From Mesostigma viride (taxonomy: Eukaryota; Streptophyta; Mesostigmatophyceae; Mesostigmatales; Mesostigmataceae): DNA of 64,000 bases. Location: assembly GCA_009746045.1 (NCBI GenBank), contig RPFO01000175.1:1832898-1896897 (forward strand). Reading direction: 5' to 3'. The position numbers were made by a program, and so were the translations under genes. Each line of letters opens with the position of its first letter. Position 1 is the first letter of the stretch. This document shows, piece by piece, positions 1 through 64,000 of the stretch. The notes below the pieces were generated by a model that saw only the letters and a list, made by a program, of their open reading frames with translations, was not told where the DNA came from and searched no databases.

Positions 1-525
1 GACATATGGGGTCGACAGTAATTCCTGGGCTGACAGGAATTAGGTGCTGAACCTACGACGGTATTGGAATAATACGTCGTACGCAGGAAATAGGAACCTT
101 AACCTGTGGTCTGTTGGTACCGCAGGCTTAGTCCTGGACTTCTAGGTGCAGATGCAATAATCACTTTTGTGGTGACTGTACTCTGTGGTCACTGCGCCTG
201 TATGGCAGACCTACTGTATAGGATCTGGGCGATGTACAGGTTGTGAATGCTGTACCGGAAGTGTTAATACTGAGCAGGCCTCCTAGGCTGCTCAGGACTA
301 GCAAAGCACAGTGCACAAGTATATAAAGAATAGGCCAGTGCCAATTGGGCATCTCTTGCGAGCCCGCCTCACGTGTGTTGCCTTGACTTGGCAAACTCGT
401 GTCTAAGCCTCAAGTGTCTGAGCGCTGTAACATTATCCAATTTTAACAAAGCTCCGTTCCAACCACATTCACACATTGCTGCATTGCAACCATATCCTTA
501 TACATAGCGTTTAAAAACGTTAACT
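1..525. other. No gene seen
   Basis: I see no coding region, RNA gene or repeat boundary here. The reading frames are short and resemble nothing I recognise. It ends where an ORF1-only retroelement copy begins. Confidence 0.5.
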
Positions 526-1020
526 GTCGCAGCCCAGCTCCAACGGCAGACGCTTGACCTCCGCGAGGAGGCCGAGCTCGCCAAGCGCAGCCTCAACGTC
601 ATTGTCAAGAACTTTGACATGGAGGAAGGTGAGAATTCCGAGAAGCTTACGCGTGCGTTTGAGAGAGAAATCCTTGGTCGCATGGGTCTTAATGGCGAGA
701 TCGACCTGGTCGCCCACCGCCTTCCCCGCGCGCGGGGTAAGGCAGGGGCCCCCCCGCTCCTTCTCACCTTTAAGAACCCGGCGGACAAGATTTCTTTTCT
801 CCGACGCCGCAAGCGGCTCGAGAAGACTCTCTTCACCCTTGACGACGACTTGACCCTGGCGCAGCAACAACGGCGACGGGAGCTATGGCCGACCTACCTC
901 CAGCTCCGGCAGACCAAGGCGGGGCAGCCGGTGTACTGGAAGGGGGCGGCCATCTACGTCGGCCACAAGCCCTGGCATGCGACCCCCGCGGCCCCAGCGA
1001 CTCCAGACGCCCCAGCTTAG
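526..1020 (+). pseudogene. 5'-truncated ORF1-like RRM protein of a non-LTR element
   Basis: The frame is open from about 526 to the TAG at 1018-1020, with an internal ATG at 619. It encodes the C-terminal half of an L1-ORF1-like nucleic-acid-binding protein: a short coiled-coil stretch (LREEAELAKR), an RRM-like strand (SLNVIVKNFD), a basic RRRKRLEK patch, and a C-terminal domain with DDDLTLAQQQRRREL followed by PVYWKGAAIYVG. Near-identical segments occur at 33,884-34,323 and 60,180-60,665, with a diverged one at 25,260-25,640, so this is a dispersed repeat. The N-terminal half is absent, which fits 5' truncation at insertion. The family's ORF1 proteins bind RNA in the retrotransposition particle. 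Assignment to L1-ORF1-like rests on motif order only. Confidence 0.6.
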
Positions 1021-1385
1021 GGGAATACAGCAGTAGTAGTGTAGAATAGATAGACCGTGGCCATGTACATGTACGCCTCCTACAGGCACTATACCAGCTG
1101 AGCCACGAGCATTATTTAACCATGTACATGTGTGCCTATGATGTGCCACACTCCAGATGATGCCTAGCCTTATTTAGTTATGCTGTGCCCATGCAGAGAG
1201 CTGCTCTCTGCTGAGATGCCACGCTCTAGTTTTTGTATAGCCATGATGATCTTCCTCCCCCGTGCCAGGATCCCCTTAGTTGGGTTGAACCTGAGACAGC
1301 ATGGAGGTGCCGGTGCCCTTGAGGCACCTAGAGCAGGGGTAGCTTACATTCCCACCCTTGCATGAAGTAGCCTAGAATGTATTAA

Positions 1386-3099
1386 CTCGTCGTCTGTCCC
1401 AACTCAGTCCTAATAATAGGACTGAGTTGACCTTTTTCAACCGTGTGTAGTGACTAGGTGGGGGGTCCATCCAAGATGCTTAGATGTGGGTCTATCTATG
1501 GAGTATTTGATGTCCTCTTGCTGGCAAAAATACTACATCAGTGAAAACTTGACCCTAATTCCTAAAAATTACATGGATGTATGGCACCGTCGGCGAATTT
1601 GCATTTTTGTGTGGAAGCATGAGTGGCAAAAATTGAATAAATTCCATATGCATGTTAAAAAAATACAGGCATGTAATCAATATTGTTCTTGACCTGTGGC
1701 AAAAAACTGGACTCCATTTGGCCACTGGCACTGCCTGAAACACGCCAAATACTGCCAGTCCTATACATAGGACTGGGCCATGCTAGCAATTTGCAAGCAT
1801 GTAAGTGCGGTCATACTTCATAGTAGCGTGGCCACAAACCATGTCAATCAGCCCATTTCCCTTCAGGCATAATAGGAAAACATACTTGCATCATCATATT
1901 GCAGTTATATTGTACCTTAGTATGTGTGAAAGCCTATGCATACATATAGGGAATGCGTATGGATACGTAGCTACAAAGGGATGTATTATAAGTAATAACC
2001 ACCGATATAATGGGTAGGTTAGTCACATTTAATTGTTCTTTACAAGAATGGACATGGATAAAACTGTATTACCTTGCCATGACATGGCCAAGATACCTGC
2101 TGGCACATGATGACAGTGGTTTATCACCAAGATTTTTCACTCACCCGTATAAGGTTGACAGTACCCTTGACGCAGCCCATGACCACACAATCATGCAATA
2201 TGAACATAGCAAGAGAATAACTAACATCTATGAAAGTGTTTTAACCCATTCAGCACCTAAAACCTTGTACAGCCACGCTACGGTAAGGCAAATGCCTGGT
2301 AAGATCATCTAAAAAGATGGTTTTAGAGAGGGGCAGGCAACGGTCAAGAAAGAGCAGCAAGACTCAAAACTGACATCGCAAGCTTACTCTCATGTAAGAA
2401 TACCAAGAAACGATGAAGCAGCGATATTCCAGCTTTACCTGGCACGGCTGGCGTTACCTTGGCCCAGGCGGTGCCTGCAAAAGTGGCACTTTGCGGCACA
2501 CAAACCATGACGTGACAGAGTGGTCAAAACCATCAAATCTTTACTGCCACTAGACTTAATCTACGACAATACATGATAAAAGGTAGAAAGAAACCTATAA
2601 ACCCTTCGATTTGATCCGGGAATCAATTGTAGTAATCCATTCCGTCGACCTGCCTAATCGCAGATTTTTCCAGCAAGAACAGTGCCGACACCCAGTAAAT
2701 CGCATCCCCGCGAGGTTAAAATTCACTTGTATCATCTTTAGGACATAAAACATCTATTTCCTGGGTTTGGCCCGCAAAATCGTTCGAAAACGTAAACTGC
2801 ATGCAGCATGGGCGCAGGCCGCCATGGCTAAGTCGTGCATTTCCGAAACTCACGTTTCGCGTGAAAATTTACCCTTACCACCTGTACTTTCACCGTACGG
2901 TTAGCCGCCCAAACCAAAGCCAAAAAAATCCCAAAAATATGTCCAAGAAAGATCTTTTCAAGTAGTATTTGAATAAATTTTGATTTTCTGCCAAATATTC
3001 CGACCGGGGCGAATTTTCTACAAAACCTCAAAATTAGGTCCTAAAATTAGGACTGAGTTGAACTCAGTCCTAATATTAGGACCGGGGACAGACGACGAG
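1386..3099. mobile_element. Non-autonomous TTAA-target DNA transposon (piggyBac-like), element 1
   Basis: The 1,714-bp segment is bounded by TTAA on both sides (1382-1385 and 3100-3103) and ends in inverted repeats CTCGTCGTCTGTCCC / GGGGACAGACGACGAG, with further inverted matches inside (AACTCAGTCCTAAT). Other copies of the surrounding repeat (around 34,680 and inverted at 23,555) read straight through as GTATTAAAAGCC, giving an empty-site comparison. TTAA duplication is the hallmark of the piggyBac superfamily. No transposase frame is visible inside; the short frames at 1,450-1,692 and 2,010-2,312 look like chance. Confidence 0.7.
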
Positions 3100-3184
3100 T
3101 TAAAAGCCATATGCCCCTTCTCAGGGATATGTGCTACATTTACTCCCAACGGAGTGATGTTGATAATTAATTAATTAATTAATC

Positions 3185-3313
3185 CACTCTCTCTCCCTTC
3201 TTTGGACTGCCATGCAGAACAAGACGCGGTGGAAGAGGATTGTCAAGGCTCACACGCCCGACCCTGTGGGCAAACCACCTCCCCCCAAGCGGAGGAGGCG
3301 TTTTGATGAGTAG
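3185..3313 (+). pseudogene. C-terminal remnant of LINE family B ORF2
   Basis: A 42-codon open stretch ends in the basic tail KPPPPKRRRRFDE. It matches, almost residue for residue, the end of the longer frame at 63,749-64,000 on the minus strand. The LWTAMQ..TRW.KIVK pattern is typical of the extreme C terminus of LINE ORF2 proteins. The 3' trailer follows and ends at about 3,462 in an AATTT-rich tail after a GTGCTACATGATCTCCC motif. The insertion is severely 5'-truncated; only about 280 bp remain. Confidence 0.55.
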
Positions 3314-3462
3314 GGTAGTTAGGATTTTTTCTAGACTAGCTAGATTAGCGTTAGGTTAGTCCGATTACGCGGCTTTTGCCACTCCACCACCCATCAAGGA
3401 ATATGTGCTACATGATCTCCCAACAGAGGCATCTTATAATTTAATTTAATTTTTTTAATCGT

Positions 3463-3912
3463 CCCTGGCTGCCAATTACATTTTGTGCCCCACCCCCCTG
3501 GCAGGCTGCAGGGTCTAGGATAGCGAGGGTGTAACGTAGACATGTTGTGGGCACCCTCGGTGCATTTTCAGGACCAGCCATGACCTGGCCATGCCTTCTT
3601 TCTTGGCACATTGAACATGACTTGTCAGAGTGCTTTTTGGTCACTCGTGTAACGACCCCCCTGCATTCATAAATCGTAAACAATTATAAAATGAGCATAT
3701 TTCATGGATGTAAAGCATTTCAACTCTTGAGCATATCACAAAAGTTAATGGTTTCATACCGTACCCATGGATGTGTTGACATGTGTGAGTTATTACAAAT
3801 GGTATCCAACTTTAAAATGTCTTCATTTGAGGACATTTTCTAATTGCAGTGATTAGACATCAAGGTTCTAGATATTTTGCCATTGCACTTGCCCTTGCCC
3901 ACACTCAATCCT
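3463..3912. other. Non-coding stretch
   Basis: No gene or recognisable repeat is seen between the LINE B tail and the microsatellite. Frames here are short and unlike known proteins. Confidence 0.5.
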
Positions 3913-4109
3913 GCGCACACGCACACGCACACGCACACGCACACGCACACGCACACGCACACGCACACGCACACGCACACGCACACGCACACGCACACGC
4001 ACACGCACACGCACACGCACACGCACACGCACACGCACACGCACACGCACACGCACACGCACACGCACACGCACACGCACACGCACACGCACACGCACAC
4101 GCACACGCA

Positions 4110-4147
<38 letters not shown>
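3913..4147. repeat. Hexanucleotide microsatellite (ACGCAC)n then (ACGACC)n
   Basis: About 33 uninterrupted copies of a CACACG-type hexamer are followed by about six copies of ACGACC. The long frames across it on both strands (for example His-Ala, Cys-Val and Arg-Val repeats) are artefacts of the repeat. Confidence 0.95.
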
Positions 4148-4315
4148 TGGAAGTAACTTATGTCTAACTAAATTAGTTGTTTCACAACTGCAATAGAATA
4201 GCTGTCGATCTCACTTCATATGTCTTAATGGATCTATGATTCCATGTTGTTGCTTGATATGGCAAGTAACACAACAATCGAACACTTTTGACACACCCAC
4301 ACACCTTGGCACAAT

Positions 4316-4556
4316 TCAGGGTGGCCCTATGTGGTCGCTTGATGTGCCATAATAAGTTAGACTAGTTCACGGCAAATCACGGCTCATCAATCACGTACAC
4401 AACCATGCAGTGACTTTATTGAAAACTTGAACACAATTCAGGTGGCCCTATATGTGGTCGCTTGATGTGCCATAATAAGTTAGGCTAGTTCATGGCAAAT
4501 CACGGCTCATCAATCACACAAACATGCAAAGACTTTATTGAAAACTTGAACACAAT
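4316..4556. repeat. Tandem duplication, two copies of ~120 bp
   Basis: Two adjacent copies (about 4,316-4,432 and 4,433-4,556) share CACAATTCAGG.TGGCC, GGTCGCTTGATGTGCC and GACTTTATTGAAAAC with a few substitutions. The second copy abuts the stop codon of the minus-strand fragment at 4,557, so the duplicated unit may be the 3' end of that gene. Confidence 0.8.
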
Positions 4557-4901
4557 TCAGGTGGCCAGCTGTCGCAGCTGCTTCCAAGCATCGATGGTAG
4601 CGTGCTCTTTCTTAAACAGTTTTTGATAGTCGTTCCAGCTGCATTCCCGCAATTTCTCCTCTGGAACAACCTCGAGAAGGAACCCGCCGGTGATACAATT
4701 CTACAGTCAGTTGCCTTGGGAGCGTTGCCCTCGGCGTCTTTCATTGTGACGATGACGAGGGCTTTAAAGTGCCTATAGTCAACTAAGCCAGCATCCAGCA
4801 TCCTCTGGGGGAATGCTGGATGCCCGGACGTGTCTTCTGCCATCCCCTCACGAAGTCTGTAACTCAGCTGTTCTGCGTCTTCAGTTCAGGGTTCTCAGCC
4901 G
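4557..4901 (-). pseudogene. Unrecognised host-like gene fragment, frameshifted
   Basis: Two overlapping minus-strand frames make protein-like sequence. The upstream part includes HPAFPQRMLDAGLVDYRHF and KALVIVTMKDAEGN. The downstream part, one frame over, includes EVVPEEKLRECSWNDYQKLF and ends in KQLRQLAT before a TGA at 4,557-4,559. The composition (charged, balanced) is unlike the GC-rich shadow frames nearby. The frame change is near 4,690. I do not recognise the family. It could be the last exon of a host gene or a captured fragment. Confidence 0.35.
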
Positions 4902-5487
4902 TCAATGGAAGCAGCTAGCAAACTGGAAGCCCACCTGTGTTAGGCGCTGCATGCTGCGCAGAATAATTTAATAAACCGCTAGCCATGTAACCAAGGCCTT
5001 TCCCCGCTTTCCCCTGCTTTTTCCTGCTAAAAAACAGGGGTGGCCCTTAAACCGACTTTGCCTCCCCCCCCCCCCCCCCCCCCCCCCAAACGTGCCAAAA
5101 CGGTCCCAACAAGAATTTTACCATGCGAAGTCGATGTCGCTGATTCCAAATCCGTGCTCAGAATGACAATCTGCCCAGTCCTGCGAATGCCAGGAGTTCT
5201 GCAATTAAGGTGGCCCTTAGCCGGGTGGATTACCTTACCTCATATTCTTTGATGTATGGGTGGAGTGGAGGATGCCGCGTATACTATATTGATACCGGTG
5301 GTATAATCTGAGCTATAATATTTAAACTATAAATCATTTTTCATAATATTTATGAAAAATACTGTGTGAGAATATAAATATATACCATAGGAAGTATATG
5401 TTATATTTTTAAGTAATTATATTTTTAATACATATAATATTTGATATATAATATTTAAATGATAATTATATATTATATATTATATAA
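4902..5487. other. AT-rich non-coding stretch with a C homopolymer
   Basis: It contains a run of about 24 C at 5,064-5,087 and a strongly AT-rich segment at 5,280-5,487. No gene is supported; the proline-rich frame at 5,040 is produced by the C run. Confidence 0.6.
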
Positions 5488-5893
5488 ATGTTTTTCCACG
5501 AGTGCTGCCAGCGCCGTGAAGACCGCCTCGACCTCGAGGGTCAGACCGCCCCGTGGTCGGCCCGCACGTGGTCCTCGTATTGGCGGCAGCGCCTGTCACT
5601 CGCCCTCACTCGCACCGTGGCTGATGTGTTATTCCGCCGCACCCGGGCCGACTTTGTCGCGACCCATGCGGTCTAGATCCCTTCCAGGCCTGCATGGTGG
5701 GCCAGCAGCGCTGTTGCTGCGTGTAGTTTTGTGATGTCTAGTTAGTTGTACCTTGTGCCGCTGGCGTGATCCTTGGATGTCTGTGTCAGATTACTATTAA
5801 TTTCTTCAGGGTTATTCTCCCAGTTATCGGGTTTTTCCTTATGTTGCATGCCTATCTCACCTCCGTAATCTATCATTCTCAATGAATATATAT
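5488..5893 (+). pseudogene. 3' end of a LINE-like element (family C), plus-strand fragment
   Basis: This encodes FFHECCQRREDRLDLEGQT and continues to RTRADFVAT, the same C terminus as the longer minus-strand frame at 7,175-8,035, followed by about 200 bp of shared 3' trailer. It and the 7,164-8,035 copy form an inverted pair around a truncated LINE A copy. Confidence 0.6.
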
Positions 5894-5960
5894 TATTTAA
5901 TATACATAATATAATATAATATAATATAATATAATATAATATAATATAATATAATATAAT
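5894..5960. repeat. (TATAA)n microsatellite
   Basis: About a dozen ATAAT/TATAA pentamers form the tail between the family C fragment and the LINE A fragment. Confidence 0.85.
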
Positions 5961-7163
5961 CCGATCCGGCGTCTGGCAGGGTTGCGTCCTGTCGCCGTAC
6001 CTGTTTATTATTGTAGTGGATTATGTTATGCGCCAGGCACGTGCTCGCTTTGCTAGCATTGCAGGCCGTGCCCCTGGCCTAGCGATCACGAACGAGCTTG
6101 GGGAACTGAAGGGGGGCCGACTAACAAGCAGAATTTACTAGCTGACCTCATTTATGCCGACGACATCACGCTCATCGAGAAGCCGGAGTCAGACTGCCCA
6201 ACTTTGGCTGGACTGCCTGGCGCTCGAGGCTCGGGCGGTTGGTCTAGAAATCAGCCCCAAAACGGAGGCCCTGGCCCTCGGCATGGCAGGGCCCCCACCC
6301 ACACTCCGCCTCTTAGACGATGCCGAGGTCAACTACCCTACTTCAGGCCGCTTCAAGCTGCTCGGCAGTTGGCTTCCCGACTGCGAGGACGACATGACGA
6401 CACGGATCGGCATGGCGTGGGCGCACCTCCATGACCACCGCCGCTGGTGGAGCAACCCCGCCCTACCCGGATCGTCAAGCGTGACCTCTTCAAGGTCGTC
6501 ATTCTGACGATCCTGACCTACGGCGCCGAGACGTGGACACTGATGCAGGAGCTGGAGCAACGACTCGACGGCGCCGTCACCAAGATGCTGCGCAAGGCCC
6601 TTAACATCCCCTTTGGTTTGCACATTAGTAATGAGGATTTGTACGCTGATTTGCCCTATGTTTCCCACATTATTAGGCACAGGCGCCTGGGCCTAGCCGG
6701 GCACCTGGCCCGCACAGATCAGGTAGATACATCAGATAGACTAGCTGGCACCAAGCCCGCCCAGCCTGGGCGATATGTCCTCACCTGGCGTGCCCCCGGC
6801 CGCGCGCGGCAGGGCCGCCACCCGTGGACTTTTCGTGATAGACTCGGCATGGACATGTGCTACACTAGACGTGACGGGCTCACACCCGGGCAGCCTCCTG
6901 GTTTGTCTGTAATATGGAGGCAGATGGTGCGCAAGGATAGATGGCAAGTAGTGATGAAGGAGACCACTCCCAAGCCTGTGGGGGCTCCGCGTGTGACCAA
7001 GTATGGCATTCATAGCGATTCGGGCCGCGGTGCCCACACCCCTGTAACTAGGACCTAGATAGCTTATACCATCCATTCCATCCCATGTTCCCCTCCCACT
7101 GAGGACTTATGCTCACGTGACGCAGTCACGTGTCTATTAATTAATTAATTAATTAATATAAAT
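5961..7163 (+). pseudogene. LINE A copy 3, 5'-truncated reverse transcriptase fragment
   Basis: The sequence matches the C-terminal part of the full-length LINE at 28,785-33,872. It starts inside the reverse transcriptase (LSPYLFIIVVDYVMR), includes the catalytic YADDI block near 6,160, and continues through GAETWTLMQELEQRLDGAV to the common C terminus near 7,058. Insertions of a few bases break the frame near 6,110, 6,190 and 6,470. The 3' trailer ends with the CACGTGACGCAGTCACGTG hairpin and an ATTA microsatellite, like the other two copies. Confidence 0.85.
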
Positions 7164-7174
7164 TTAATATATAT

Positions 7175-8035
7175 TCATTGAGAATGATAGATTACGGAGG
7201 TGAGATAGGCATGCAACATAAGGAAAAACCCGATAACTGGGAGGGTCGCGACAAAGTCGGCCCGGGTGCGGCGGAATAACACATCAGCCACGGTGCGAGT
7301 GAAGGCGAGTGACAGGCGCTGCCGCCAATACGAGGACCACGTGCGGGCCGACCACGGGGCGGTCTGACCCTCGAGGTCGAGGCGGTCTTCACGGCGCTGG
7401 CAGCACTCGTGGAAAAACTCCGCTGTCTTGGGGCCCATGGCCCCGAACTCCTCAAGGACAAAGGGGATGACCCGGTGGGGCCCCACATTGCCGTAGGAGG
7501 CAAACTTGTCGCGCTCAGCCACAGCGGCAGCAGCGCCGGCATCCACAGCCGCCCCGAGGATGTGGCGACCGGAAAGCGGCCGAGCTACGGAGACATCGAT
7601 GAGCAGGTGGCAACCCTGCCCGTCGTAGTCAAGCACGGTAATGTCGGGGCGGTGGTTGGGTGAGTAGAGGGCGGCCCCATCCGCGTCCTCGCACTTGATG
7701 GTGGAGTGGGAGTGGGGAAAGACCGACCGAACCATGGCACACACCACCCGGAGGAGAGCGGTATGGAGATAGAGGAACCAGTTCTGGTTCTGCTGGCCAC
7801 CCATGCACGCGATGTAGTGCGTCCCAGTAGTATCCAGAGCAAGCCCGCAGCTGCCGCAGGACGCACCCGCCGTGATGAGAGGTTGCGGGGCAAAGAGCTG
7901 GTGGCGGAGAGCGATGGCGTAAAGGGCCGGAACCAGCGTGAACAAAGGGCTCATGGGGAGGGCGCGCAGGAATGCGGACCCCACGCTCCCCTCAAGGGAA
8001 ACGGAGTGAAGCCAAGCCTTCCCCTGATCGTTCAA
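7175..8035 (-). pseudogene. C-terminal domain of LINE family C (possible PD-(D/E)XK-type nuclease domain)
   Basis: An open frame of 286 codons ends near 7,175. It has a cysteine/histidine cluster (CGSCGLALDTTGTHYIAC), then RPDITVLDYDG followed by HLLIDVSV, which has the spacing of a PD...D.V nuclease-like core, then AAAVAERDKFASY and VIPFVLEEFGAMG. This arrangement occurs at the C terminus of many LINE-derived open frames in plants and algae. No reverse transcriptase is present here, so it is a truncated fragment. The nuclease assignment is inference from motif spacing. Confidence 0.5.
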
Positions 8036-8345
8036 GCTCGCAGAATATTTAAACTACATTTAGATATATTTCAGACGAATGGCCTTTCGGCAAAAAATAT
8101 TTAGATTAATTTGAACGTGAAACCCCGTATATAATATTTAAATATCATTTAGATATATTTGAGACGAATGGCATTTCGGCAAAAAATATGTAGATTAATC
8201 CGACGGTGAAACCGGCTTTGACCAAAATATTTAGATTAATCCGACGGTGAAACCGGCTTTGACCAAAATATTTAAATTAATCCGACGGTGAAACCGGCTT
8301 AGACCAAAATATCTAAATTAATCTGACGGCGACCGGTAAGCAGCC
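8036..8345. repeat. Tandem repeats of ~40 bp
   Basis: Four or five imperfect units contain TTAATCCGACGGTGAAACC followed by GGCTTTGACCAAAATATTTA. Two larger units contain GACGAATGGC.TTTCGGCAAA. A related unit occurs at about 20,575-20,620. No coding potential is seen. Confidence 0.8.
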
Positions 8346-9003
8346 AAAAGTATTTAAATCATATTTTATCAGTATTTTATTTATATTTGTCCGACCTGTG
8401 CGGAGGTGCCGCGCCGGACACACGAGTGAGTGTGCACGTGCTGTTTTGGCTGGATGTCCCCCCTCCTATTAATTGGTGTAAGTAATAAGTCCCAGTTTTG
8501 AGTCGGCGGAGGCACGACCGCGCCAGCTGGTGAGTGGAGGCTGCGCCGCCCGCTAGTACAGTCATACCCGCGTTAAGTTACGATTCTTAAGGTTACGTAC
8601 CCGCGTTAAGTTACGACGCCGAAGTTTGGGCAGCGACCGTAACTTAAGCCTGGGTGCCACCGTAACTTAACCCGGGTATGGCCCAATTTGAAGGCGTAAC
8701 CTGGGCGTAAGGCCACTTTTGACCGCGAAAATGGACAAGTCCGGACGAAGGAACCCGCCAACTGTCGGTGATGGTTTTGCAATGTGACGTTTCGGCAGCA
8801 AAGTACAACTGATCTCAACTAATAAAAATCCTTTTAGCCAGGTGCATGCAGGTTGCCCGCAATGAGGCAAGTCAGTCACATCACACTAGTGTACCGTCAT
8901 GCCGAAACGGCACAGAAGGGCAAAGACAAGCCACAGAAGGGCAAAGACAAGTGAGGAAAATGAGGCCGGGGACAATGTCCATGATAAATGATGGAAGGCG
9001 CTG
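8346..9003. repeat. Non-coding stretch with a palindromic MITE-like segment (8,554-8,692)
   Basis: The segment starts TACAGTCATACCCGCGTTAA and contains repeated inverted arms (CCCGCGTTAAGTTACG and CGTAACTTAACCCGGG). A matching opposite-oriented end (CGTAACTTACCGCGGG.. TATGACTGTA) is at 23,353-23,430. A TA next to CAGTCATACC would fit a Tc1/mariner-type TA target, but this is inference. The rest has no gene. Confidence 0.45.
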
Positions 9004-9066
9004 TTAATTAATTAATTAATTAATTAATTAATTAATTAATTAATTAATTAATTAATTAATTAATTA
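9004..9066. repeat. (TTAA/ATTA)n microsatellite
   Basis: About 15 copies of TTAA/ATTA. The same microsatellite marks the 3' ends of LINE A and ORF1-only insertions elsewhere in the window. Confidence 0.9.
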
Positions 9067-9093
9067 GACTCGTGCTCCCGTTGGGGAGTCACG

Positions 9094-9765
9094 TGTTACG
9101 TCCCAGCCCAGACACACCTAGCCTGAGCTACGTAGCGAAAGATCTACCAATGATGCCGGAATTAGGAAGATTCAAGGTGGCCTAATGCAGATTGCGCTTC
9201 ACGACTGGGGTCGTGAGATATCTGGCACCGCGACTTGATGCCAAGCTAATTAATACACACTTATAATGGCTAGCAATACCAATTACAAATGGATAGTTGC
9301 CCCAGGTTTAATATGAAGGCGTCATCGCACTTTACATTCATCAAACCAAGAGGACGAGACTCTCGTCCTCGGACCAATTTCACCTAGGTCTGCCACTACG
9401 CTGGCAAGGGGCGCCGACATGGCGCCAACCTTCCAAAGCATGCAGTCCACACAAGATCCTCGGGTCGACATCGACCCTCGCCCACAGAATCCACGCATGA
9501 GTACAATATCTCAACTAGCTATAAAGTACGCAGCGCGGCGCAACTGCACCGGCCCCTAGAAGGTACACGCATACAACAACCTAGGCCCAAAATAACTGGT
9601 CCGAATCACACAAACTGTCATAGTTCCATACAAAAGTCCTGACCAAGGGACAATTCCCAAATTAAGTCCCGAAATGAGTCCCAAAGTCCTACGGACTATG
9701 ACAACAAGTCAAACTACATAATTTATTCCATTGTTACGTCCGTCCAAAAGGGCCGGGACGTAACA
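9094..9765 (-). repeat. LTR (3' LTR in element orientation)
   Basis: TG...CA-bounded repeat that differs from its partner by a few small indels and substitutions (for example near 9,150, 9,405 and 9,565). It contains a 10-bp-arm palindrome beginning GAGGACGAGA, shared with the LTRs at 48,461 and 53,961. Confidence 0.9.
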
Positions 9766-10258
9766 CTCCTCCCCCCCCACGGGGGTCGGTAGTCCCTACC
9801 GTACAAGAGATAGAAAGGAAACAAGTAAGCTACTACGCTACTATCAGAGTACTATGTCCCAACCCCGGTTTACCCGCGGGTTAGTAATACCAATTCCTCT
9901 AGAGGTTGATACACAGGACCAACCCTGACGTAGTAGCATGAAACAGGATGACAGGATGATTCCGCTATCCGTCATAAAACTCTCACAACCATCTCAGCGA
10001 CCGCCGTTGTTGGCGCGCCGATCCACTGGAGCCACCTTAGGGGGCGCCACCGCGTGCCCTATCCCATCCACATAATAATGCACAGTCCATGTAATCCCGC
10101 TCAACGGCAGTCCTGAGGTCCTGAGCAGCCTCAAACTTGATGAAATGTTGACCATAGGGGTACTATGTCCCAGCCCTTGTGCACCAACGGGCCAGTGAAA
10201 CCAGGTCCCCCCAGACTTGCCACGCAAGGGCAACTCTTTATATAGCCAATCGGGACTG
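9766..10258. other. LTR-element interior beside the 3' LTR, polypurine tract
   Basis: The C-rich stretch at about 9,767-9,785 is a polypurine tract on the minus strand, adjacent to the LTR. Sequence around 10,140-10,230 resembles, in opposite orientation, the 3' interior of the gag-only element near 53,770-53,860, showing the two elements are relatives. No gene is seen. Confidence 0.6.
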
Positions 10259-11371
10259 TCAGCAGGAGGGAATATTTTTCATGCATACAACTTGATGATC
10301 CGGCCGACGAGGTGGCCAGTCATGCATGTATCCCATCCAGCCGAAGCCCAGCCTTACAGCGCGACTGATGCGCGTAATCACATGACGATTAAGAAGTACT
10401 ACTAGTAGCGTCGACGACGGTGAGGCACAGCATGCAGTGCAGGCCCCATGCTCAGAAGCGAGGGCGTGCACCAGAAGAATCTGATCCATCGCCTCACTAC
10501 CGACAGCTGTACGCGTCCTCTCAAATACAGGCGCGCCGTGAGCCAACCGACCATGCAACGTGGCCGTCCCTGGCCGCCGCTGGAGTGGCTGTATAGCGGG
10601 GGAAGCCTTAGCATGGCCGCTAGAGTGCGCCTCCCCTGCACCTGCGAACGCATGCAGGGGCCCGCAAGGCCCTAGTGTGTCCACTAGAGTGCACCCTGCC
10701 GACTCCTCCACGAATCTGCAGTAAGTTAGGCACAACACCACTCCGGCCGACGTGCCTAGACCGAAGCAGTCGCCGGTCCCCACACTCCTTACTGCTGCAC
10801 TAGTGTGCCTGAACTCCACCACAAGCGGGGGAAAACTCCTCAGCTCGCAGTCACACCCTCTGTGACACTCGCACCGCAAGAGCACGGTTGATGTTTGCGC
10901 AGGCCCATATGCATGTGATGCTGGAGGCCGCCGACGTGGACTGCATAGCGCCCGCAATGCCCGCACTTTATATACAATGCAATGGGCAGGTCGGGGAGTG
11001 ACACGCCTTGCAGGAACTGCCGTATCAGTAACGTTGCCCCTGCGAGACACCGTGCTGTTCATGGAGTAGGGCCGAAGCAACCCCGCAGTCCCAAACAAGA
11101 GCTCCTCGGGCTCGATCGCGCCCAGCACACAGGTGCTCAAGCACATACAGTGATCGTGGGCCGGGGTCAATCCCGCGCACGACCGATCACCGCCTGTCCA
11201 CCCCGCTTGTCTGTCTTGCCTAGGAGCCCGATTCCCGCAACAGAAACACGCCCCTAGGTATGCAGTCCCCACCGCGCATTGCCACATCCCCCACTCGAAG
11301 CTTGAAGGCCTCTCACCACCCCTGTACCATTGCATGGCCATGGGGTGTAGTACATTTTGAAGCCCACACAT
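10259..11371 (-). CDS. Long uncharacterised open frame inside the LTR element
   Basis: The frame has 370 codons on the element's sense strand, between the pol remnants and the 3' LTR, where extra or env-like frames can occur. It is rich in Arg, Ala, Gly, Cys and His, has no clear signal peptide or membrane segment, and resembles no family I know. In GC-rich DNA a frame this long can be chance. Several shorter plus-strand frames overlap it. Confidence 0.2.
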   Translation of the reverse strand: MCGLQNVLHPMAMQWYRGGERPSSFEWGMWQCAVGTAYLGACFCCGNRAPRQDRQAGWTGGDRSCAGLTPAHDHCMCLSTCVLGAIEPEELLFGTAGLLRPYSMNSTVSRRGNVTDTAVPARRVTPRPAHCIVYKVRALRALCSPRRRPPASHAYGPAQTSTVLLRCECHRGCDCELRSFPPLVVEFRHTSAAVRSVGTGDCFGLGTSAGVVLCLTYCRFVEESAGCTLVDTLGPCGPLHAFAGAGEAHSSGHAKASPAIQPLQRRPGTATLHGRLAHGAPVFERTRTAVGSEAMDQILLVHALASEHGACTACCASPSSTLLVVLLNRHVITRISRAVRLGFGWMGYMHDWPPRRPDHQVVCMKNIPSC

Positions 11372-12963
11372 TTGCGCAGCAACTCGTCAGCAGAGCTTGT
11401 GAGCTCCTGGTCCTTGCCGGCTGGAATGACCCTAGGCTGCTGGCTAGCAACCTTTATCCTCACACCAGGCCTACGACCCTCGACAGGCTCGCCACTCGTC
11501 GTGACGACCAAGGTTCGTGTGTGAAGACGCTCGTTGCCTCGTTGAGCATCGAGCTTTATGCAACCTCGTTCCATCCTTGTTCCTCAGTCATGAGCAACGC
11601 TGGGCAACGCTACATTGCCAGAGCCTCGTATCGCTGCCCTGCATCCTCGTTGCAGGCAGCATACAGGAATCTCGGGCTATCCTGTGTCTAGGACAGCACA
11701 GGACCTGCCACAGTCCTGCATGGATTTACATCCTTGCAGACCTGCTGGCTGGCTACTGGCTTCTACTAGCCACAGGACCGTTGAGCCCTCAGTACACTGT
11801 GTCCCAGTCACGTGAGAGTTCAGGCTAAGCCTGTGCAGGCACGGCCTGCCACGTGTCCTGTCCACTATTCCCTGAGAGTGCACCGCCCTCGCCCACCGGT
11901 CGGCAGTACTTCGGGACCTGATATCTTTCTAGTCCCTTGTCTGTTCTAGGCGGTTGACACGGCGTTGGAAAGATCTCCTCAACCTGCATCCATCTAGCAC
12001 ATTGGTGCCCCAATATGCTAACTCCAACCCTTTCTTGTTTTGGAGCTTGGACCAGCCTGAGAACCTATCAGCCACTGTCCCCACAAGCCTTCAGACATCT
12101 GATCCCTCCCAGAGACCAGACCTGCCTTTTCTATTGGAACCTGAGGTGCCTCCAAATATTAGCTAGGCCTGCTCATTGGTTCAAAGGTTGCCCTCTGACC
12201 CACATGACACCCCAACCCTTTCTCTGGGAACCTGGTGTAGATTAAAGTTAGGTCTGCACTTAGTCAGAGGAGTTTGGATAGAGGAGTCCATGAACGTACT
12301 ATTGTGAGTTCCTGGTCATCCAGTTATCACAGGCGCCCGTTCATACGGCGCCCGCCACGGAGCCTCCTTTATCTTTTAAATCCTTCCAAAGACTGAGAGA
12401 GCCCTGACAAATGTTAGCCAACACATGGGGAGCCCATGTCCTCACTGAGGGATAAACTCAGGATTCACACATGCCAGGCTGAGGTCAGCTGGGGAATCGA
12501 AACCCACCCCATATCCTTTAGGTTTGGATCAGCTCCTGGAACTGAGCATCACAAACAACAAGACATGACAATAACAAGATTATGTTTTATTATAAAGAAG
12601 TATAACCCATAGTGAGGCCCCTGGCAACCACGTCCAACATGGTCACACAACCAGGGATTTTATTAGCATGCAACAGGTTGGTTACAGAGAATATATACAA
12701 ATGTACAGCAACCTGTTAGTAGAGCCAACACTTGGGCTGCCCTTGCAGGGTCCATTCCATGAAGACCCAAGGCCCATTACAAAGTCCTTAAGACTCTTCT
12801 GCAGCTCCATGACAGAGCCAGGCGAAATTCTCAGCCAGGGGAGTGACTCCACCCTGACCCCTGTCCAGCAGAGTGTGTCTGAACTCTGAAGGACCTGCTG
12901 TCAGCCACCACGTGGCTGTCCAGCCCACTGGGATGCCTCCCACCTAGAGCAAGGCTGTTTGGT
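11372..12963. other. Non-coding; probable 3' LTR/UTR of the nested copia element
   Basis: No convincing gene. On the minus strand, just past the RNase H remnant, there is a TATA-like GTATATATTC (near 12,690) and polyadenylation-like AATAAAATCC (near 12,660), as expected in an LTR. I could not define LTR boundaries because no second intact copy is visible. Short plus-strand frames at 11,260-11,828 are unsupported. Confidence 0.35.
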
Positions 12964-13925
12964 CTACTCTGGCCCTCCCCCCTTGGAGGCCACGAGCCCA
13001 CGAAGCAAAGGGTATGTAGTGAGAGCATCTGCAGGGTTGTCCACGCCAGCCACATGTTCAATGTTAGCTAAGCAAGACATTTCCTTGAGCAACAAATAAT
13101 CAAGGTCCCTGCTCCTGGCCAGCTGCTTGGGCACAAACTGCACCATGCCCATGCTGTCAGTTCTTACCAGTGTGTGCATCTGCAACCGACAGGAAGCCAC
13201 TTGACATAGCTGGTAAAATAGCTCCTCAAGTAAAGAGCAGTATGCAGCCCTTCACAGATTGCCCTGCACTCAGCAATGTCACTGCTGGGAGTTACCCTGT
13301 TTAATTTGCAACCGACTGTACCAGCAGACCAGAGAGGACTGTTCCTGCACCAGGGATATTAATGCTGCTGCCCGGCCCCTGACCTCTGTGACCTTCCTAC
13401 TATCCATAGAACTGTCCATATAGAGCATCATGTCAAAAGGCCTGTACAAATCCAGAGGACCCAGCATATGAGAGGGGGAGACGTGCGAACAGCCTCTACC
13501 ACTCTCTCAGCACCCACCTCAACCAGTTGGGAATCGGTCAACCGACTCAGGACCAACAGGTCAGGAGCACAAATGCTGGCCAGCCATGCCAACATACCTC
13601 GTATTGTTGCACATCTGGCCTGGGTGATGGGCTCCTGCAAGGCATCTATGATCTGCTGGGGATAATCCTTACCACCCAGGCTCCAGCTTGATGGACCATG
13701 TACCCTGCGGATGGACCAAGGTCGCCTGCATTCCACAAAACACCATGGGCTCACTCTCAACCATGTACTGGATCTTACCCAGTTCAAACCGTTTCTGGAT
13801 CCTGGCCAGAGTCAACTCTTGCCAAGTGGGATGGCCCAGGAGATGCAGATCATCACCATGCAGGGAGGCAAACGCTGGCAGCCCCTCATAGCTACCCTGA
13901 AACAGACAAGGATCAACTGTCATGG
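12964..13925 (-). pseudogene. Ty1/copia pol C-terminal piece: end of reverse transcriptase and RNase H
   Basis: Several overlapping minus-strand frames. First is DPCLFQG followed by SLHGDDLHLLGH, the copia position of the catalytic DD. Then comes the connection region (IIDALQEPITQARCATIRGM). Last is an RNase H tail with LVRTDSMGMVQFVPKQLARS, YLLLKEMSCL and IEHVAGVDNPADALTTYPLL, the copia 'AD..TK'-type ending. Frame changes near 13,450-13,790 and 13,280 break it. It is antisense to the gag-pol piece that starts at 14,224, so the nested element is broken into two inverted halves. Roughly 100 residues of the reverse transcriptase core are absent from both. Confidence 0.7.
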
Positions 13926-14223
13926 ATCAACTTTCATGGAGAATCTTGTTGCCATCCTTTTGCAAGAGTCGAGAGGGTACGCAGACAGGTTCTTTATTAC
14001 CACGCAGCCTTTCGGAGTGTACTCCAGGCTTGATACACCGAGACCGGAAACCACCACTGCGTGGGGTCCGAAGGTGGAAATTGTCACGGGTGTCGAGAAG
14101 ACGGTCTGTAGTATTTTATAATGCTTCGTAACACGCGCGGGAGCGGCAGCGGGAGCGGCCGGGGCGGGAGCGGGGGATGGCGGTGGTGAGGCAAGGACAG
14201 ATACAGGAGGCCCCGCCAGCGTC

Positions 14224-15473
14224 GTGCCAGAGGGACAGGCAATCCCAACGGCAGAGGGCGCCAATGGCAGGAGGGCATCCAACCGGAAGAGGAAAGAGGT
14301 GGCACAAGAGGAGGAGCGTGCGGGGTGGCCAACCGACGGCGTGTTGCTGACGGGGGAGGGCCAGAATGATGCTGAACGTCAAGCACCTGGTAAGAGACCA
14401 TGTGTGCCTGAATCTGGTGTTCCTGCAGCTAGTGTTCCTGCGCCATTAGCACCTGTAGGAGCTGCAGTTATTGGCAGTGACCCTCGTGCTTTGCCTGGGA
14501 CTAGACCTCATATGAGTGCTGTGGCTGTGATGAATGGCCAGAAGCCTCTCAAGCCTCCTGTGGGACAGGAAGAGCTGGACAAGTGGTTGGAAGATATGGA
14601 GCTAGTTTCTTGCTCTGTAGATCCCACTGTCAACCTTGTGCAGGTATTCCACACATCCACGACTAATAGGGATTCCAGTGAGCGTGTGAGGGACAAGGCT
14701 AGGCAAGCTGTCAAGGACAAGCTGACTTGGTCTCAGTTCCTAGAGGGCCTACGTCAGGAGTTCTCTGATAAGGTACTCAACCTCACTAATCACTATAAGC
14801 TCAGCTATGATACCTTTGAGATCAAGGGCACAATAGCTGAGGAGCTGCAGCGGCTCACACGCATCAGGGAGAAGGGGGCCAAGCATGGCTTCAATCTGAC
14901 TGATAGAGCAGTGGCAGATTACTTCCTGGATCGCATGGGGCTGAGTGTGGATGGGAGAAATGCAGCTAGGATGTTTGCTGATCAGACAGATGGGACGTGG
15001 CCAGCCTTGCAAAAGGTTATTTTCAATATCCGTCCATCTGACAATGCTGCTTGCAAGGCAATCCAGGTGACTGGTGCCCCTTCAGCCTCCGCTCATCAGG
15101 TCCATGGTGATGCCCCTGGGCAGGGTGCTCAGGGAGAACCAGACCTAGTAGGCGTCAGAGGGCTAACAGGCGCAGGCAGAATGGTAACCAGGGTGGCAAG
15201 GGCCAGCAGCAGGGATCCAAAGGCAAGGGTCAGCAGCAGGCTGGTGGTCACCAGGGTGGTCAGCAGAACAAGGGTGGCCAAGGGCAAGGCAAGAGCCAGG
15301 GCCAGGGCACCCAGGCCAGTCAGAGCAGCCAGAACCAGGGTGGCCTGAAGAAGGCTGCTGCTGGGAAGGATGACAAGTGCTTTGGATGTGGCAGGACGGG
15401 TCATTGGCGACGTGACTGCCCAGACCAGGCCAAGTCTGCTGGAGCAGGCTCTGGCCAGGTGGGTAAGCCATGA
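14224..15473 (+). pseudogene. Ty1/copia gag with CCHC zinc knuckle, one frameshift
   Basis: The first frame (14,224 to about 15,150) encodes a retrotransposon capsid-like region (ELDKWLEDMELVSCSVDPTV, LTWSQFLEGLRQEF, IAEELQRLTRIREKG). The frame then moves by what looks like one missing base into a Gln/Gly-rich tail and a nucleocapsid zinc knuckle CFGCGRTGHWRRDC (C-x2-C-x4-H-x4-C) near 15,380-15,422, ending at TGA 15,471-15,473. Gag packages element RNA in cytoplasmic particles. The start at 14,224 is not ATG-certain; TGT-rich DNA just upstream may be LTR or leader. Confidence 0.75.
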
Positions 15474-15478
15474 CTTGA

Positions 15479-17938
15479 GTGTTGTCCCCTGTAAATAGTC
15501 AATCACCCCTAGTGGGACGAACAGTTGTACATAGTAATGGGGGTGTCCCTCTTGTGCAGCAGCAAGGGGTTGGGAATGATGAGGTGCTTCCACTCAATGA
15601 TTGCAATAACGCTGCTGCAGCAGTGGAATTCCCTGTGCCTGTGGCAGGTGCAGGGTCTCCAGTTGTTGGGGTTGACTCTGGGAGTCAAGCCGCCAGACTG
15701 GAAGGACCTGCAGCTTCTGTGGGAACCGGGGCTGGCTCTGGGAGCCGAGCTACCTTGGAGGAGGTCCCTGGAGCAAGAGAACAGCAGGTGGGTCGTGCTA
15801 TCCCAAGCACACAGTCTTTGTCACGTTCCTCTCTGTGCAGCCAGGCTGACAGGGGGTTGAGCTATGCTCAGGCTGGAAACACTCTACACCATATCTTTGG
15901 CCACTCTAAGCAGGCAGAGATGTTTGCTTGGAAGATTGGCAAGGAGCCTTTGCTAGAGGCCTGCAGTGCAGCTGCTCAGAATTGTGTCTGTCAGGAGAAT
16001 GCTGTTCGCCTCCCACAGTCCCATGCCAGAGAACCTGCTAGAGAGCGGGGGGATATCCAGGTGGACATCCAACACATCAGGGGCATGTATCTGTTGGTGG
16101 GGGTGGATAGGTTTAGCAGATATAGGTTGCTGACCATTCTTCCTGGAATGCAGGAGCATCAGCTGTTGATGGGTCTCCAGTCTTTGTTGCCAGGCTTTGG
16201 GGTGTACACCAAGGTGCAAGCTGACTTGCAGTTTGACTGCTTGATCAAGCTGGCTGACCAGCTTCCTTGTAAGTTGGTAGTGGTCCCTAGGGAATGCCAT
16301 GGGCAGCAGGGAGCTGTAGAGAGATCTATACGTGAAGTAAAAACAGTGGTGCTAGCAGCTAGGAGTGTGCCTGTTGTGGCATCAGCTCTAGAGAAAGCAG
16401 CTTGGTGTAAGGGGATTGAGGAGCAGCTTAACCACAGGGTAACCTATTACTATGATGGTGTGGCAGTCTCTCCCCTGGCATTGCAGTTTGGTATGCTATC
16501 ACAGGACGTGGTGGCAGCCTGCCTGAAGAAGGCAGACAGGGTGTTTTCCAGATTGAGGCGTAAGGACAAGGGTTGGAAAATGCTGAGGCCCCAGGTGGGA
16601 CTGAGGGTCAGGATGTGGAAGGAACCGTCATTACCAGGCAAGCGTGGCAAGTGGCAAGATGGGCAGGTAACCCATGTTGAAGAGCTAACCATTCTTGTCT
16701 GGTGGCTTTGGAGAGTAATCCCAAGCACGTGTACAGGCTATCCTGGGCTCACGTCAAGGAGAGAAGGCCAACTGCAATCTGGCCTGAAGACGGCCCTGAT
16801 CCTCCCTTGGAGGGAGATGAGCAGGATGAGAGCCAGGCAGCAGATGCTAACCCACCATGCTTGGATTATGGTCTGTCCTGGATGGATGAGGGTGAGCAGG
16901 AGTCTGCTGAGACGTCTGTCACAAGGCCAGAGGTGGCCAGGGCTGCACCACAGTCCAGGGGGCTGCTTATGGCGGACATCATTCGAGCTCTGCAGAACAG
17001 CAAGCGTGATCCCAAGGTATCTAAGCTCACGGGATGGGGGTCATGTGGGGCACCAGCACTAGAAGTGGATACCAACTCACAGGTGTCCATTCTAAGGGTA
17101 GAGGATGCTGCAGGCTTGCAGTGGTCATCCCCTAGCTGCCTAGCTGTGTCTGATTTCTCGGGGAATGTGTCCATGAAGATCTTGGGAGAAGTGAGTGTGC
17201 CTATCCTGGGGGTGCCCACCACGTTCAGTGTGGTTGAAGGGTATCAGGGGCCTGCCATTCTAGGTCAGAACTTCTTGTGCTTACCAGGGGTGAGGATATC
17301 CTCTGAGGAGCTAGCATTAGAGGGCAGGGCCGCCTTCCCTTGCAGAGATATCGCTACTCCCAGGGTCTTAGTGTGGCTGTAAGGGCTGTGAGGGGTCTAG
17401 AGGCAGAGGGTCCTGATATAAAGGAGCCCATTGCTGGGGACCTGCTGATCCTCCCTACTACGTTTGACCCACGTGAGTTGGGTGTGCAGAGGTACCAGAT
17501 CCCAGGAACGAGTCCTGTACCTTGGCGCAAGCTAGTGGAGATGATGCAAAGCCCCAAGATGGCTAAGGCATGGACTCAGACTTGGCTTTGTTGCTTCTGG
17601 GCATGAGTGGATAGTTGCCAACTGTGCAGAGCCTGTGGATGTCCTCCCTGAGGATCACCAGCTGCTCAGGTTGATGTTTGTCCTCAAGCTCAAGGAGGTG
17701 GATGGCGTGCAGGTGCCACATGTTAGACCAGTTGTGACTGAGTACCATGGCACTGGACAGTTAGCAGATGAGGAGCTTTACACACCAGGGGTGCTGCATG
17801 ATACATGGAGGATTTTGTTGTGCATTTACTTGTCTTTTCTGCAGAAGGGGATACCCTATAGCTCTGTGTTGGTAGATTTCAAGAGGGCTTTTCTTAAGGG
17901 TGATCAGCAAGAAGCACAGGATACTTGGCGCACAATAC
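15479..17938 (+). pseudogene. Ty1/copia pol N-terminal piece: integrase, retropepsin-like domain, start of reverse transcriptase
   Basis: Frame 1 (15,479 to ~16,700) is the integrase. It has an HHCC-type zinc region (LHHIFGHSKQ...NCVCQ), then catalytic D at IQVDIQH, D at VQADLQFD and E at QGAVERSIREVK, followed by SPLALQFGM. Frame 2 (~16,700-17,382) holds a retropepsin-like region with EVDTNSQVSIL and AILGQNFL. Frames 3 and 4 (17,340-17,938) enter the copia reverse transcriptase: SGWIVANCAEPVDVLPEDHQ, VLKLKEVDGV and DFKRAFLKGD. Homology stops at about 17,938, before the catalytic YVDD block. Each frame change is equivalent to one missing base. The usual copia order puts protease before integrase, so the domain order here is odd. 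Confidence 0.7.
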
Positions 17939-18128
17939 CCCCTTTCTTTGTTAAGGTCTCCATGACCTCACCTGTACCTGTCCCTACTTGGACGTGCGGT
18001 GGTACCTCTACCACCTCTATACCTTGCTCGTGGTGGTCTACCTGTTCTACATCTCTATTCTCTGAGTCCCTTTCTCTGGTCTCGTCTTCTGCCTCTCTGG
18101 CATTCCTTGTTTGCAACCGTGTTGGCAT
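17904..18128 (-). pseudogene. N-terminal gag stub of the large LTR element
   Basis: The minus-strand frame starts MPTRLQTRNAREAEDE and continues with a highly charged stretch. Its upstream leader (purine repeat, then TGGGGAGGTGTTGCCTGCAG) matches the leader before the gag of the element at 48,461, where the gag begins MPRRHRRRGTG. This is therefore the start of the host element's own gag, cut at about 17,940 by the nested copia piece. Confidence 0.5.
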
Positions 18129-18170
18129 GGTGCTCGTACCAGTACCCTACACTGCAGGCAACACCTCCCC

Positions 18171-18296
<126 letters not shown>

Positions 18297-19462
18297 CAAC
18301 CACATACTAGTTATGACTATAGGTATAGTACCTAGTATTAAACACTCTAATGGTAATCCCCTCTATCGTCTGCTAGGACCAATGGTCAGCTGAGAGAAGG
18401 TAACTGTAACTGCTGTCCCCTCCGCCTGACTGCTGTGCGTGGGTGGCTTAGAGCATTCACGAGTGGTGTGCATCCCCTCAGGCAATGGCATGTGCTCCCT
18501 AACAAACCTATCTGCATCTATGATGTTATCAAACCCCTTCTACTTAGCACTAGAGTCTTTGGACATTATCTTATCCTTGATGTGTTCTTCACATGCCTTC
18601 CAACTATAAAATATGGCTGGTCTACCCTCGCCCCCATCATGGGCCACTGCATAGTAAGGAAATCCAGATTGACCACCCTTATTTATTCTGTTGCGTCTGG
18701 GCATGTTACATAATAGTAGTATAGCAGAAGCTTGCAAGCAGGAGAAAAAAAGGAGTACCCAGGGCTACCTCTAGGTGCAGTGACCTTTACCAAAACAAAC
18801 AAGGGAGAAGCATAGAGTCTAACACAGCACACGCCCGAGTCTTCAGCAGCACGGGCACATTACGATAAGCACACGGAGGTAAACACCGTCAACATAGTCG
18901 GCAACGGCCAGACGGTATCCACCCCCACGACCCCTTGCAGGTCAAACAACGATGTCCGTCTCCGCGACGTCCATTGGCACAAACGACATTTACACCCTAT
19001 AGAGGGTACAACGTTTAACATAAACCCCCTACGCGTGCGGTCCCGGAGAGAAGGCGAGCTCGCATGCTAGCCTTCCGCAGGCATAGCTTATAAAGAAATA
19101 AACCTAACTAGGGGACGTACCATCGTCAATGACGTTAATCACCCCTGAACTGGCCGCCACCTGGTGTCGTTGAAGGCAAGCCCTGGCCGCCACTAGGTGT
19201 CGTTGAAAACAGGAGAAATGGACGCTATCGTTGACAGCACCTCACCACAGGACCATGACTGGCCCCGCCGAGTATCCCAGACTAACCACTTGCTTTCTAG
19301 ATCGTCGTTGACTCCCTTACGGGCTGGCCGCCGACCTGTCGGCAATAGATGAATCCGAAACCTCTATCTACGCCAAGCTCCGCCTTGGTATCCTAATTGG
19401 CCTCCCTAACCATCTCCGCGAGAGTTAGCTGACCTCTCCAGCACATTTCCTCCGATAACCAG
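18297..19462 (-). other. 5' leader of the LTR element with primer-binding-like site
   Basis: No gene. The end next to the LTR (19,449-19,461) reads TGGTTATCGGAGG on the minus strand, at the primer-binding position. The same site is at 49,139-49,151 in the gag-only element. It resembles but does not match the usual initiator-methionine tRNA site (TGGTATCAGAGC); the primer tRNA is not identified. Confidence 0.5.
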
Positions 19463-20133
19463 TGTTACGTCCCAGCCCAGACACACCTAGCCTGAGCTAC
19501 GTAGCGAAAGATCTACCATGCCGGAATTAGGAAGATTCAAGGTGGCCTAATGCAGATTGCGCTTCACGACTGGGGTCGTGAGATATCTGGCACCGCGACT
19601 TGATGCCAAGCTAATTAATACACACTTATAATGGCTAGCAATACCAATTACAAATGGATAGTTGCCCCAGGTTTAATATGAAGGCGTCATCGCACTTTAC
19701 ATTCATCAAACCAAGAGGACGAGACTCTCGTCCTCGGACCAATTTCACCTAGGTCTGCCACTACGCTCGCAAGGGGCGCCGACATGGCGCCAACCTTCCA
19801 AAGCATGCAGTCCACACAAGATCCTCGGGTCGACATCGACCCTCGCCCACAGAATCCACGCATGAGTACAATATCTCAACTAGCTATAAAGTACGCAGCG
19901 CGGCGCAACTGCACCGGCCCCTAGAAGCCGGTACACGCATACAACAACCTAGGCCCAAAATAACTGGTCCGAATCACACAAACTGTCATAGTTCCATACA
20001 AAAGTCCTGACCAAGGGACAATTCCCAAATTAAGTCCCGAAATGAGTCCCAAAGTCCTACGGACTATGACAACAAGTCAAACTACATAATTTATTCCATT
20101 GTTACGTCCGTCCAAAAGGGCCGGGACGTAACA
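19463..20133 (-). repeat. LTR (5' LTR in element orientation)
   Basis: Partner of 9,094-9,765; same termini, 671 bp, followed directly by the TCACG target duplicate at 20,134-20,138. Confidence 0.9.
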
Positions 20134-20138
20134 TCACG

Positions 20139-20709
20139 GAGCATTAACCGCCCCGATGGATGGATGGATGGGTGCAAACAGTCCTACCGGTCTAATCTAT
20201 TTACAATAGCTACCTACAACATCTATCTAAAGCTATTAACATCAACTCTACCCTAGGGGATCTGTCTGGCGTGGGTTTGCACACGCGGGCGCTGTTAACC
20301 ACGGGTTGTCCCGTTCCCTGGCAAGGACGCATGCCTCGCGGTCAGCTGCAACGTTATTATTGTTGACATGCAGGCCATTGACAGTGAAGGACGCTTCCCT
20401 CACCGGCACCGACTGTTCCCATCGTTAATTTTGCCACTGCAAGCAAATGATGTCATGAGGCCGGCTGGAAATAGGGATCCGCTACCGAGTCTAGTTGTCG
20501 GTTTAGGGGTTGAAACACCGACGGTAGTTTTGGTTAAAAACGCAGGCACTGTGTGGCTACACCCGGCGTATACCTCACCGCCGGCCTTGACCAAAATATC
20601 TAGCCTGAAAAATGGACTTTCGGCGATGCTGCAGCTGGATCGGGCTTGACGAGAGTGTCGTGTAGAAGTCCGTCAGAGGAGGGGGTGGGCTGCTAGCCTA
20701 ATTCTACCG
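20139..20709. other. Non-coding spacer
   Basis: No gene is supported. A GATG microsatellite (GGATGGATGGATGG) lies near 20,156-20,171 and a piece of the 8.1-kb tandem repeat (GACCAAAATATCTAG) near 20,588. Confidence 0.5.
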
Positions 20710-20713
20710 TTAA

Positions 20714-23348
20714 GGGGAGGTGGCACCCCAAAAACCTTAAAATTTGACATATGCTAATATCACTTGAAATTCATTTGCACAATGCTGAATTATGATTGGG
20801 GGCACTTAATAACATCTCTAGTGAGTTGTCCATGCACTTGTTGGGGGTACTACCGCCATATATACGCCAATAATGCGCTATAAATAGCAAAAGACGCTAA
20901 TTAGGGCTGCGTATGCCCCAGCCAATGCACTTATTTGTTGGCTACCAAAAATCAAGGTCATATAGTTCCCTGAGTTTGTAGCTTGCTGAGCTATTTACAT
21001 CATGGAAATGGCAAAACCTTGAACAGTTATTAATTTTCCCGCAAAACAGGTCATTTTTTACCGGACATTGGGAATAAACATATCATAAACACTTCCGATA
21101 AGGCCACAAAATCAACAAAAATTTCGGCTAACAGGGGGACAGCAGTGTTCCAAGTCCCAGGTCATTCCGACAAGTCTAGCTCAAGTTATTGCGTCAGACG
21201 TGTTTTCAGAAAAATGCCCGCTAAAACAGAAAATGTCACTATATCAGCCCTTGTAAGCATCCTGCACAAGGCAGGCAGGGCAAAACCGATCCCCCTTGGA
21301 CTCCTTAGTCAACGGGGGGTCAGCGCAGCACCCATGCAGTCCTCCCTTGCACCCCAATGTGCTGCACAGCAGGAAAGGGACACCGTCAATTTCATCCGGG
21401 GACGCACATGCAAGGCAAGGAATATCATCAACATCATTCTCATCATCACTACTACCTTCCCCATCGTCCCCCTGCCCCTCCCTTTGCATCACGTCGTGGC
21501 AGCCACCCTTAAAACAGGTCATTCCGACAAGTCTAGCTCAAGTAATAAGGTTATGCGTGCTAAAACCTGAACATAAGCTTAAGGGGGGGGTTCTTTGTAT
21601 ATGGCCACTTAGGCATGCTGTTTTCCATCCAAAAAGCCAGAAAGCATGCCCCACTCGATCACAAAACATAAGCAAACGGCTAGGCACCACATCTGCCCTC
21701 ACCTGCCCTCGACATGGCCAACCTTGCCAGCGCAAGCATAGCAACACGATCGCTAGGCATACATGCCAAGAGAGCATACACTATACTCTACCCAAGGTTA
21801 CCTTGTAAACTTCATGCCAAGAACTCAGCAAATCTATGATCAAAAGCACATATAATTAACTTTAGCACACTGATGACGACACATGCTCAAGGTTGGGGGT
21901 CACTGTGGCACGCACTGATGGGTTTCCTAGACGACCACTCACCACCTGACAAGGCGCTAAGGACCACTCAGAAAGCAAGTATACACAATCACACTTTACA
22001 TGCCATCCAACATGCATCAAATCCATGCTGAATATGTTATGAAATACAAATGGGTGGCCACGCACCTCATACTCCTTCACCGTCCCTCGAGCATGGCCAG
22101 ACTTGTACGTGAATAGCAATAATGATGATGGCACTTACATGCATTACCAGCATTTTCTATGTTTCTCCCAGGTTAGAGTGTAAGGGTTATGCCAACCAAG
22201 CTTACCAACACAGCAACAACTCCTTAACTGCCCTACCCGACATGGGCAACAAACTGGAACTATGGAGGGCAAGGAACCAAGGAGATCATGGCATACAAAG
22301 CTTGCATGCAGTCAACCATGTCAACCATGGTTGGCTCAGCACATTGCTGTCTTGTCACATCATCATAACAAGGAAAGCTCAAATAAACCAATGATGGCAG
22401 CTATCTACATGCAGTCACACAAATGCAATATCTCCAACATGATCGTCGATAAAAAAACTTCCTTCCCTGCACGATAAAATGCAAAGAAACCAGTGGCGGC
22501 CGTTCAGCTTCTGACCGCTGTGATGCCGCTGCGAGGAAAGGGTGCGTCACTATCACACAACAAGAAGCGTCCATACGCACAACATCCTTGCCAGAACACG
22601 TGCTATGAAATGCCTTATACCTTCCCGAAGAGCTATAGGCTGCGACTAAAGCGGCCCTGATCACGACATCAACGAAAACAAGCTAAAGCTGCCAGGTATT
22701 CGTCAACACGACGGCGAGCAACGGAGAGTTAACTGGCGGAAACTGACCAAAACGAACGCAAAAAACTTCCAACGATGAGCTCTTCGAAGAGAGAACTGAT
22801 AGTAGATAACAGTCGCCACAAATCTATATCTTGCCCTCGTAGATCCCTCGCCCAGGCGCGCAACAACGGCCGTTCTTCCATGGAAGGTTCCGACATGCAC
22901 TGCGCAGGCCTGAAGAAATACTTACCGAGAATGGCCGAAAATGTAGCAAAAAGCACCCGTTCGGTTTAGAATTCGATGATACCGATATGAATGCATCCTT
23001 CACGGTCAAAAAGACCCCCAAACTGAGAATTTACTGCCGCAATCACGAATTCTATTTTATTCCGCGCGACCAAAAAATGCAGATTACCCCCCATGCCGAT
23101 GGCAGTAAAAGAAAGCAGCGATATTGTAAACCAGCCACTTGCCGCCGCATCCCAACATCATTAAATCATCGTCTTCAGCATCCAAGCATTTTTTTTGCAT
23201 TTCTCTAGCCCTACATTGCTAGTTTCGCCTAAACGCAGTCGCCATGGCCACTTCCGCAAGTGGTGCGCGCACGGAGCACCCACTTTTCACGGTACGGCCG
23301 GTGCCGCGAATTTTTTCGCGCGGAAAATATTCGGCGCGCCACGTCCCC
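20714..23348. mobile_element. TTAA-target DNA transposon (piggyBac-like), element 2
   Basis: TTAA flanks both ends (20,710-20,713 and 23,349-23,352). The ends are inverted: GGGGAGGTGGC on the left and GCGCGCCACGTCCCC on the right. Subterminal sequence matches element 3 (26,781-28,694): CACTTGTTGGGGGTACTAC near the left end, GCAGTCGCCATGGCCACTTC and GCGCGGAAAATATTC near the right. No intact transposase is seen, but a small PHD-like frame lies inside. Confidence 0.7.
21244..21522 (-). pseudogene. PHD/RING-like zinc-finger fragment inside TTAA element 2
   Basis: A 92-codon frame contains an acidic stretch (DDGEGSSDDENDVDD) followed by a cysteine-rich module: CLAC, then CSTLGCKGGLHGCC, then CPAC. 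The spacing is that of a PHD finger (C2...C4-H-C...C2). It lies between two direct copies of a GGTCATTCCGACAAGTCTAG motif (21,163 and 21,518), so it may be an insertion inside the element. PiggyBac transposases carry a cysteine-rich RING/PHD-like C terminus, so this may be the last exon of a lost transposase; a captured host PHD exon is the alternative. Confidence 0.4.
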
Positions 23349-23352
23349 TTAA

Positions 23353-23430
23353 GTTACGTACCCGCGTTAAGTTACGACGCCCTGAAATTGGCGGCGATCG
23401 TAACTTACCGCGGGTATGACTGTATATGTT
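23353..23430. repeat. Opposite end of the palindromic MITE-like repeat
   Basis: The motifs ACCCGCGTTAAGTTACG and CGTAACTTACCGCGGG followed by TATGACTGTA mirror the segment at 8,554-8,692. Confidence 0.45.
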
Positions 23431-23485
23431 GAAAGAGCACCTGAATGACCTGATGCATGTCGGTAGGTGTACGCGAGACATCGCC

Positions 23486-23582
23486 ATTAATTAGAAACAT
23501 AACTCCGTTGGGAGTACATGTAGCACATATCCCTGAGAAGGGGCATACGGCTTTTAATACATTCTGGGCTACTTCCTGCAAG
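23486..23582 (-). repeat. Inverted 3' tail of an ORF1-only element
   Basis: This is the reverse complement of the tail at 34,660-34,760 (CTTCCTGCAAG, GAATGTATTAAAAGCC, GGGATATGTGCTACATG, CTCCCAACGGAGTTATGTTTC, then AATTAAT). It ends immediately before the sulfotransferase frame. Confidence 0.75.
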
Positions 23583-23619
23583 TGTGGACATCGCCATGTC
23601 CAGCTTTATTTGTCCGCGC

Positions 23620-24480
23620 ATGACCTTGCACAAACATTTATTAGTACTGGCCAGCGTATGCTGCTGCATTTTTTCTGCATGCAGCTTAAACGTCACGGTA
23701 GAGGGGGCTTGTGCGAAGGACGCACCCGTGGTCGTGGTGTTTGCCACCGTTCCCAGGTCGGGTAACTCTTGGACACGGGCGCTCGTCGAGGCGGCCACCG
23801 GCATTCGCACAGAAACGATATACGCCTCCCCCAACCGTCCAAACAACCACCCTTTATACGGGACAAGGAGCGCTCGCTGCGAAGGCCACTTGAGCTTTCG
23901 CGCGTGCAGGTACAAGGGAGCTCGTCGGGCTAGTGCAAATGACCCCGTGCTGATAAAGCAGCACTACCCATTCCTTCCTGAGAAATACAACATCACGAGC
24001 CACAAGGCCACGTTTTTTCTTAACAGCATCAGAAACCCTGTCGACAATTGTGGTGCGTTTCAAGATTATTTGAGGAGAAAGCATCATGGTAAAAATGTGG
24101 TGACGAAATTTCCGGAATTCGCGAAAGATTGGGCTTCCTTTTTCGACTACTGGGCCCATCCTGATGATACGGACATCAAGGCTACCCCTCGCCATGTTTT
24201 CCGGTACGAGGACCTCCTTAGCAACACCCAGCAGACCCTCAGTGAGATCCTCAATGCCACCTGCTTCTACCAGAAGCTCTCATTGACCCAAGATGATGTG
24301 GCGCGCGCTGTCCGGCTATTCCCACCACAACCCCACAAGCAGCTAGAGAGTCTGCCGGAAGTGGTCGATGTCACGGAGGGCGTGGCGTGGTTGTTCAAGA
24401 ATCACCGGGGGTTGTTGGAGCGGTACGGGTATGCCTCTGTGCTGGAGCCGCTGCTGCCAGGCCACAAGAAACGGATGTAA
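23620..24480 (+). CDS. Sulfotransferase, membrane-anchored or secretory, intronless
   Basis: A single uninterrupted frame of 286 codons from the ATG at 23,620 (another ATG at 23,596 is in frame; the further 5' extension lacks an ATG). It opens with a hydrophobic signal/anchor (HLLVLASVCCCIF). It then has the 5'-phosphosulfate loop TVPRSGNSW (about residues 43-51), the 3'-phosphate-binding IRNPVDN (about 137-143) and a downstream FRYEDLL. These are the PAPS-binding signatures of sulfotransferases, which move sulfate from PAPS to carbohydrate or protein acceptors, usually in the Golgi. It looks intact, the only plausible host gene here. Absence of introns and an immediately upstream retroelement tail (ends 23,582) suggest a retrocopy or a promoter supplied by the repeat. 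The acceptor substrate cannot be told. Confidence 0.8.
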   Translation: MTLHKHLLVLASVCCCIFSACSLNVTVEGACAKDAPVVVVFATVPRSGNSWTRALVEAATGIRTETIYASPNRPNNHPLYGTRSARCEGHLSFRACRYKGARRASANDPVLIKQHYPFLPEKYNITSHKATFFLNSIRNPVDNCGAFQDYLRRKHHGKNVVTKFPEFAKDWASFFDYWAHPDDTDIKATPRHVFRYEDLLSNTQQTLSEILNATCFYQKLSLTQDDVARAVRLFPPQPHKQLESLPEVVDVTEGVAWLFKNHRGLLERYGYASVLEPLLPGHKKRM

Positions 24481-24825
24481 TTGCTATGCAGGCACACCGC
24501 GTCACTCGTCAGAGGCATAACATGTCCTGAAATCAAATGGGGACCTTGTACAGAAGACTGCATTGGTTACTGCAGTTATTTGTGTTATGTCTAGGATGGA
24601 TTTGGTGGACTGTTACAGTGCATGACATCATGGCAACCATGGTGATGTGGGAGTTGTGTTTTCTTGCCAAGTCCTAATGAAACCTGCCACTGTCACGAGG
24701 CATCGGCTTGGCATGCATAACAAGCAGTTATGACATCGCACGCGGCCCTTGCTTGTGGGTCCAGGGTCATGTAACAGCTAAAAATGATGTGTAAAGTCAT
24801 AGCGATCTCACGGCCATATGGATGT
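24481..24825. other. 3' flank of the sulfotransferase gene, non-coding
   Basis: No gene is seen. The stop codon lies in an ATGTAATTG context; TGTAA is the usual chlorophyte poly(A) signal, but a signal overlapping the stop codon is not convincing. Confidence 0.4.
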
Positions 24826-25680
24826 GCATGCCAGAACGAGCCATGAGCCACGAGATAGTCATGGCTGACGGCGGCGCCCATAACTTTCACGTTTAGGCTC
24901 CAAATTTTGCCGGCGCTTATCACAATCGCTTCGTCTTTCTAATACGCACACGTTGATATACTGTCCCGAGGCTATCACGCAATATAATGGCCAGCAAACG
25001 CACCACGACGCAGCGCAATCGGGCTCTGAACTCTGAAGCTACGCCACCCGGCCTGACGGGCCGCCCTGCCACTAATCAAGCTTTAGTGGTATATTCGGCT
25101 ACGCCCGCTAGCTGGACGACCACGGCCTCGCCAAAACCCAAACGCTTTCGCCCCACCGGCACCAAACCGCTAATGCGTCTCCTCGACGATGGCAACGTTC
25201 CCCGTTTTCTGGTTGCACCGGACGACCGCAACATTGCCGACATTTTTGATTCCCCATGGCCCCTCCATGCTGGCAGGGGAGACCTCCGAGACCCTCGAGC
25301 AGGCGTTAAGGGACAACATCCTTGCCGCCATGGCTCTCACAGGTCAGGCCAGCATGCGGGTTTACCGCCTTCCCCGCTTGCGGGATAAGGCGGGACCGCC
25401 CCCGCTGATCCTCACCTTTGAAGCCATGGTGGACAAGATGACATTAATCAAAGGCCGCAAGAGGCTTGCAGGGCTCCCCTACACGCTGGACGACGACTTA
25501 ATTAACGCTGGCACAGCAACAACGGCGACGGGAGCTATGGCCGACCTACCTCAAGCTCCGGCAGACTGCAGGGAGGAAGCCGGTGTACTGGAGGGGGGCG
25601 GACATCTACGTCGACCACAAGCCCTGGCAGGCCACCCCAGCCTAGGGACATCCTTATTAGTATAGTAGCAATGCAGAATA
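24826..25680 (+). pseudogene. ORF1-only element, copy B (diverged, internally deleted)
   Basis: The 5' leader (AGCCACGAGATAGTCATGGC ... CATAACTTTCACGTTTAG) matches those of copies C and E. The first frame starts at 24,987 (MASKRTTTQRNRALNS) with a basic PKRFRP motif. After a frame change near 25,230 the C-terminal part reads LEQALRDNILAAMALTG, AGPPPLILTFEAMVDKMTL and PYTLDDDL, the RRM/C-terminal domain of the same protein family. The coiled-coil middle is missing, so this copy is an internal deletion. It cannot make a full protein. Confidence 0.6.
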
Positions 25681-25904
25681 GTCAGGCTTAGCCTTAGACG
25701 TGGCCCATGCCCACTTATACGCCCATGATGGGATTAATCAGACCCACGAGCCAGGAGCCACGAGCCACGAGATAGCCATGGCTGACGGCGGAGCTCATAA
25801 CTTTCACGTTTGAGCACCGAATTTAGCCGTGAATATCACAATCGACGCGTCTTTCTACGACGCACATGCTGATATAATTTTCCGCAGCTATTACGCAATA
25901 TACG

Positions 25905-26780
25905 ATGAGCAAACGCTTATCGACGCAACGCAGCCTGACGGCTGTGCTCGGCAGTGAAAATACGTCTGCAGCTCCGGCTGCAGCTTCGCCTTCAGGTCCG
26001 GCAGGCAATGATGACACTAGTCGCGCACTGGTGGTCGTCCAGCACCCTCCCGAGCTTCCTGCCTCGCCCTCAGCCTCGCCTGAGCCAAAACGCAGCCGCC
26101 CAACCGAACCGAGCTGGTCTGAGCGCGACTTTGACGTTGACGGGTTATTTTCCACCTTCGACGATGCCAGACCCAGCTTTTTCGACATGCCACCCATCAA
26201 GATACTGGAGCTCATGTTTTATGGGTCATACGCCATCCTTTTCGACCTGTGCCAGCGCCTTCAAAGCCATAGCCGCCTCCGCACTGGACCTGACGGCCGG
26301 TTTTCAATCCGACAACATGCTGAGAACCTGGCCCGCTGGTCTCGCCCCCGTCTTCAGGTCGCCGCCCTCTTTTCCATCCTTCAGCGCTCTGTCACGGACC
26401 TCTGGACCCCCTTCCCCCTTGACCGAATCCACCTTCCTCCTCCACCTCCAAGAAACCATCTCACAGCACGTGACGCCCCTAGCTGCAGATGTGGCAGCTG
26501 TGGGTCGCACGCTGGCTGCTGAGCTCCCCACCATCCCCACCGCCACCGCCACCCTCCTCGCCTCCACCCCCCCCCTCCGCCTCCACCGACTCCATCACCG
26601 CCCAGCTCCGCGACATTGACCAGTGTCTTAACCCATCGCTAGGATAATGCCATCGCTATCGAGGTCCTGCAGAACACCGCGGGCCTCACCGCCCAGGCGG
26701 TGAAGGACATTGCCGCCAAGCCAGCCTCTGCTGGCCTGGCCGGCGATGCTCCTCCCATCACCACCTGGGCGGATGCTTAA
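25905..26780 (+). pseudogene. ORF1 protein of copy C, N-terminal and coiled-coil parts
   Basis: Starts MSKRLSTQRSLTAVLGSEN, has a Pro/Ser/Ala-rich linker and a nuclear-localisation-like PEPKRSRP, then FDDARPSFFDMPPIKILEL, as in the better copy at 59,261. Frame changes near 26,240 and 26,500 interrupt it. The tail (26,600-26,780) encodes the coiled-coil lead-in seen at 59,940-60,050, and the RRM domain resumes at 33,884. I do not recognise the N-terminal domain. Confidence 0.5.
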
Positions 26781-28694
26781 GGGGACTCGCACGTCCAAAA
26801 GCCTGAAAAACTGACCTTAATGAATATCAGTTCCAATGCACTTGGGAACCATCTAGTGATGATTTAGTACCATAAATATGATGTTTTGACATTCATGCCA
26901 CCACTTGTTGGGGGTACTACCCCCAACCACGCACCGGTGGCGAGCTAAAAATAGAAAAAGACGCTATTTATGAGATATTTTGCCCAAGACAAACCACTTA
27001 TCCAAATGACCTGCCCATACATTCCTGCAAAGTTCCCCCACTTCTAAAAAATCTGGGCTATTCACATGGTCAAAATAATCACATTTGTTTGAGTTATTAA
27101 CTTTCCCGCAAAATGGGTACTTTTTTGTGCCAAAAAAAATAAATCAAATCATCAACACATCGAATGGGGTCATCCATACATGCGAAATTCCACTGAGTGG
27201 GGGGAAACACAACCCCAAAGTTTGAGCTCATTCTGACAAGCGTAGCTTAAGTTATTGATTTTTCTGTGATGCCACCTGGGTAGACGCTAAAAGAGAATTG
27301 AGCTAGTGCTGAGCCAAAATGACATCTGTTTGCTACCCTAGACACCCCAAAACATGCCCACTTTGATCACGCAGTGTGAGGAGGATGTCCGGAGCCTCAT
27401 ACGCCCCACCCCTCAATCGGCACAGCCAGCCTTGTGAGTCTACCCTTAACAACAAGGCCGGTAGGACGACACGCCTGAGCAGCATATGTAATGCCTATCT
27501 CAGGCTAATAATGTGTGATTTTGTGCCAACAACCAAGTTGTTTCACCCAACAACACATTAAAAACCCTCTTCCAAAATGCCCAACGAGCCGGACACGTGG
27601 AGGACCACACACGCAGTATATAAAGAGAAAATAAGCTGACTTTTTATCCAGCCAACCTGTGGCTAGCTGCTCTGGTTAGCATGACAAAGGCTATCATTTA
27701 CTCAGTGGGAAAGGTGAAGAGACCATTGGAACAACCTACCTGACGCATGTGCCACCAAAGCATTGTGTCCCGCAAAATGCACACTGCCTCCTTTCTAACA
27801 AGCACGAGCCACTTTCTTTAGGAGACAGGTGCCAGCTCGTCAGTGTCTGGGGAAAATGATGCCGCTGCTTAGGAAGACCGCGTGAATTTCCTCGAACACA
27901 ACTGTCTATAAAGCAAAAGAAATTTCAGAGAAGCATGGAAATAAAAGCATTACACCTTCCCGACAGGTTGCGGGCCACGCGCTGCAGAAAGCCAGCCATG
28001 TCACAGACGAACTTGCTAAAAGACATCCAGGAATCCAGCGATGCAGCGCCAGGACCCGCAACTTCCTGGCTGCATCTGGCCGGAAAGAAGGCAAAAAGCT
28101 TACGCTCAACGAGCTAAGAAAGCAGGAAAACGCTAGATTAGGACGTTTAATACAAGAACGTACCATAACGGGCATATATTCGTGCCCAGACGCACAAGAA
28201 AGGCCACCCTTTCATGGAGAGGTTGGGCACTCATCGCGCAGGCCTAATATTATCTTACGGCAAAATGACGGGAAAGGTCAAGATAGCAGCGGGAATTTTT
28301 ACGGCTTTAGAAACATCATTAAACTAGCTTTCCTTACGACCATCAAAACTGGCAACAATCGACAATCACACCGGCACTCCGGCAGGCATCCATTATACTT
28401 TATTGATCCCGACAGAAATTCAGGCCGGACCCCCCCTGCCGATGGCAAAGAAAAAAAGCCCGCGACATCATAGATCGCAACCATCCCACCGTAAATTAGA
28501 ATCAGTAGCTAATTTTCTCCAACAATCGAGCATTTTTTCTGCTTTCCGCGAGCCAGATTTGTCACGTTTCGTCTAAAAGCAGTCGCCATGGCCACTTCCG
28601 CAAGGGGTGCGCGCACCGTGCACCCACTTTTCACGGTACGGAGGGTACCGCGGAATTTTTTTGGCGCGGAAAATATTCGCCGCGCCGAGTCCCC
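26781..28694. mobile_element. TTAA-target DNA transposon (piggyBac-like), element 3
   Basis: 1,914 bp flanked by TTAA (26,777-26,780 and 28,695-28,698), with GGGGACTCG / CGAGTCCCC ends. The uninterrupted site is visible in copy E near 60,120 (ATGCTTAAGCAGCAT). It shares subterminal blocks with element 2. No transposase is visible; no internal frame is convincing. Confidence 0.8.
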
Positions 28695-28879
28695 TTAAGC
28701 AGCACACCACCTCCACCACCTCCGCCGTCGCAGCCCAGCTCCAACGGCAGACGCTTGACCTCCGCGAGGAGGCCGAGCTTGCCAATTAATTAATTAATTA
28801 ATAGACACGTGACTGCGTCACGTGAGCATAAGTCCTCAGTGGGAGGGGAACATGGGATGGAATGGATGGTATAAGCTAT

Positions 28880-31800
28880 CTAGGTCCTAGTTACAGGGGT
28901 GTGGGCACCGCGGCCCGAATCGCTATGAATGCCATACTTGGTCACACGCGGACTGAGCCCCACAGGCTTGGGGGTGGTCTCCTTCATCACTACTTGCCAT
29001 CTATCCTTGCGCACCATCTGCCTCCATATTACAGACAAACCAGGAGGCTGCCCGGGGGTGAGCCCGTCACGTCTAGTGTAGCACATGTCCATGCCGAGTC
29101 TATCACGAAAAGTCCACGGGTGGCGGCCCTGCCGCGCGCGGCCGGGGGCACGCCAGGTGAGGACATATCGCCCAGGCTGGGCGGGCTTGGTGCCAGCTAG
29201 TCTATCTGATGTATCTACCTGATCTGTGCGGGCCAGGTGCCCGGCTAGGCCCAGGCGCCTGTGCCTAATAATGTGGGAAACATAGGGCAAATCAGCGTAC
29301 AAATCCTCATTACTAATGTGCAAACCAAAGGGGATGTTAAGGGCCTTGCGCAGCATCTTGGTGACGGCGCCGTCGAGTCGTTGCTCCAGCTCCTGCATCA
29401 GTGTCCACGTCTCGGCGCCGTAGGTCAGGATCGTCAGAATGACGACCTTGAAGAGGTCACGCTTGACGATCCGGGGTAGGGCGGGGTTGCTCCACCAGCG
29501 GCGGTGGTCATGGAGGTGCGCCCACGCCATGCCGATCCGTGTCGTCATGTCGTCCTCGCAGTCGGGAAGCCAACTGCCGAGCAGCTTGAAGCGGCCTGAA
29601 GGAGGGTAGTTGACCTCGGCATCGTCTAAGAGGCGGAGTGTGGGTGGGGGCCCTGCCATGCCGAGGGCCAGGGCCTCCGTTTTGGGGCTGATTTCTAGAC
29701 CAACCGCCCGAGCCTCGAGCGCCAGGCAGTCCAGCCAAAGTTGGGCAGACTCCGGCTTCTCGATGAGCGTGATGTCGTCGGCATAAATGAGGTCAGCTAG
29801 TAAATTCTGCTTGTTAGTCGGCCCCCCTTCCCCAAGCTCGTTCGTGATCGCTAGGCCAGGGGCACGGCCTGCAATGCTAGCAAAGCGAGCACGTGCCTGG
29901 CGCATAACATAATCCACTACAATAATAAACAGGTACGGCGACAGGACGCAACCCTGCCAGACGCCGGTCTGCAGTGGGCATGGCGGGGTAATGCCGTGTT
30001 GAGTGCGCACCGAAGTGGTCGACCCCTCATACAGCGTGCGGATGACGGTAATCAGGGGAGTGGGGACGCGAGCGCGAGCAAGTACAGCCCATAGAGCGTC
30101 CCAGAGGACAGAATCAAAAGCCTTGATGAAGTCGACGAAGATCAGGATGGCGGGAAACTCACCAGGTTGCAGGAGAGCGATTTCCTCGAAGAGGCGACGC
30201 GCGACGAAGATGGCCATGACGGTGTTGCGCCCAGGACGGAAGCCCATTTGACTTTCCCCAAGGTGACAGTCGAGAGCAGAACGAAGGCGGTTGAGGATCA
30301 TGCGCATGAACAACTTAAGTGCGGCGCTCTGGATGCAGACTCCTCTGTAGTTGGCGGGGTCGTCAGGGGAACCTTTGTTTTTGTACAGCATAATACGGTA
30401 GCTGTGCTGCCACTCAGGAATCGGCGGCGCGTCGGCAAGCAGGATCCGGTTGCAGACGTCAAGCAGGAACCCCGTGAGCGCCGTCAGCTTAATCACCGGG
30501 GCTGGGAGCTGGTCAGGTCCAACGGCGGCATAAAAGCGGAGTTGCTTGGCGGCGGTGCTCAGCTCGAGCTCGGTGAACGGCGGGAGCTCGTTGGGGTGGC
30601 CAGGGGTTCCGTCAGGGCTGGGTACGTGTAGTCCTGCTCAGCGGCGGGCGGCGTGGGCGGCGCAGGGACGTCCGCAGGCGCTACTGCCAGGCGTGCGGCC
30701 GCCAGAGGGCCAAGCGGCGGAGGCGGCGGGGGGGCGCCGAGCAGCCGGGACTGGGAGGAATACCACTGGTCGAGCTGCTGCTGCGGTGAGCCAGAGAGCG
30801 TCCGCGGCGCCGGCTGCGCGCCGCCGGCGGGCCGTTGGGCGTGACGCAGGCGGGTCCAGGCGTACTTGCCGTGCTGGTCCTTGAGGTGGGCGAAGTACTC
30901 GCGGACATGAAGGTCCTCCTGCTCCTTGGTCGCCTGCCGGATGGCCGAGTGGTAATCGGCTTTGAGGCGGGCGTAGCGGGCGGGGTCGCTGTTGTCGCGC
31001 AGGGCTTGCCGGGCCTGGATGACGGCGGGGAGCCGGTGCAGGCTGGTGAAGCGGGGCGGGCGGCGGGGGGGCAGTAGGGCCCCGGCCGCGGGCAGCTTGT
31101 CAGCGAGGTGCCGAAGGGCCGATGCCGGGCCGGCAGCGAACAGCTGGGCGTGGCTGGCCGGGATGTCCAGCGCGTCGACGAACGCCTCTGCGGCGCGCTT
31201 GTGGGCGCGTTTTTCAGGGAAGTCCTCCAGAGCGTCGTCAGATTTCTCGAGCAACTGAAGTGTGCGCAAATCAGGGGTGCCACGTGCTTACGAAAGGGCG
31301 AGGGGAATCGCAGGCGGATGCGGGCGGTGACGATGCGATGATCGGAGCGCACCAGGGGGATCACATGCGAGCGAGCAGCTAGTACAGATCCTTGATGACG
31401 CTTGCGCATTACAACATAGTCAATGCAGCGTTCAGTGCCAGTTGGCGAGGTGTGTGTGACCAAAGCATCTGGACTATGTGGAAAGCGGTGTTGGCAGTGA
31501 CCAAATCGCATGTCGTAAGCAAATCAGCAAAAAGTTCAGTGTTGGCATTGGAGACCGTACCGTTGGGGGCGTGCTGACATCCGCCAGTACCCGGTGGTAG
31601 CGTGGCGTTGGCGTCCAGCAGCAGAGCGAGGTAGTTGCGACCAGGGATGCCGTTCGCCAGGTTCTCCAGCGCTGCAAAGAAGTCCTTGCGGTCTTGTTCT
31701 GGGTGGCCGGAGTGGGGTGCGTAACCAACGCCCACCGTCAGGGCGTAGGTCGAGTGGCCCTCCATCGAATGAAAAGTGGCCACGAGGAGCCGAGCGTTGA

Positions 31801-32512
31801 CCAGCTGGGGTTCGCCCATGTGGCGTACGGCGAGCGGGGAGCAGAGGAGACCGACGCCCCCGTTCCCGGTGCCGTCGCCGCCTCCGTAGTAGAACCGCCA
31901 GCCGTCGATGTCGTCAGCAACAAGGGCAGTTGATCCGCGGGCCGATGCAGTGCGCCTGTGTTCTTGGATTCCCAGGATGGCGATATTATTGTCGATGCAG
32001 AAACCAATAAGATTGGAGACTCGATGGCACTGACAGTCGTCACTGCGCAGGCAGTGACAGCGGTCAGCGTCGGGCTGGAGCGTGCGGGCGTTGAAGGTGG
32101 CGATGACCAAGGGCGCGCGTTGACCGAAAAGGGGGGTGCAGGCGGGGGTGGGGGCGGAGATGGAGCAGGGTGGTGATGGGGGTGGGGGTGGAGGTGGTGG
32201 GGTAGGGGGGGCGGGTTGGGGACTTATGCTTTCAATCACCGTTTCGATTCTTCCTGCCAACGCGTCGAGGCGACGCCGACGGTTGGCTCGGGTGGCCAGG
32301 TAGAATGAGTCTGCGTCTGCACGCATAAGAAATGCGTGCAGTCTGAGGAGGTTTCGGAGGCGGCCGCGCGAGGCGGGGCGAACCTGGCTCACTGCCGACC
32401 CGTTGCTCTCTCTCCGACAGCCCGAGGGCTGCGAAGGCAAAGGGGCGGGAAGGGGAGTTAGGCAGATCCCACTGCTAAAGCCGCGGAGCCGCGGGGCCGC
32501 GAGCGTCGTCAT
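28880..32512 (-). pseudogene. LINE A ORF2: APE-type endonuclease and reverse transcriptase, three frameshifts
   Basis: From the ATG at 32,512: a Pro-rich linker, then the endonuclease with VIATFNART, ILGIQEHRR, VGVGYAPHSG and LALLLDANAT. In the next frame it reads THTSPTGTERCIDYV and VRSDHRIVTARI (the catalytic SDH). A linker region follows (31,269-30,559), then the reverse transcriptase (from about 30,496) with LYKNKGSPDDPANYRGV, FVDFIKAFDSVLWDAL, TGVWQGCVLSP and the catalytic YADDI near 29,790. The C terminus contains GAETWTLMQELEQRL and a His/Arg-rich IIRHRRLGLAGHLAR. Frame changes near 31,520, 31,270 and 30,560 are each equal to one missing base, so the gene may be intact in the organism. 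Confidence 0.85.
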
Positions 32513-33813
32513 TGATAGGAGAGAAGGGTTCGCAGCGCGGGCTCCGGCTCAGGTGCAAAGCGAACGAATTTATTAGGGGGACGGCCAAGCCTGGCAGCCA
32601 TACCTGAGCTGAAGTTGCCCCGGCGGATCCCCACACGTGCTGGGGAGCAGGTGACCGTCGATGCCGGTGGCGATGGCGGTGACGGCGGGGGCCGAGCAGG
32701 GGGCTGGGGCGCTGGCACGGCGGTATCCATGGGGGTCGCCGTCATTGGAGGAAGGTCCTGGCCGTTAATGCGGACGATGAAGACGCCATTAAAGAGGCGG
32801 GCATAGATGCTGCACCGTAGTTGCGGGTTGGCCTGCTTGGCTGCCCGAGCCTCGTGGACCTCCGGCCGGTTCAAAGCGGCAGCCCGGGCCTCAAGCTGCT
32901 CCGGGGTATAGTAATCGTCGATGCTCAGTTGGGTATCGTGGAGGTTCCGGCGGGCCTTCTGCACCTGCAGTTTGTCCTCCTTGCGGTGGAATTCCACCAA
33001 GACAGGGGCGGTGGGGCCGCCGAGCCGTCGTGCCGTTTTGATGACGACGCTTTGGGCCACGCCGAGCTTCCCCAGGAAGGGGTCGCCCCGGAGGTAGGTG
33101 CCCAGGCGTGCATCGTTGACGTTCGAGGGGACGCCACGTACCACAATACTGCATGAGCGAATGGGTTCGTGCATAGCATCCCTTGTGCTGGCCTTGACGG
33201 CTGTTTTGATTTCGTTGATGAGCTCCGTAGGGTTCTGAAGCGTGGCGGCATAGGTGGTCTTGGCAGGAGTTATGGAGGCGGCAAGTTGTTGCTGGAGCTG
33301 GTGGAGGAGCTGCTGCTGCTGCTGCAGCCCTGCTGCAATGTGGGTGATGGCGGAGTGGATGGAGGTGTCGGCGTGTGAGGAATGGGCGTGGTGGGTGGCG
33401 AGGTGGTTGTGGACAGGGTTGAGGGCAGCGTTGAGGAGGGGAGGGAGGCGATCGAAGCAGGTATTGGCGACTTGCTTGGCGGTGATGTTGATGGCGGCCG
33501 CAACAGTGGGGTCGGCTCCCACGTCCAGAGAGGCCATGACAAAGCTCTCAAGGGCGCTGTCGGAAAGACGGGAGCACGTCCACCAGACTGCGAGGCAGAG
33601 GTCAGTGTCGTCGGGGTCGTCGTGGAGAAAGTCCGACAGGTGGGTAACCTTTTGGTTGCAGTCCCGGATCTCGCACTTTTTCTCGGCAGCCAGGTGCAGG
33701 ATGGTGAGGGCGGCAGCTCGGGACAGGCGCATGATGGCGTTAAGGCCTGGCCATTTGCCAGGTAAAAATGCGGCAGCTTCCTCGGCAGAAAAGGCCTCCT
33801 CGCGGGTATCCAT
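32509..33813 (-). CDS. LINE A ORF1 protein (RNA-binding, RRM-like)
   Basis: The 434-residue frame starts at the ATG at 33,813 (MDTREEAFSAEEAAAF); the open frame upstream is antisense to the neighbouring element and is not part of it. A helical N-terminal region is followed by a Gln-rich coiled coil (LQQQQQLLHQLQQQL, about residues 160-180), then an RRM-like domain (CSIVVRGVPSNVNDARLG, about 218-236) and a C-terminal domain with QKARRNLHDTQLSIDDYYT. It ends in a Pro-rich tail. L1-type ORF1 proteins trimerise and coat element RNA. The stop TGA overlaps the ORF2 start as ATGA, which would suit termination-reinitiation of translation. Confidence 0.75.
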   Translation of the reverse strand: MDTREEAFSAEEAAAFLPGKWPGLNAIMRLSRAAALTILHLAAEKKCEIRDCNQKVTHLSDFLHDDPDDTDLCLAVWWTCSRLSDSALESFVMASLDVGADPTVAAAINITAKQVANTCFDRLPPLLNAALNPVHNHLATHHAHSSHADTSIHSAITHIAAGLQQQQQLLHQLQQQLAASITPAKTTYAATLQNPTELINEIKTAVKASTRDAMHEPIRSCSIVVRGVPSNVNDARLGTYLRGDPFLGKLGVAQSVVIKTARRLGGPTAPVLVEFHRKEDKLQVQKARRNLHDTQLSIDDYYTPEQLEARAAALNRPEVHEARAAKQANPQLRCSIYARLFNGVFIVRINGQDLPPMTATPMDTAVPAPQPPARPPPSPPSPPASTVTCSPARVGIRRGNFSSGMAARLGRPPNKFVRFAPEPEPALRTLLSYQ

Positions 33814-33883
33814 GGCAGGGTCGCGGTTCGGCGGAGCGGTGGAGTGGAGCGGCTGGATGTTGACAGTGGCGTCGAGCTTGCCA

Positions 33884-34323
33884 AGCGCAGCCTTAACGTC
33901 ATTGTCAAGAACGTCGACATGGAGGAAGGTGAGAATTCCGAGAAGCTTGCACGTGCGTTTGAGAGAGAAATTCTTAGTCGCATGGGCCTTACTGGTGAGA
34001 TCGAGCTGGTCGCCCACCGCCTTCCCCGCGCGCGGGGTAAGGCAGGGCCGCCCCCGCTCCTTCTCACCTTTAAGAACCCGGCGGACAAGATTTCTTAAAT
34101 TCTCCGACGCCGCAAGCGGCTCGAGAAGACTCTCTTCACCCTTGACGACGACTTGACCCTGGCGCAGCAACAACGGCGACGGGAGCTATGGCCGACCTAC
34201 CTCCAGCTCCGGCAGACCAAGGCGGGGCAGCCGGTGTACTGGAAGGGGGCGGCCATCTACGTCGGCCACAAGCCCTGGCAGGCGACCCCCGCGGCCCCAA
34301 CGACTCCAAACGCCCCAGCTTAG
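33884..34323 (+). pseudogene. RRM/C-terminal part of the copy C ORF1 protein
   Basis: Continues the copy C protein after the LINE A insertion: AKRSLNVIVKNVDMEEGENS, REILSRMGLTGEIELV, then the RRRKRLEK and LTLAQQQRRREL motifs, ending at TAG 34,321-34,323. A small insertion near 34,095 (CTTAAATTC instead of CTTTTC) adds a stop. The trailer follows to 34,763. Confidence 0.6.
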
Positions 34324-34888
34324 GGAATACAGCAGTAGTAGTGTAGAATAGATAGACCGTGGCCTTGTACATGTAAGCCTCCTACAGGCTCTATACCAGC
34401 TGACTCACGAGTCTCCCTTAGCCATGCACATGTGTGCCTATGATGTGCCACACTCCAGATGATGCCTAGCCTTATTTAGTAATGTTGTGCCCATGCAGGC
34501 AGTAACTCTCTGCTGCATGAGATGCCATGCCCTAGCTTTTTGTATAGCCATGCTGATCTTCCCCCCATGACAGGCTCCCCCTTCGCTGGGCATAGCTTGA
34601 AGACCATGGGGATGCAAGTGCCCTGGTGCACCTAGAGCAAGGGTCCTTTACATTCCCACCCTTGCAGGAAGTAGCTTAGAATGTATTATAGGCCATATGC
34701 CCCTTCTCTGGGCTATGTGCTACATATACTCCCAACGGAGTTATGTTCCTAATTAATTAATTAAGTAGCTTCCATCATCATTCCGTCATCATTCCGTCAT
34801 CGCGACTAGGAGAAGTGCACCACCCTTATGCTGGCATCTGCCACCCCTATAGTGACCCTATAGTGACCGCGGCCTAGGATGGGTCTCA

Positions 34889-34918
34889 CCCTAAGCCCTA
34901 AACCCTAAAACCCTAAAC
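34889..34918 (+). repeat. Telomere-like CCCTAA(A) repeats in the left TIR
   Basis: Four tandem CCCTAA-type units (CCCTAAG, CCCTAAA, CCCTAAAA, CCCTAAA) lie 125 bp from the element end and are mirrored in the right TIR. Plant and many algal telomeres use CCCTAAA or CCCTAAAA units. Confidence 0.75.
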
Positions 34919-35035
34919 CACTTGCAAAAACAGAAGTGCCCCCCTGCCACCACTGCTCACCAGGTTGTGATATTTAGGCTGGCATCTGTCACCACCCCGG
35001 CAGTTGTGATGGTGTGTTTGGGGTGTGACAAGGAT

Positions 35036-35411
35036 GGCGAAAAATTGTCCTTAGTTACTCTTAAGAGAAAGAACGGACAATTTTTCGCCACCCGCCACCC
35101 CTTGGCGCGGGTCATGGGAGGTGTTTTGTCAAGGTGTGAGAGTGATGGCGAAAAATTGTCCTTAGTTACTCTTAAGAGAAAGAACGGACAATTTTTCGCC
35201 ACCCTGCCACCCCTTGGCGCGGGTCATAGGAGGTGTTTTGTCAAGGTGTGAGAGTGATGGCGAAAAATTGTCCTTAGTTACTCTTAAGAGAAAGAACGGA
35301 CAATTTTTCGCCACCCCCCCCACTGGCCGGCGCTGAGGTGGCGTGGGTTGTTGGATGTGGCGAAAAATTGCACGTACTTACTCTTAAGAAAAGACCGCCC
35401 AATTTTTCGCC
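35036..35411 (+). repeat. Array of four tandem hairpins in the left TIR
   Basis: Hairpins at 35,036-35,089, 35,147-35,200, 35,259-35,312 and 35,359-35,411, with a 100-112 bp period. Each has a 15-bp stem (GGCGAAAAATTGTCC / GGACAATTTTTCGCC) around a 24-base loop that holds a second palindrome (CTCTTAAGAG). The fourth has a variant stem and loop with compensating changes (TTGCACG / CGCCCAA only partly paired). The repeats are separated by a conserved GGCGCGGGTCAT..GAGGTG block. This is a candidate origin or protein-binding array. Confidence 0.9.
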
Positions 35412-35578
35412 ATGTCCTCGCAGGGTGAGGGAGCCGGCGAGGGCCGCGCGGCGGGGTGTGACCGGAACCGGATCGACGTCTACTCGAAGACGAGGAGACA
35501 GTGAGCGCGACGTCTTGGAGGTTGTAAACCGTTTTTACAAAGAAATGCATGGCAGAAAAACAGGCTTTAATATTAAAA

Positions 35579-36355
35579 CTACTTATCCGCTCCCTGCAGG
35601 AAAGGAGCGATTTCATCCATCGACAGGCCAGACAACGACGTGATCGAATAATCCTTCTCATCGCCCCACCACGAGGGTTTATACCTATCAAGAAACGCAT
35701 GCATGTCCGCCTTCGAAATTTCCAAGCAACCACCGCCACGGCTATTGCCCTTCGCCCCCTTGGCATAAATTCCTAGAGTCGGGTTCAACAAGCTGTTGAT
35801 GAGACCGCTGCATTGCGCAAAAGACAAACTACCAGCCTCGCCTGCCCTCCGCCGGTATCCAAATGTTGAGCGCATGAACCAGGCCTTGTCGGCAATTTCG
35901 CTATCAATTTTATTCCCTAGTGCAATCGTCTCGTCGCGCGTCAACTTCATTGTGAGATTGGACGGATCAGCCGTCGTGATGAAGTCGATGATAGGCGTCC
36001 CTTCTAGTAGCTTGAGCGTAATGGCCAGAGACTGTGCTAGTCCAAAACGAGAATACGCCTTCAAATCAAACAAGGACTCTGACTTCTGCAGAATCAACAG
36101 ATTGTCTCTAAAATGCTCCTTGGTTCCTAGTCCCGTCAACTTCGAATATTGCCGAACGCCAACGTACGCCTTCCTCCCCATCTCCTTGTCCAGAATTTGA
36201 GGGAGCTCGTCGTCGATGAGATCATACGGAATCTCGTACAACCGATGAGTCAATTCGTACACCGCCTTCAGACGCATTTCGTACGGTGAAAGTGGAACCG
36301 TGCCGCCGATTCTCCCCTCTAGATCCTTGTACTCCTCCTCGCTCAGAAGCACCAC
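35579..36355 (-). CDS. Likely C-terminal part of the primase-helicase (or separate small protein)
   Basis: The open frame of 258 codons (first in-frame ATG at 36,277) continues upstream without a stop into the helicase gene in another frame. The helicase frame ends only 24 bp away, right after a C6 run near 36,400. One extra C there would join the two frames into a protein of roughly 1,190 residues. The sequence (LRLKAVYELTHRL region, LGTKEHFRDNLLILQKSES, LTRDETIALGNKIDSEIADK) is soluble and charged, with no motif I recognise. A missing base in the assembly is the simplest explanation; a programmed frameshift or an independent gene starting at 36,277 is possible. Confidence 0.6.
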   Translation of the reverse strand: MVLLSEEEYKDLEGRIGGTVPLSPYEMRLKAVYELTHRLYEIPYDLIDDELPQILDKEMGRKAYVGVRQYSKLTGLGTKEHFRDNLLILQKSESLFDLKAYSRFGLAQSLAITLKLLEGTPIIDFITTADPSNLTMKLTRDETIALGNKIDSEIADKAWFMRSTFGYRRRAGEAGSLSFAQCSGLINSLLNPTLGIYAKGAKGNSRGGGCLEISKADMHAFLDRYKPSWWGDEKDYSITSLSGLSMDEIAPFLQGADK

Positions 36356-36378
36356 CTCCCTGTCCTTGTCTGGATCTT

Positions 36379-39165
36379 CTAGTACCGGAAGCGGGGGGCG
36401 TCGATGTCCCCCAACTCCTCCACTGCCGACACCTCCACGCCGTAGTCCTCCGTCAGTATCTTGATGAGATTTCCCTTGTAATGGGACCTCGACACCGCGA
36501 GATCTTGCTGGTTCCGGCAGAAGAGGCGGAATTTGGGACAGTTTCTGTCATAGATACGCGACTTGTCCGCGCTCCAGTCGCAGACTACGTCGGCGTTGTC
36601 GAACAGCAGCTGGATGAGCGCAGTGTCCCCCGCGATCATGTTCTCGACGATCGTACCGTAGTCCGTTGGAGGCCTGTCAAGAAGCGAAGTCGTGTCTCGA
36701 TAGAAGATGACCATCTCTCCCTTGACTAAGTGGCGCACCCTGAAAATTTGCTGGAGGGTTGTCGTGTAGCTCGCGTAGTGGTCCCCGTTGATGAAGAGTC
36801 CCACCATGCTGTCGAACGTGTGCTCCGTGTAGCTGACTCCAACCGTGATCGTGGGGCTGAAGATCAAAAAGTCCAAGTCAGCCCACGCAGCATTCGCGCC
36901 AAACTCCAGATCCTCCTTGCTCGTCAGACTAGTGTAGAGACGCCCGTTCTTGCGCTTGTCGATGAAGGGTTTGAGTGCCTCATACGCCATGGCGGCCTCT
37001 TTTTTGCCAGACATTGGGCAGAAAATCCTCTCTCCGGCCTCTATCCTCCTCTCACACTCAGTAACAAACCTGTCCACGCAGACCTTTCGCCAGTTCTTTT
37101 CTGATGTCACATCCACCCATCGCAGAGTCCTGTTGGTAGGGCGCCGGAAGGTGTTGCAATCCACCTCCATAGTATCCGCCGCGCGATAGGCCGCTATGAA
37201 CTCGTATACCTTTCGAGTAACGGTAGCGTCTAGCGCAATCACGACCTTGGACATCTCAATGAGCCTGATGAACTTCCTCAACACCTCGCGCTTGTATTTC
37301 ATGTGGCCCTGCGAAATCGCGGTGAGGGTGTTATATATTTCGTCTAGGATGAGGAGATCGAACGGTTGGTCTGTGACGCGCAAGATGCTGTTAAGAACGA
37401 CCAGCACCCTGTCATCAGACATCATTCCCTTCGGACCGCTGAGGTAGTGACGGAAATTCGGGTCATTGGACAAGATATGGAACGCGTTGTCCTCCCATGC
37501 AATCGTCCTCCCGCGCTCGCCAAGAGACTTGTAGTTGCGATCCTCCTCCTTGGACAGGCTGATGTTAGCCACCATGCAGCACACGCGGATACCTGGATCC
37601 CTCCTCACCGCCTCGTTGACGAGTTCACGAATCCTCTCAGATTTACCTGTCCCGCAGTTGGACTGGACGAGGATGGTGCTCTTGTGCGGGCCTCTAAATA
37701 GCGCATCCCAGCTGAAAGGCCTGATTTTCTCGGACGAGTACGTGTGAGTGAACGGCACTTTGTCCGAGTCCGCGAGCTTCATCACGGGCGGGGAGATCTC
37801 GATGAATCGGTGCTGTGAGTCCTGGTGGCATCTGTACTGTACAGCGCCATTAGGGAGTAGCAGGTTATAAGGCCCGTTGTTGTCGTGTATCTTGAGGCAG
37901 ATCCTGCATAACGGATCCACAGAGTCGACGGAGTACTTGACGAACGTTGCGACACCTCGATCGGATTCTTTACAGGTTGTGCGCATATACTTGCATCCAG
38001 GCGAAAACTTTTTCATTGCTTCGATGGATGGCGAGATGTCCAGGCCCCGAGGTGGTGGGATAGTCTTCCCATACCCTCGAAACACTGTATGGCTCGTTTC
38101 GGATAGTTCCGCATCATCGACATGGGGGAGCCGGGTCAGTCCCTCTTCGTTGAAGACAGTCACCAAATATTCGCCGACGTCGGAACTACCCCCTGGGACT
38201 GGGCGGAGGTACGCGTCCTCGCCGCTGTCTCCGCGCTTCTTCATCCCTATCATGCGAAAGGCCCGGTACCTCGAATAGATCATTCTATCGTAGCAAAACT
38301 TGATGTCGTGTTTAGGCGCCCAAACGCCAGTTGTTTTCTCCACAATCGGGTTCCCGTTCGCGTGCATGTCCTCCCAATCCTCTTTCGAGTGCTGGGACTT
38401 GACGAGTCTCTGGCACACCTCAGACTGATATCCTGAAGATAAATCCATCGCGCACTGAAGAAGAAACGACTGAAAAAGCTCTCCCATCTTGACACGATCC
38501 TCCATTGTCGGGATGTAGATCGTCGGCACCGTGACATGAACAGAGTTCTTGAAAATGCCGCTCCTGACGCGATGGCCAATAAGGACCCGCATATCTCGCT
38601 CTTCCTCGACATTTATCTCGTACACGTCGTTGAAGAACATGGATATGGCCGCTTTTGCGTACTTCTCCAGCTGGTAGTCGATGGGTTCTTCCGTTTCCCA
38701 GTCAAAATCGAAATATGGGACGACGCTCACGTCGGGGGATAGAATTTCTAGCAAATGCGGATCGCTTGTTGATAACTCCGCATGGGTCTTGATCAAGTCC
38801 TCCCTGCACCCGAAAGCGGCATACATGTTCGTTTTTTTGTACGTGTTCAGCGCCATGATGTACTTCATCCCACGAGAGCGACCATACGCCTCCGAAGCGT
38901 CTTGGGGTTTTTCCTCTTCGTACGAGTACATCACCCCTGGCGTCCGAGCAAAGAAAGGCGTATCTTTCGACGCGAACCACAGAGGAACAAATTCCGCGGC
39001 GGTCGACATCTTAGAGGTTGTGTGAGCGCAAGAGTGTGGATTGTCGTGGGAGAGTCCGCCTTTATTCCCGTGGGAGATCTCCCACGAGGAATCGAATCGT
39101 GTCGGCTTGTCGGTTACGTCGTGTCGGTCGACCGTGTCGTCATGCAGGTTGAAGTTCGAGACCAT
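36379..39165 (-). CDS. Archaeo-eukaryotic primase fused to UL9-like superfamily 2 helicase
   Basis: 928 codons from the ATG at 39,165; a second ATG at 39,009 (MSTAAEFVPLWFASKD) may be the true start. The primase half has PYFDFDWETEE (DxD metal site, about residue 150), FKNSVHVTVP (sxH motif) and YDRMIYSRYRAFRM. A cysteine/histidine cluster follows (CRICLKIHDN ... YRCHQDSQHRF). The helicase half has Walker A SNCGTGKSERIREL (about 505), Walker B LLILDEIYNTL (about 607), VIALDATVT (about 643) and a motif VI-like LQQIFRVRHL (about 805). This is the layout of herpesvirus origin-binding (UL9-type) helicases joined to a herpes/pox-type primase, known also from some giant and asfar-like viruses. Role: initiation and priming of viral DNA synthesis in the nucleus. 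The C-terminal end appears frameshifted into the next frame. Confidence 0.8.
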   Translation of the reverse strand: MVSNFNLHDDTVDRHDVTDKPTRFDSSWEISHGNKGGLSHDNPHSCAHTTSKMSTAAEFVPLWFASKDTPFFARTPGVMYSYEEEKPQDASEAYGRSRGMKYIMALNTYKKTNMYAAFGCREDLIKTHAELSTSDPHLLEILSPDVSVVPYFDFDWETEEPIDYQLEKYAKAAISMFFNDVYEINVEEERDMRVLIGHRVRSGIFKNSVHVTVPTIYIPTMEDRVKMGELFQSFLLQCAMDLSSGYQSEVCQRLVKSQHSKEDWEDMHANGNPIVEKTTGVWAPKHDIKFCYDRMIYSRYRAFRMIGMKKRGDSGEDAYLRPVPGGSSDVGEYLVTVFNEEGLTRLPHVDDAELSETSHTVFRGYGKTIPPPRGLDISPSIEAMKKFSPGCKYMRTTCKESDRGVATFVKYSVDSVDPLCRICLKIHDNNGPYNLLLPNGAVQYRCHQDSQHRFIEISPPVMKLADSDKVPFTHTYSSEKIRPFSWDALFRGPHKSTILVQSNCGTGKSERIRELVNEAVRRDPGIRVCCMVANISLSKEEDRNYKSLGERGRTIAWEDNAFHILSNDPNFRHYLSGPKGMMSDDRVLVVLNSILRVTDQPFDLLILDEIYNTLTAISQGHMKYKREVLRKFIRLIEMSKVVIALDATVTRKVYEFIAAYRAADTMEVDCNTFRRPTNRTLRWVDVTSEKNWRKVCVDRFVTECERRIEAGERIFCPMSGKKEAAMAYEALKPFIDKRKNGRLYTSLTSKEDLEFGANAAWADLDFLIFSPTITVGVSYTEHTFDSMVGLFINGDHYASYTTTLQQIFRVRHLVKGEMVIFYRDTTSLLDRPPTDYGTIVENMIAGDTALIQLLFDNADVVCDWSADKSRIYDRNCPKFRLFCRNQQDLAVSRSHYKGNLIKILTEDYGVEVSAVEELGDIDAPRFRY

Positions 39166-39363
39166 TCTGGAAGGTTGTATACCGTATGCTTAGAAAAAAA
39201 AAGTTTCGATTAAAAAATTTCAGTTCGTTTAAAAACCACATAAACCCTCGAACCTCGACCCTCAAGAAAAATGGTCCCATGGAACTTTTTTATTTCCTGT
39301 ATAATGCATGCGGTTTAGGATATCATTTTCGACATTCATGAAAATTTCCCACGGGAAAACTGT
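39166..39363 (-). promoter_or_regulatory. AT-rich intergenic region, probable promoter of the primase-helicase
   Basis: 198 bp between the recombinase stop and the primase-helicase start. Long A and T runs (AAAAAAAAAG, TTAAAAAATTT) and CCCACGGGAAAA/CCCATGG motifs are present; a related CCCGTGGGAGATCTCCCACG palindrome lies inside the possible 5' leader at about 39,070. The promoter role is inference from position. Confidence 0.35.
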
Positions 39364-40647
39364 CTACTTTTTCCTCGGCCTCAGCCGACGTCCGCCAGTC
39401 TCGCCGCCCTGAGGAGAGGGGCCCCCCGCCTGCCGCTCGTAAACGGCTCCTGTAAGTACGTCGTGCCCCATCAAGTCACCAGCCCATTTTCGCTTTTTCC
39501 ACGAAGCGCCCTTCAGGAAACGGGTGATGTACGCCTGCCTCGTTGCATCAATGCCGTGGTAGATGCGGTTGTACTTCGCAGAATAATACTCGTGCTTCAT
39601 GTATTCGCCTGGATTTTTTGGGTCCTCGAACACGTACTTCTGATGAGCTCGAGCCTGCAACGCGTTAATCAGCTTCTTGTACCCGTCTGGAATTTGGTAG
39701 TCGTACGTGCCGTACGTCTCTGCCGTCTTAAAACGTTGAATTATCATGCGGCGCTCGCTCGGAATGTATCCGTTCTCGTGTGGCTCGAGCTCGCTGATAG
39801 AACTGACAACGCGCATTTTGTCGTGGTCGTACCTGGTTGGTGGCAGTTTCTCGCCGGACAGGTAAATAAGACCCATCAAAGCGGCGTCAGACGTAGGGTC
39901 CTTTTTGTACTCGGCGGCGGCGATCCGCTGGAGCTGCTCGTACGTATACCTCAGTGGCTTGCTCTCGGCCCTGTCGAATTTCCTGTCGAGGTCGCCGACC
40001 TTCAGCTCATTGACTCGAGCAGCGTACGCGTCCGTCACGTCGCGTGGGAGCCTCTTTTCAGGTGGCATCATTCGATTCACCCCGTTTATCACTCCGAGCA
40101 AGTTCTTCTCGTTCTCCCTCCACGCATCCTCTTTCGAGTGTGCGAGCTTGCGTTTGGGTTCCGAGGTTTCGTGGACGACGCGCAGGACACGGGCGGTGTC
40201 GGCGAGGCAGTCGACTGATTCGTCCTGCGAGCACCCCAGCCTGTCGAGGAGAACTCGGAGCCTGCCGATGTACCCCTTCGCGGTTTTGCGCGTCGCCCCG
40301 CGCTCTCTCGAGGGCCTGCCAGGCTCGTGATGCTCTGGCCGGGCATCCGCTGCGGCGACGGCCTCGTCGAAGGTCCAGTATCGTCCATCAGTAGGTCGCG
40401 CAGGCGGTTCCTCGTGGTGCGGTGGCTCCGGCGAGGGTGGAGAGGTCGCCTGCAAGCCGATTTTTTCAGCGCACTCGGGGTTATTTGCGATCCATCGGTC
40501 ACTGGGATTCCAGACGCCCTTCTTGACCTTGCTTTTCGCCGAGATGCAGTTCGTCTGGTCGCGGGCGATTGCTCGCCTCTTCGCCTGGGCCCGTCGCCAT
40601 TGCTCGCGACGCTCCTCTACGGTCACCGTCATCTGATGACTGAACAT
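39364..40647 (-). CDS. Tyrosine recombinase/integrase
   Basis: 427 codons. The N-terminal third is variable and Pro-rich. A SAM-like helical domain follows (GYIGRLRVLLDRLGCSQD), then the catalytic domain from about residue 240 (PLRYTYEQLQRIAAAEYKKD, ALMGLIYLSGEK). Catalytic positions that can be matched are Lys in RFKTAETYGT, Arg in GIDATRQAYITRFL, His in DLMGHDVLTG and the Tyr nucleophile in GAVYERQ. The first His of the usual HxxR box appears to be Asp (DATR), and the first Arg is not clear in LSGEKLPPTR. Tyrosine recombinases integrate many PLVs and virophages. Ends in a basic RRLRPRKK tail. Confidence 0.75.
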   Translation of the reverse strand: MFSHQMTVTVEERREQWRRAQAKRRAIARDQTNCISAKSKVKKGVWNPSDRWIANNPECAEKIGLQATSPPSPEPPHHEEPPARPTDGRYWTFDEAVAAADARPEHHEPGRPSRERGATRKTAKGYIGRLRVLLDRLGCSQDESVDCLADTARVLRVVHETSEPKRKLAHSKEDAWRENEKNLLGVINGVNRMMPPEKRLPRDVTDAYAARVNELKVGDLDRKFDRAESKPLRYTYEQLQRIAAAEYKKDPTSDAALMGLIYLSGEKLPPTRYDHDKMRVVSSISELEPHENGYIPSERRMIIQRFKTAETYGTYDYQIPDGYKKLINALQARAHQKYVFEDPKNPGEYMKHEYYSAKYNRIYHGIDATRQAYITRFLKGASWKKRKWAGDLMGHDVLTGAVYERQAGGPSPQGGETGGRRLRPRKK

Positions 40648-40993
40648 GAGACAATTTTTTGGCTCGAGGCTTTTTATACCCTACGGGGTGGATCCTTGGG
40701 CGCCCTCGAGGCCGTTTCGGTTCGTGTCGTTTTTCCGTTTTGGAGGGTGAGCGCCCACGTGGACGCCTGCGATCGCCCACCAAGGCGAGGATGGCCAATC
40801 GGATTTCGGGGCTCATGTCGTGACAGGTGGACGGAATCGTGTCGTTGTGGCCTGCTTCTTGAAGGATCCTGACGACACGTTCTAGAGTTTTCTGCCCCAG
40901 TCGAGAACCCGAACAATATCGGAGGAGTGCTTGGGTGTCCAACACGTACTCCTTCTCGGCGCCTGCGTATCGTTTGATGGACGGAATATCCAT
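40499..40993 (-). CDS. Small DNA-binding protein with AT-hook
   Basis: Up to 164 codons. The first ~90 residues form a folded region (DIPSIKRYAGAEKEYVLDTQ, SPEIRLAILALVGDRR); an AT-hook-like PKRPRGRPRIHPVGYKKPR follows. The last ~50 codons overlap the recombinase start by 149 bp and look like shadow sequence. An A6 run near 40,650 could hide a one-base error that would end the protein just inside the recombinase start. Function unknown; AT-hooks bind the minor groove of AT-rich DNA, so a regulator or nucleoprotein is plausible. Confidence 0.5.
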   Translation of the reverse strand: MDIPSIKRYAGAEKEYVLDTQALLRYCSGSRLGQKTLERVVRILQEAGHNDTIPSTCHDMSPEIRLAILALVGDRRRPRGRSPSKTEKRHEPKRPRGRPRIHPVGYKKPRAKKLSHVQSSDDGDRRGASRAMATGPGEEASNRPRPDELHLGEKQGQEGRLESQ

Positions 40994-41015
40994 AGTATAT
41001 CATGTTCAGAGAAAA

Positions 41016-41898
41016 TTATTTTATCGAGAGAAATGTATTGAAGTTTCGACGAAACATTTTTTTCGGGTCGCGCTGGTCGAAGTCGACAGCGAAGAAGTCG
41101 TGAGGATCGTCCTTGACGGCGTGGTCCCATAGCGCGAGAAACTCGTCCGGCGCCACAGCCCCCGCGCTCTCTTCCGCGATCTGTCGCGCGGCTCGATGGT
41201 CCTTCGTTCTGAACAGCGCAAGAAACGATATATTCGCTCGCACTGCTCGTGGTACGCCACCGCTCGTGTACGCCTGTGTCAGGAAAATCATGCTCGTGAG
41301 GAAGTGTCTGTGTTTGAACGCGAAAGCCGCAACAGCGTTTTTGCTAGAGCTCTGATAGAGGGCACTGCCTTGCATGTCGTCTATCAGAATGAGCGACGAA
41401 GGAGGACCGTGCTCGAACCTTGTCGCAGGTTTATCCCAGTTCATTGCATCAAGGCGTAGGTACATGGAGAGGTCCATGAGTTCTGCGTTTTTATTCCCGT
41501 CCACGTATTCGCGTTTAAACGTTTCCCACACCTTGAGATCGTCTTGTACCTCTCGTATCGTGGAGGTCAGACTTTATATGATCTATCATCCCATCGAATG
41601 CCAGGTTAGAGTAGACTTCCATCGTCATAGCTGGTTCCGGGAGCTCCTTGTATTTTGGCTCCGTGTGGGCACTCCCTGAAATGAGGTACAGCTTGTCGAA
41701 TGAGTTGTTAGCAAAGTAAGCCTTCGCCATGTTGACTGCCGATGTAGTTTTCCCAGACCGTCGAGCTCCGCAGAAGTTTGCGATGAAATGAAGACTCGGC
41801 ATATTCGGTGGAGCAGGACGCTGTGGGGCGTATCGTTGCTTTATGTCTTTGTTCTCAAGTGAATGAATTCGTCGCTCTTCGATGATAGCCATTATCAT
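41016..41898 (-). CDS. FtsK/HerA-family genome-packaging ATPase (A32-like), one frameshift
   Basis: Two frames join near 41,570. The first (from ATG 41,898) has Walker A FCGARRSGKTTSAVNMAKAY and YLISGSAHTEPKYKEL. The second has Walker B SLILIDDMQGSALYQ, then SMIFLTQAYTSG and PRAVRANISFLALFRT, the sensor/arginine region typical of A32-type ATPases. Together about 290 residues, the normal family length. The ATPase pumps the genome into the preformed capsid and is a PLV/virophage/NCLDV hallmark. Its ATG overlaps the stop of the upstream coiled-coil gene (ATGA). Unlike the other breaks in this window, this one looks like one extra base near 41,575. Confidence 0.85.
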
Positions 41899-42437
41899 TC
41901 TGAAGACATTTTAATCGTCCAGACTAGCAAGGAGAGACGCGCGGATGCGGCCATGCGCATCTCGTATGGCGTCATCGCGACAGGTGGCGGTGGTGGAGGT
42001 GGGAGCTGTCGGGTCTTGATCGGGGGTGGCGGAGAGTCCGGCTCTGTCTCCTTGGGCTTTCGACCCCGTCTTGGTTTTGGCGTGTCGGCGGGGGTTGAGG
42101 CGACGGAATCTTCAGCGAGAAGGCGTTCAATCCGCGATTTGTTGCGGGCTTCTTGCAGCTCGAGTTCGACTAGCCTTTGCCGCTGAATCTCCAATTCCTT
42201 TGCAAGGACCTTTCGTTTCGTTATCTCTGCCTCCTTTTCTTCGTTTCGTCTCTTCTCCCTCTCGGCTTTTGCGCGTTGCTGGTAAACCCTCATTTTGTCG
42301 CGAAGGGCTTTTTTCTGTTCATCATTCAGCGGTTGTCCCTTTCGAATTGTCTTGACCAGGTCAACCTGCTCTTCCCGCGTCTCGGCGAAGGTTTCGTCTT
42401 GGTAGCTCGTTGGGGTCTCTGAAGCCTCAGAGGCCAT
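41895..42437 (-). CDS. Coiled-coil protein with Pro-rich C terminus
   Basis: 180 codons. The central highly charged helix (about residues 40-110: QQRAKAEREKRRNEEKEAEI, RQRLVELELQEARNKSRIER) is a strong coiled coil. It is followed by an AT-hook-like PKPRRGRKPKE and a polyproline stretch, then a short hydrophobic-rich end. Co-directional with and overlapping the ATPase gene by 4 bp. I recognise no family; a scaffolding or DNA-binding role would be a guess. Confidence 0.6.
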   Translation of the reverse strand: MASEASETPTSYQDETFAETREEQVDLVKTIRKGQPLNDEQKKALRDKMRVYQQRAKAEREKRRNEEKEAEITKRKVLAKELEIQRQRLVELELQEARNKSRIERLLAEDSVASTPADTPKPRRGRKPKETEPDSPPPPIKTRQLPPPPPPPVAMTPYEMRMAASARLSLLVWTIKMSSE

Positions 42438-42461
42438 GTTTATATTCTAGGTAGATAATAA
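42438..42461. promoter_or_regulatory. 24-bp divergent intergenic region between the two gene blocks
   Basis: Start codons of the leftward coiled-coil gene and the rightward structural gene are only 24 bp apart. The spacer is AT-rich (TTTATATTCTAG.., GATAATA) and would have to serve, with coding sequence, as a two-way promoter. Confidence 0.4.
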
Positions 42462-44693
42462 ATGGTCGTTCTAACAACATTGAGCAGACCGACCAATCTC
42501 GCCACCGGGTTAACGCTCGACCCTGAAATGGAGGAGCGTGTTTCTAACATCGAAACAGACATAGATGGGCTTCAAGCTAGCGTGACGTTACTTCTTGGCA
42601 TTTCACATCCATTCGATGAGTCACTCGTTGTCGACGGATTCAAAATTTTCTACCCGAGCCAGCCGACAAATGTGCGACTCGGAGACAATTACGACGACGA
42701 GACCGCAAGCGACCCATCGGAACTTGCTTACAGTCTCGTCGTGAATGGGTATTCCTATTTTAAATCAGGGACTACTTTAGTCGACGATCTCACTCTAAAT
42801 GAACCTTACCTTACGGCGAAAGTGGGAGCGACCCAGTACCACGTCTTCGACTTTAGCCCTGATACGTTGCTAGACCCTGGTGGCAGAGTCCTGACCCGCG
42901 CGCAATTGGACTACCTTTTTGACCAACACGGGGTAGGCAAAACGTCGATAGCTAACTTGAACGGGGATTTCGTCCTCCATCTCGAAGACGGGACGACCGT
43001 GTCGCACCAAAACGCGTTCAACGTCATCAATGACCAGGATGTGCGAGTCCAGCTGCCCTACAACGTTACGAATGGCGACGCGAGTGGAATCTGTAAGTTT
43101 ACCTATCGCGACTACCACACGACCCAGGCGCGCACGGGGAGAGCGTTGTGGACGGAGAGGTAGGATATCCATACTTTTCCGACTCTTTCTATGGTCTCGG
43201 CGGATCTCGATTTAACGGCCTCCCTCTCCGCGTGGAGTTGTTGTCTTTCGCCACGATTCGCGACGACAACCGCCGCCTTCCACTAACTGGGAGATCCTTC
43301 ACCATCACGCGTACATACTCGCCACTGACGGACTGGCGAATGGGTCCGATTGACCCTGTGAACGCACTCTACTGGAGCACCAATCCAACCACCGCTAATT
43401 GGGAGGTCGTAGAGGGAACGACCCTCAAACAGGGCATAAAGATGACGACCCCCTTCGCATACCAACGCAAACTCCCCATCAGGTGGTACATGAATTCCAC
43501 CCAGCTCACGCCGACCACTCCGACCATCGGCGGAGTCTCCCTCTCGCAAAACGGGGGACTGCGCGGGGAAGACGCCTAATCACCGCGCCAGTCGCGGCAG
43601 ATAGTAACAAGTATATGAACTACGAGATAGACGTCTACAACGACTCGACCCTCACCTCCTACACCACCCACAAAGGAGGGGTGATGGTATGCGTTTCAAA
43701 AATGAGCCAACTGCACTCCGGCATCCGGACACCAAGTTCCTACATTTCATATCTAAATCCTGTAAAAATCGCGATCAACGGCGTCTACGCGGACCATGAT
43801 GTGGGTGGGGAAAGTCGTTGCCTCCTCTCACCGGTTTTCATCTGTTGGCGAACGGAGTATCTCAAGGGGCCTTGGATGGGACGTTGAAGACAACGCGTTT
43901 CAAAATCCATCCGAAGGCGATGATGTAGAACTCAGATACAGGATCGTAACCGTAAAGGACTCGCCAAACCTGTCAGGAGAGACCGTGGAGATAGACGGCC
44001 CCGCTACGACGCTCCATTCTCTAGAATCATTCTCGCGCCACTCCGTGACCACGCTGCAAGCAGAAGCTTCGAAATACTACTTTGAAGGGTCTCCCGAAAA
44101 ATTCTTTTTGTAAAAACAGCCACTCCGGCACCAAGCAAATGTGTTGTTTTTTCAGAGCAGCTCATCGACGGCCATTTCTATGTGTTTTCGCTATATTTGG
44201 GCAGCAACGATGCTTTCGTCTCGTTTGCAGAAAACTATGTCTTGACGAATAAATATCACCGCACGACAGATTGCCATCATAATTGGAGAAATGCGGCTAC
44301 GACGCATTGGGGTATGCTGGTATCAATCTGCACCAGTGACTAGCACTCGACTGTTTGACAATCTNNNNNNNNNNNNNNNNNNNNNNNNNGTTGACCAATA
44401 TCCTTGTCAGGTTAACATTTGATAACAACCCACCAACGATTCTCGACATATCAAACCCATATCGCTTAACGGCTAGCGGCCTGTCCGTCTGGCCGGTAAA
44501 CGTTATAATTGGCAGCAACTGGAATGTTGTTTCAGGATACGAGGAGGATGACGGGGTGTTTGAAATCGCATTGCGGATTCCTCGCATCACCACTGACACG
44601 TCAACAAACATAGCACTCTCTACGGCGTTTTGCAAGTCGCGCGCTGGAAAAATGGCCGTGTCGACTAACAAGACCCTCACTTGGACGTTATAA
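42462..44693 (+). CDS. Long virion-type (fibre/spike-like) protein, frameshifted several times
   Basis: Protein-like sequence runs continuously through five frames: 42,462-43,163 (MVVLTTLSRPTNLATG; coiled-coil EERVSNIETDIDGLQASVTL), ~43,148-43,579 (GYPYFSDSFYGLGG), ~43,580-43,800 (NKYMNYEIDVYNDSTL), ~43,815-43,920 (TGFHLLANGVSQGALDGTL), ~43,915-44,110 (DVELRYRIVTVKDSPNLSG) and ~44,110-44,343 (CVVFSEQLIDGHFYVFSLYL). After the N gap, VWPVNVIIGSNWNVVSGYEE runs to the stop at 44,691-44,693. Each step equals one missing base. If continuous, it is roughly 740 residues, mostly beta-strand, with an N-terminal helical segment, as in trimeric fibres. No family is recognised. Two or three adjacent genes instead of one cannot be excluded. 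Confidence 0.5.
44365..44389. other. Assembly gap (25 N)
   Basis: A run of 25 N inside the structural gene. The true length is unknown; frames predicted across it are not usable. Confidence 1.
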
Positions 44694-44715
44694 AAATCTA
44701 TGATTATATGCAGAA

Positions 44716-45219
44716 ATGGCAAGGCGTCAGAAATCAGCACGGCGCCGTCCTTCAAGTAAAAGGGGAAAACCGAAGCGTAAGGTCGCACCCCAGTCGCAGG
44801 TGACCGCTTCATCGACCAACACCATTGTCATCCACAGCGCGCCGGTCCGAAGAGCGGTGAACAAAGGGAAGGTCGCAGAGGCGCGAGGGTTCAAGGATGC
44901 CCTTCTCATGGCGTCAGTGATGGCGAACTCTAGACCGGTCGCGTACCCCCCATTGTCCGCGTATGCCCAACCGGCCCCTGTCGCGCCGGCTCCCGAACCT
45001 GTTGTCGTCGATGAAGCAGTGGCGGCACCCCCGGAGCCTGCGGGTGTACCTGTCGGGAAACGAGTCCAGGTGGGAGGCGCGAGGTGGAAATGCCCACAAC
45101 CCGGGTGTAAGAGCACGTTCGCAAACGAAAAAAACCTCCTGCTGCATCTCAGGAGGGTCCACAACACGGTCGTGGGAATTCCAAAAGAAGGCGCTGAAAA
45201 AAATCTCACAGAAGAGTAA
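44716..45219 (+). CDS. Basic protein with one C2H2 zinc finger
   Basis: 167 codons. The very basic N terminus (RRQKSARRRPSSKRGKPKRK) resembles nuclear-localisation or DNA-condensing tails. A Pro/Ala/Val-rich linker follows, then a classical zinc finger WKCPQPGC..., with C-x4-C-x12-H-x4-H ending in LLHLRRVH (about residues 123-146). It lies in the virion gene block, 3 bp before the next ATG. It could be a core/DNA-packaging protein or a transcription factor carried in the virion; both are inference. Confidence 0.65.
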   Translation: MARRQKSARRRPSSKRGKPKRKVAPQSQVTASSTNTIVIHSAPVRRAVNKGKVAEARGFKDALLMASVMANSRPVAYPPLSAYAQPAPVAPAPEPVVVDEAVAAPPEPAGVPVGKRVQVGGARWKCPQPGCKSTFANEKNLLLHLRRVHNTVVGIPKEGAEKNLTEE

Positions 45220-45221
45220 AC

Positions 45222-45566
45222 ATGAGCAGCCCGCTGTTCACTGACGCCGAGATGCTCGAGATCTCTCAATGGATGACCCTCCATCCAAATGTCCCGCGAG
45301 AGTTCATTGAGGCGGCCATGCTCTACTGTAGGAAGAAGCCACTCACAGGGAAGACGAAGCGCGCCATGAAAAGGGCATCGGCGAAAATTGAGGAAGGCGT
45401 CGTCAAGGTTTTTGGGACAAACGAAATTACTTCTGAGCTATTGTCAGAAGAAGTGGCCGATGAAGGAGTTCATCCAGGAAACGCTGACACTCACTCTTCG
45501 CACGGAGAACCGAACTCGCGGGACGCTAGTGGATCCGGTATGGGACATCCCGGCGGGACTCCTTGA
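45222..45566 (+). CDS. Small unknown virion-block protein
   Basis: Up to 114 codons. The N-terminal ~75 residues look real (MSSPLFTDAEMLEISQWMTL, a basic GKTKRAMKRASAKIEEG helix). The last ~35 codons, overlapping the penton-like gene, look like shadow sequence. If one base is missing near 45,430, the frame would instead end at a TGA that overlaps the next start as ATGA, the same join seen elsewhere in this element. Function unknown. Confidence 0.5.
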   Translation: MSSPLFTDAEMLEISQWMTLHPNVPREFIEAAMLYCRKKPLTGKTKRAMKRASAKIEEGVVKVFGTNEITSELLSEEVADEGVHPGNADTHSSHGEPNSRDASGSGMGHPGGTP

Positions 45567-46323
45567 CGATTATCACGACGTCGGGCTTACCCTCATGACC
45601 ATCCCGTTTGAACAGACTCACATCAGCGAAGGAAACCGATACTTCACTGTCCGTTTGTCTGGCAGCGAGTCCCCTACGAAGGTGACCTTGCCGCTCGGCT
45701 CGTACACGACTATCGAAAACCGAAAAAACATAGAGGAAGCTTTGAAGGCGGTAGATCCTGGGTTCTCGGTCACGTACAACAGGGCGACTAGTCTTTTTAC
45801 CGTGACAAATGCCACCGAGTTCTCTGTCGCGGTGGATGAGCCCACGGGCCGGGTGTTGGGGCTCATGGAAGGATCATATCCTTTCACAGGTGTCCTCGCT
45901 AGCAACCGGCCAGCAACGAATGGGAGACTGAGAATGGTGTATGTATACAGCGACATCGTTCGAGGAAACGTGATATCATCGTCGACAGGCACGGGATATG
46001 GAGGCCTTTTGGCCGTCTGTCCCAACATGTCGCAGTTCTTAGAACCCATTGTTTGGCAGGCAGCGACCCCTTTGTGGCAGCATCTCAAGGACTCTCCCAG
46101 CAACATCACGATCCGACTGCTCGACGAGGACGACGCTCCTATAACTGTCTACTCGGATTGGGCTCTTCAGCTCTCCTTCCGCATAAGCCCTCAGAAGGCG
46201 ATGGGAATAGAGGCGAGGAAGATCGGGAGCGTTTTGAAGTATATGGCCCTTGACAGGACCGTCCAGCCACAAACCAGATTTATTTCTCAGCCATCTAGTA
46301 CTATCGAGGACGATGAAAGTTAA
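45460..46323 (+). CDS. Penton-like minor capsid protein
   Basis: 287 residues from the ATG at 45,460 (MKEFIQETLTLTLRTENRTR); the longer upstream frame lacks an ATG. Features fit the single jelly-roll minor capsid (penton) proteins of Polintons and PLVs. These are a beta-rich N-terminal half with TVRLSGSESPTKVTLPLGSY, ENRKNIEEALKAVDPGFSV (the conserved helix), FTVTNATEFSV, GRVLGL, and then MVYVYSDIVRGNVI, LLAVCP, PLWQHLKDSPSNITIRLLDE and WALQLSFRI near the end. Pentons close the capsid vertices. Intact. Followed, with an 11-bp overlap, by the pVI-like gene. Assignment is by motif pattern. Confidence 0.7.
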   Translation: MKEFIQETLTLTLRTENRTRGTLVDPVWDIPAGLLDDYHDVGLTLMTIPFEQTHISEGNRYFTVRLSGSESPTKVTLPLGSYTTIENRKNIEEALKAVDPGFSVTYNRATSLFTVTNATEFSVAVDEPTGRVLGLMEGSYPFTGVLASNRPATNGRLRMVYVYSDIVRGNVISSSTGTGYGGLLAVCPNMSQFLEPIVWQAATPLWQHLKDSPSNITIRLLDEDDAPITVYSDWALQLSFRISPQKAMGIEARKIGSVLKYMALDRTVQPQTRFISQPSSTIEDDES

Positions 46324-46669
46324 TTTTGGAGCAATCGGAAACGTGGCTAGACGCGTGGGAGAGTTTGCCGGCAACGCTATCAAGAGGGTCGGCGACGGGG
46401 CGGCCATCGTGTCAGCTGTCAAGAAAGCCGGGCACGTCGCTGGCGAAGTCATCTCAAAAATTGGCGACGGGGCGCGGGCTGCCAAACAGGCGGCGGGCAT
46501 TGTCGATTCCGCGCTCGGACACATCCCATCCAACATGATCGCGAAGAGTACGCTGCTCGGGAAAGCGTACTCGGTCGCAAACACTGGTCTGAGCGCCTTG
46601 TCCAACCTCGAAAGACGGGTTGATGGAGCGAAGGTAAAAAATCCCATACTCGGCCAGCTTCTTCAGTAA
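46313..46669 (+). CDS. pVI-like amphipathic minor capsid protein
   Basis: 118 residues from the ATG at 46,313. The N-terminal ~65 residues form alternating amphipathic helices rich in Gly, Ala, Val and Lys (MKVNFGAIGNVARRVGEFAG, NAIKRVGDGAAIVSAVKKAG, EVISKIGDGARAAKQAAG), with a repeated K..GDGA motif. The C-terminal part is neutral. Size, position between penton and major capsid genes and helix pattern resemble the adenovirus pVI-like proteins reported in Polintons, which link hexon and membrane disruption. No sequence identity is claimed. Confidence 0.5.
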   Translation: MKVNFGAIGNVARRVGEFAGNAIKRVGDGAAIVSAVKKAGHVAGEVISKIGDGARAAKQAAGIVDSALGHIPSNMIAKSTLLGKAYSVANTGLSALSNLERRVDGAKVKNPILGQLLQ

Positions 46670-46684
46670 AAATATCTCATTCGA

Positions 46685-47991
46685 ATGTATACACAATCTA
46701 TGGCTTCGGACAATTCCTGGTACTCGCGCGCTATCCCCAAGTCCATGCAATACCTCGTGAAGGCGCTGGGTCAGCACACGACTCAACGAGTCCATCTCAG
46801 CACCCTCTCAGCAAGCGACGGCATCAAACAAGGGTCTGTGGTCGCGGTCGCCTCCCCACGTCCGGGTTCGTGGACTTGCACTCCTTCGCAATGTTTTTCA
46901 CGGGGACCCCCACGACCACGGCGGGGTTCGCGAAGTTCCCCGCGTACACGTCCTCCATCATCAGGCGCCTGAGGTACTGGCAGGAGGTCAGACCGTCGAC
47001 AGCATCAACGACTACTCCCAGCTGTTCCATACGCTGCTCTCGGTGCACGGCGGTGTCGAGTACAATCTCGCGCAGGCTCCCGCTGGTTGGTCGAAGAATA
47101 ACAACATCGTCATTGCTGATGCGGCTGGCGCTCTCACAAACAACGTGAAGGCAAACACCGCAGTGGACGGCGTCATTGACCACTTTTTGGGATTCCTGAG
47201 TGGCGAGCCTCGGATCGTGGATCTGAGTCTCTTCCCCCCCATCGAGATCCGAATCACACTCATGGACGGAGGGGTGATGCTTCCTAGCGTGGCGCAAGCA
47301 GCTGCTGGTGGCGATGGCATCGTGGCCGTTGAGCAGCGACAGGTGTTGGTTTCGAACTGAGCAACATCCACTTTAGCATCGACACGTACAGGTTCCAAGA
47401 GATATCGTGGGCCAGATTTTCTCGTCCAGGCTTGCCGAGGGTGGAACTCTCTCCTTCAAGTGGCGGACGTGGCAGTCCACCAAACAGTCGCTCGGGACTC
47501 GCACTCCCTATGCCATCAAGGCGTCGCTGTCTTCCGCGTCCGCCAGCAAACTCCTGGCGATTCAGGTTGCTGCCGGCGCGGACGTGACCAACGCATCTGG
47601 CAATACGATGTTCAATCACATCGCGGATGGTATGACTTCCTACCAATACGACATCAACGGATCCAACCTAGCGCCTGGATACCGTACGAACGCAACCGAG
47701 GCGTGGATCAATCTGTTGTCCGCGTTCGGTGACCAAGGGAATGTTTTGTCCTGTGTCCGGGAGGGCATGACTCCTACCACGTGGCTAAACAACAACTTCA
47801 CGATGGCGTGTCACCTTAATATGCCGTGTGCCGGTCCAGAGTACATGAGCGGCCTTGACCTTCGTGGCACGGCATCGGTGGTCACGCTGCGAGTCGAGAA
47901 GGGAGCGACGGACTGCATTTCCTACATCTTCACGGAGTGCGAATCAAAGATGGACATCGCTGCAGGCAGGCAGGCAGCCGTGTACCTCTAA
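46685..47991 (+). CDS. Major capsid protein (double jelly-roll), four frameshifts
   Basis: Starts MYTQSMASDNSWYSRAIPK; the second ATG, at 46,700, may be the real start. Successive frames carry VDLHSFAMFFTGTPTTTAGF (46,870), NDYSQLFHTLLSVHGGVEYN (about 47,007), DHFLGFLSGEPRIVDLSLFP (about 47,180), FELSNIHFSIDTYRFQEISW (47,351) and FKWRTWQSTKQSLGTRTPYA (about 47,455), ending at TAA 47,989-47,991. Total length about 435 residues, normal for PLV major capsids, and the FLGFLS..P.I.D.SLFP block followed by a beta-rich half is the familiar pattern. Each frame step equals one missing base. Preceded by AAAAATATCT, a possible late-promoter element. Builds the icosahedral shell as pseudo-hexameric trimers. 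Confidence 0.75.
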
Positions 47992-48019
47992 AAAATATAT
48001 ACGTGTGTAATGACAAACG

Positions 48020-48190
48020 ATGGACTACTTTCGAGACCCTAGCATCACAGCTAATCCGTTTAACAGGTTGAAGTTGATTTTTGACATTCCTGAAATGGCA
48101 GATTCTGGTCTGTCCATGACAATGCCAGCTAGACGAGCATTGCCCCTTCTCCCCACCTTCAAGTATCCGCTACCAAACCAAAAAAAATAA
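48020..48190 (+). CDS. Small unknown protein downstream of the capsid gene
   Basis: 56 codons, MDYFRDPSITANPFNRLKLI through LLPTFKYPLPNQKK, ending at TAA 48,188-48,190. Preceded by AAAAAATATATACG, similar in style to the AT-rich stretches before other virion genes, which supports expression. No family is recognised. Confidence 0.45.
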   Translation: MDYFRDPSITANPFNRLKLIFDIPEMADSGLSMTMPARRALPLLPTFKYPLPNQKK

Positions 48191-48460
48191 CGACGATTAG
48201 TCTATACAAATGTTGCTGGATAGTGGTATATGCCCCGCTCTTTTATATAAACGACGCGTTCCTAGTACCTCGGTCACGGTTGGGTTATCAACAGTGGACC
48301 TTACACCATCGAATGTCCCCGTTTTCGTGATGGCGACATTTAATGAAGACGTCACTGGTTTTGATCTATCAGACATTGACGTGACAAACGGAACGGCAGT
48401 CGACCTCTTTTTAGGTGCACCGGCGACGTATTTTTTTGATATAACAAATATCACAGGTTC

Positions 48461-49137
48461 TGTTGCGAACCCGACCCTTGGAACGGGCGCAACAATGGAA
48501 TAAATTATGTGTTTTGGTTTGTTGTCATAGTCCGTAGGACTTTGGGACTCATTTCGGGACTTAATTTGGGAATTGTCCCTTGGTCAGGACTTTTGTATGG
48601 AATTATGATAGTTTGTGTGATTCGGACCAGTTATTTTGGGCCTAGGTTGATGTATGCGATCTTCTAGGGGCCGGTGCAGTCGCGCCGCGCTGCGTACTTT
48701 ATAGCTGGTTGAGATATTGTACTCATGCGTGGATTCTGTAGCCTGGCGAGGGTCGATGTCAACCCGAGGATCTTGTGTGGACTGCATGCTTCGTTATTCT
48801 CTGGAAGGTCGGCGCCATGTCGGCGCCACTTGCCAGCTTGGTGGCAGACCTAGGTGAAATTGGTCCGAGGACGAGAGTCTCGTCCTCTTGGTTCGATGAA
48901 TGTAAAGTGCGATGAAGCCTACACATTGAACCTGGGGCACTTATCCATTTGTAATTGGTATTGCTAGCCATTATAAGTGTGTATTAAATAGCTTGGCATC
49001 AAGTCGCGGTGCCAGATATCTCACGACCCCAGTCGTGAAGCGCAATCTGCATTAGGCCACCTTGATTCTTCCTATTACCGGCACAGTTGATCTTTCGCGA
49101 CGTAGCTCAGGCTCGGTGTCTGGGCTGGCACGTTACA
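48461..49137 (+). repeat. 5' LTR of the gag-only element
   Basis: 677 bp, TG...CA. A TATA-like TACTTTATAGC lies near 48,694 and a 10-bp-arm palindrome at 48,867-48,887, shared with the LTRs of the 9,094-20,133 element. Confidence 0.95.
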
Positions 49138-49138
49138 C

Positions 49139-49151
49139 TGGTTATCGGAGG
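49139..49151 (+). other. Primer-binding-like site
   Basis: TGGTTATCGGAGG, one base after the 5' LTR. The same sequence sits at the same place in the element at 9,094-20,133. The primer tRNA is not identified. Confidence 0.6.
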
Positions 49152-50305
49152 TTTGTGTTGCTGGCAAGGTTAGCTAACTCTCGCAGAGAGAGCTAGTGTA
49201 GCCAGTTAGGAAGACCAAGGCGGAGCTTGGTGTAGATAGAGGTTCCATTATTCAACGACCGCTGGACAGGTCGGCGGCAATCCCGCAAGGGATTCAACGA
49301 CGACCTAGACGGCGAGCGGCCAGTAAGGAATACTCGGCGGGGTCAGCAGCGATCCCGTGGTGTTGGGCTGCCGACGGTAGCGGCTAAAGCCCCAGTTTTC
49401 AACGACACCCGGTGGCGGCCAGAGCTCCGGCTTTCAACGACACCAGGTGGCGGCCAGAACTCAGGGTTTTCAACGATACTGACGGCAGTAAGGCATCGGT
49501 AAAGCAATATATATAACTCCTTCTTGTCCCCTGTCTTACCCACGCGCGTAGCAACGGGGTATATGTTTTCTGTCGTGTCCGATTTCATGTTCGTGACTGT
49601 TGGTACCCACGTTGCCCCAGAGGCCAACGTTCGTGAGCCGTGGGCGGACCCCCAGAGGGCAACGCTGCCTACGGCTCGAGGGTAGTCACCGGCTGGCCGT
49701 TGCCTTACTGTGTTGCCGGTGGCTGTACCTCAACGTTCTTCGTACTGTTTGTGAACGTTTTGTTTCTGCCTTGTGTTTCTCTCTCGCTGTGAGCACGTCA
49801 CCTGCACGTAGAGGTATCCTGGGTGGGCTGTCCTCCTTTTCTTTCCCTTCCTGCATTTCATGCTTCAATACCGTGTGATATTGCTTTATACCTAATCGGT
49901 AGTTCATGGGAACCTCTCGCAATAGACGTAATAAGGACGGAGGTTATAGACGTATTCATCACAGAGGCAGGTTAGTCTATTAGGGATAATATACTACTCC
50001 CATAAGGGCTGCACCAGACTAGGTATCTCACACAGCTACCTGCACATGATGTGTTGCGAGCACTAGAGCAGCTCCGCCTGGGCACCTCCTTTAGGTCATA
50101 AGCACTAGATAGTGTTTGATACAGCAGCTCTATAGCACTACTGGTCATAGCCTAGTGTTAATAGTTAATAGCTAATAGTTGATATCAGTAATAAGTACGA
50201 TTAAAGTATATATATACATTACGCGGTTGTCATCTCTCTCTCTCTCTCTCTCACTGGGGAGGTGTTGCTTGCAGTGTAAGGTGTGGGTAAGGTACAACGG
50301 CCTAA
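49152..50305 (+). other. Non-coding 5' leader of the gag-only element
   Basis: About 1.15 kb without a convincing gene. It contains repeated blocks of the type TTTCAACGACACC.GGTGGCGGCC (49,398-49,450) and a short CT repeat (50,234-50,251) just before gag. The short frames at 49,343-49,922 are unsupported. Confidence 0.6.
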
Positions 50306-52341
50306 ATGCCCCGGAGGCATAGGAGGCGAGGTACAGGTACTGCACAGTCCCCAGAGGACAATAGAGAGAAAGAAGACGCGGCTAGCGCGTCCAGTCAGGG
50401 TTCCAGAAGATCCAGCATGTCCAGTCAGGGTTCCAGAAGATCTAGCACTTCCAGAGGCTCCCGGAGATCCGATGCAGCCGCTAGGGTTACCGCACAACGG
50501 CAGACTATTCTGGAGTCGCAGATAGAACAAGCTGCCCTAGGGTTTGATCAGCAACAGCAGTCGCCGCAGCGACAGCATCAGCCTCAGCAGTCGCCGCAGC
50601 GACAGCATGTGCCTCAGCAGTCGCCGCAGCGACAGCATGTGCCTCAGCTGTCGCCGCATCGGCAGCAATTGTCTCAGCAGTCGCCGCAGCGACAGCCTCA
50701 GTCTCTGCAGTCTCCGCCGTCGCGACAAACGCAGCAGCAGCAGCAGCAGCAGCGACAGCGACAGCAGACGCAGCAGCAGCCGCGACCGCTATTGACCCAG
50801 CATATGGGCAATTGGGACAGGGTACCTCCTACGCAGCGACCCCCTTCCGTGGAAGACGCGCAGGAGGAGGATGTAGAGGACGCAGGTAGCTCAACAGCCA
50901 GCTCTCCGTTCGTACCCCCGCCTGCTGCTCGCATGGATCGGTACTACCCGGCGACGTACGCGCGCGGGAGCACGCGTCTGACCCATGCATGGGCCGGGCG
51001 TGGACGGGGGGGTCGAGGCCGGAGCCCGGGCGGGTCCCTCGTCGGGTATCCTTCGGGTCTTACGAGCGAGAGTCCAGGTCCCCGCCTAGAGCGCCAGGAT
51101 CGTCGGCCTACGTCCATGGCGACCCATGGGACGATGGACACGCTCCTCCTAGCCCATTCCCCACCGTACCACCATACACACCCGCCAGGAGCGCGCCCAC
51201 GAATGTCAACTTCAGTCGGCTGCCCTTGGACGACCCTGGCTACGAGCATCCCACGTCGGTCCGCGTGCGGCGTGAGTCGGACCGCTTTGCCTTTCGGCGG
51301 CCATCTGACGCCTACGCGCCCCGACGTGGGACTGGCGACTATCCAGCTTGGCGCGGCGCGGACGCTCTTGTATCCCGGCGCGAGTCTGCCCCGTATGCCC
51401 CCTCCCATGGACCGTCCCATTATGAAGCGTGGGCGAGGCGCCAACAGCCCCCCACCTTTTCCAGTCCCGCGTACTGCGAGACGGGCGGGCCCCTGGGAGA
51501 GCCGGTCAAGGCCCCGCCCCTGCCAGATTTCAAGGCGGTGCCCAAGCTCCACGCGGGCATGAGTCCCCGCGAGATCGACGAGTGGGCTCGTATGTGGCAG
51601 CAGCTGTACACAGTATGGTGTGAACACAACGAGTGGCAGCTGGCTACCAAGGTGCTGATCCCGTACGTGGTGGTGAAGTGCATGGACCCATCAGTAGTCG
51701 GGATGCTTAACGTCGAGAGTGTGGCGGCTCAGTCATACCCGCAGACGGTTGAGGAACTGCTGGAGCGCATCCGGCGCAAGCTCATCCCTCCCGGCTATCG
51801 ACTGACCGAGCGGTTTGAGTTCGGCCGCCTACGTCAAGGCAACACTGACTTGGCGGAGTTCCTCACCACCTTTGACTCCTTTGCGGCGCGGCTGACCGAC
51901 GACCTGACGTGGACCGAGTACAAGATTCGGTTTCTGGAGGCAATTCACCCTGACCTCCTGGACGAGGTTAAGACGCACTACGCGGAGGTGCCCTGGGCGA
52001 ATCTTGACATCCACGCCGTCCAGCAGTACCTTCTCCAAGTGGCCGACATCATCACGCACCAGGGCTCAGCCAGCCCACGGGAAGTTGAACCCGTCCGGGA
52101 GGAGGAATCCGAGGACGATGAGGTGCCCGCCACACAGCTACACACCATCGACGTGTCCAAGGCCCGCTGCTTCAGGTGCAACGAGATCGGACACCTCAAG
52201 AAGGACTGCCCGCGACTCAAGACGCGCACACGTGTTCCAGCGTGGGCCCACAAGTTCCAGCAAGGCCCCCCGGATGACGACGACCAGCGCGCGGACGCGC
52301 GGTCCCCTGGGGAAGGGGAGGGGTCCCACACTCGGGTTTGA
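50306..52341 (+). CDS. Gag protein with CCHC zinc knuckle, one frameshift
   Basis: Starts MPRRHRRRGTGTAQSPED at 50,306; a long Gln-rich repeat region (SPQRQH units, about residues 85-165) follows. The frame changes near 51,010, at a G7 run, by the equivalent of one missing base, into the 50,989-52,341 frame. There the capsid-like core reads AGMSPREIDEWARMWQQLY, FGRLRQGNTDLAEFLTTFD and EYKIRFLEAIHPDLLDEVK, and a zinc knuckle CFRCNEIGHLKKDC lies near 52,170-52,211. About 680 residues in total. Gag forms the particle that packages element RNA. The intact nature of the rest and identical LTRs suggest the break may be an assembly error. Confidence 0.75.
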
Positions 52342-53960
52342 TCCCTCAGTGCGCTGGAACCTCTCGGCCCTCCTGTGGTCGTGGCGGAGTACCTATACCA
52401 GGCACGTGACCAGCAAGAGGAGGCGGAGGAGGCCGACGTGTACACGGTCACTTCCCCCGGGAGACGTGATGGTCGCAGCTAGTATTGGTGCTTGTGTCAT
52501 TCTACCAAACTAGCTGCGGGCCATTGGTGCCTCTTGCTCATACGTTTCCCGGACGACATCTTCGGACGAGGGGGAAGGGAGGAGTAGAGTTAGTCAACCA
52601 GGTAGAACAGACGCCTGCACCAGATGCAGACGCGTCGGCCCCAGAGGCCAATAACGTAGATAGGAACGACGGGAAGGCCCCAGAGGTCTCCCTGCCTTCT
52701 GCCTTACCTGGAGGTGGCCTTCCGCTGTGGCTGACTCGACATCAGGGGTCTTGCAGACGAGATGGCGAGTTCAGCGCTTGCGCGCGCATCTCCGCACAGG
52801 CAAGACGTGATTCAGCTTGGTGGTCCTCCCTGCATCGACTGCATTGGTCAGTTCTGCACGCGAGCACCTCCCGTAGTCGTTGATGACGGCTGCGGTGATC
52901 CATATTTTTGCCTTTGCTCGGCTGTGGCGTTTACAACGCTGTCACATGATGGCACGTGCGCGCCCCGCGGACCACTGTTGCGAACCCCAATTATTGCGTG
53001 TCCGCGCCACCAGCTAGCTGTGCATGGTCGCGCGCAACGTGTCCGCCACGCGCGTATTACTATCCCAGTTGTGATAAGCATTGGCGGAATTTTATATGCT
53101 GCCGCAGCCCTGCACTAGCGCGGTCGCCAGGGAGGGCAGCGGTGAGAGGGAGATTGATGGATTTGTGGGAAGTGGGGGAGATTCCAGGAAGGATTATGGG
53201 GGTTCATGTTCCTGTTGTTCCAGTCCAGAGATCCGGAGTTTCCAGTCACATTGCCCTGTGATTTGTTAATTCCAGTTTCCAGTGGTGCCTCACGTGATGA
53301 GGTCACGGTATTATGTTGCTTGAGTCGACCGTGAAATGTCATGCTTGACCTGGGGTAGGTAGCCGGCCTTAGGCCAACCTGGACCTGGTTCTTGGTGTAA
53401 GGTCCCGGTAGATAGGACAAACGTGGGAGTCGGAAGGTGGACACTATAGGAATGACTTCGTGGTGGGAAGACAGCCAGCAGGCAAGGTGGAGCGCCCCAC
53501 ACCTATAATGCCAATGGATGCCCTGTACCGTCAGTACTGGGAATATCCCCGCCGTCTGGAGCAGTCTCTAGTCATGGAAGCCCCGCCATGGCGAAAAAGT
53601 CAAACGAGCTGTTCATTCAGGCGACTGTTAACCCACGCGGAGAAGTTTCTGTGGTCAAAACCCGAAAGCCCTCACGTGATAGGATCTGGTTTCCTCCCTT
53701 CGGCCTATAGTAGGGAGATACGTTGACTACGTCAAGACTTGTCCTTGTGCGGCGAGTTTTGGGGGAATTGGTTTTACTGGCCCGTTGGAGAACAAGGGCT
53801 GGGACATAGTACCCCTATGGTCAATCTGATTTTGCCCTGCGTGGCAAGTAGAGTAACCCTGCGTGGTTAGTAGTATGTTTGTTGTGTGCTTTCTCCCTTT
53901 CGTTGTTGGTCCTTACCTGCATGACGGTAGGGACTACCGTCCCCCGGGGAGGGGGAGGAG
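52342..53960 (+). other. 3' interior of the gag-only element, no pol
   Basis: About 1.6 kb where a pol gene would be expected. I find no YxDD, DD35E or RNase H pattern in any frame. The frame 52,762-53,118 is Cys-rich but unrecognised. The segment 53,750-53,900 resembles 10,140-10,230 of the large LTR element. It ends in the polypurine tract before the 3' LTR. Confidence 0.6.
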
Positions 53961-54637
53961 TGTTGCGAACCCGACCCTTGGAACGGGCGCAACAATGGAA
54001 TAAATTATGTGTTTTGGTTTGTTGTCATAGTCCGTAGGACTTTGGGACTCATTTCGGGACTTAATTTGGGAATTGTCCCTTGGTCAGGACTTTTGTATGG
54101 AATTATGATAGTTTGTGTGATTCGGACCAGTTATTTTGGGCCTAGGTTGATGTATGCGATCTTCTAGGGGCCGGTGCAGTCGCGCCGCGCTGCGTACTTT
54201 ATAGCTGGTTGAGATATTGTACTCATGCGTGGATTCTGTAGCCTGGCGAGGGTCGATGTCAACCCGAGGATCTTGTGTGGACTGCATGCTTCGTTATTCT
54301 CTGGAAGGTCGGCGCCATGTCGGCGCCACTTGCCAGCTTGGTGGCAGACCTAGGTGAAATTGGTCCGAGGACGAGAGTCTCGTCCTCTTGGTTCGATGAA
54401 TGTAAAGTGCGATGAAGCCTACACATTGAACCTGGGGCACTTATCCATTTGTAATTGGTATTGCTAGCCATTATAAGTGTGTATTAAATAGCTTGGCATC
54501 AAGTCGCGGTGCCAGATATCTCACGACCCCAGTCGTGAAGCGCAATCTGCATTAGGCCACCTTGATTCTTCCTATTACCGGCACAGTTGATCTTTCGCGA
54601 CGTAGCTCAGGCTCGGTGTCTGGGCTGGCACGTTACA
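53961..54637 (+). repeat. 3' LTR of the gag-only element
   Basis: Identical to the 5' LTR over 677 bp as far as can be compared by eye; followed by the GGTTC duplicate. Confidence 0.95.
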
Positions 54638-56412
54638 GGTTCGATCCCAACCACGGTTTCCGTGAAAGAAAATAAGGTAACAGGGGTTTCTGGGGCATAT
54701 AACGACGAATCCAACCTGTTATCATTTACCTACACCCCTCCTTCCACCACCGTCACACTTGCTACAACGGCAGGCGCTAATCCTACTGCGAGCCCTATCG
54801 CAGTGGCTGCCACTTTCAGTAAGTCCATAGCTGGTTTTTCCATAGACGACATAGTAGTTACCAATGGGACCGCTTCCTCGTTGACAGGCAGTGGTTCATC
54901 TTATACATTCTCGGTCACTCCCGTCGCGGCATACACCCCCACCACTGTTAGCGTGGGAGTGGATGTGGTGGACGGTGGAAACGACGCATCCAATACTCTA
55001 ACATTCACATTGAGCCCTCCACCTATCACGGTCGCTCTATCTACAGCGGCAGGGACGTATCCAACCACAAGCCCCGTCACAATGGATGTCACATTTGACA
55101 AGCCCGTGACTGGGTTTGGTAGCGGGGACATCTACGTGAACAACGGAACAGCGTCGTCGGTAACAGGTACCGGGGCATCGTACCAGTTCGCAGTGACACC
55201 AACCACTCCATATTCCCAGACGATCGTGAGGGTGGTCGATGGCTTGACGGTAGGCGAATTCGGGGTCACAAACGCCGAGTCTAACACGGTCGCGTTCACC
55301 TACTCCCCGCCGCCTACCGTCACCCTCGCGACTTCGGCCGGGGCAACACCGTCCGCGAGCCCAGTCGGCGTGACGGCTACCTTCAGCCGGTCAGTCACTG
55401 GTTTTGCGCTCGGGGACATCGTCGTTACCAACGGGACGGCGTCCAACTTGGTGCAGGTAAACGCGGCGTTTTACACGTTCGACGTGTCAGGAACCTCGAA
55501 CACATTGACGACCGTCAGCGTGGGTGCCAACGCGGCGACAGACTCCGTGTCGGGCCATGGGAACTCGGCGTCTAACTCGCTTACTTTTACGTATACGCCA
55601 GTTTACAACCCCGCAACAGACCCCAATCTGTTCGCGTGGTACGATCCGTCCGACAGCGCCACGGTGTTCAGCGACACGTCGGGCACAACCCAGCAAAACA
55701 CGACAGGTGGGAACGTGATGCGCGTGAACGACAAGGGGCCGAACGGGTACCACGTGACGCAGGCAACTTCCGCCAAGTGCCCGACACTGGATACGGCGGA
55801 GCTGAACTCGAAACGGTCCCTCCGTTTTATTAACTCGCGGTCTGGCTTGTTGGAGTCCGTGAACAATTTCTGGAACGCGGTCGGGGTAAGTGCGAGTGTT
55901 TTTCTAGTCGCCAAACAGCTAACGACTGCAACGTATCCAGAAATAGGGAGTTTTACGGGTATTAGAGGTTATATGCTTGGATCGTCGAACGGCGATTCTT
56001 ACATCATGTCTTATCAGTCAGAGAGCATGATCGTTCTCCTCTTTACTCCCGGTGCTATACGCGACACCGTGAGCACCAGGGCTCAGTTCTTTGACAACAA
56101 GGCACACGTTCTGGCGCTTTCATGCAACAGCAGTACAAACGCCTTTCTCACCCGCTTCGACGGACGACCCGGCTATGGCAGAGTGGGATCGGATCCTATA
56201 CTTGGTTCAGGGAATCTTTCTATTGGAGGAGACACGGCCAACGCGAGTCGTGCTTTTGATGGGTGGATTGGCGAGATCCTTATCTACAACACCGCCAAAA
56301 CGTCAGCGGAGCTTGAGCTGATACGCGGCTACCTCGCAGCCAAGTGGGGGGCACCGTTAACTCCTCCAGCGTAGGCCTCTATAACTAAATATCTATCCAT
56401 ATCATGTAAGCA

Positions 56413-56925
56413 ATGGACTATCCAAATTATTACCAGATAGTACTTGACAGCGAGGCTTCATCGAGTGACAGTGACGTTGACAATGCGGCATTTCGTTTTA
56501 AAATTAAACCAGATCCAAGTGCTCCCATCATTGACGGGGATTGGAGAGGCGGGCTTCACTTTGCGTCCATTGCAGGAATCGAAAGCACCCCCCCTCACGT
56601 GCTCATTGGCTTGGTATCCCCCAGTTTCTTGGGTGGCGAGCACAATTTGGACCAGGGGGTTGTGTTGGGATCAGAAATATGCAAAAAAGCAACAGCAACA
56701 ACGACCACTTTCGACTATTCTTTGATCAATGATCACGCATATTTCAATTTGAGGAATCCACATCTCTTTAGGAACGGGGGCATTCTGGAGATAAGGTTGG
56801 CCCACATAGATAGGGACGTAGGAGACACGGAATATCAAAACGTTGCTGCATACGATTCTTTCGTCTGCGTGTTACAATTTGAGAGGGTGCGAGGTTTTAA
56901 TAAATGCAAATGTCATGGCAAGTAA
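56413..56925 (+). CDS. Unknown virion-block protein
   Basis: 170 codons, intact. MDYPNYYQIVLDSEASSSDS, then alternating strands (NAAFRFKIKPDPSAPIIDGD, LHFASIAGIES, HVLIGLVSPSFLGG, LEIRLAHIDRDVGD) and a C-terminal RGFNKCKCHGK. Beta-rich and soluble, so a small capsid or spike-associated protein is plausible. Preceded by TAAATATCTATCC, similar to the AAAAATATCT before the major capsid gene. No family is recognised. Confidence 0.6.
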   Translation: MDYPNYYQIVLDSEASSSDSDVDNAAFRFKIKPDPSAPIIDGDWRGGLHFASIAGIESTPPHVLIGLVSPSFLGGEHNLDQGVVLGSEICKKATATTTTFDYSLINDHAYFNLRNPHLFRNGGILEIRLAHIDRDVGDTEYQNVAAYDSFVCVLQFERVRGFNKCKCHGK

Positions 56926-57118
56926 TTTCTGCGCATCATATATGGGTGGTTGCTTCGGAAAATTCACTCTCGTGGACACTCTAGAATCTTCGTTCAGGCG
57001 CTTGACAAGTGACCCAGTTGATTACTCGCACGCTTACGAGTCTTTTTACCTAAATTCACGTCCCAGAACTCGCCACGTGGTAGAGGCCACCTTAGACTTG
57101 CATCGCTCCGAAATTTAG
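56915..57118 (+). CDS. Small unknown protein overlapping the previous gene
   Basis: 67 codons from the ATG at 56,915, which overlaps the end of the upstream gene by 11 bp: MASNFCASYMGGCFGKFTLV to ATLDLHRSEI. The short start/stop overlap is typical of this element. Alternatively it is the continuation of the upstream gene after a frameshift. No family is recognised. Confidence 0.4.
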   Translation: MASNFCASYMGGCFGKFTLVDTLESSFRRLTSDPVDYSHAYESFYLNSRPRTRHVVEATLDLHRSEI

Positions 57119-57268
57119 CCAAGTTCGACACTTGTACAAGTCCAGCCACCTTCGCGTCCTGTCCAGGCCGTGCCAGCAGACGTAACGGACCTTGGCACAT
57201 TGTGCACAAATAGGCAAAATCACGTGCAAGTCACGCATCTCACGTTGCCAAGCTCTCTGCCGGTAGCC

Positions 57269-57841
57269 ATGGCTTCCCGAAACGCAGGGCCTTGCGAGAA
57301 GGCGTTGGCAATGCTTGGAAAAATCCTCGATGGTCTCGAGGACGGCCAGACAAAGATATCCGACCAGCTCGCACACCTGACGCACAAGGTCTCCCTTCTT
57401 TCCGGAAACGAAGGTGCTGTTGGAGGCACCGGACCTACCTGCGAGGTCTTCAAGATTCACGACGCCGGATATGACGATGTCGACCGCAAGACGCCAAAAA
57501 TTTGCGTCGAGTGGGTCTACGAGAAGAATGCGGCAAAGCCGAGGAAGGTCGAGGACCGCTGCGAGTGGATTCGCCTCGACCAAGCCGACGGGTGCGTTAA
57601 GATGGTTGACGATTTCCTCAATGGCTTCTCCAAGTCCAAGCGCCAGCCAGGCATTTCCCCCATTGCGCTCTACAGGGCATGGGAGGAGGTAAAGAAGGGT
57701 TTCGAGGACGCAAAGACCGCCACTTCCAATGGCAGGAAGAGGAGCCGCGAGGGAGCGTCAAGCTCCCACGGCCATGGCGACAAGAAGAACTCCGCCTCGT
57801 ACGTGAAGAGCCTGACTGGACACTCCAAGGACAAGGAGTAG
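57269..57841 (+). CDS. Unknown protein with coiled coil and basic C terminus
   Basis: 190 codons from the ATG at 57,269 (MASRNAGPCEKALAMLGKIL); the longer frame upstream lacks an ATG. A short coiled coil (EDGQTKISDQLAHLTHKVSL), a central folded part (TPKICVEWVYEKNAAKPRKV, GISPIALYRAWEEVKKGFED) and a Lys/Arg/Ser-rich tail with a nuclear-localisation-like NGRKRSREG. The last gene before the right TIR. It could be a terminal-repeat-associated or host-manipulating protein, but the sequence does not show which. Confidence 0.5.
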   Translation: MASRNAGPCEKALAMLGKILDGLEDGQTKISDQLAHLTHKVSLLSGNEGAVGGTGPTCEVFKIHDAGYDDVDRKTPKICVEWVYEKNAAKPRKVEDRCEWIRLDQADGCVKMVDDFLNGFSKSKRQPGISPIALYRAWEEVKKGFEDAKTATSNGRKRSREGASSSHGHGDKKNSASYVKSLTGHSKDKE

Positions 57842-58112
57842 ATTGTCGTCTTGTTGACGACGGCAACGAGCTTGCCATTTTCGCTCTTGTCGAGCTGATA
57901 ACGAATGTAAACGTGTTATATTTTTTAATGAATTCGTTTATGCAGTATAAAACGCGTCAATATATGCTGAAAACAATTTTCATTTCGTCTCGAATTGCAG
58001 TTCTAACTGCAGGTTAAAAATCCAGAGTAAACCTCTTATGCATCGACACAGGTCGTGTGGGATTCTTGCATAGGTCGTCTGAGTTTCCAGATTAATAAAC
58101 CCTAACACTCTG
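57842..58112. other. AT-rich spacer before the right TIR
   Basis: No gene. It contains a perfect-arm inverted repeat around TTGCAGTTCTAACTGCAGG (about 57,997-58,015) and AT-rich DNA. The equivalent left-side spacer (35,461-35,578) does not match it, so the TIR boundary is at 58,113. Confidence 0.6.
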
Positions 58113-58161
58113 CACACCCCGCCGCGCGGCCCTCGCCGGCTCCCTCACCCTGCGAGGACAT

Positions 58162-58536
58162 GGCGAAAAATTGGGCGGTCTTTTCTTAAGAGTAAGTACG
58201 TGCAATTTTTCGCCACATCCAACAACCCACGCCACCTCAGCGCCGGCCAGTGGGGGGGTGGCGAAAAATTGTCCGTTCTTTCTCTTAAGAGTAACTAAGG
58301 ACAATTTTTCGCCATCACTCTCGCACCTTGACAAAACACCTCCTATGACCCGCGCCAAGGGGTGGCAGGGTGGCGAAAAATTGTCCGTTCTTTCTCTTAA
58401 GAGTAACTAAGGACAATTTTTCGCCATCACTCTCACACCTTGACAAAACACCTCCCATGACCCGCGCCAAGGGGTGGCGGGTGGCGAAAAATTGTCCGTT
58501 CTTTCTCTTAAGAGTAACTAAGGACAATTTTTCGCC
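58162..58536 (-). repeat. Array of four tandem hairpins in the right TIR
   Basis: Hairpins at 58,162-58,214 (variant), 58,260-58,313, 58,372-58,425 and 58,483-58,536, mirror images of the left array. Confidence 0.9.
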
Positions 58537-58652
58537 ATCCTTGTCACACCCCAAACACACCATCACAACTGCCGGGGTGGTGACAGATGCCAGCCTAAAT
58601 ATCACAACCTGGTGAGCAGTGGTGGCAGGGGGGCACTTCTGTTTTTGCAAGT

Positions 58653-58684
58653 GGTTTAGGGTTTTAGGGTTTAGGGCTTAGGGT
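58653..58684 (-). repeat. Telomere-like TTTAGGG repeats in the right TIR
   Basis: TTTAGGG, TTTTAGGG, TTTAGGG, CTTAGGG, 124 bp from the right end; the mirror of 34,889-34,918. Confidence 0.75.
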
Positions 58685-58808
58685 GAGACCCATCCTAGGC
58701 CGCGGTCACTATAGGGTCACTATAGGGGTGGCAGATGCCAGCATAAGGGTGGTGCACTTCTCCTAGTCGCGATGACGGAATGATGACGGAATGATGATGG
58801 AAGCTACT

Positions 58809-58843
58809 TAATTAATTAATTAATTAATTAATTAACTAATTAA
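58809..58843. repeat. ATTA microsatellite at the right virus junction
   Basis: About eight TTAA/ATTA units with one interruption (AACTAATT), containing the TAATTA target duplicate. It continues the microsatellite tail at 34,751-34,763, interrupted by the virus. Confidence 0.85.
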
Positions 58844-58869
58844 TCCATTCCATCCCGCATGCATGTTCC

Positions 58870-59105
58870 CGGCGGTGTTCCAGGCGGTGAAGGACATCGC
58901 TGCATGCCCAGCCGGCATCTGCTGGCCCGGCCGGCGATGCTCCCTCCAGTGACCTGGGCGGACTTGCTTAAGCATCATACCACCTCCACCACCTCCACCA
59001 TCGCGGCACAGCTCAAGCAACAAGCCCTCGACCTTCGCGAGGAGGCCGACATCACCCAGCGCACTGGCCACAATGTCATCGTCAAGCATACACTTCGACC
59101 ATCCA
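58870..59105 (+). pseudogene. Fragment of an ORF1-only element (copy D)
   Basis: It matches the region between the coiled coil and the RRM of the family protein (TTSTIAAQLKQQALDLREEA in one frame, then a truncated NVIVK strand). Both ends are missing. Confidence 0.5.
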
Positions 59106-59260
59106 TGGCTGAGCCACGAGCCACGAGATAGCCATGGCTGACGGCGGAGCTCATAACTTTCACGTTTGAGCACCGAATTTAGCCGTGAATATCACAATCG
59201 ACGCGTCTTTCTACGGCGCACATGCTGATATAATTTTTCGCAGCTATTACGCAATATACG

Positions 59261-60665
59261 ATGAGCAAACGCCTCTCGACGCAACGCAGCCTGGCGGCTG
59301 CGCTCGGCAATAAAAATACGTCTGCAGCTCATGCTGCAGCTTCGCCCACCGGCCCAGAGGGCAGCGGCGCCACTAGCCAAGCTCTAGTGGTCGCCCAGCC
59401 CCCTTCCGGGCTCGCCTCGCCAGCAGCGTCGCCTGAACCCAAGCGCAGTCGCCCTGCCGAGCCGACCTGGGAAGCGTTCGACTTTGACGCCAGCCAGTCC
59501 GGCTTTTTTGACAAGCTCAACCACGACAAGATCCTGAGCTACGTGTTTTTCGGATCGTATGCCTCGCTTTTCGAAATGTGCAAGCAACTCTTCCATCAGG
59601 GCCGCCTCACCGATGCTTTCCAGAGGCGCCCCCACACCTTCGACCAAATCCTCCAATGCCGCCGCCCCCACCTTCAGCTACGCGTCCTTTTCTCCCTCCT
59701 TGGCCGCTCCCTCGAGGAGCTTTGGCCCCCCACGCCCCTCACCACCACCTTAACCGAATCCTCCATCCGCTCACTCCTCAAGGAGGCCCTCGAGCATGCA
59801 GCACGTGGCCCCCATCGCTGCAAATGTGGCGGCCATGGGCAGCACGCTGGCTGCCGAGCTTCCCCTCCTCTCCACCATCTCCACCGCCATGCACCTCCGC
59901 CCTCCTCGCCTCCTCCACCGCCACCACCCCCACCTCCGACGCCATCACCGCCCAGCTCCGCGACATCGACCAGCGTCTTAAGGACAACATTGCCATCGCT
60001 ATCGAGGTCCTGCAGAACACCGTAGGCCTCACCGCCCAGGTGGTGAACTGAGGACATCGCCGCCAAGCCAGCCCCTGCTGGCCTGGCCGGCTATGCTCCT
60101 CCCATCACGACCTGGGCGGACATGCTTAAGCAGCATACCACCTCCACCACCCGTCCGCCGTTGCAGCACAGCTCCATGCAGCAGCAACAGCTCGACCTCC
60201 GCCAGGAGGCCGAGCTCGCCAAGCGCAGCCTTAACGTCATACTCAAGAACTTCGACATGGAGGAAGGTGAGAATTCTGAGAAGCTTGCACGTGCGTTTGA
60301 GAGCAAAATCCTTGATCGCATGGGAGTTCTTGGTGGCCCACCGCCTTCCCCGCGCGCGGGATATTAGTAAGGCAGGGGCGCACCCGCTTCTTCTCATCTT
60401 TAAGAGCCCAGCGGACAAGATTTCGTTTCTCAGACGCCGCAAGCGGCTCGAGAACACTCCCTTCACCGTGGACGACGACTTGACCCTGGCGCAGCAACAA
60501 CGGCGACGGGAGCTATGGCCGACCTACCTCCAGCTCCGCCGGCAAACCAAGGCGGGCCAGCCGGTGTACTGGAAGGGGGCGGTCATCTACGTCGGCCACG
60601 TACAAGCCCTGGCACGCGACCCCCTCGACCACCGCGGCCCCAGCGACTCCAGTCGCCCCAGCTTA
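59261..60665 (+). pseudogene. ORF1 protein of copy E, nearly complete but frameshifted
   Basis: N-terminal part: MSKRLSTQRSLAAALGNKN, basic PEPKRSRPAEP, SQSGFFDKLNHDKILSYVFF, LFEMCKQLFHQGRL. After frame changes (near 59,700, 59,880 and 60,050) comes a coiled-coil segment (AQLRDIDQRLKDNIAIAIEV), then QQLDLRQEAELAKRSLNVIL and the RRM with MEEGENSEKLARAFESK. The C-terminal domain reads DDDLTLAQQQRRREL and PVYWKGAVIYVG. This domain order (NLS, helical N domain, coiled coil, RRM, C-terminal domain) parallels L1 ORF1 proteins. A small insertion near 60,360 and others disable this copy. Confidence 0.6.
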
Positions 60666-60792
60666 TTAGGGGTTCACAGCAGTAGTAGTGTAGAATAGTT
60701 AGACCGTGGCCATATCAAGGAGACAACCAGCGCAGGCCAGAAATCGGGAATTATGTACATGTAAGCCTGCTACAGGCTCTATGCCAGCTGAT

Positions 60793-63171
60793 TAATTAAT
60801 TAATTAATAAACACGTGACTGCGTCACGTGAGCATAAGTCCTCAGTGGGAGGGGAACATGGGATGGAATGGATGGTGTAAGCAGTTATCTAGGTCCTAGT
60901 TACAGGGGTGTGGGCACCGTGGCCCGAATCGCTATGAATGCCATACTTGGTCACACGCGGAGCCCCCACAGGCTGGGGGGTGGTCTCCTTCATCACTACT
61001 AAGTTGCCATCTATCCTTGCGCACCATCTGCCTCCATATTACAGACAAACCAGGAGGCTGCCCGGGGGTGAGCCCGTCACGTCTAGTGTAGCACATGTCC
61101 ATGCCGAGTCTATCACGAAAAGTCCACGGGTGGCGGCCCTGCCGCGCGCGGCCGGGGGCACGCCAGGTGAGGACATATCTCCCAGGCTGGGCGGGCTTGG
61201 TGCCAGCTAGTCTATCTGATGTATCTACCTGATCTGTGCGGGCCAGGTGCCCGGCTAGGCCCAGGCGCCTGTGCCTAATAATGTGGGAAACATAGGGCAA
61301 ATCAGCGTACAAATCCTCATTACTAATGTGCAAACCAAAGGGGATGTTAAGGGCCTTGCGCAGCATCTTGGTGACGGCGCCGTCGAGTCGTTGCTCCAGC
61401 TCCTGCGTCAATGTCCAGGTCTCGGCGCCGTAGGTCAGGATCGTCAGAATGACGACCTTGAAGAGGTCATGCTTGACGATCCGGGGTAGGGCGGGGTTGC
61501 TCCACCAGCGGCGGTGGTCATGGAGGTGCGCCCACGCCATGCCGATCCGTGTCGTCATGTCGTCCTCGCAGTCGGGAAGCCAACTGCCGAGCAGCTTGAA
61601 GCGGCCTGAAGGAGGGTAGTTGACCTCGGCATCGTCTAAGAGGCGGAGTGTGGGTGGGGGCCCTGCCATGCCGAGGGCCAGGGCCTCCGTTTTGGGGCTG
61701 ATTTCTAGACCAACCGCCCGAGCCTCGAGCGCCAGGCAGTCCAGCCAAAGTTGGGCAGACTCCGGCTTCTCGATGAGCGTGATGTCGTCGGCATAAATGA
61801 GGTCAGCTAGTAAATTCTGCTTGTTAGTCGGCCCCCCTTCTCCAAGCTCGTTTGTGATCGCTAGGCCACCTGGGGGCACGGCCTGCAATGCTAGCAAAGC
61901 GAGCACGGGCCTGGCGCATAACATATAAATCCACATACAATAATAAACAGGTACGGCGACAGGACGCAACCCTGCCAGACGCCGGTCTGCAGTGGGCATG
62001 GCGGGGTAATGCCGTGTTGAGTGCGCACCGAAGTGGTCGACCCCTCATACAGCGTGCGGATGACGGTAATCAGGGGAGTGGGGACGCGAGCGCGAGCAAT
62101 TACAGCCCATAGAGCGTCCCAGAGGACAGAATCAAAAGCCTTGATGAAGTCGACGAAGATCAGGATGACGGGAAACTCACCAGGTTGCAGGAGAGCGATT
62201 TCCTCGAAGAGGCGACGCGCGACGAAGATGGCCATGACGGTGTTGCGCCCAGGACGGAAGCCCATTTGACTTTCCCCAAGGTGACAGTCGAGAGCAGAAC
62301 GAAGGCGGTTGAGGATCATGCGCATGAACAACTTGAGTGCGGCGCTCTGGATGCAGACTCCTCTGTAGTTGGCGGGGTCGTCAGGGCAACCTTTGTTTTT
62401 GTACAGCATAATACGGTAGCTGTGCTGCCACTCAGGAATCGGCGCGGCGCGGCGGCAAGCAGGATCCGGTTGCAGACGTCAAGCAGGAACCCCTTGAGCG
62501 CCGTCAGCTTAATCACCGGGGCTGGGAGCTGGTCAGGTCCAACGGCGGCGTAGAAGCGGAGTTGCTTGGCGGCGGTGCTCAGCTCGAGCGCGGTGAACGG
62601 CGGGAGCTCGTTGGGGTCGGCCAGGGGTTCCGTCAGGGCTGGGTACGTGTAGTCCTGCTCAGCGGCGGGCGGCGTGGGCGGCGCAGGGACGTCCGCAGCT
62701 GCGCTATTGCCAGGCGTGCGGCCGCCAGAGGGCCAATTAAGCGGCGGAGGCGGCGGGGGGGCGCCGAGCAGCCGGGACTGGGAGGAATACCACTGGTCGA
62801 GCTGCTGCTGCGGTGAGCTAGAGAGCGTCCGCGGCGCCGGCTGCGCGCCGCCGGCGGGCCGTTGGGCGTGACGCAGGCGTGTCCAGGCGTACTTGCCGTG
62901 CTGGTCCTTGAGGTGGGCGAAGTACTCGCGGACGTGAAGGTCCTCCTGCTCCTTGGTCGCCTGCCGGATGGCCGAGCGAGTGGTAATCGGCTTTGAGGCG
63001 GGCGTAGCGGGCGGGGTCGCTGTTGTCGCGCAGGGCTTGCCGGGCCTGGATGACGGCGGGGAGCCGGTGCAGGCTGGTGAAGCGGGGCGGGCGGCGGGGG
63101 GGCAGCAGGGCCCCGGCCGCGGGCAGCTTGTCAGCGAGGTGCCGAAGGGCCGATGCCGGGCCGGCAGCAAA
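60793..63171 (-). pseudogene. LINE A copy 2, 5'-truncated
   Basis: It contains the C-terminal part of ORF2 from the linker region onward: DQWYSSQSRLLGA, LYKNKGCPDDPANYRGV, FVDFIKAFDSVLWDAL, YADDITLIEKPES (near 61,800) and the common C terminus. CAGCTGAT is duplicated at 60,785-60,792 and 63,172-63,179. Several short indels (near 61,870, 61,925, 62,445, 62,740, 62,975) break the frame. The 3' hairpin and ATTA tail lie at 60,793-60,835. Confidence 0.9.
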
Positions 63172-63618
63172 CAGCTGATGCACGATATTATTTAGCCATG
63201 TACATGCGTGCCTATGATGTGCCACACCCCAGATGATGCCTTATGCTTTGTAGTTAAGCTGTGCCCATGCAGAGAGCTGCTCTCTGGCTCTCTGCTGAGA
63301 TGCCACGCTCTAGCTTTTGTATAGCTATGATGATCTTCCCCCACATGACATGCTCCCCCTTAGCTGGGCATAGCGTGATAGATCATGAGGGTGCAGGTGC
63401 CCTGGTGCACCTAGAGCAAGTGTCGTAAATTACATTCCCACCCTTGCAGGAAGTAGCTTAGAATGTATGATAGGCCATATGCCTACTTCTCAAGGGCTAT
63501 GTGCTACATATACTCCCAACGGAGTTATGTTCCTAATTAATTAATTAATTAATGGACTTCGACCAGCCGGCAGGTAAGACCTCGACGAGCCTTCTCACGG
63601 CATTTAAGCGCGACATTC

Positions 63619-64000
63619 ATTAAAAAATTAAATTAAATTATAACATGCCTCCGTGGGGAGGTCATGTAGCACATATTTCATGATGGATGGGGTGGAGGGA
63701 GCCGCGTGATCGAACTATCCTAACTCTATTTAGAAAATCCTAACTACACTACTCATCAAAACGCCTCCTCCGCTTGGGGGGAGGTGGCTTGCCCACAGGG
63801 TCGGGCGTGTGCGCCTTGACAATCTTCTTCCACCGCGTCTTGTCCTGCATGGCAGTCCAAAGACGGGAGAGAGAGTGGATGCGGTGCTCAAACTGGGCTG
63901 GGACCACTAGGTCGTCCAGCAACATCTGAACGTAGTTGGTGACAGGTTTCCCTACCCTTTTGGGAATGTCCGCGGGGCCAGGCCAGGTCAGAATGTGCCG
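63619..64000 (-). mobile_element. LINE family B, 3' end (runs off the window)
   Basis: 3' trailer with TATGTGCTACATGACCTCCC and an AATTTAATTTAATTTT tail on the minus strand, matching the fragment at 3,185-3,462. The 63,556-63,618 stretch between it and the microsatellite is unassigned. Confidence 0.65.
63749..64000 (-). CDS. LINE family B ORF2, C-terminal end (partial)
   Basis: Open from the window edge to the TAG at 63,749-63,751, 83 residues. GKPVTNYVQMLLDDLVVPAQ, LSRLWTAMQDKTRWKKIVKA and the basic KPPPPKRRRRFDE tail. The pattern is that of the region after the reverse transcriptase in LINE ORF2 proteins. The main part of the gene lies outside the window. Confidence 0.6.
   Translation of the reverse strand, partial: RHILTWPGPADIPKRVGKPVTNYVQMLLDDLVVPAQFEHRIHSLSRLWTAMQDKTRWKKIVKAHTPDPVGKPPPPKRRRRFDE

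Follow-up and report, generated by a model that had tools for sequence, protein, structure and literature searches.

The 64,000-nt window analysed here contains one copy of a small DNA virus integrated in the genome of Mesostigma viride, where many copies are found genome-wide. It is likely that this element belongs to a large, recently active family of proviruses of the Polinton-like virus (PLV) type, which inserts into (TTAA)n microsatellites and in which recombinase, terminal inverted repeat (TIR) and target have been exchanged as a cassette. The copies, the tracts, the retroposon context and the capsid/recombinase exchange are read directly from the genome, and integration into (TTAA)n is best explained, from sequence, as the work of the element's own tyrosine recombinase.

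As originally predicted, inverted repeats of ~697 bp bound the element. The two TIRs (~0.7 kb, 34764-35460 and 58113-58808, 99.7% identical) bracket a PLV-like gene set, and their alignment, TTAA tract included (711/710 bp), shows a single substitution and a poly-C run that differs in length. The terminal features are as follows.

34397..34749, plus strand: host retroposon 3' end, 'LINE1' tail ...CCCAACGGAGTTATGTTCC, adjoining the element
34750..34764: left (TTAA)n tract, 15 nt
34765..35460: left TIR, CCCTAA(A) telomere-like units; 112-bp tandem units at 35022-35316
58113..58807: right TIR, 112-bp units at 58256-58550
58808..58835: right (TTAA)n tract, 28 nt

The 'LINE1' tail is a repeat of 63172-63551, 3100-3181 and 23486-23587. 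A TAATTA target duplication next to ends starting with AG, as initially described, was not confirmed: AG and TAATTA form the edge of the (TTAA)n tracts, and a discrete 6-bp duplication at the element ends was rejected. The full 24 kb between the ends includes a nested LTR retrotransposon of 6.2 kb; as this occupies 48461-54637, the viral element proper is ~17.9 kb. The window element is TIR-bounded, integrated and multi-copy, within the 14-40 kb of PLVs. Protein-primed PolB, retroviral-type integrase and protease, which characterize classical Polintons/Mavericks, were predicted to be lacking and were found in none of the ORFs scanned against Pfam and PHROGs (some small ORFs lay outside the scan). 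The genes are listed below; group B denotes sister elements with kindred capsids and another recombinase and TIR.

35579..36394, minus strand: C-terminal continuation of the helicase, separate open frame (tblastn of P0002, 48%)
36379..39165, minus strand: helicase of UL9/origin-binding type (SF2), Pfam Herpes_ori_bp PF02399, E 8.7e-22
39364..40647, minus strand: tyrosine-recombinase-like protein, 427 aa, R..R..H..Y pattern by eye
40499..40993, minus strand: small ORF, 164 aa, no Pfam match
41019..41910, minus strand: A32-like packaging ATPase, frame broken in contig, Pox_A32 E 0.0016, below cut-off
41895..42437, minus strand: coiled-coil-like protein, 58% to group B elements
42462..44690, plus strand: probable structural gene, several frames, 25 N at 44365-44389
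44716..45219, plus strand: basic protein, C2H2-like finger (PF00096 E 0.0076, below cut-off)
45222..45566, plus strand: small ORF, 114 aa, 36% piece in common with P0005
45460..46323, plus strand: penton-like (minor capsid) protein, intact, 287 aa, 56-58% to P0003 and P0004
46313..46669, plus strand: pVI-like small protein, from position and composition
46685..47988, plus strand: major-capsid-protein gene, pieces in several frames in contig, P0006 match 54-71%
48201..48460, plus strand: Ig-like/LamG fibre gene, 5' part, truncated by the LTR element
48456..48460: GGTTC target duplication flanking the LTR element, left copy
48461..54637, plus strand: nested LTR retrotransposon, inside the fibre gene
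48461..49137, plus strand: 5' LTR, 677 bp, identical to the 3' LTR
50989..52341, plus strand: gag-like ORF of the LTR element, zf-CCHC E 1.8e-5; Retrotrans_gag E 0.0027, below cut-off
53961..54637, plus strand: 3' LTR, 677 bp, identical to the 5' LTR
54638..54642: GGTTC target duplication flanking the LTR element, right copy
54643..56371, plus strand: fibre gene, 3' part, Ig-like repeats and LamG-like domain, Big_12 E 2.7e-22
56413..56925, plus strand: 170-aa protein, no Pfam match
57269..57841, plus strand: 190-aa protein, no Pfam match

The helicase also matched phrog_4913 of PHROGs (E 8e-18) and, as a three-sequence profile, the herpes origin-binding protein in the PDB (E 4e-11). Its homologues are P0001 and P0002, and in the latter it forms one frame with the C-terminal continuation. 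An N-terminal archaeo-eukaryotic primase (AEP) is proposed from a DFD motif recognized by eye. The recombinase-like protein, which had no match in Pfam, PHROGs or PDB, carries R, R, H and Y by eye, with Q in place of the box-II H; R, R and H are kept in a 32% relative, the piece of which ends before Y. A P-loop is visible in the A32-like ATPase, which is 54-62% to group B elements, and an open 294-aa relative from a sister copy reached Pox_A32 at E 1.8e-4, below the cut-off (21.5 bits vs 22.8).

The structural genes run in the order penton-like, pVI-like, capsid-like, which we take to be adenovirus-like; the penton-like label was assigned by gene order and size. The first ORF of 42462..44690 has group B relatives at 36-44%. 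The basic protein has a 67% piece in common with P0005, a model labelled Mesvir1 (presumably Mesostigma viride), and the pVI-like protein matches the Mesvir1 model P0007 at 34%, where it is fused; P0007 itself is identical along 393 aa to one of the capsid genes in this genome, in keeping with Mesostigma viride as host. The penton and capsid of the window element have relatives in the Mesvir1 models 19856 and 19858. The C-terminal piece of the capsid is identical along 195 aa to an open copy of 421 aa on C1494, and the 3' part of the fibre gene shows Laminin_G_3 at E 1.3e-5 (below cut-off) and 59% to P0008.

Profile searches of capsid, penton and ATPase, the check suggested with the original prediction, gave matches below cut-off for capsid (best Capsid_N, E 0.035, in two of six relatives) and ATPase and no match above cut-off for the penton. 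Against the PDB, capsid and penton queries returned only short matches to unrelated proteins, the best with an engineered TPR protein (E 8.4e-5, 22 residues), and no capsid relative among solved structures. No relatives were found in IMG/VR at the sensitivity used with the penton, helicase, capsid piece, three alignments and ATPase as queries; Rfam at gathering thresholds and the tRNA search gave zero matches. The predicted integrated PLV-type element with TIRs is nevertheless well supported by gene order, homologues and many copies. The predicted genes (helicase, recombinase-like, weak A32-like ATPase, penton-, pVI- and capsid-like) were also recovered, but the capsid, ATPase and helicase genes each have a split reading frame in the window contig.

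These broken frames are probably due in part to assembly. That they instead mark the window copy as a dead, decayed fossil is a tentative and rather unlikely reading. It is favoured by the broken frames themselves and the inserted LTR element, by a helicase break that is the same in the second contig of the locus and by two further bases that only this second contig lacks in the capsid gene; the two contigs may also differ as alleles. Nevertheless, over the compared stretches the two contigs differ by eight single-base lengths, of which seven fall in the capsid and ATPase genes; the sister copies are open, identity is 99.7% between the TIRs and 100% between the LTRs, and assembly artefacts of this kind are described by Bellas et al. 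(PMC10120064). 'Nearly complete' holds for the ends of this copy but not for its interior, with its 6.2-kb retrotransposon and broken frames. The LTR element, apparently non-autonomous as no pol ORF was seen among its longer ORFs, would have brought its gag into the fibre gene later than the viral insertion.

In the genome of 440 Mb, a large family of related elements was found; the counts that follow are of matches listed, duplicate contigs included. At least 40 near-full-length TIR copies, the window's two among them, were scored from 431 candidates, at least 103 capsid loci from 515 (102/103 without stop) and at least 98 recombinase loci from 527 (92/98 without stop), and at least 19 full-length recombinase rows are 100% to the window protein, window and duplicate contig included. 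As copies in one genome have a common history, these counts are not fully independent. Readable ends had been considered unusual, but 12 two-ended copies occur among the 40 scored matches of the window TIR family (11 distinct loci examined), and more in a second TIR family.

Among the matches listed, 37 of the 40 ends with the window TIR carry (TTAA)n of at least 11 nt. Tracts extend outwards over 11 to 69 nt, with lengths clustering at 13-17 nt, so that some of this sequence may be part of the element's own termini. The other three ends have no tract by the rule of the script, although one of them lies on a garbled duplicate contig with a visible tract. One of three retroposon 3' ends lies within ~80 bp in 10 of the 11 distinct two-ended loci, nine of them within 21 nt. 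In the control, 67 of 4000 random window positions adjoin one of these ends; the positions were drawn from one 37-kb host stretch and the three ends were picked after the flanks had been seen. These retroposon ends are also TTAA-tailed at places without a PLV, and PLV-free copies of the 'LINE1' tail have (TAAT)n tails. The family tends to land in host retroposons of the LINE/SINE type, at their 3' tails. The C1324 copy sits inside a retroposon bounded by the retroposon's own duplication, GCAGCTGTGGC(AT); no second full copy of its flank was found in the genome. The C1459 right flank, largely multicopy repeat, has three paralogues with no PLV, retroposon end or TTAA tract, and hence either the retroposon or the PLV brought in the C1459 tract. 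These paralogues are older than either insertion and are compatible with a target tract as well as with TTAA carried by the element. Searches of the genome with the C1459 and C1324 flanks revealed no empty PLV site whose tract is intact.

A different habit is seen in group B, with (TTAA)n tracts at 0 of 20 ends and a short, mostly constant TA stretch instead. A (TA)n microsatellite was considered as the group B target and dropped, the flanks being unlike beyond this stretch. The window-type capsid is 70% to B1 and 58% to A1, whereas the window-type recombinase is 31% to B1 and 98% to A1. Support is 100/100 for the deep split in both the capsid and the recombinase tree, the latter containing two long rows whose placement the program itself flags as unsure. 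All four combinations of capsid and recombinase types were found (11, 6, 4, 2), which indicates that the recombinase-TIR cassette and the target preference have been exchanged between capsid lineages.

We lean slightly towards an integration address that is an exchangeable cassette of tyrosine recombinase, TIR end and short repeat core, a swap of which would redirect a virus from unspecific sites with TA ends to the (TTAA)n of LINE and SINE tails. A circular or end-joined form would hold TTAA units between the two TIR ends, and the recombinase would cross this palindromic core with the genomic tract of the tail, leaving TTAA on both sides without a discrete duplication. Recombinase, TIR and target preference would then move together between capsid lineages.

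The TTAA units could also be the element's own termini only, the insertion being unspecific or merely AT-biased. The frequency of units of at least 11 nt, the clustering of their lengths, the constant TA stretch within otherwise unlike flanks in group B and the tract-free C1459 paralogues are all compatible with this. We find it improbable, as 10 of 11 loci adjoin retroposon 3' ends that are TTAA-tailed elsewhere without PLV, the C1324 copy lies within the retroposon's own duplication and the outer edge of the tract varies. Alternatively, the preference may come not from the recombinase but from chromatin, repair, selection against other sites or microhomology repair: TTAA is common to target and donor, the host is rich in such tracts (the window has eight with at least three TTAA units, including the pair at the PLV element) and repeats are harmless landing places. 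This is quite improbable given that group B elements, with related capsids in the same genome, lack the tract and that the preference tracks recombinase and TIR, not capsid. The cassette reading is favoured over both. One algal genome offers a natural comparison of related capsid lineages, two recombinase-TIR cassettes and two site habits, and with donor end and target both defined and the recombinase gene open, integration can be tested directly. If the cassette reading is true, LINE/SINE tails are a harmless, renewable landing pad, which would explain the many tolerated copies of DNA proviruses living on retrotransposon tails in a streptophyte green alga.

The (TTAA)n homing and retroposon-tail context of a PLV with the window TIR are new here. 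TTAA is also present at the junctions of piggyBac/Teratorn elements; unlike these, the window element has no transposase in the scanned ORFs, long tracts and no single TTAA duplication. No report of PLV integration into microsatellites, or of Mesostigma PLVs, was found in the literature searched, though the supplementary tables of Bellas et al. may list Mesostigma loci; in one paper that mentions both PLVs and microsatellites, the latter are repeats inside virophage genomes. Endogenous PLVs known from protists and from green algae (Bellas et al. 2023, PMC10120064; Cymbomonas, PMC10675990; cryptophytes, PMC12220804) are likewise TIR-bounded, 14-40 kb long and of high copy number, with a capsid/minor capsid/A32-type ATPase set, a tyrosine recombinase in many, nested LTR retroelements and apparent frameshifts from assembly. 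The window element differs in its UL9-type SF2 helicase as replicase, with no polymerase seen, its strong (TTAA)n targeting, and a capsid and penton with neither a profile match above cut-off nor an IMG/VR relative. Cryptophyte cluster C2 and the MELD virus, likened by description and not by sequence, also have a primase/SF2-type replicase, and no TTAA targeting is described in the portion of that report seen (PMC12220804). The proposed AEP and UL9-like SF2 helicase architecture resembles that reported for Mriyavirus SF2_hel, ASFV pF1055L and mimivirus R8 (PMC11253617), which belong to another virus phylum, the AEP part of the window protein being recognized by eye. EMALEs, Mavirus-like endogenous virophages, are similarly small integrated DNA viruses with TIRs and retrotransposon interruptions, but no sequence-specific integration was found there and duplications are mostly 3-5 bp (PMC8547959). 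Microsatellite homing by integrase type is shared with other dsDNA viruses, the endogenous nimaviruses of crustaceans, where integrase type, tyrosine recombinases included, matches the target, (TAACC)n, 28S rDNA or (TA)n (PMC10871703). Those are unrelated, far larger animal viruses in which the target differs between lineages, whereas the Mesostigma cassettes combine with different capsids in one genome and the target is (TTAA)n at retroposon tails.

The assembly searched (440 Mb, 2243 contigs; the window is C224:1832898-1896897) comes from a streptophyte green alga. Two inverted repeats of ~0.7 kb in the window, 99.7% identical, bound the following gene set.

Element at 34764-58808, genes listed from left to right
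34765-35460 and 58113-58807, terminal inverted repeats (TIRs)
Minus strand: UL9-type SF2 helicase, tyrosine-recombinase-like protein, small ORF, A32-like ATPase, coiled-coil protein
Plus strand: multi-frame structural gene, finger protein, small ORF, penton-like, pVI-like, capsid-like
Plus strand, right of the capsid-like gene: Ig-like/LamG fibre gene, then two small genes
48461-54637, nested LTR retrotransposon

Of the original prediction of a nearly complete Polinton-like virus (PLV), the TIRs and a PLV-like gene set are borne out; overlooked there was that 48461-54637 is an LTR retrotransposon with two identical 677-bp LTRs and GGTTC flanks on both sides. It splits the fibre gene and leaves a viral part of ~17.9 kb; it contains a gag-like ORF, and no pol ORF was found among its longer frames. 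A second LTR-like repeat pair, at 9093-20133, shows 98.8% identity between its members and is ~90-91% alike to the nested LTRs in opposite orientation, with a weak integrase-core match (E 0.043) between the repeats on the other strand. Telomere-like CCCTAA/CCCTAAA/CCCTAAAA units follow one another in the TIRs, whose 112-bp tandem units match their own reverse complement at ~71%.

The helicase matched Pfam Herpes_ori_bp (E 8.7e-22) and, with a three-sequence profile, herpes origin-binding protein structures (E 4e-11). Origin unwinding by this UL9-like helicase, with copying by a host polymerase, is suggested. The capsid and penton were to be placed by profile searches; these scores fell below the cut-off, and both assignments are putative, resting on gene order, size and kinship between relatives. 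As predicted for PolB, a protease and a retroviral integrase, none of the element's own was found among the ORFs scanned. Homologues of the element's proteins occur on contigs and among models labelled Mesvir1, which we take to be Mesostigma viride. One capsid gene of this genome, at C1215:3130119, matches the Mesvir1 capsid model P0007 at 100% over 393 aa, and the host is accordingly taken to be Mesostigma viride or a close double of it. Models P0001 and P0007 join neighbouring PLV genes (an ATPase piece with the helicase, and the pVI-like protein with the capsid), so that proviral genes are hidden within that gene set.

The capsid, ATPase and helicase genes have no single frame in the window's contig, and the element contains a 25-N gap. 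The same locus is represented by contig C390 (31.9 kb; left flank 99.8%, right flank 94% with many gaps), which has the interior of the LTR element at the matching place. Across four compared stretches the two contigs agree fully at the helicase break and over the LTR element; in the capsid and ATPase stretches they differ by three substitutions and eight single-base lengths. Of these eight, seven fall in capsid/ATPase and one in the adjacent coiled-coil gene, and in two C390 is the shorter. These length differences indicate that some of the broken frames are probably due to consensus error, of the kind described as false frameshifts in PLV-type elements by Bellas et al. (PMC10120064). Allelic difference is possible, and neither contig is taken as right. 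The helicase break, common to both contigs, may be real; a relative, P0002, has one frame across its position.

All copy numbers are minimum values of scored hits; as some contigs repeat one another's loci (same flanks), distinct insertions are fewer. At least 40 near-full-length TIR copies (40 scored of 431 candidates), 103 capsid loci (of 515; 102 of the 103 without a stop) and 98 recombinase loci (of 527; 92 of the 98 without a stop) were found. At least 19 full-length recombinases are 100% identical to the window's, counting the window and its duplicate contig. Over 195 aa, the window's C-terminal capsid piece has 100% identity with a copy on C1494 that is open across 421 aa. At C1324:2506683-2512611 a TIR pair lies just 5.9 kb apart, presumably an internally deleted copy, possibly mobilised by other elements.

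Of the 40 TIR ends read for the window's family (stored as 21 left and 19 right), 37 have TTAA-periodic tracts of 11 nt or more; across all 40 the median length is 16 nt, with a maximum of 69. The exceptions are C1546 right (4 nt), C1693 (2 nt) and C390 right, where the TIR is garbled and a tract is visible. At 10 of 11 distinct two-ended loci (C390 omitted as a duplicate of C224), one of three host retroposon 3′ ends lies within ~80 bp of the TIR, and at nine within 21 nt; C1546 is the sole locus without one. These three ends were selected after the flanks were seen; as a control, 4000 host positions drawn at random from the window gave 67 that lie near one of them. The same ends also occur free of PLVs with their own TTAA tails, e.g., at window 3145, 63515, 9086, 7119, 28819 and 60825, and one adjoins a reverse-transcriptase ORF at 28883-30637 (RVT_1, E 3.6e-25). 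A LINE-like element is present in three copies (28784-31146, 60791-63177, 5966-7154), one containing a reverse transcriptase ORF and all three ending in a (TTAA)n tail like those that adjoin PLVs. Subfamilies with other capsids and a kindred TIR end have the same habit, with TTAA tracts at the ends of L029, L031-L033 and L035, TTAA units following an altered tip at L038 and L039, and a shorter, altered tract at L030; these are the subfamilies of L029-L039 whose ends could be read, all but L034, L036 and L037.

The best sign that the TTAA tract predates the virus comes from C1324, where a retroposon stub and its tail are framed by the retroposon's own duplication, GCAGCTGTGGC(AT), and the PLV lies within the tail. 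The C1459 copy has a retroposon end on its left, and three paralogues of its right-hand flank (C1624, C1956, C1413) continue without PLV, retroposon end or tract, so retroposon and PLV arrived jointly or successively; this locus is compatible with TTAA brought by either and does not say which. The proposed search for empty sites yielded, within this genome, PLV-free paralogues that also lack the tract; none of the flank paralogues examined was an empty allele whose tract is intact.

Group B, sister elements with kindred capsids defined by the TIR end ...CACTCAATAGGGGTTATATATATAT (at least 40 scored of 147 candidates), served as an internal control. Two such elements are 54-62% identical to the window in the ATPase, 58% in the coiled-coil protein and 29-32% in the recombinase. 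No TTAA tract reaching 11 nt stands at any of 20 group B ends (two with a common flank), and one of the 20 lies within 80 bp of a retroposon end; they show a short TA stretch that is mostly constant, and outward of it the flanks are unlike. Between group B loci L047 and L048 the ATPases are 89% and the recombinases ~40% identical; the recombinase thus changes, by divergence or replacement, far more rapidly than the packaging gene.

Capsid and recombinase differ in kinship. The window-type capsid (C1494) is 70% identical to that of B1, a group B element, and 58% to that of A1, while the window's recombinase is 31% identical to B1 and 98% to A1, the A1 copy having stops and being compared over its longest frame of 377 aa. 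Trees of six capsids and five recombinases (B2 partial) gave 100/100 support for the deep splits and 81-93 for the inner ones; the two B recombinases form long rows whose placement the program flagged as unsure. Capsids and recombinases were paired where they shared a contig, lay no more than 14 kb apart and were encoded on opposite strands, which yielded 23 elements from 35 of 103 capsid and 28 of 98 recombinase rows, their TIRs being read in part.

Capsid and recombinase (y1, y2) types in the 23 elements; identities are to relative protein P0006 (capsid) and the window's recombinase
Window-type capsid + y2: 11 elements; capsid 61-62%, y2 82-86%
A-type capsid + y1: 6 elements; capsid 75-80%, y1 93-100%
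Window-type capsid + y1: 4 elements
A-type capsid + y2: 2 elements

The window-type capsid rows are open frames of 439-441 aa. The presence of all four combinations points to recombination of the elements with one another.

The recombinase found no profile match in the searches run, and its naming is putative, from an R, R, H, Y pattern seen by eye and the insertion habit. Its proposed substrates are joined TIR ends with TTAA at their core and a host TTAA tail; since TTAA is its own reverse complement, either orientation would be possible, and a tract would be left on each side with no discrete duplication. For cryptophyte PLVs, PMC12220804 ties tyrosine recombinases to absent duplications and proposes a circle, with a few putative duplications noted.

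High copy number, TIRs, YR genes, nested LTR elements and false frameshifts are already known from PLVs, as excerpts of PMC10120064, PMC10675990 and PMC12220804 document. In the literature searched, we found no report of TTAA or retroposon-tail targeting by PLVs, nor of a PLV target preference exchanged as a cassette. Mavirus-like EMALEs have no sequence preference according to the part consulted of PMC8547959. The precedent for microsatellite targeting comes from endogenous nimaviruses, where it is linked to the integrase (PMC10871703).
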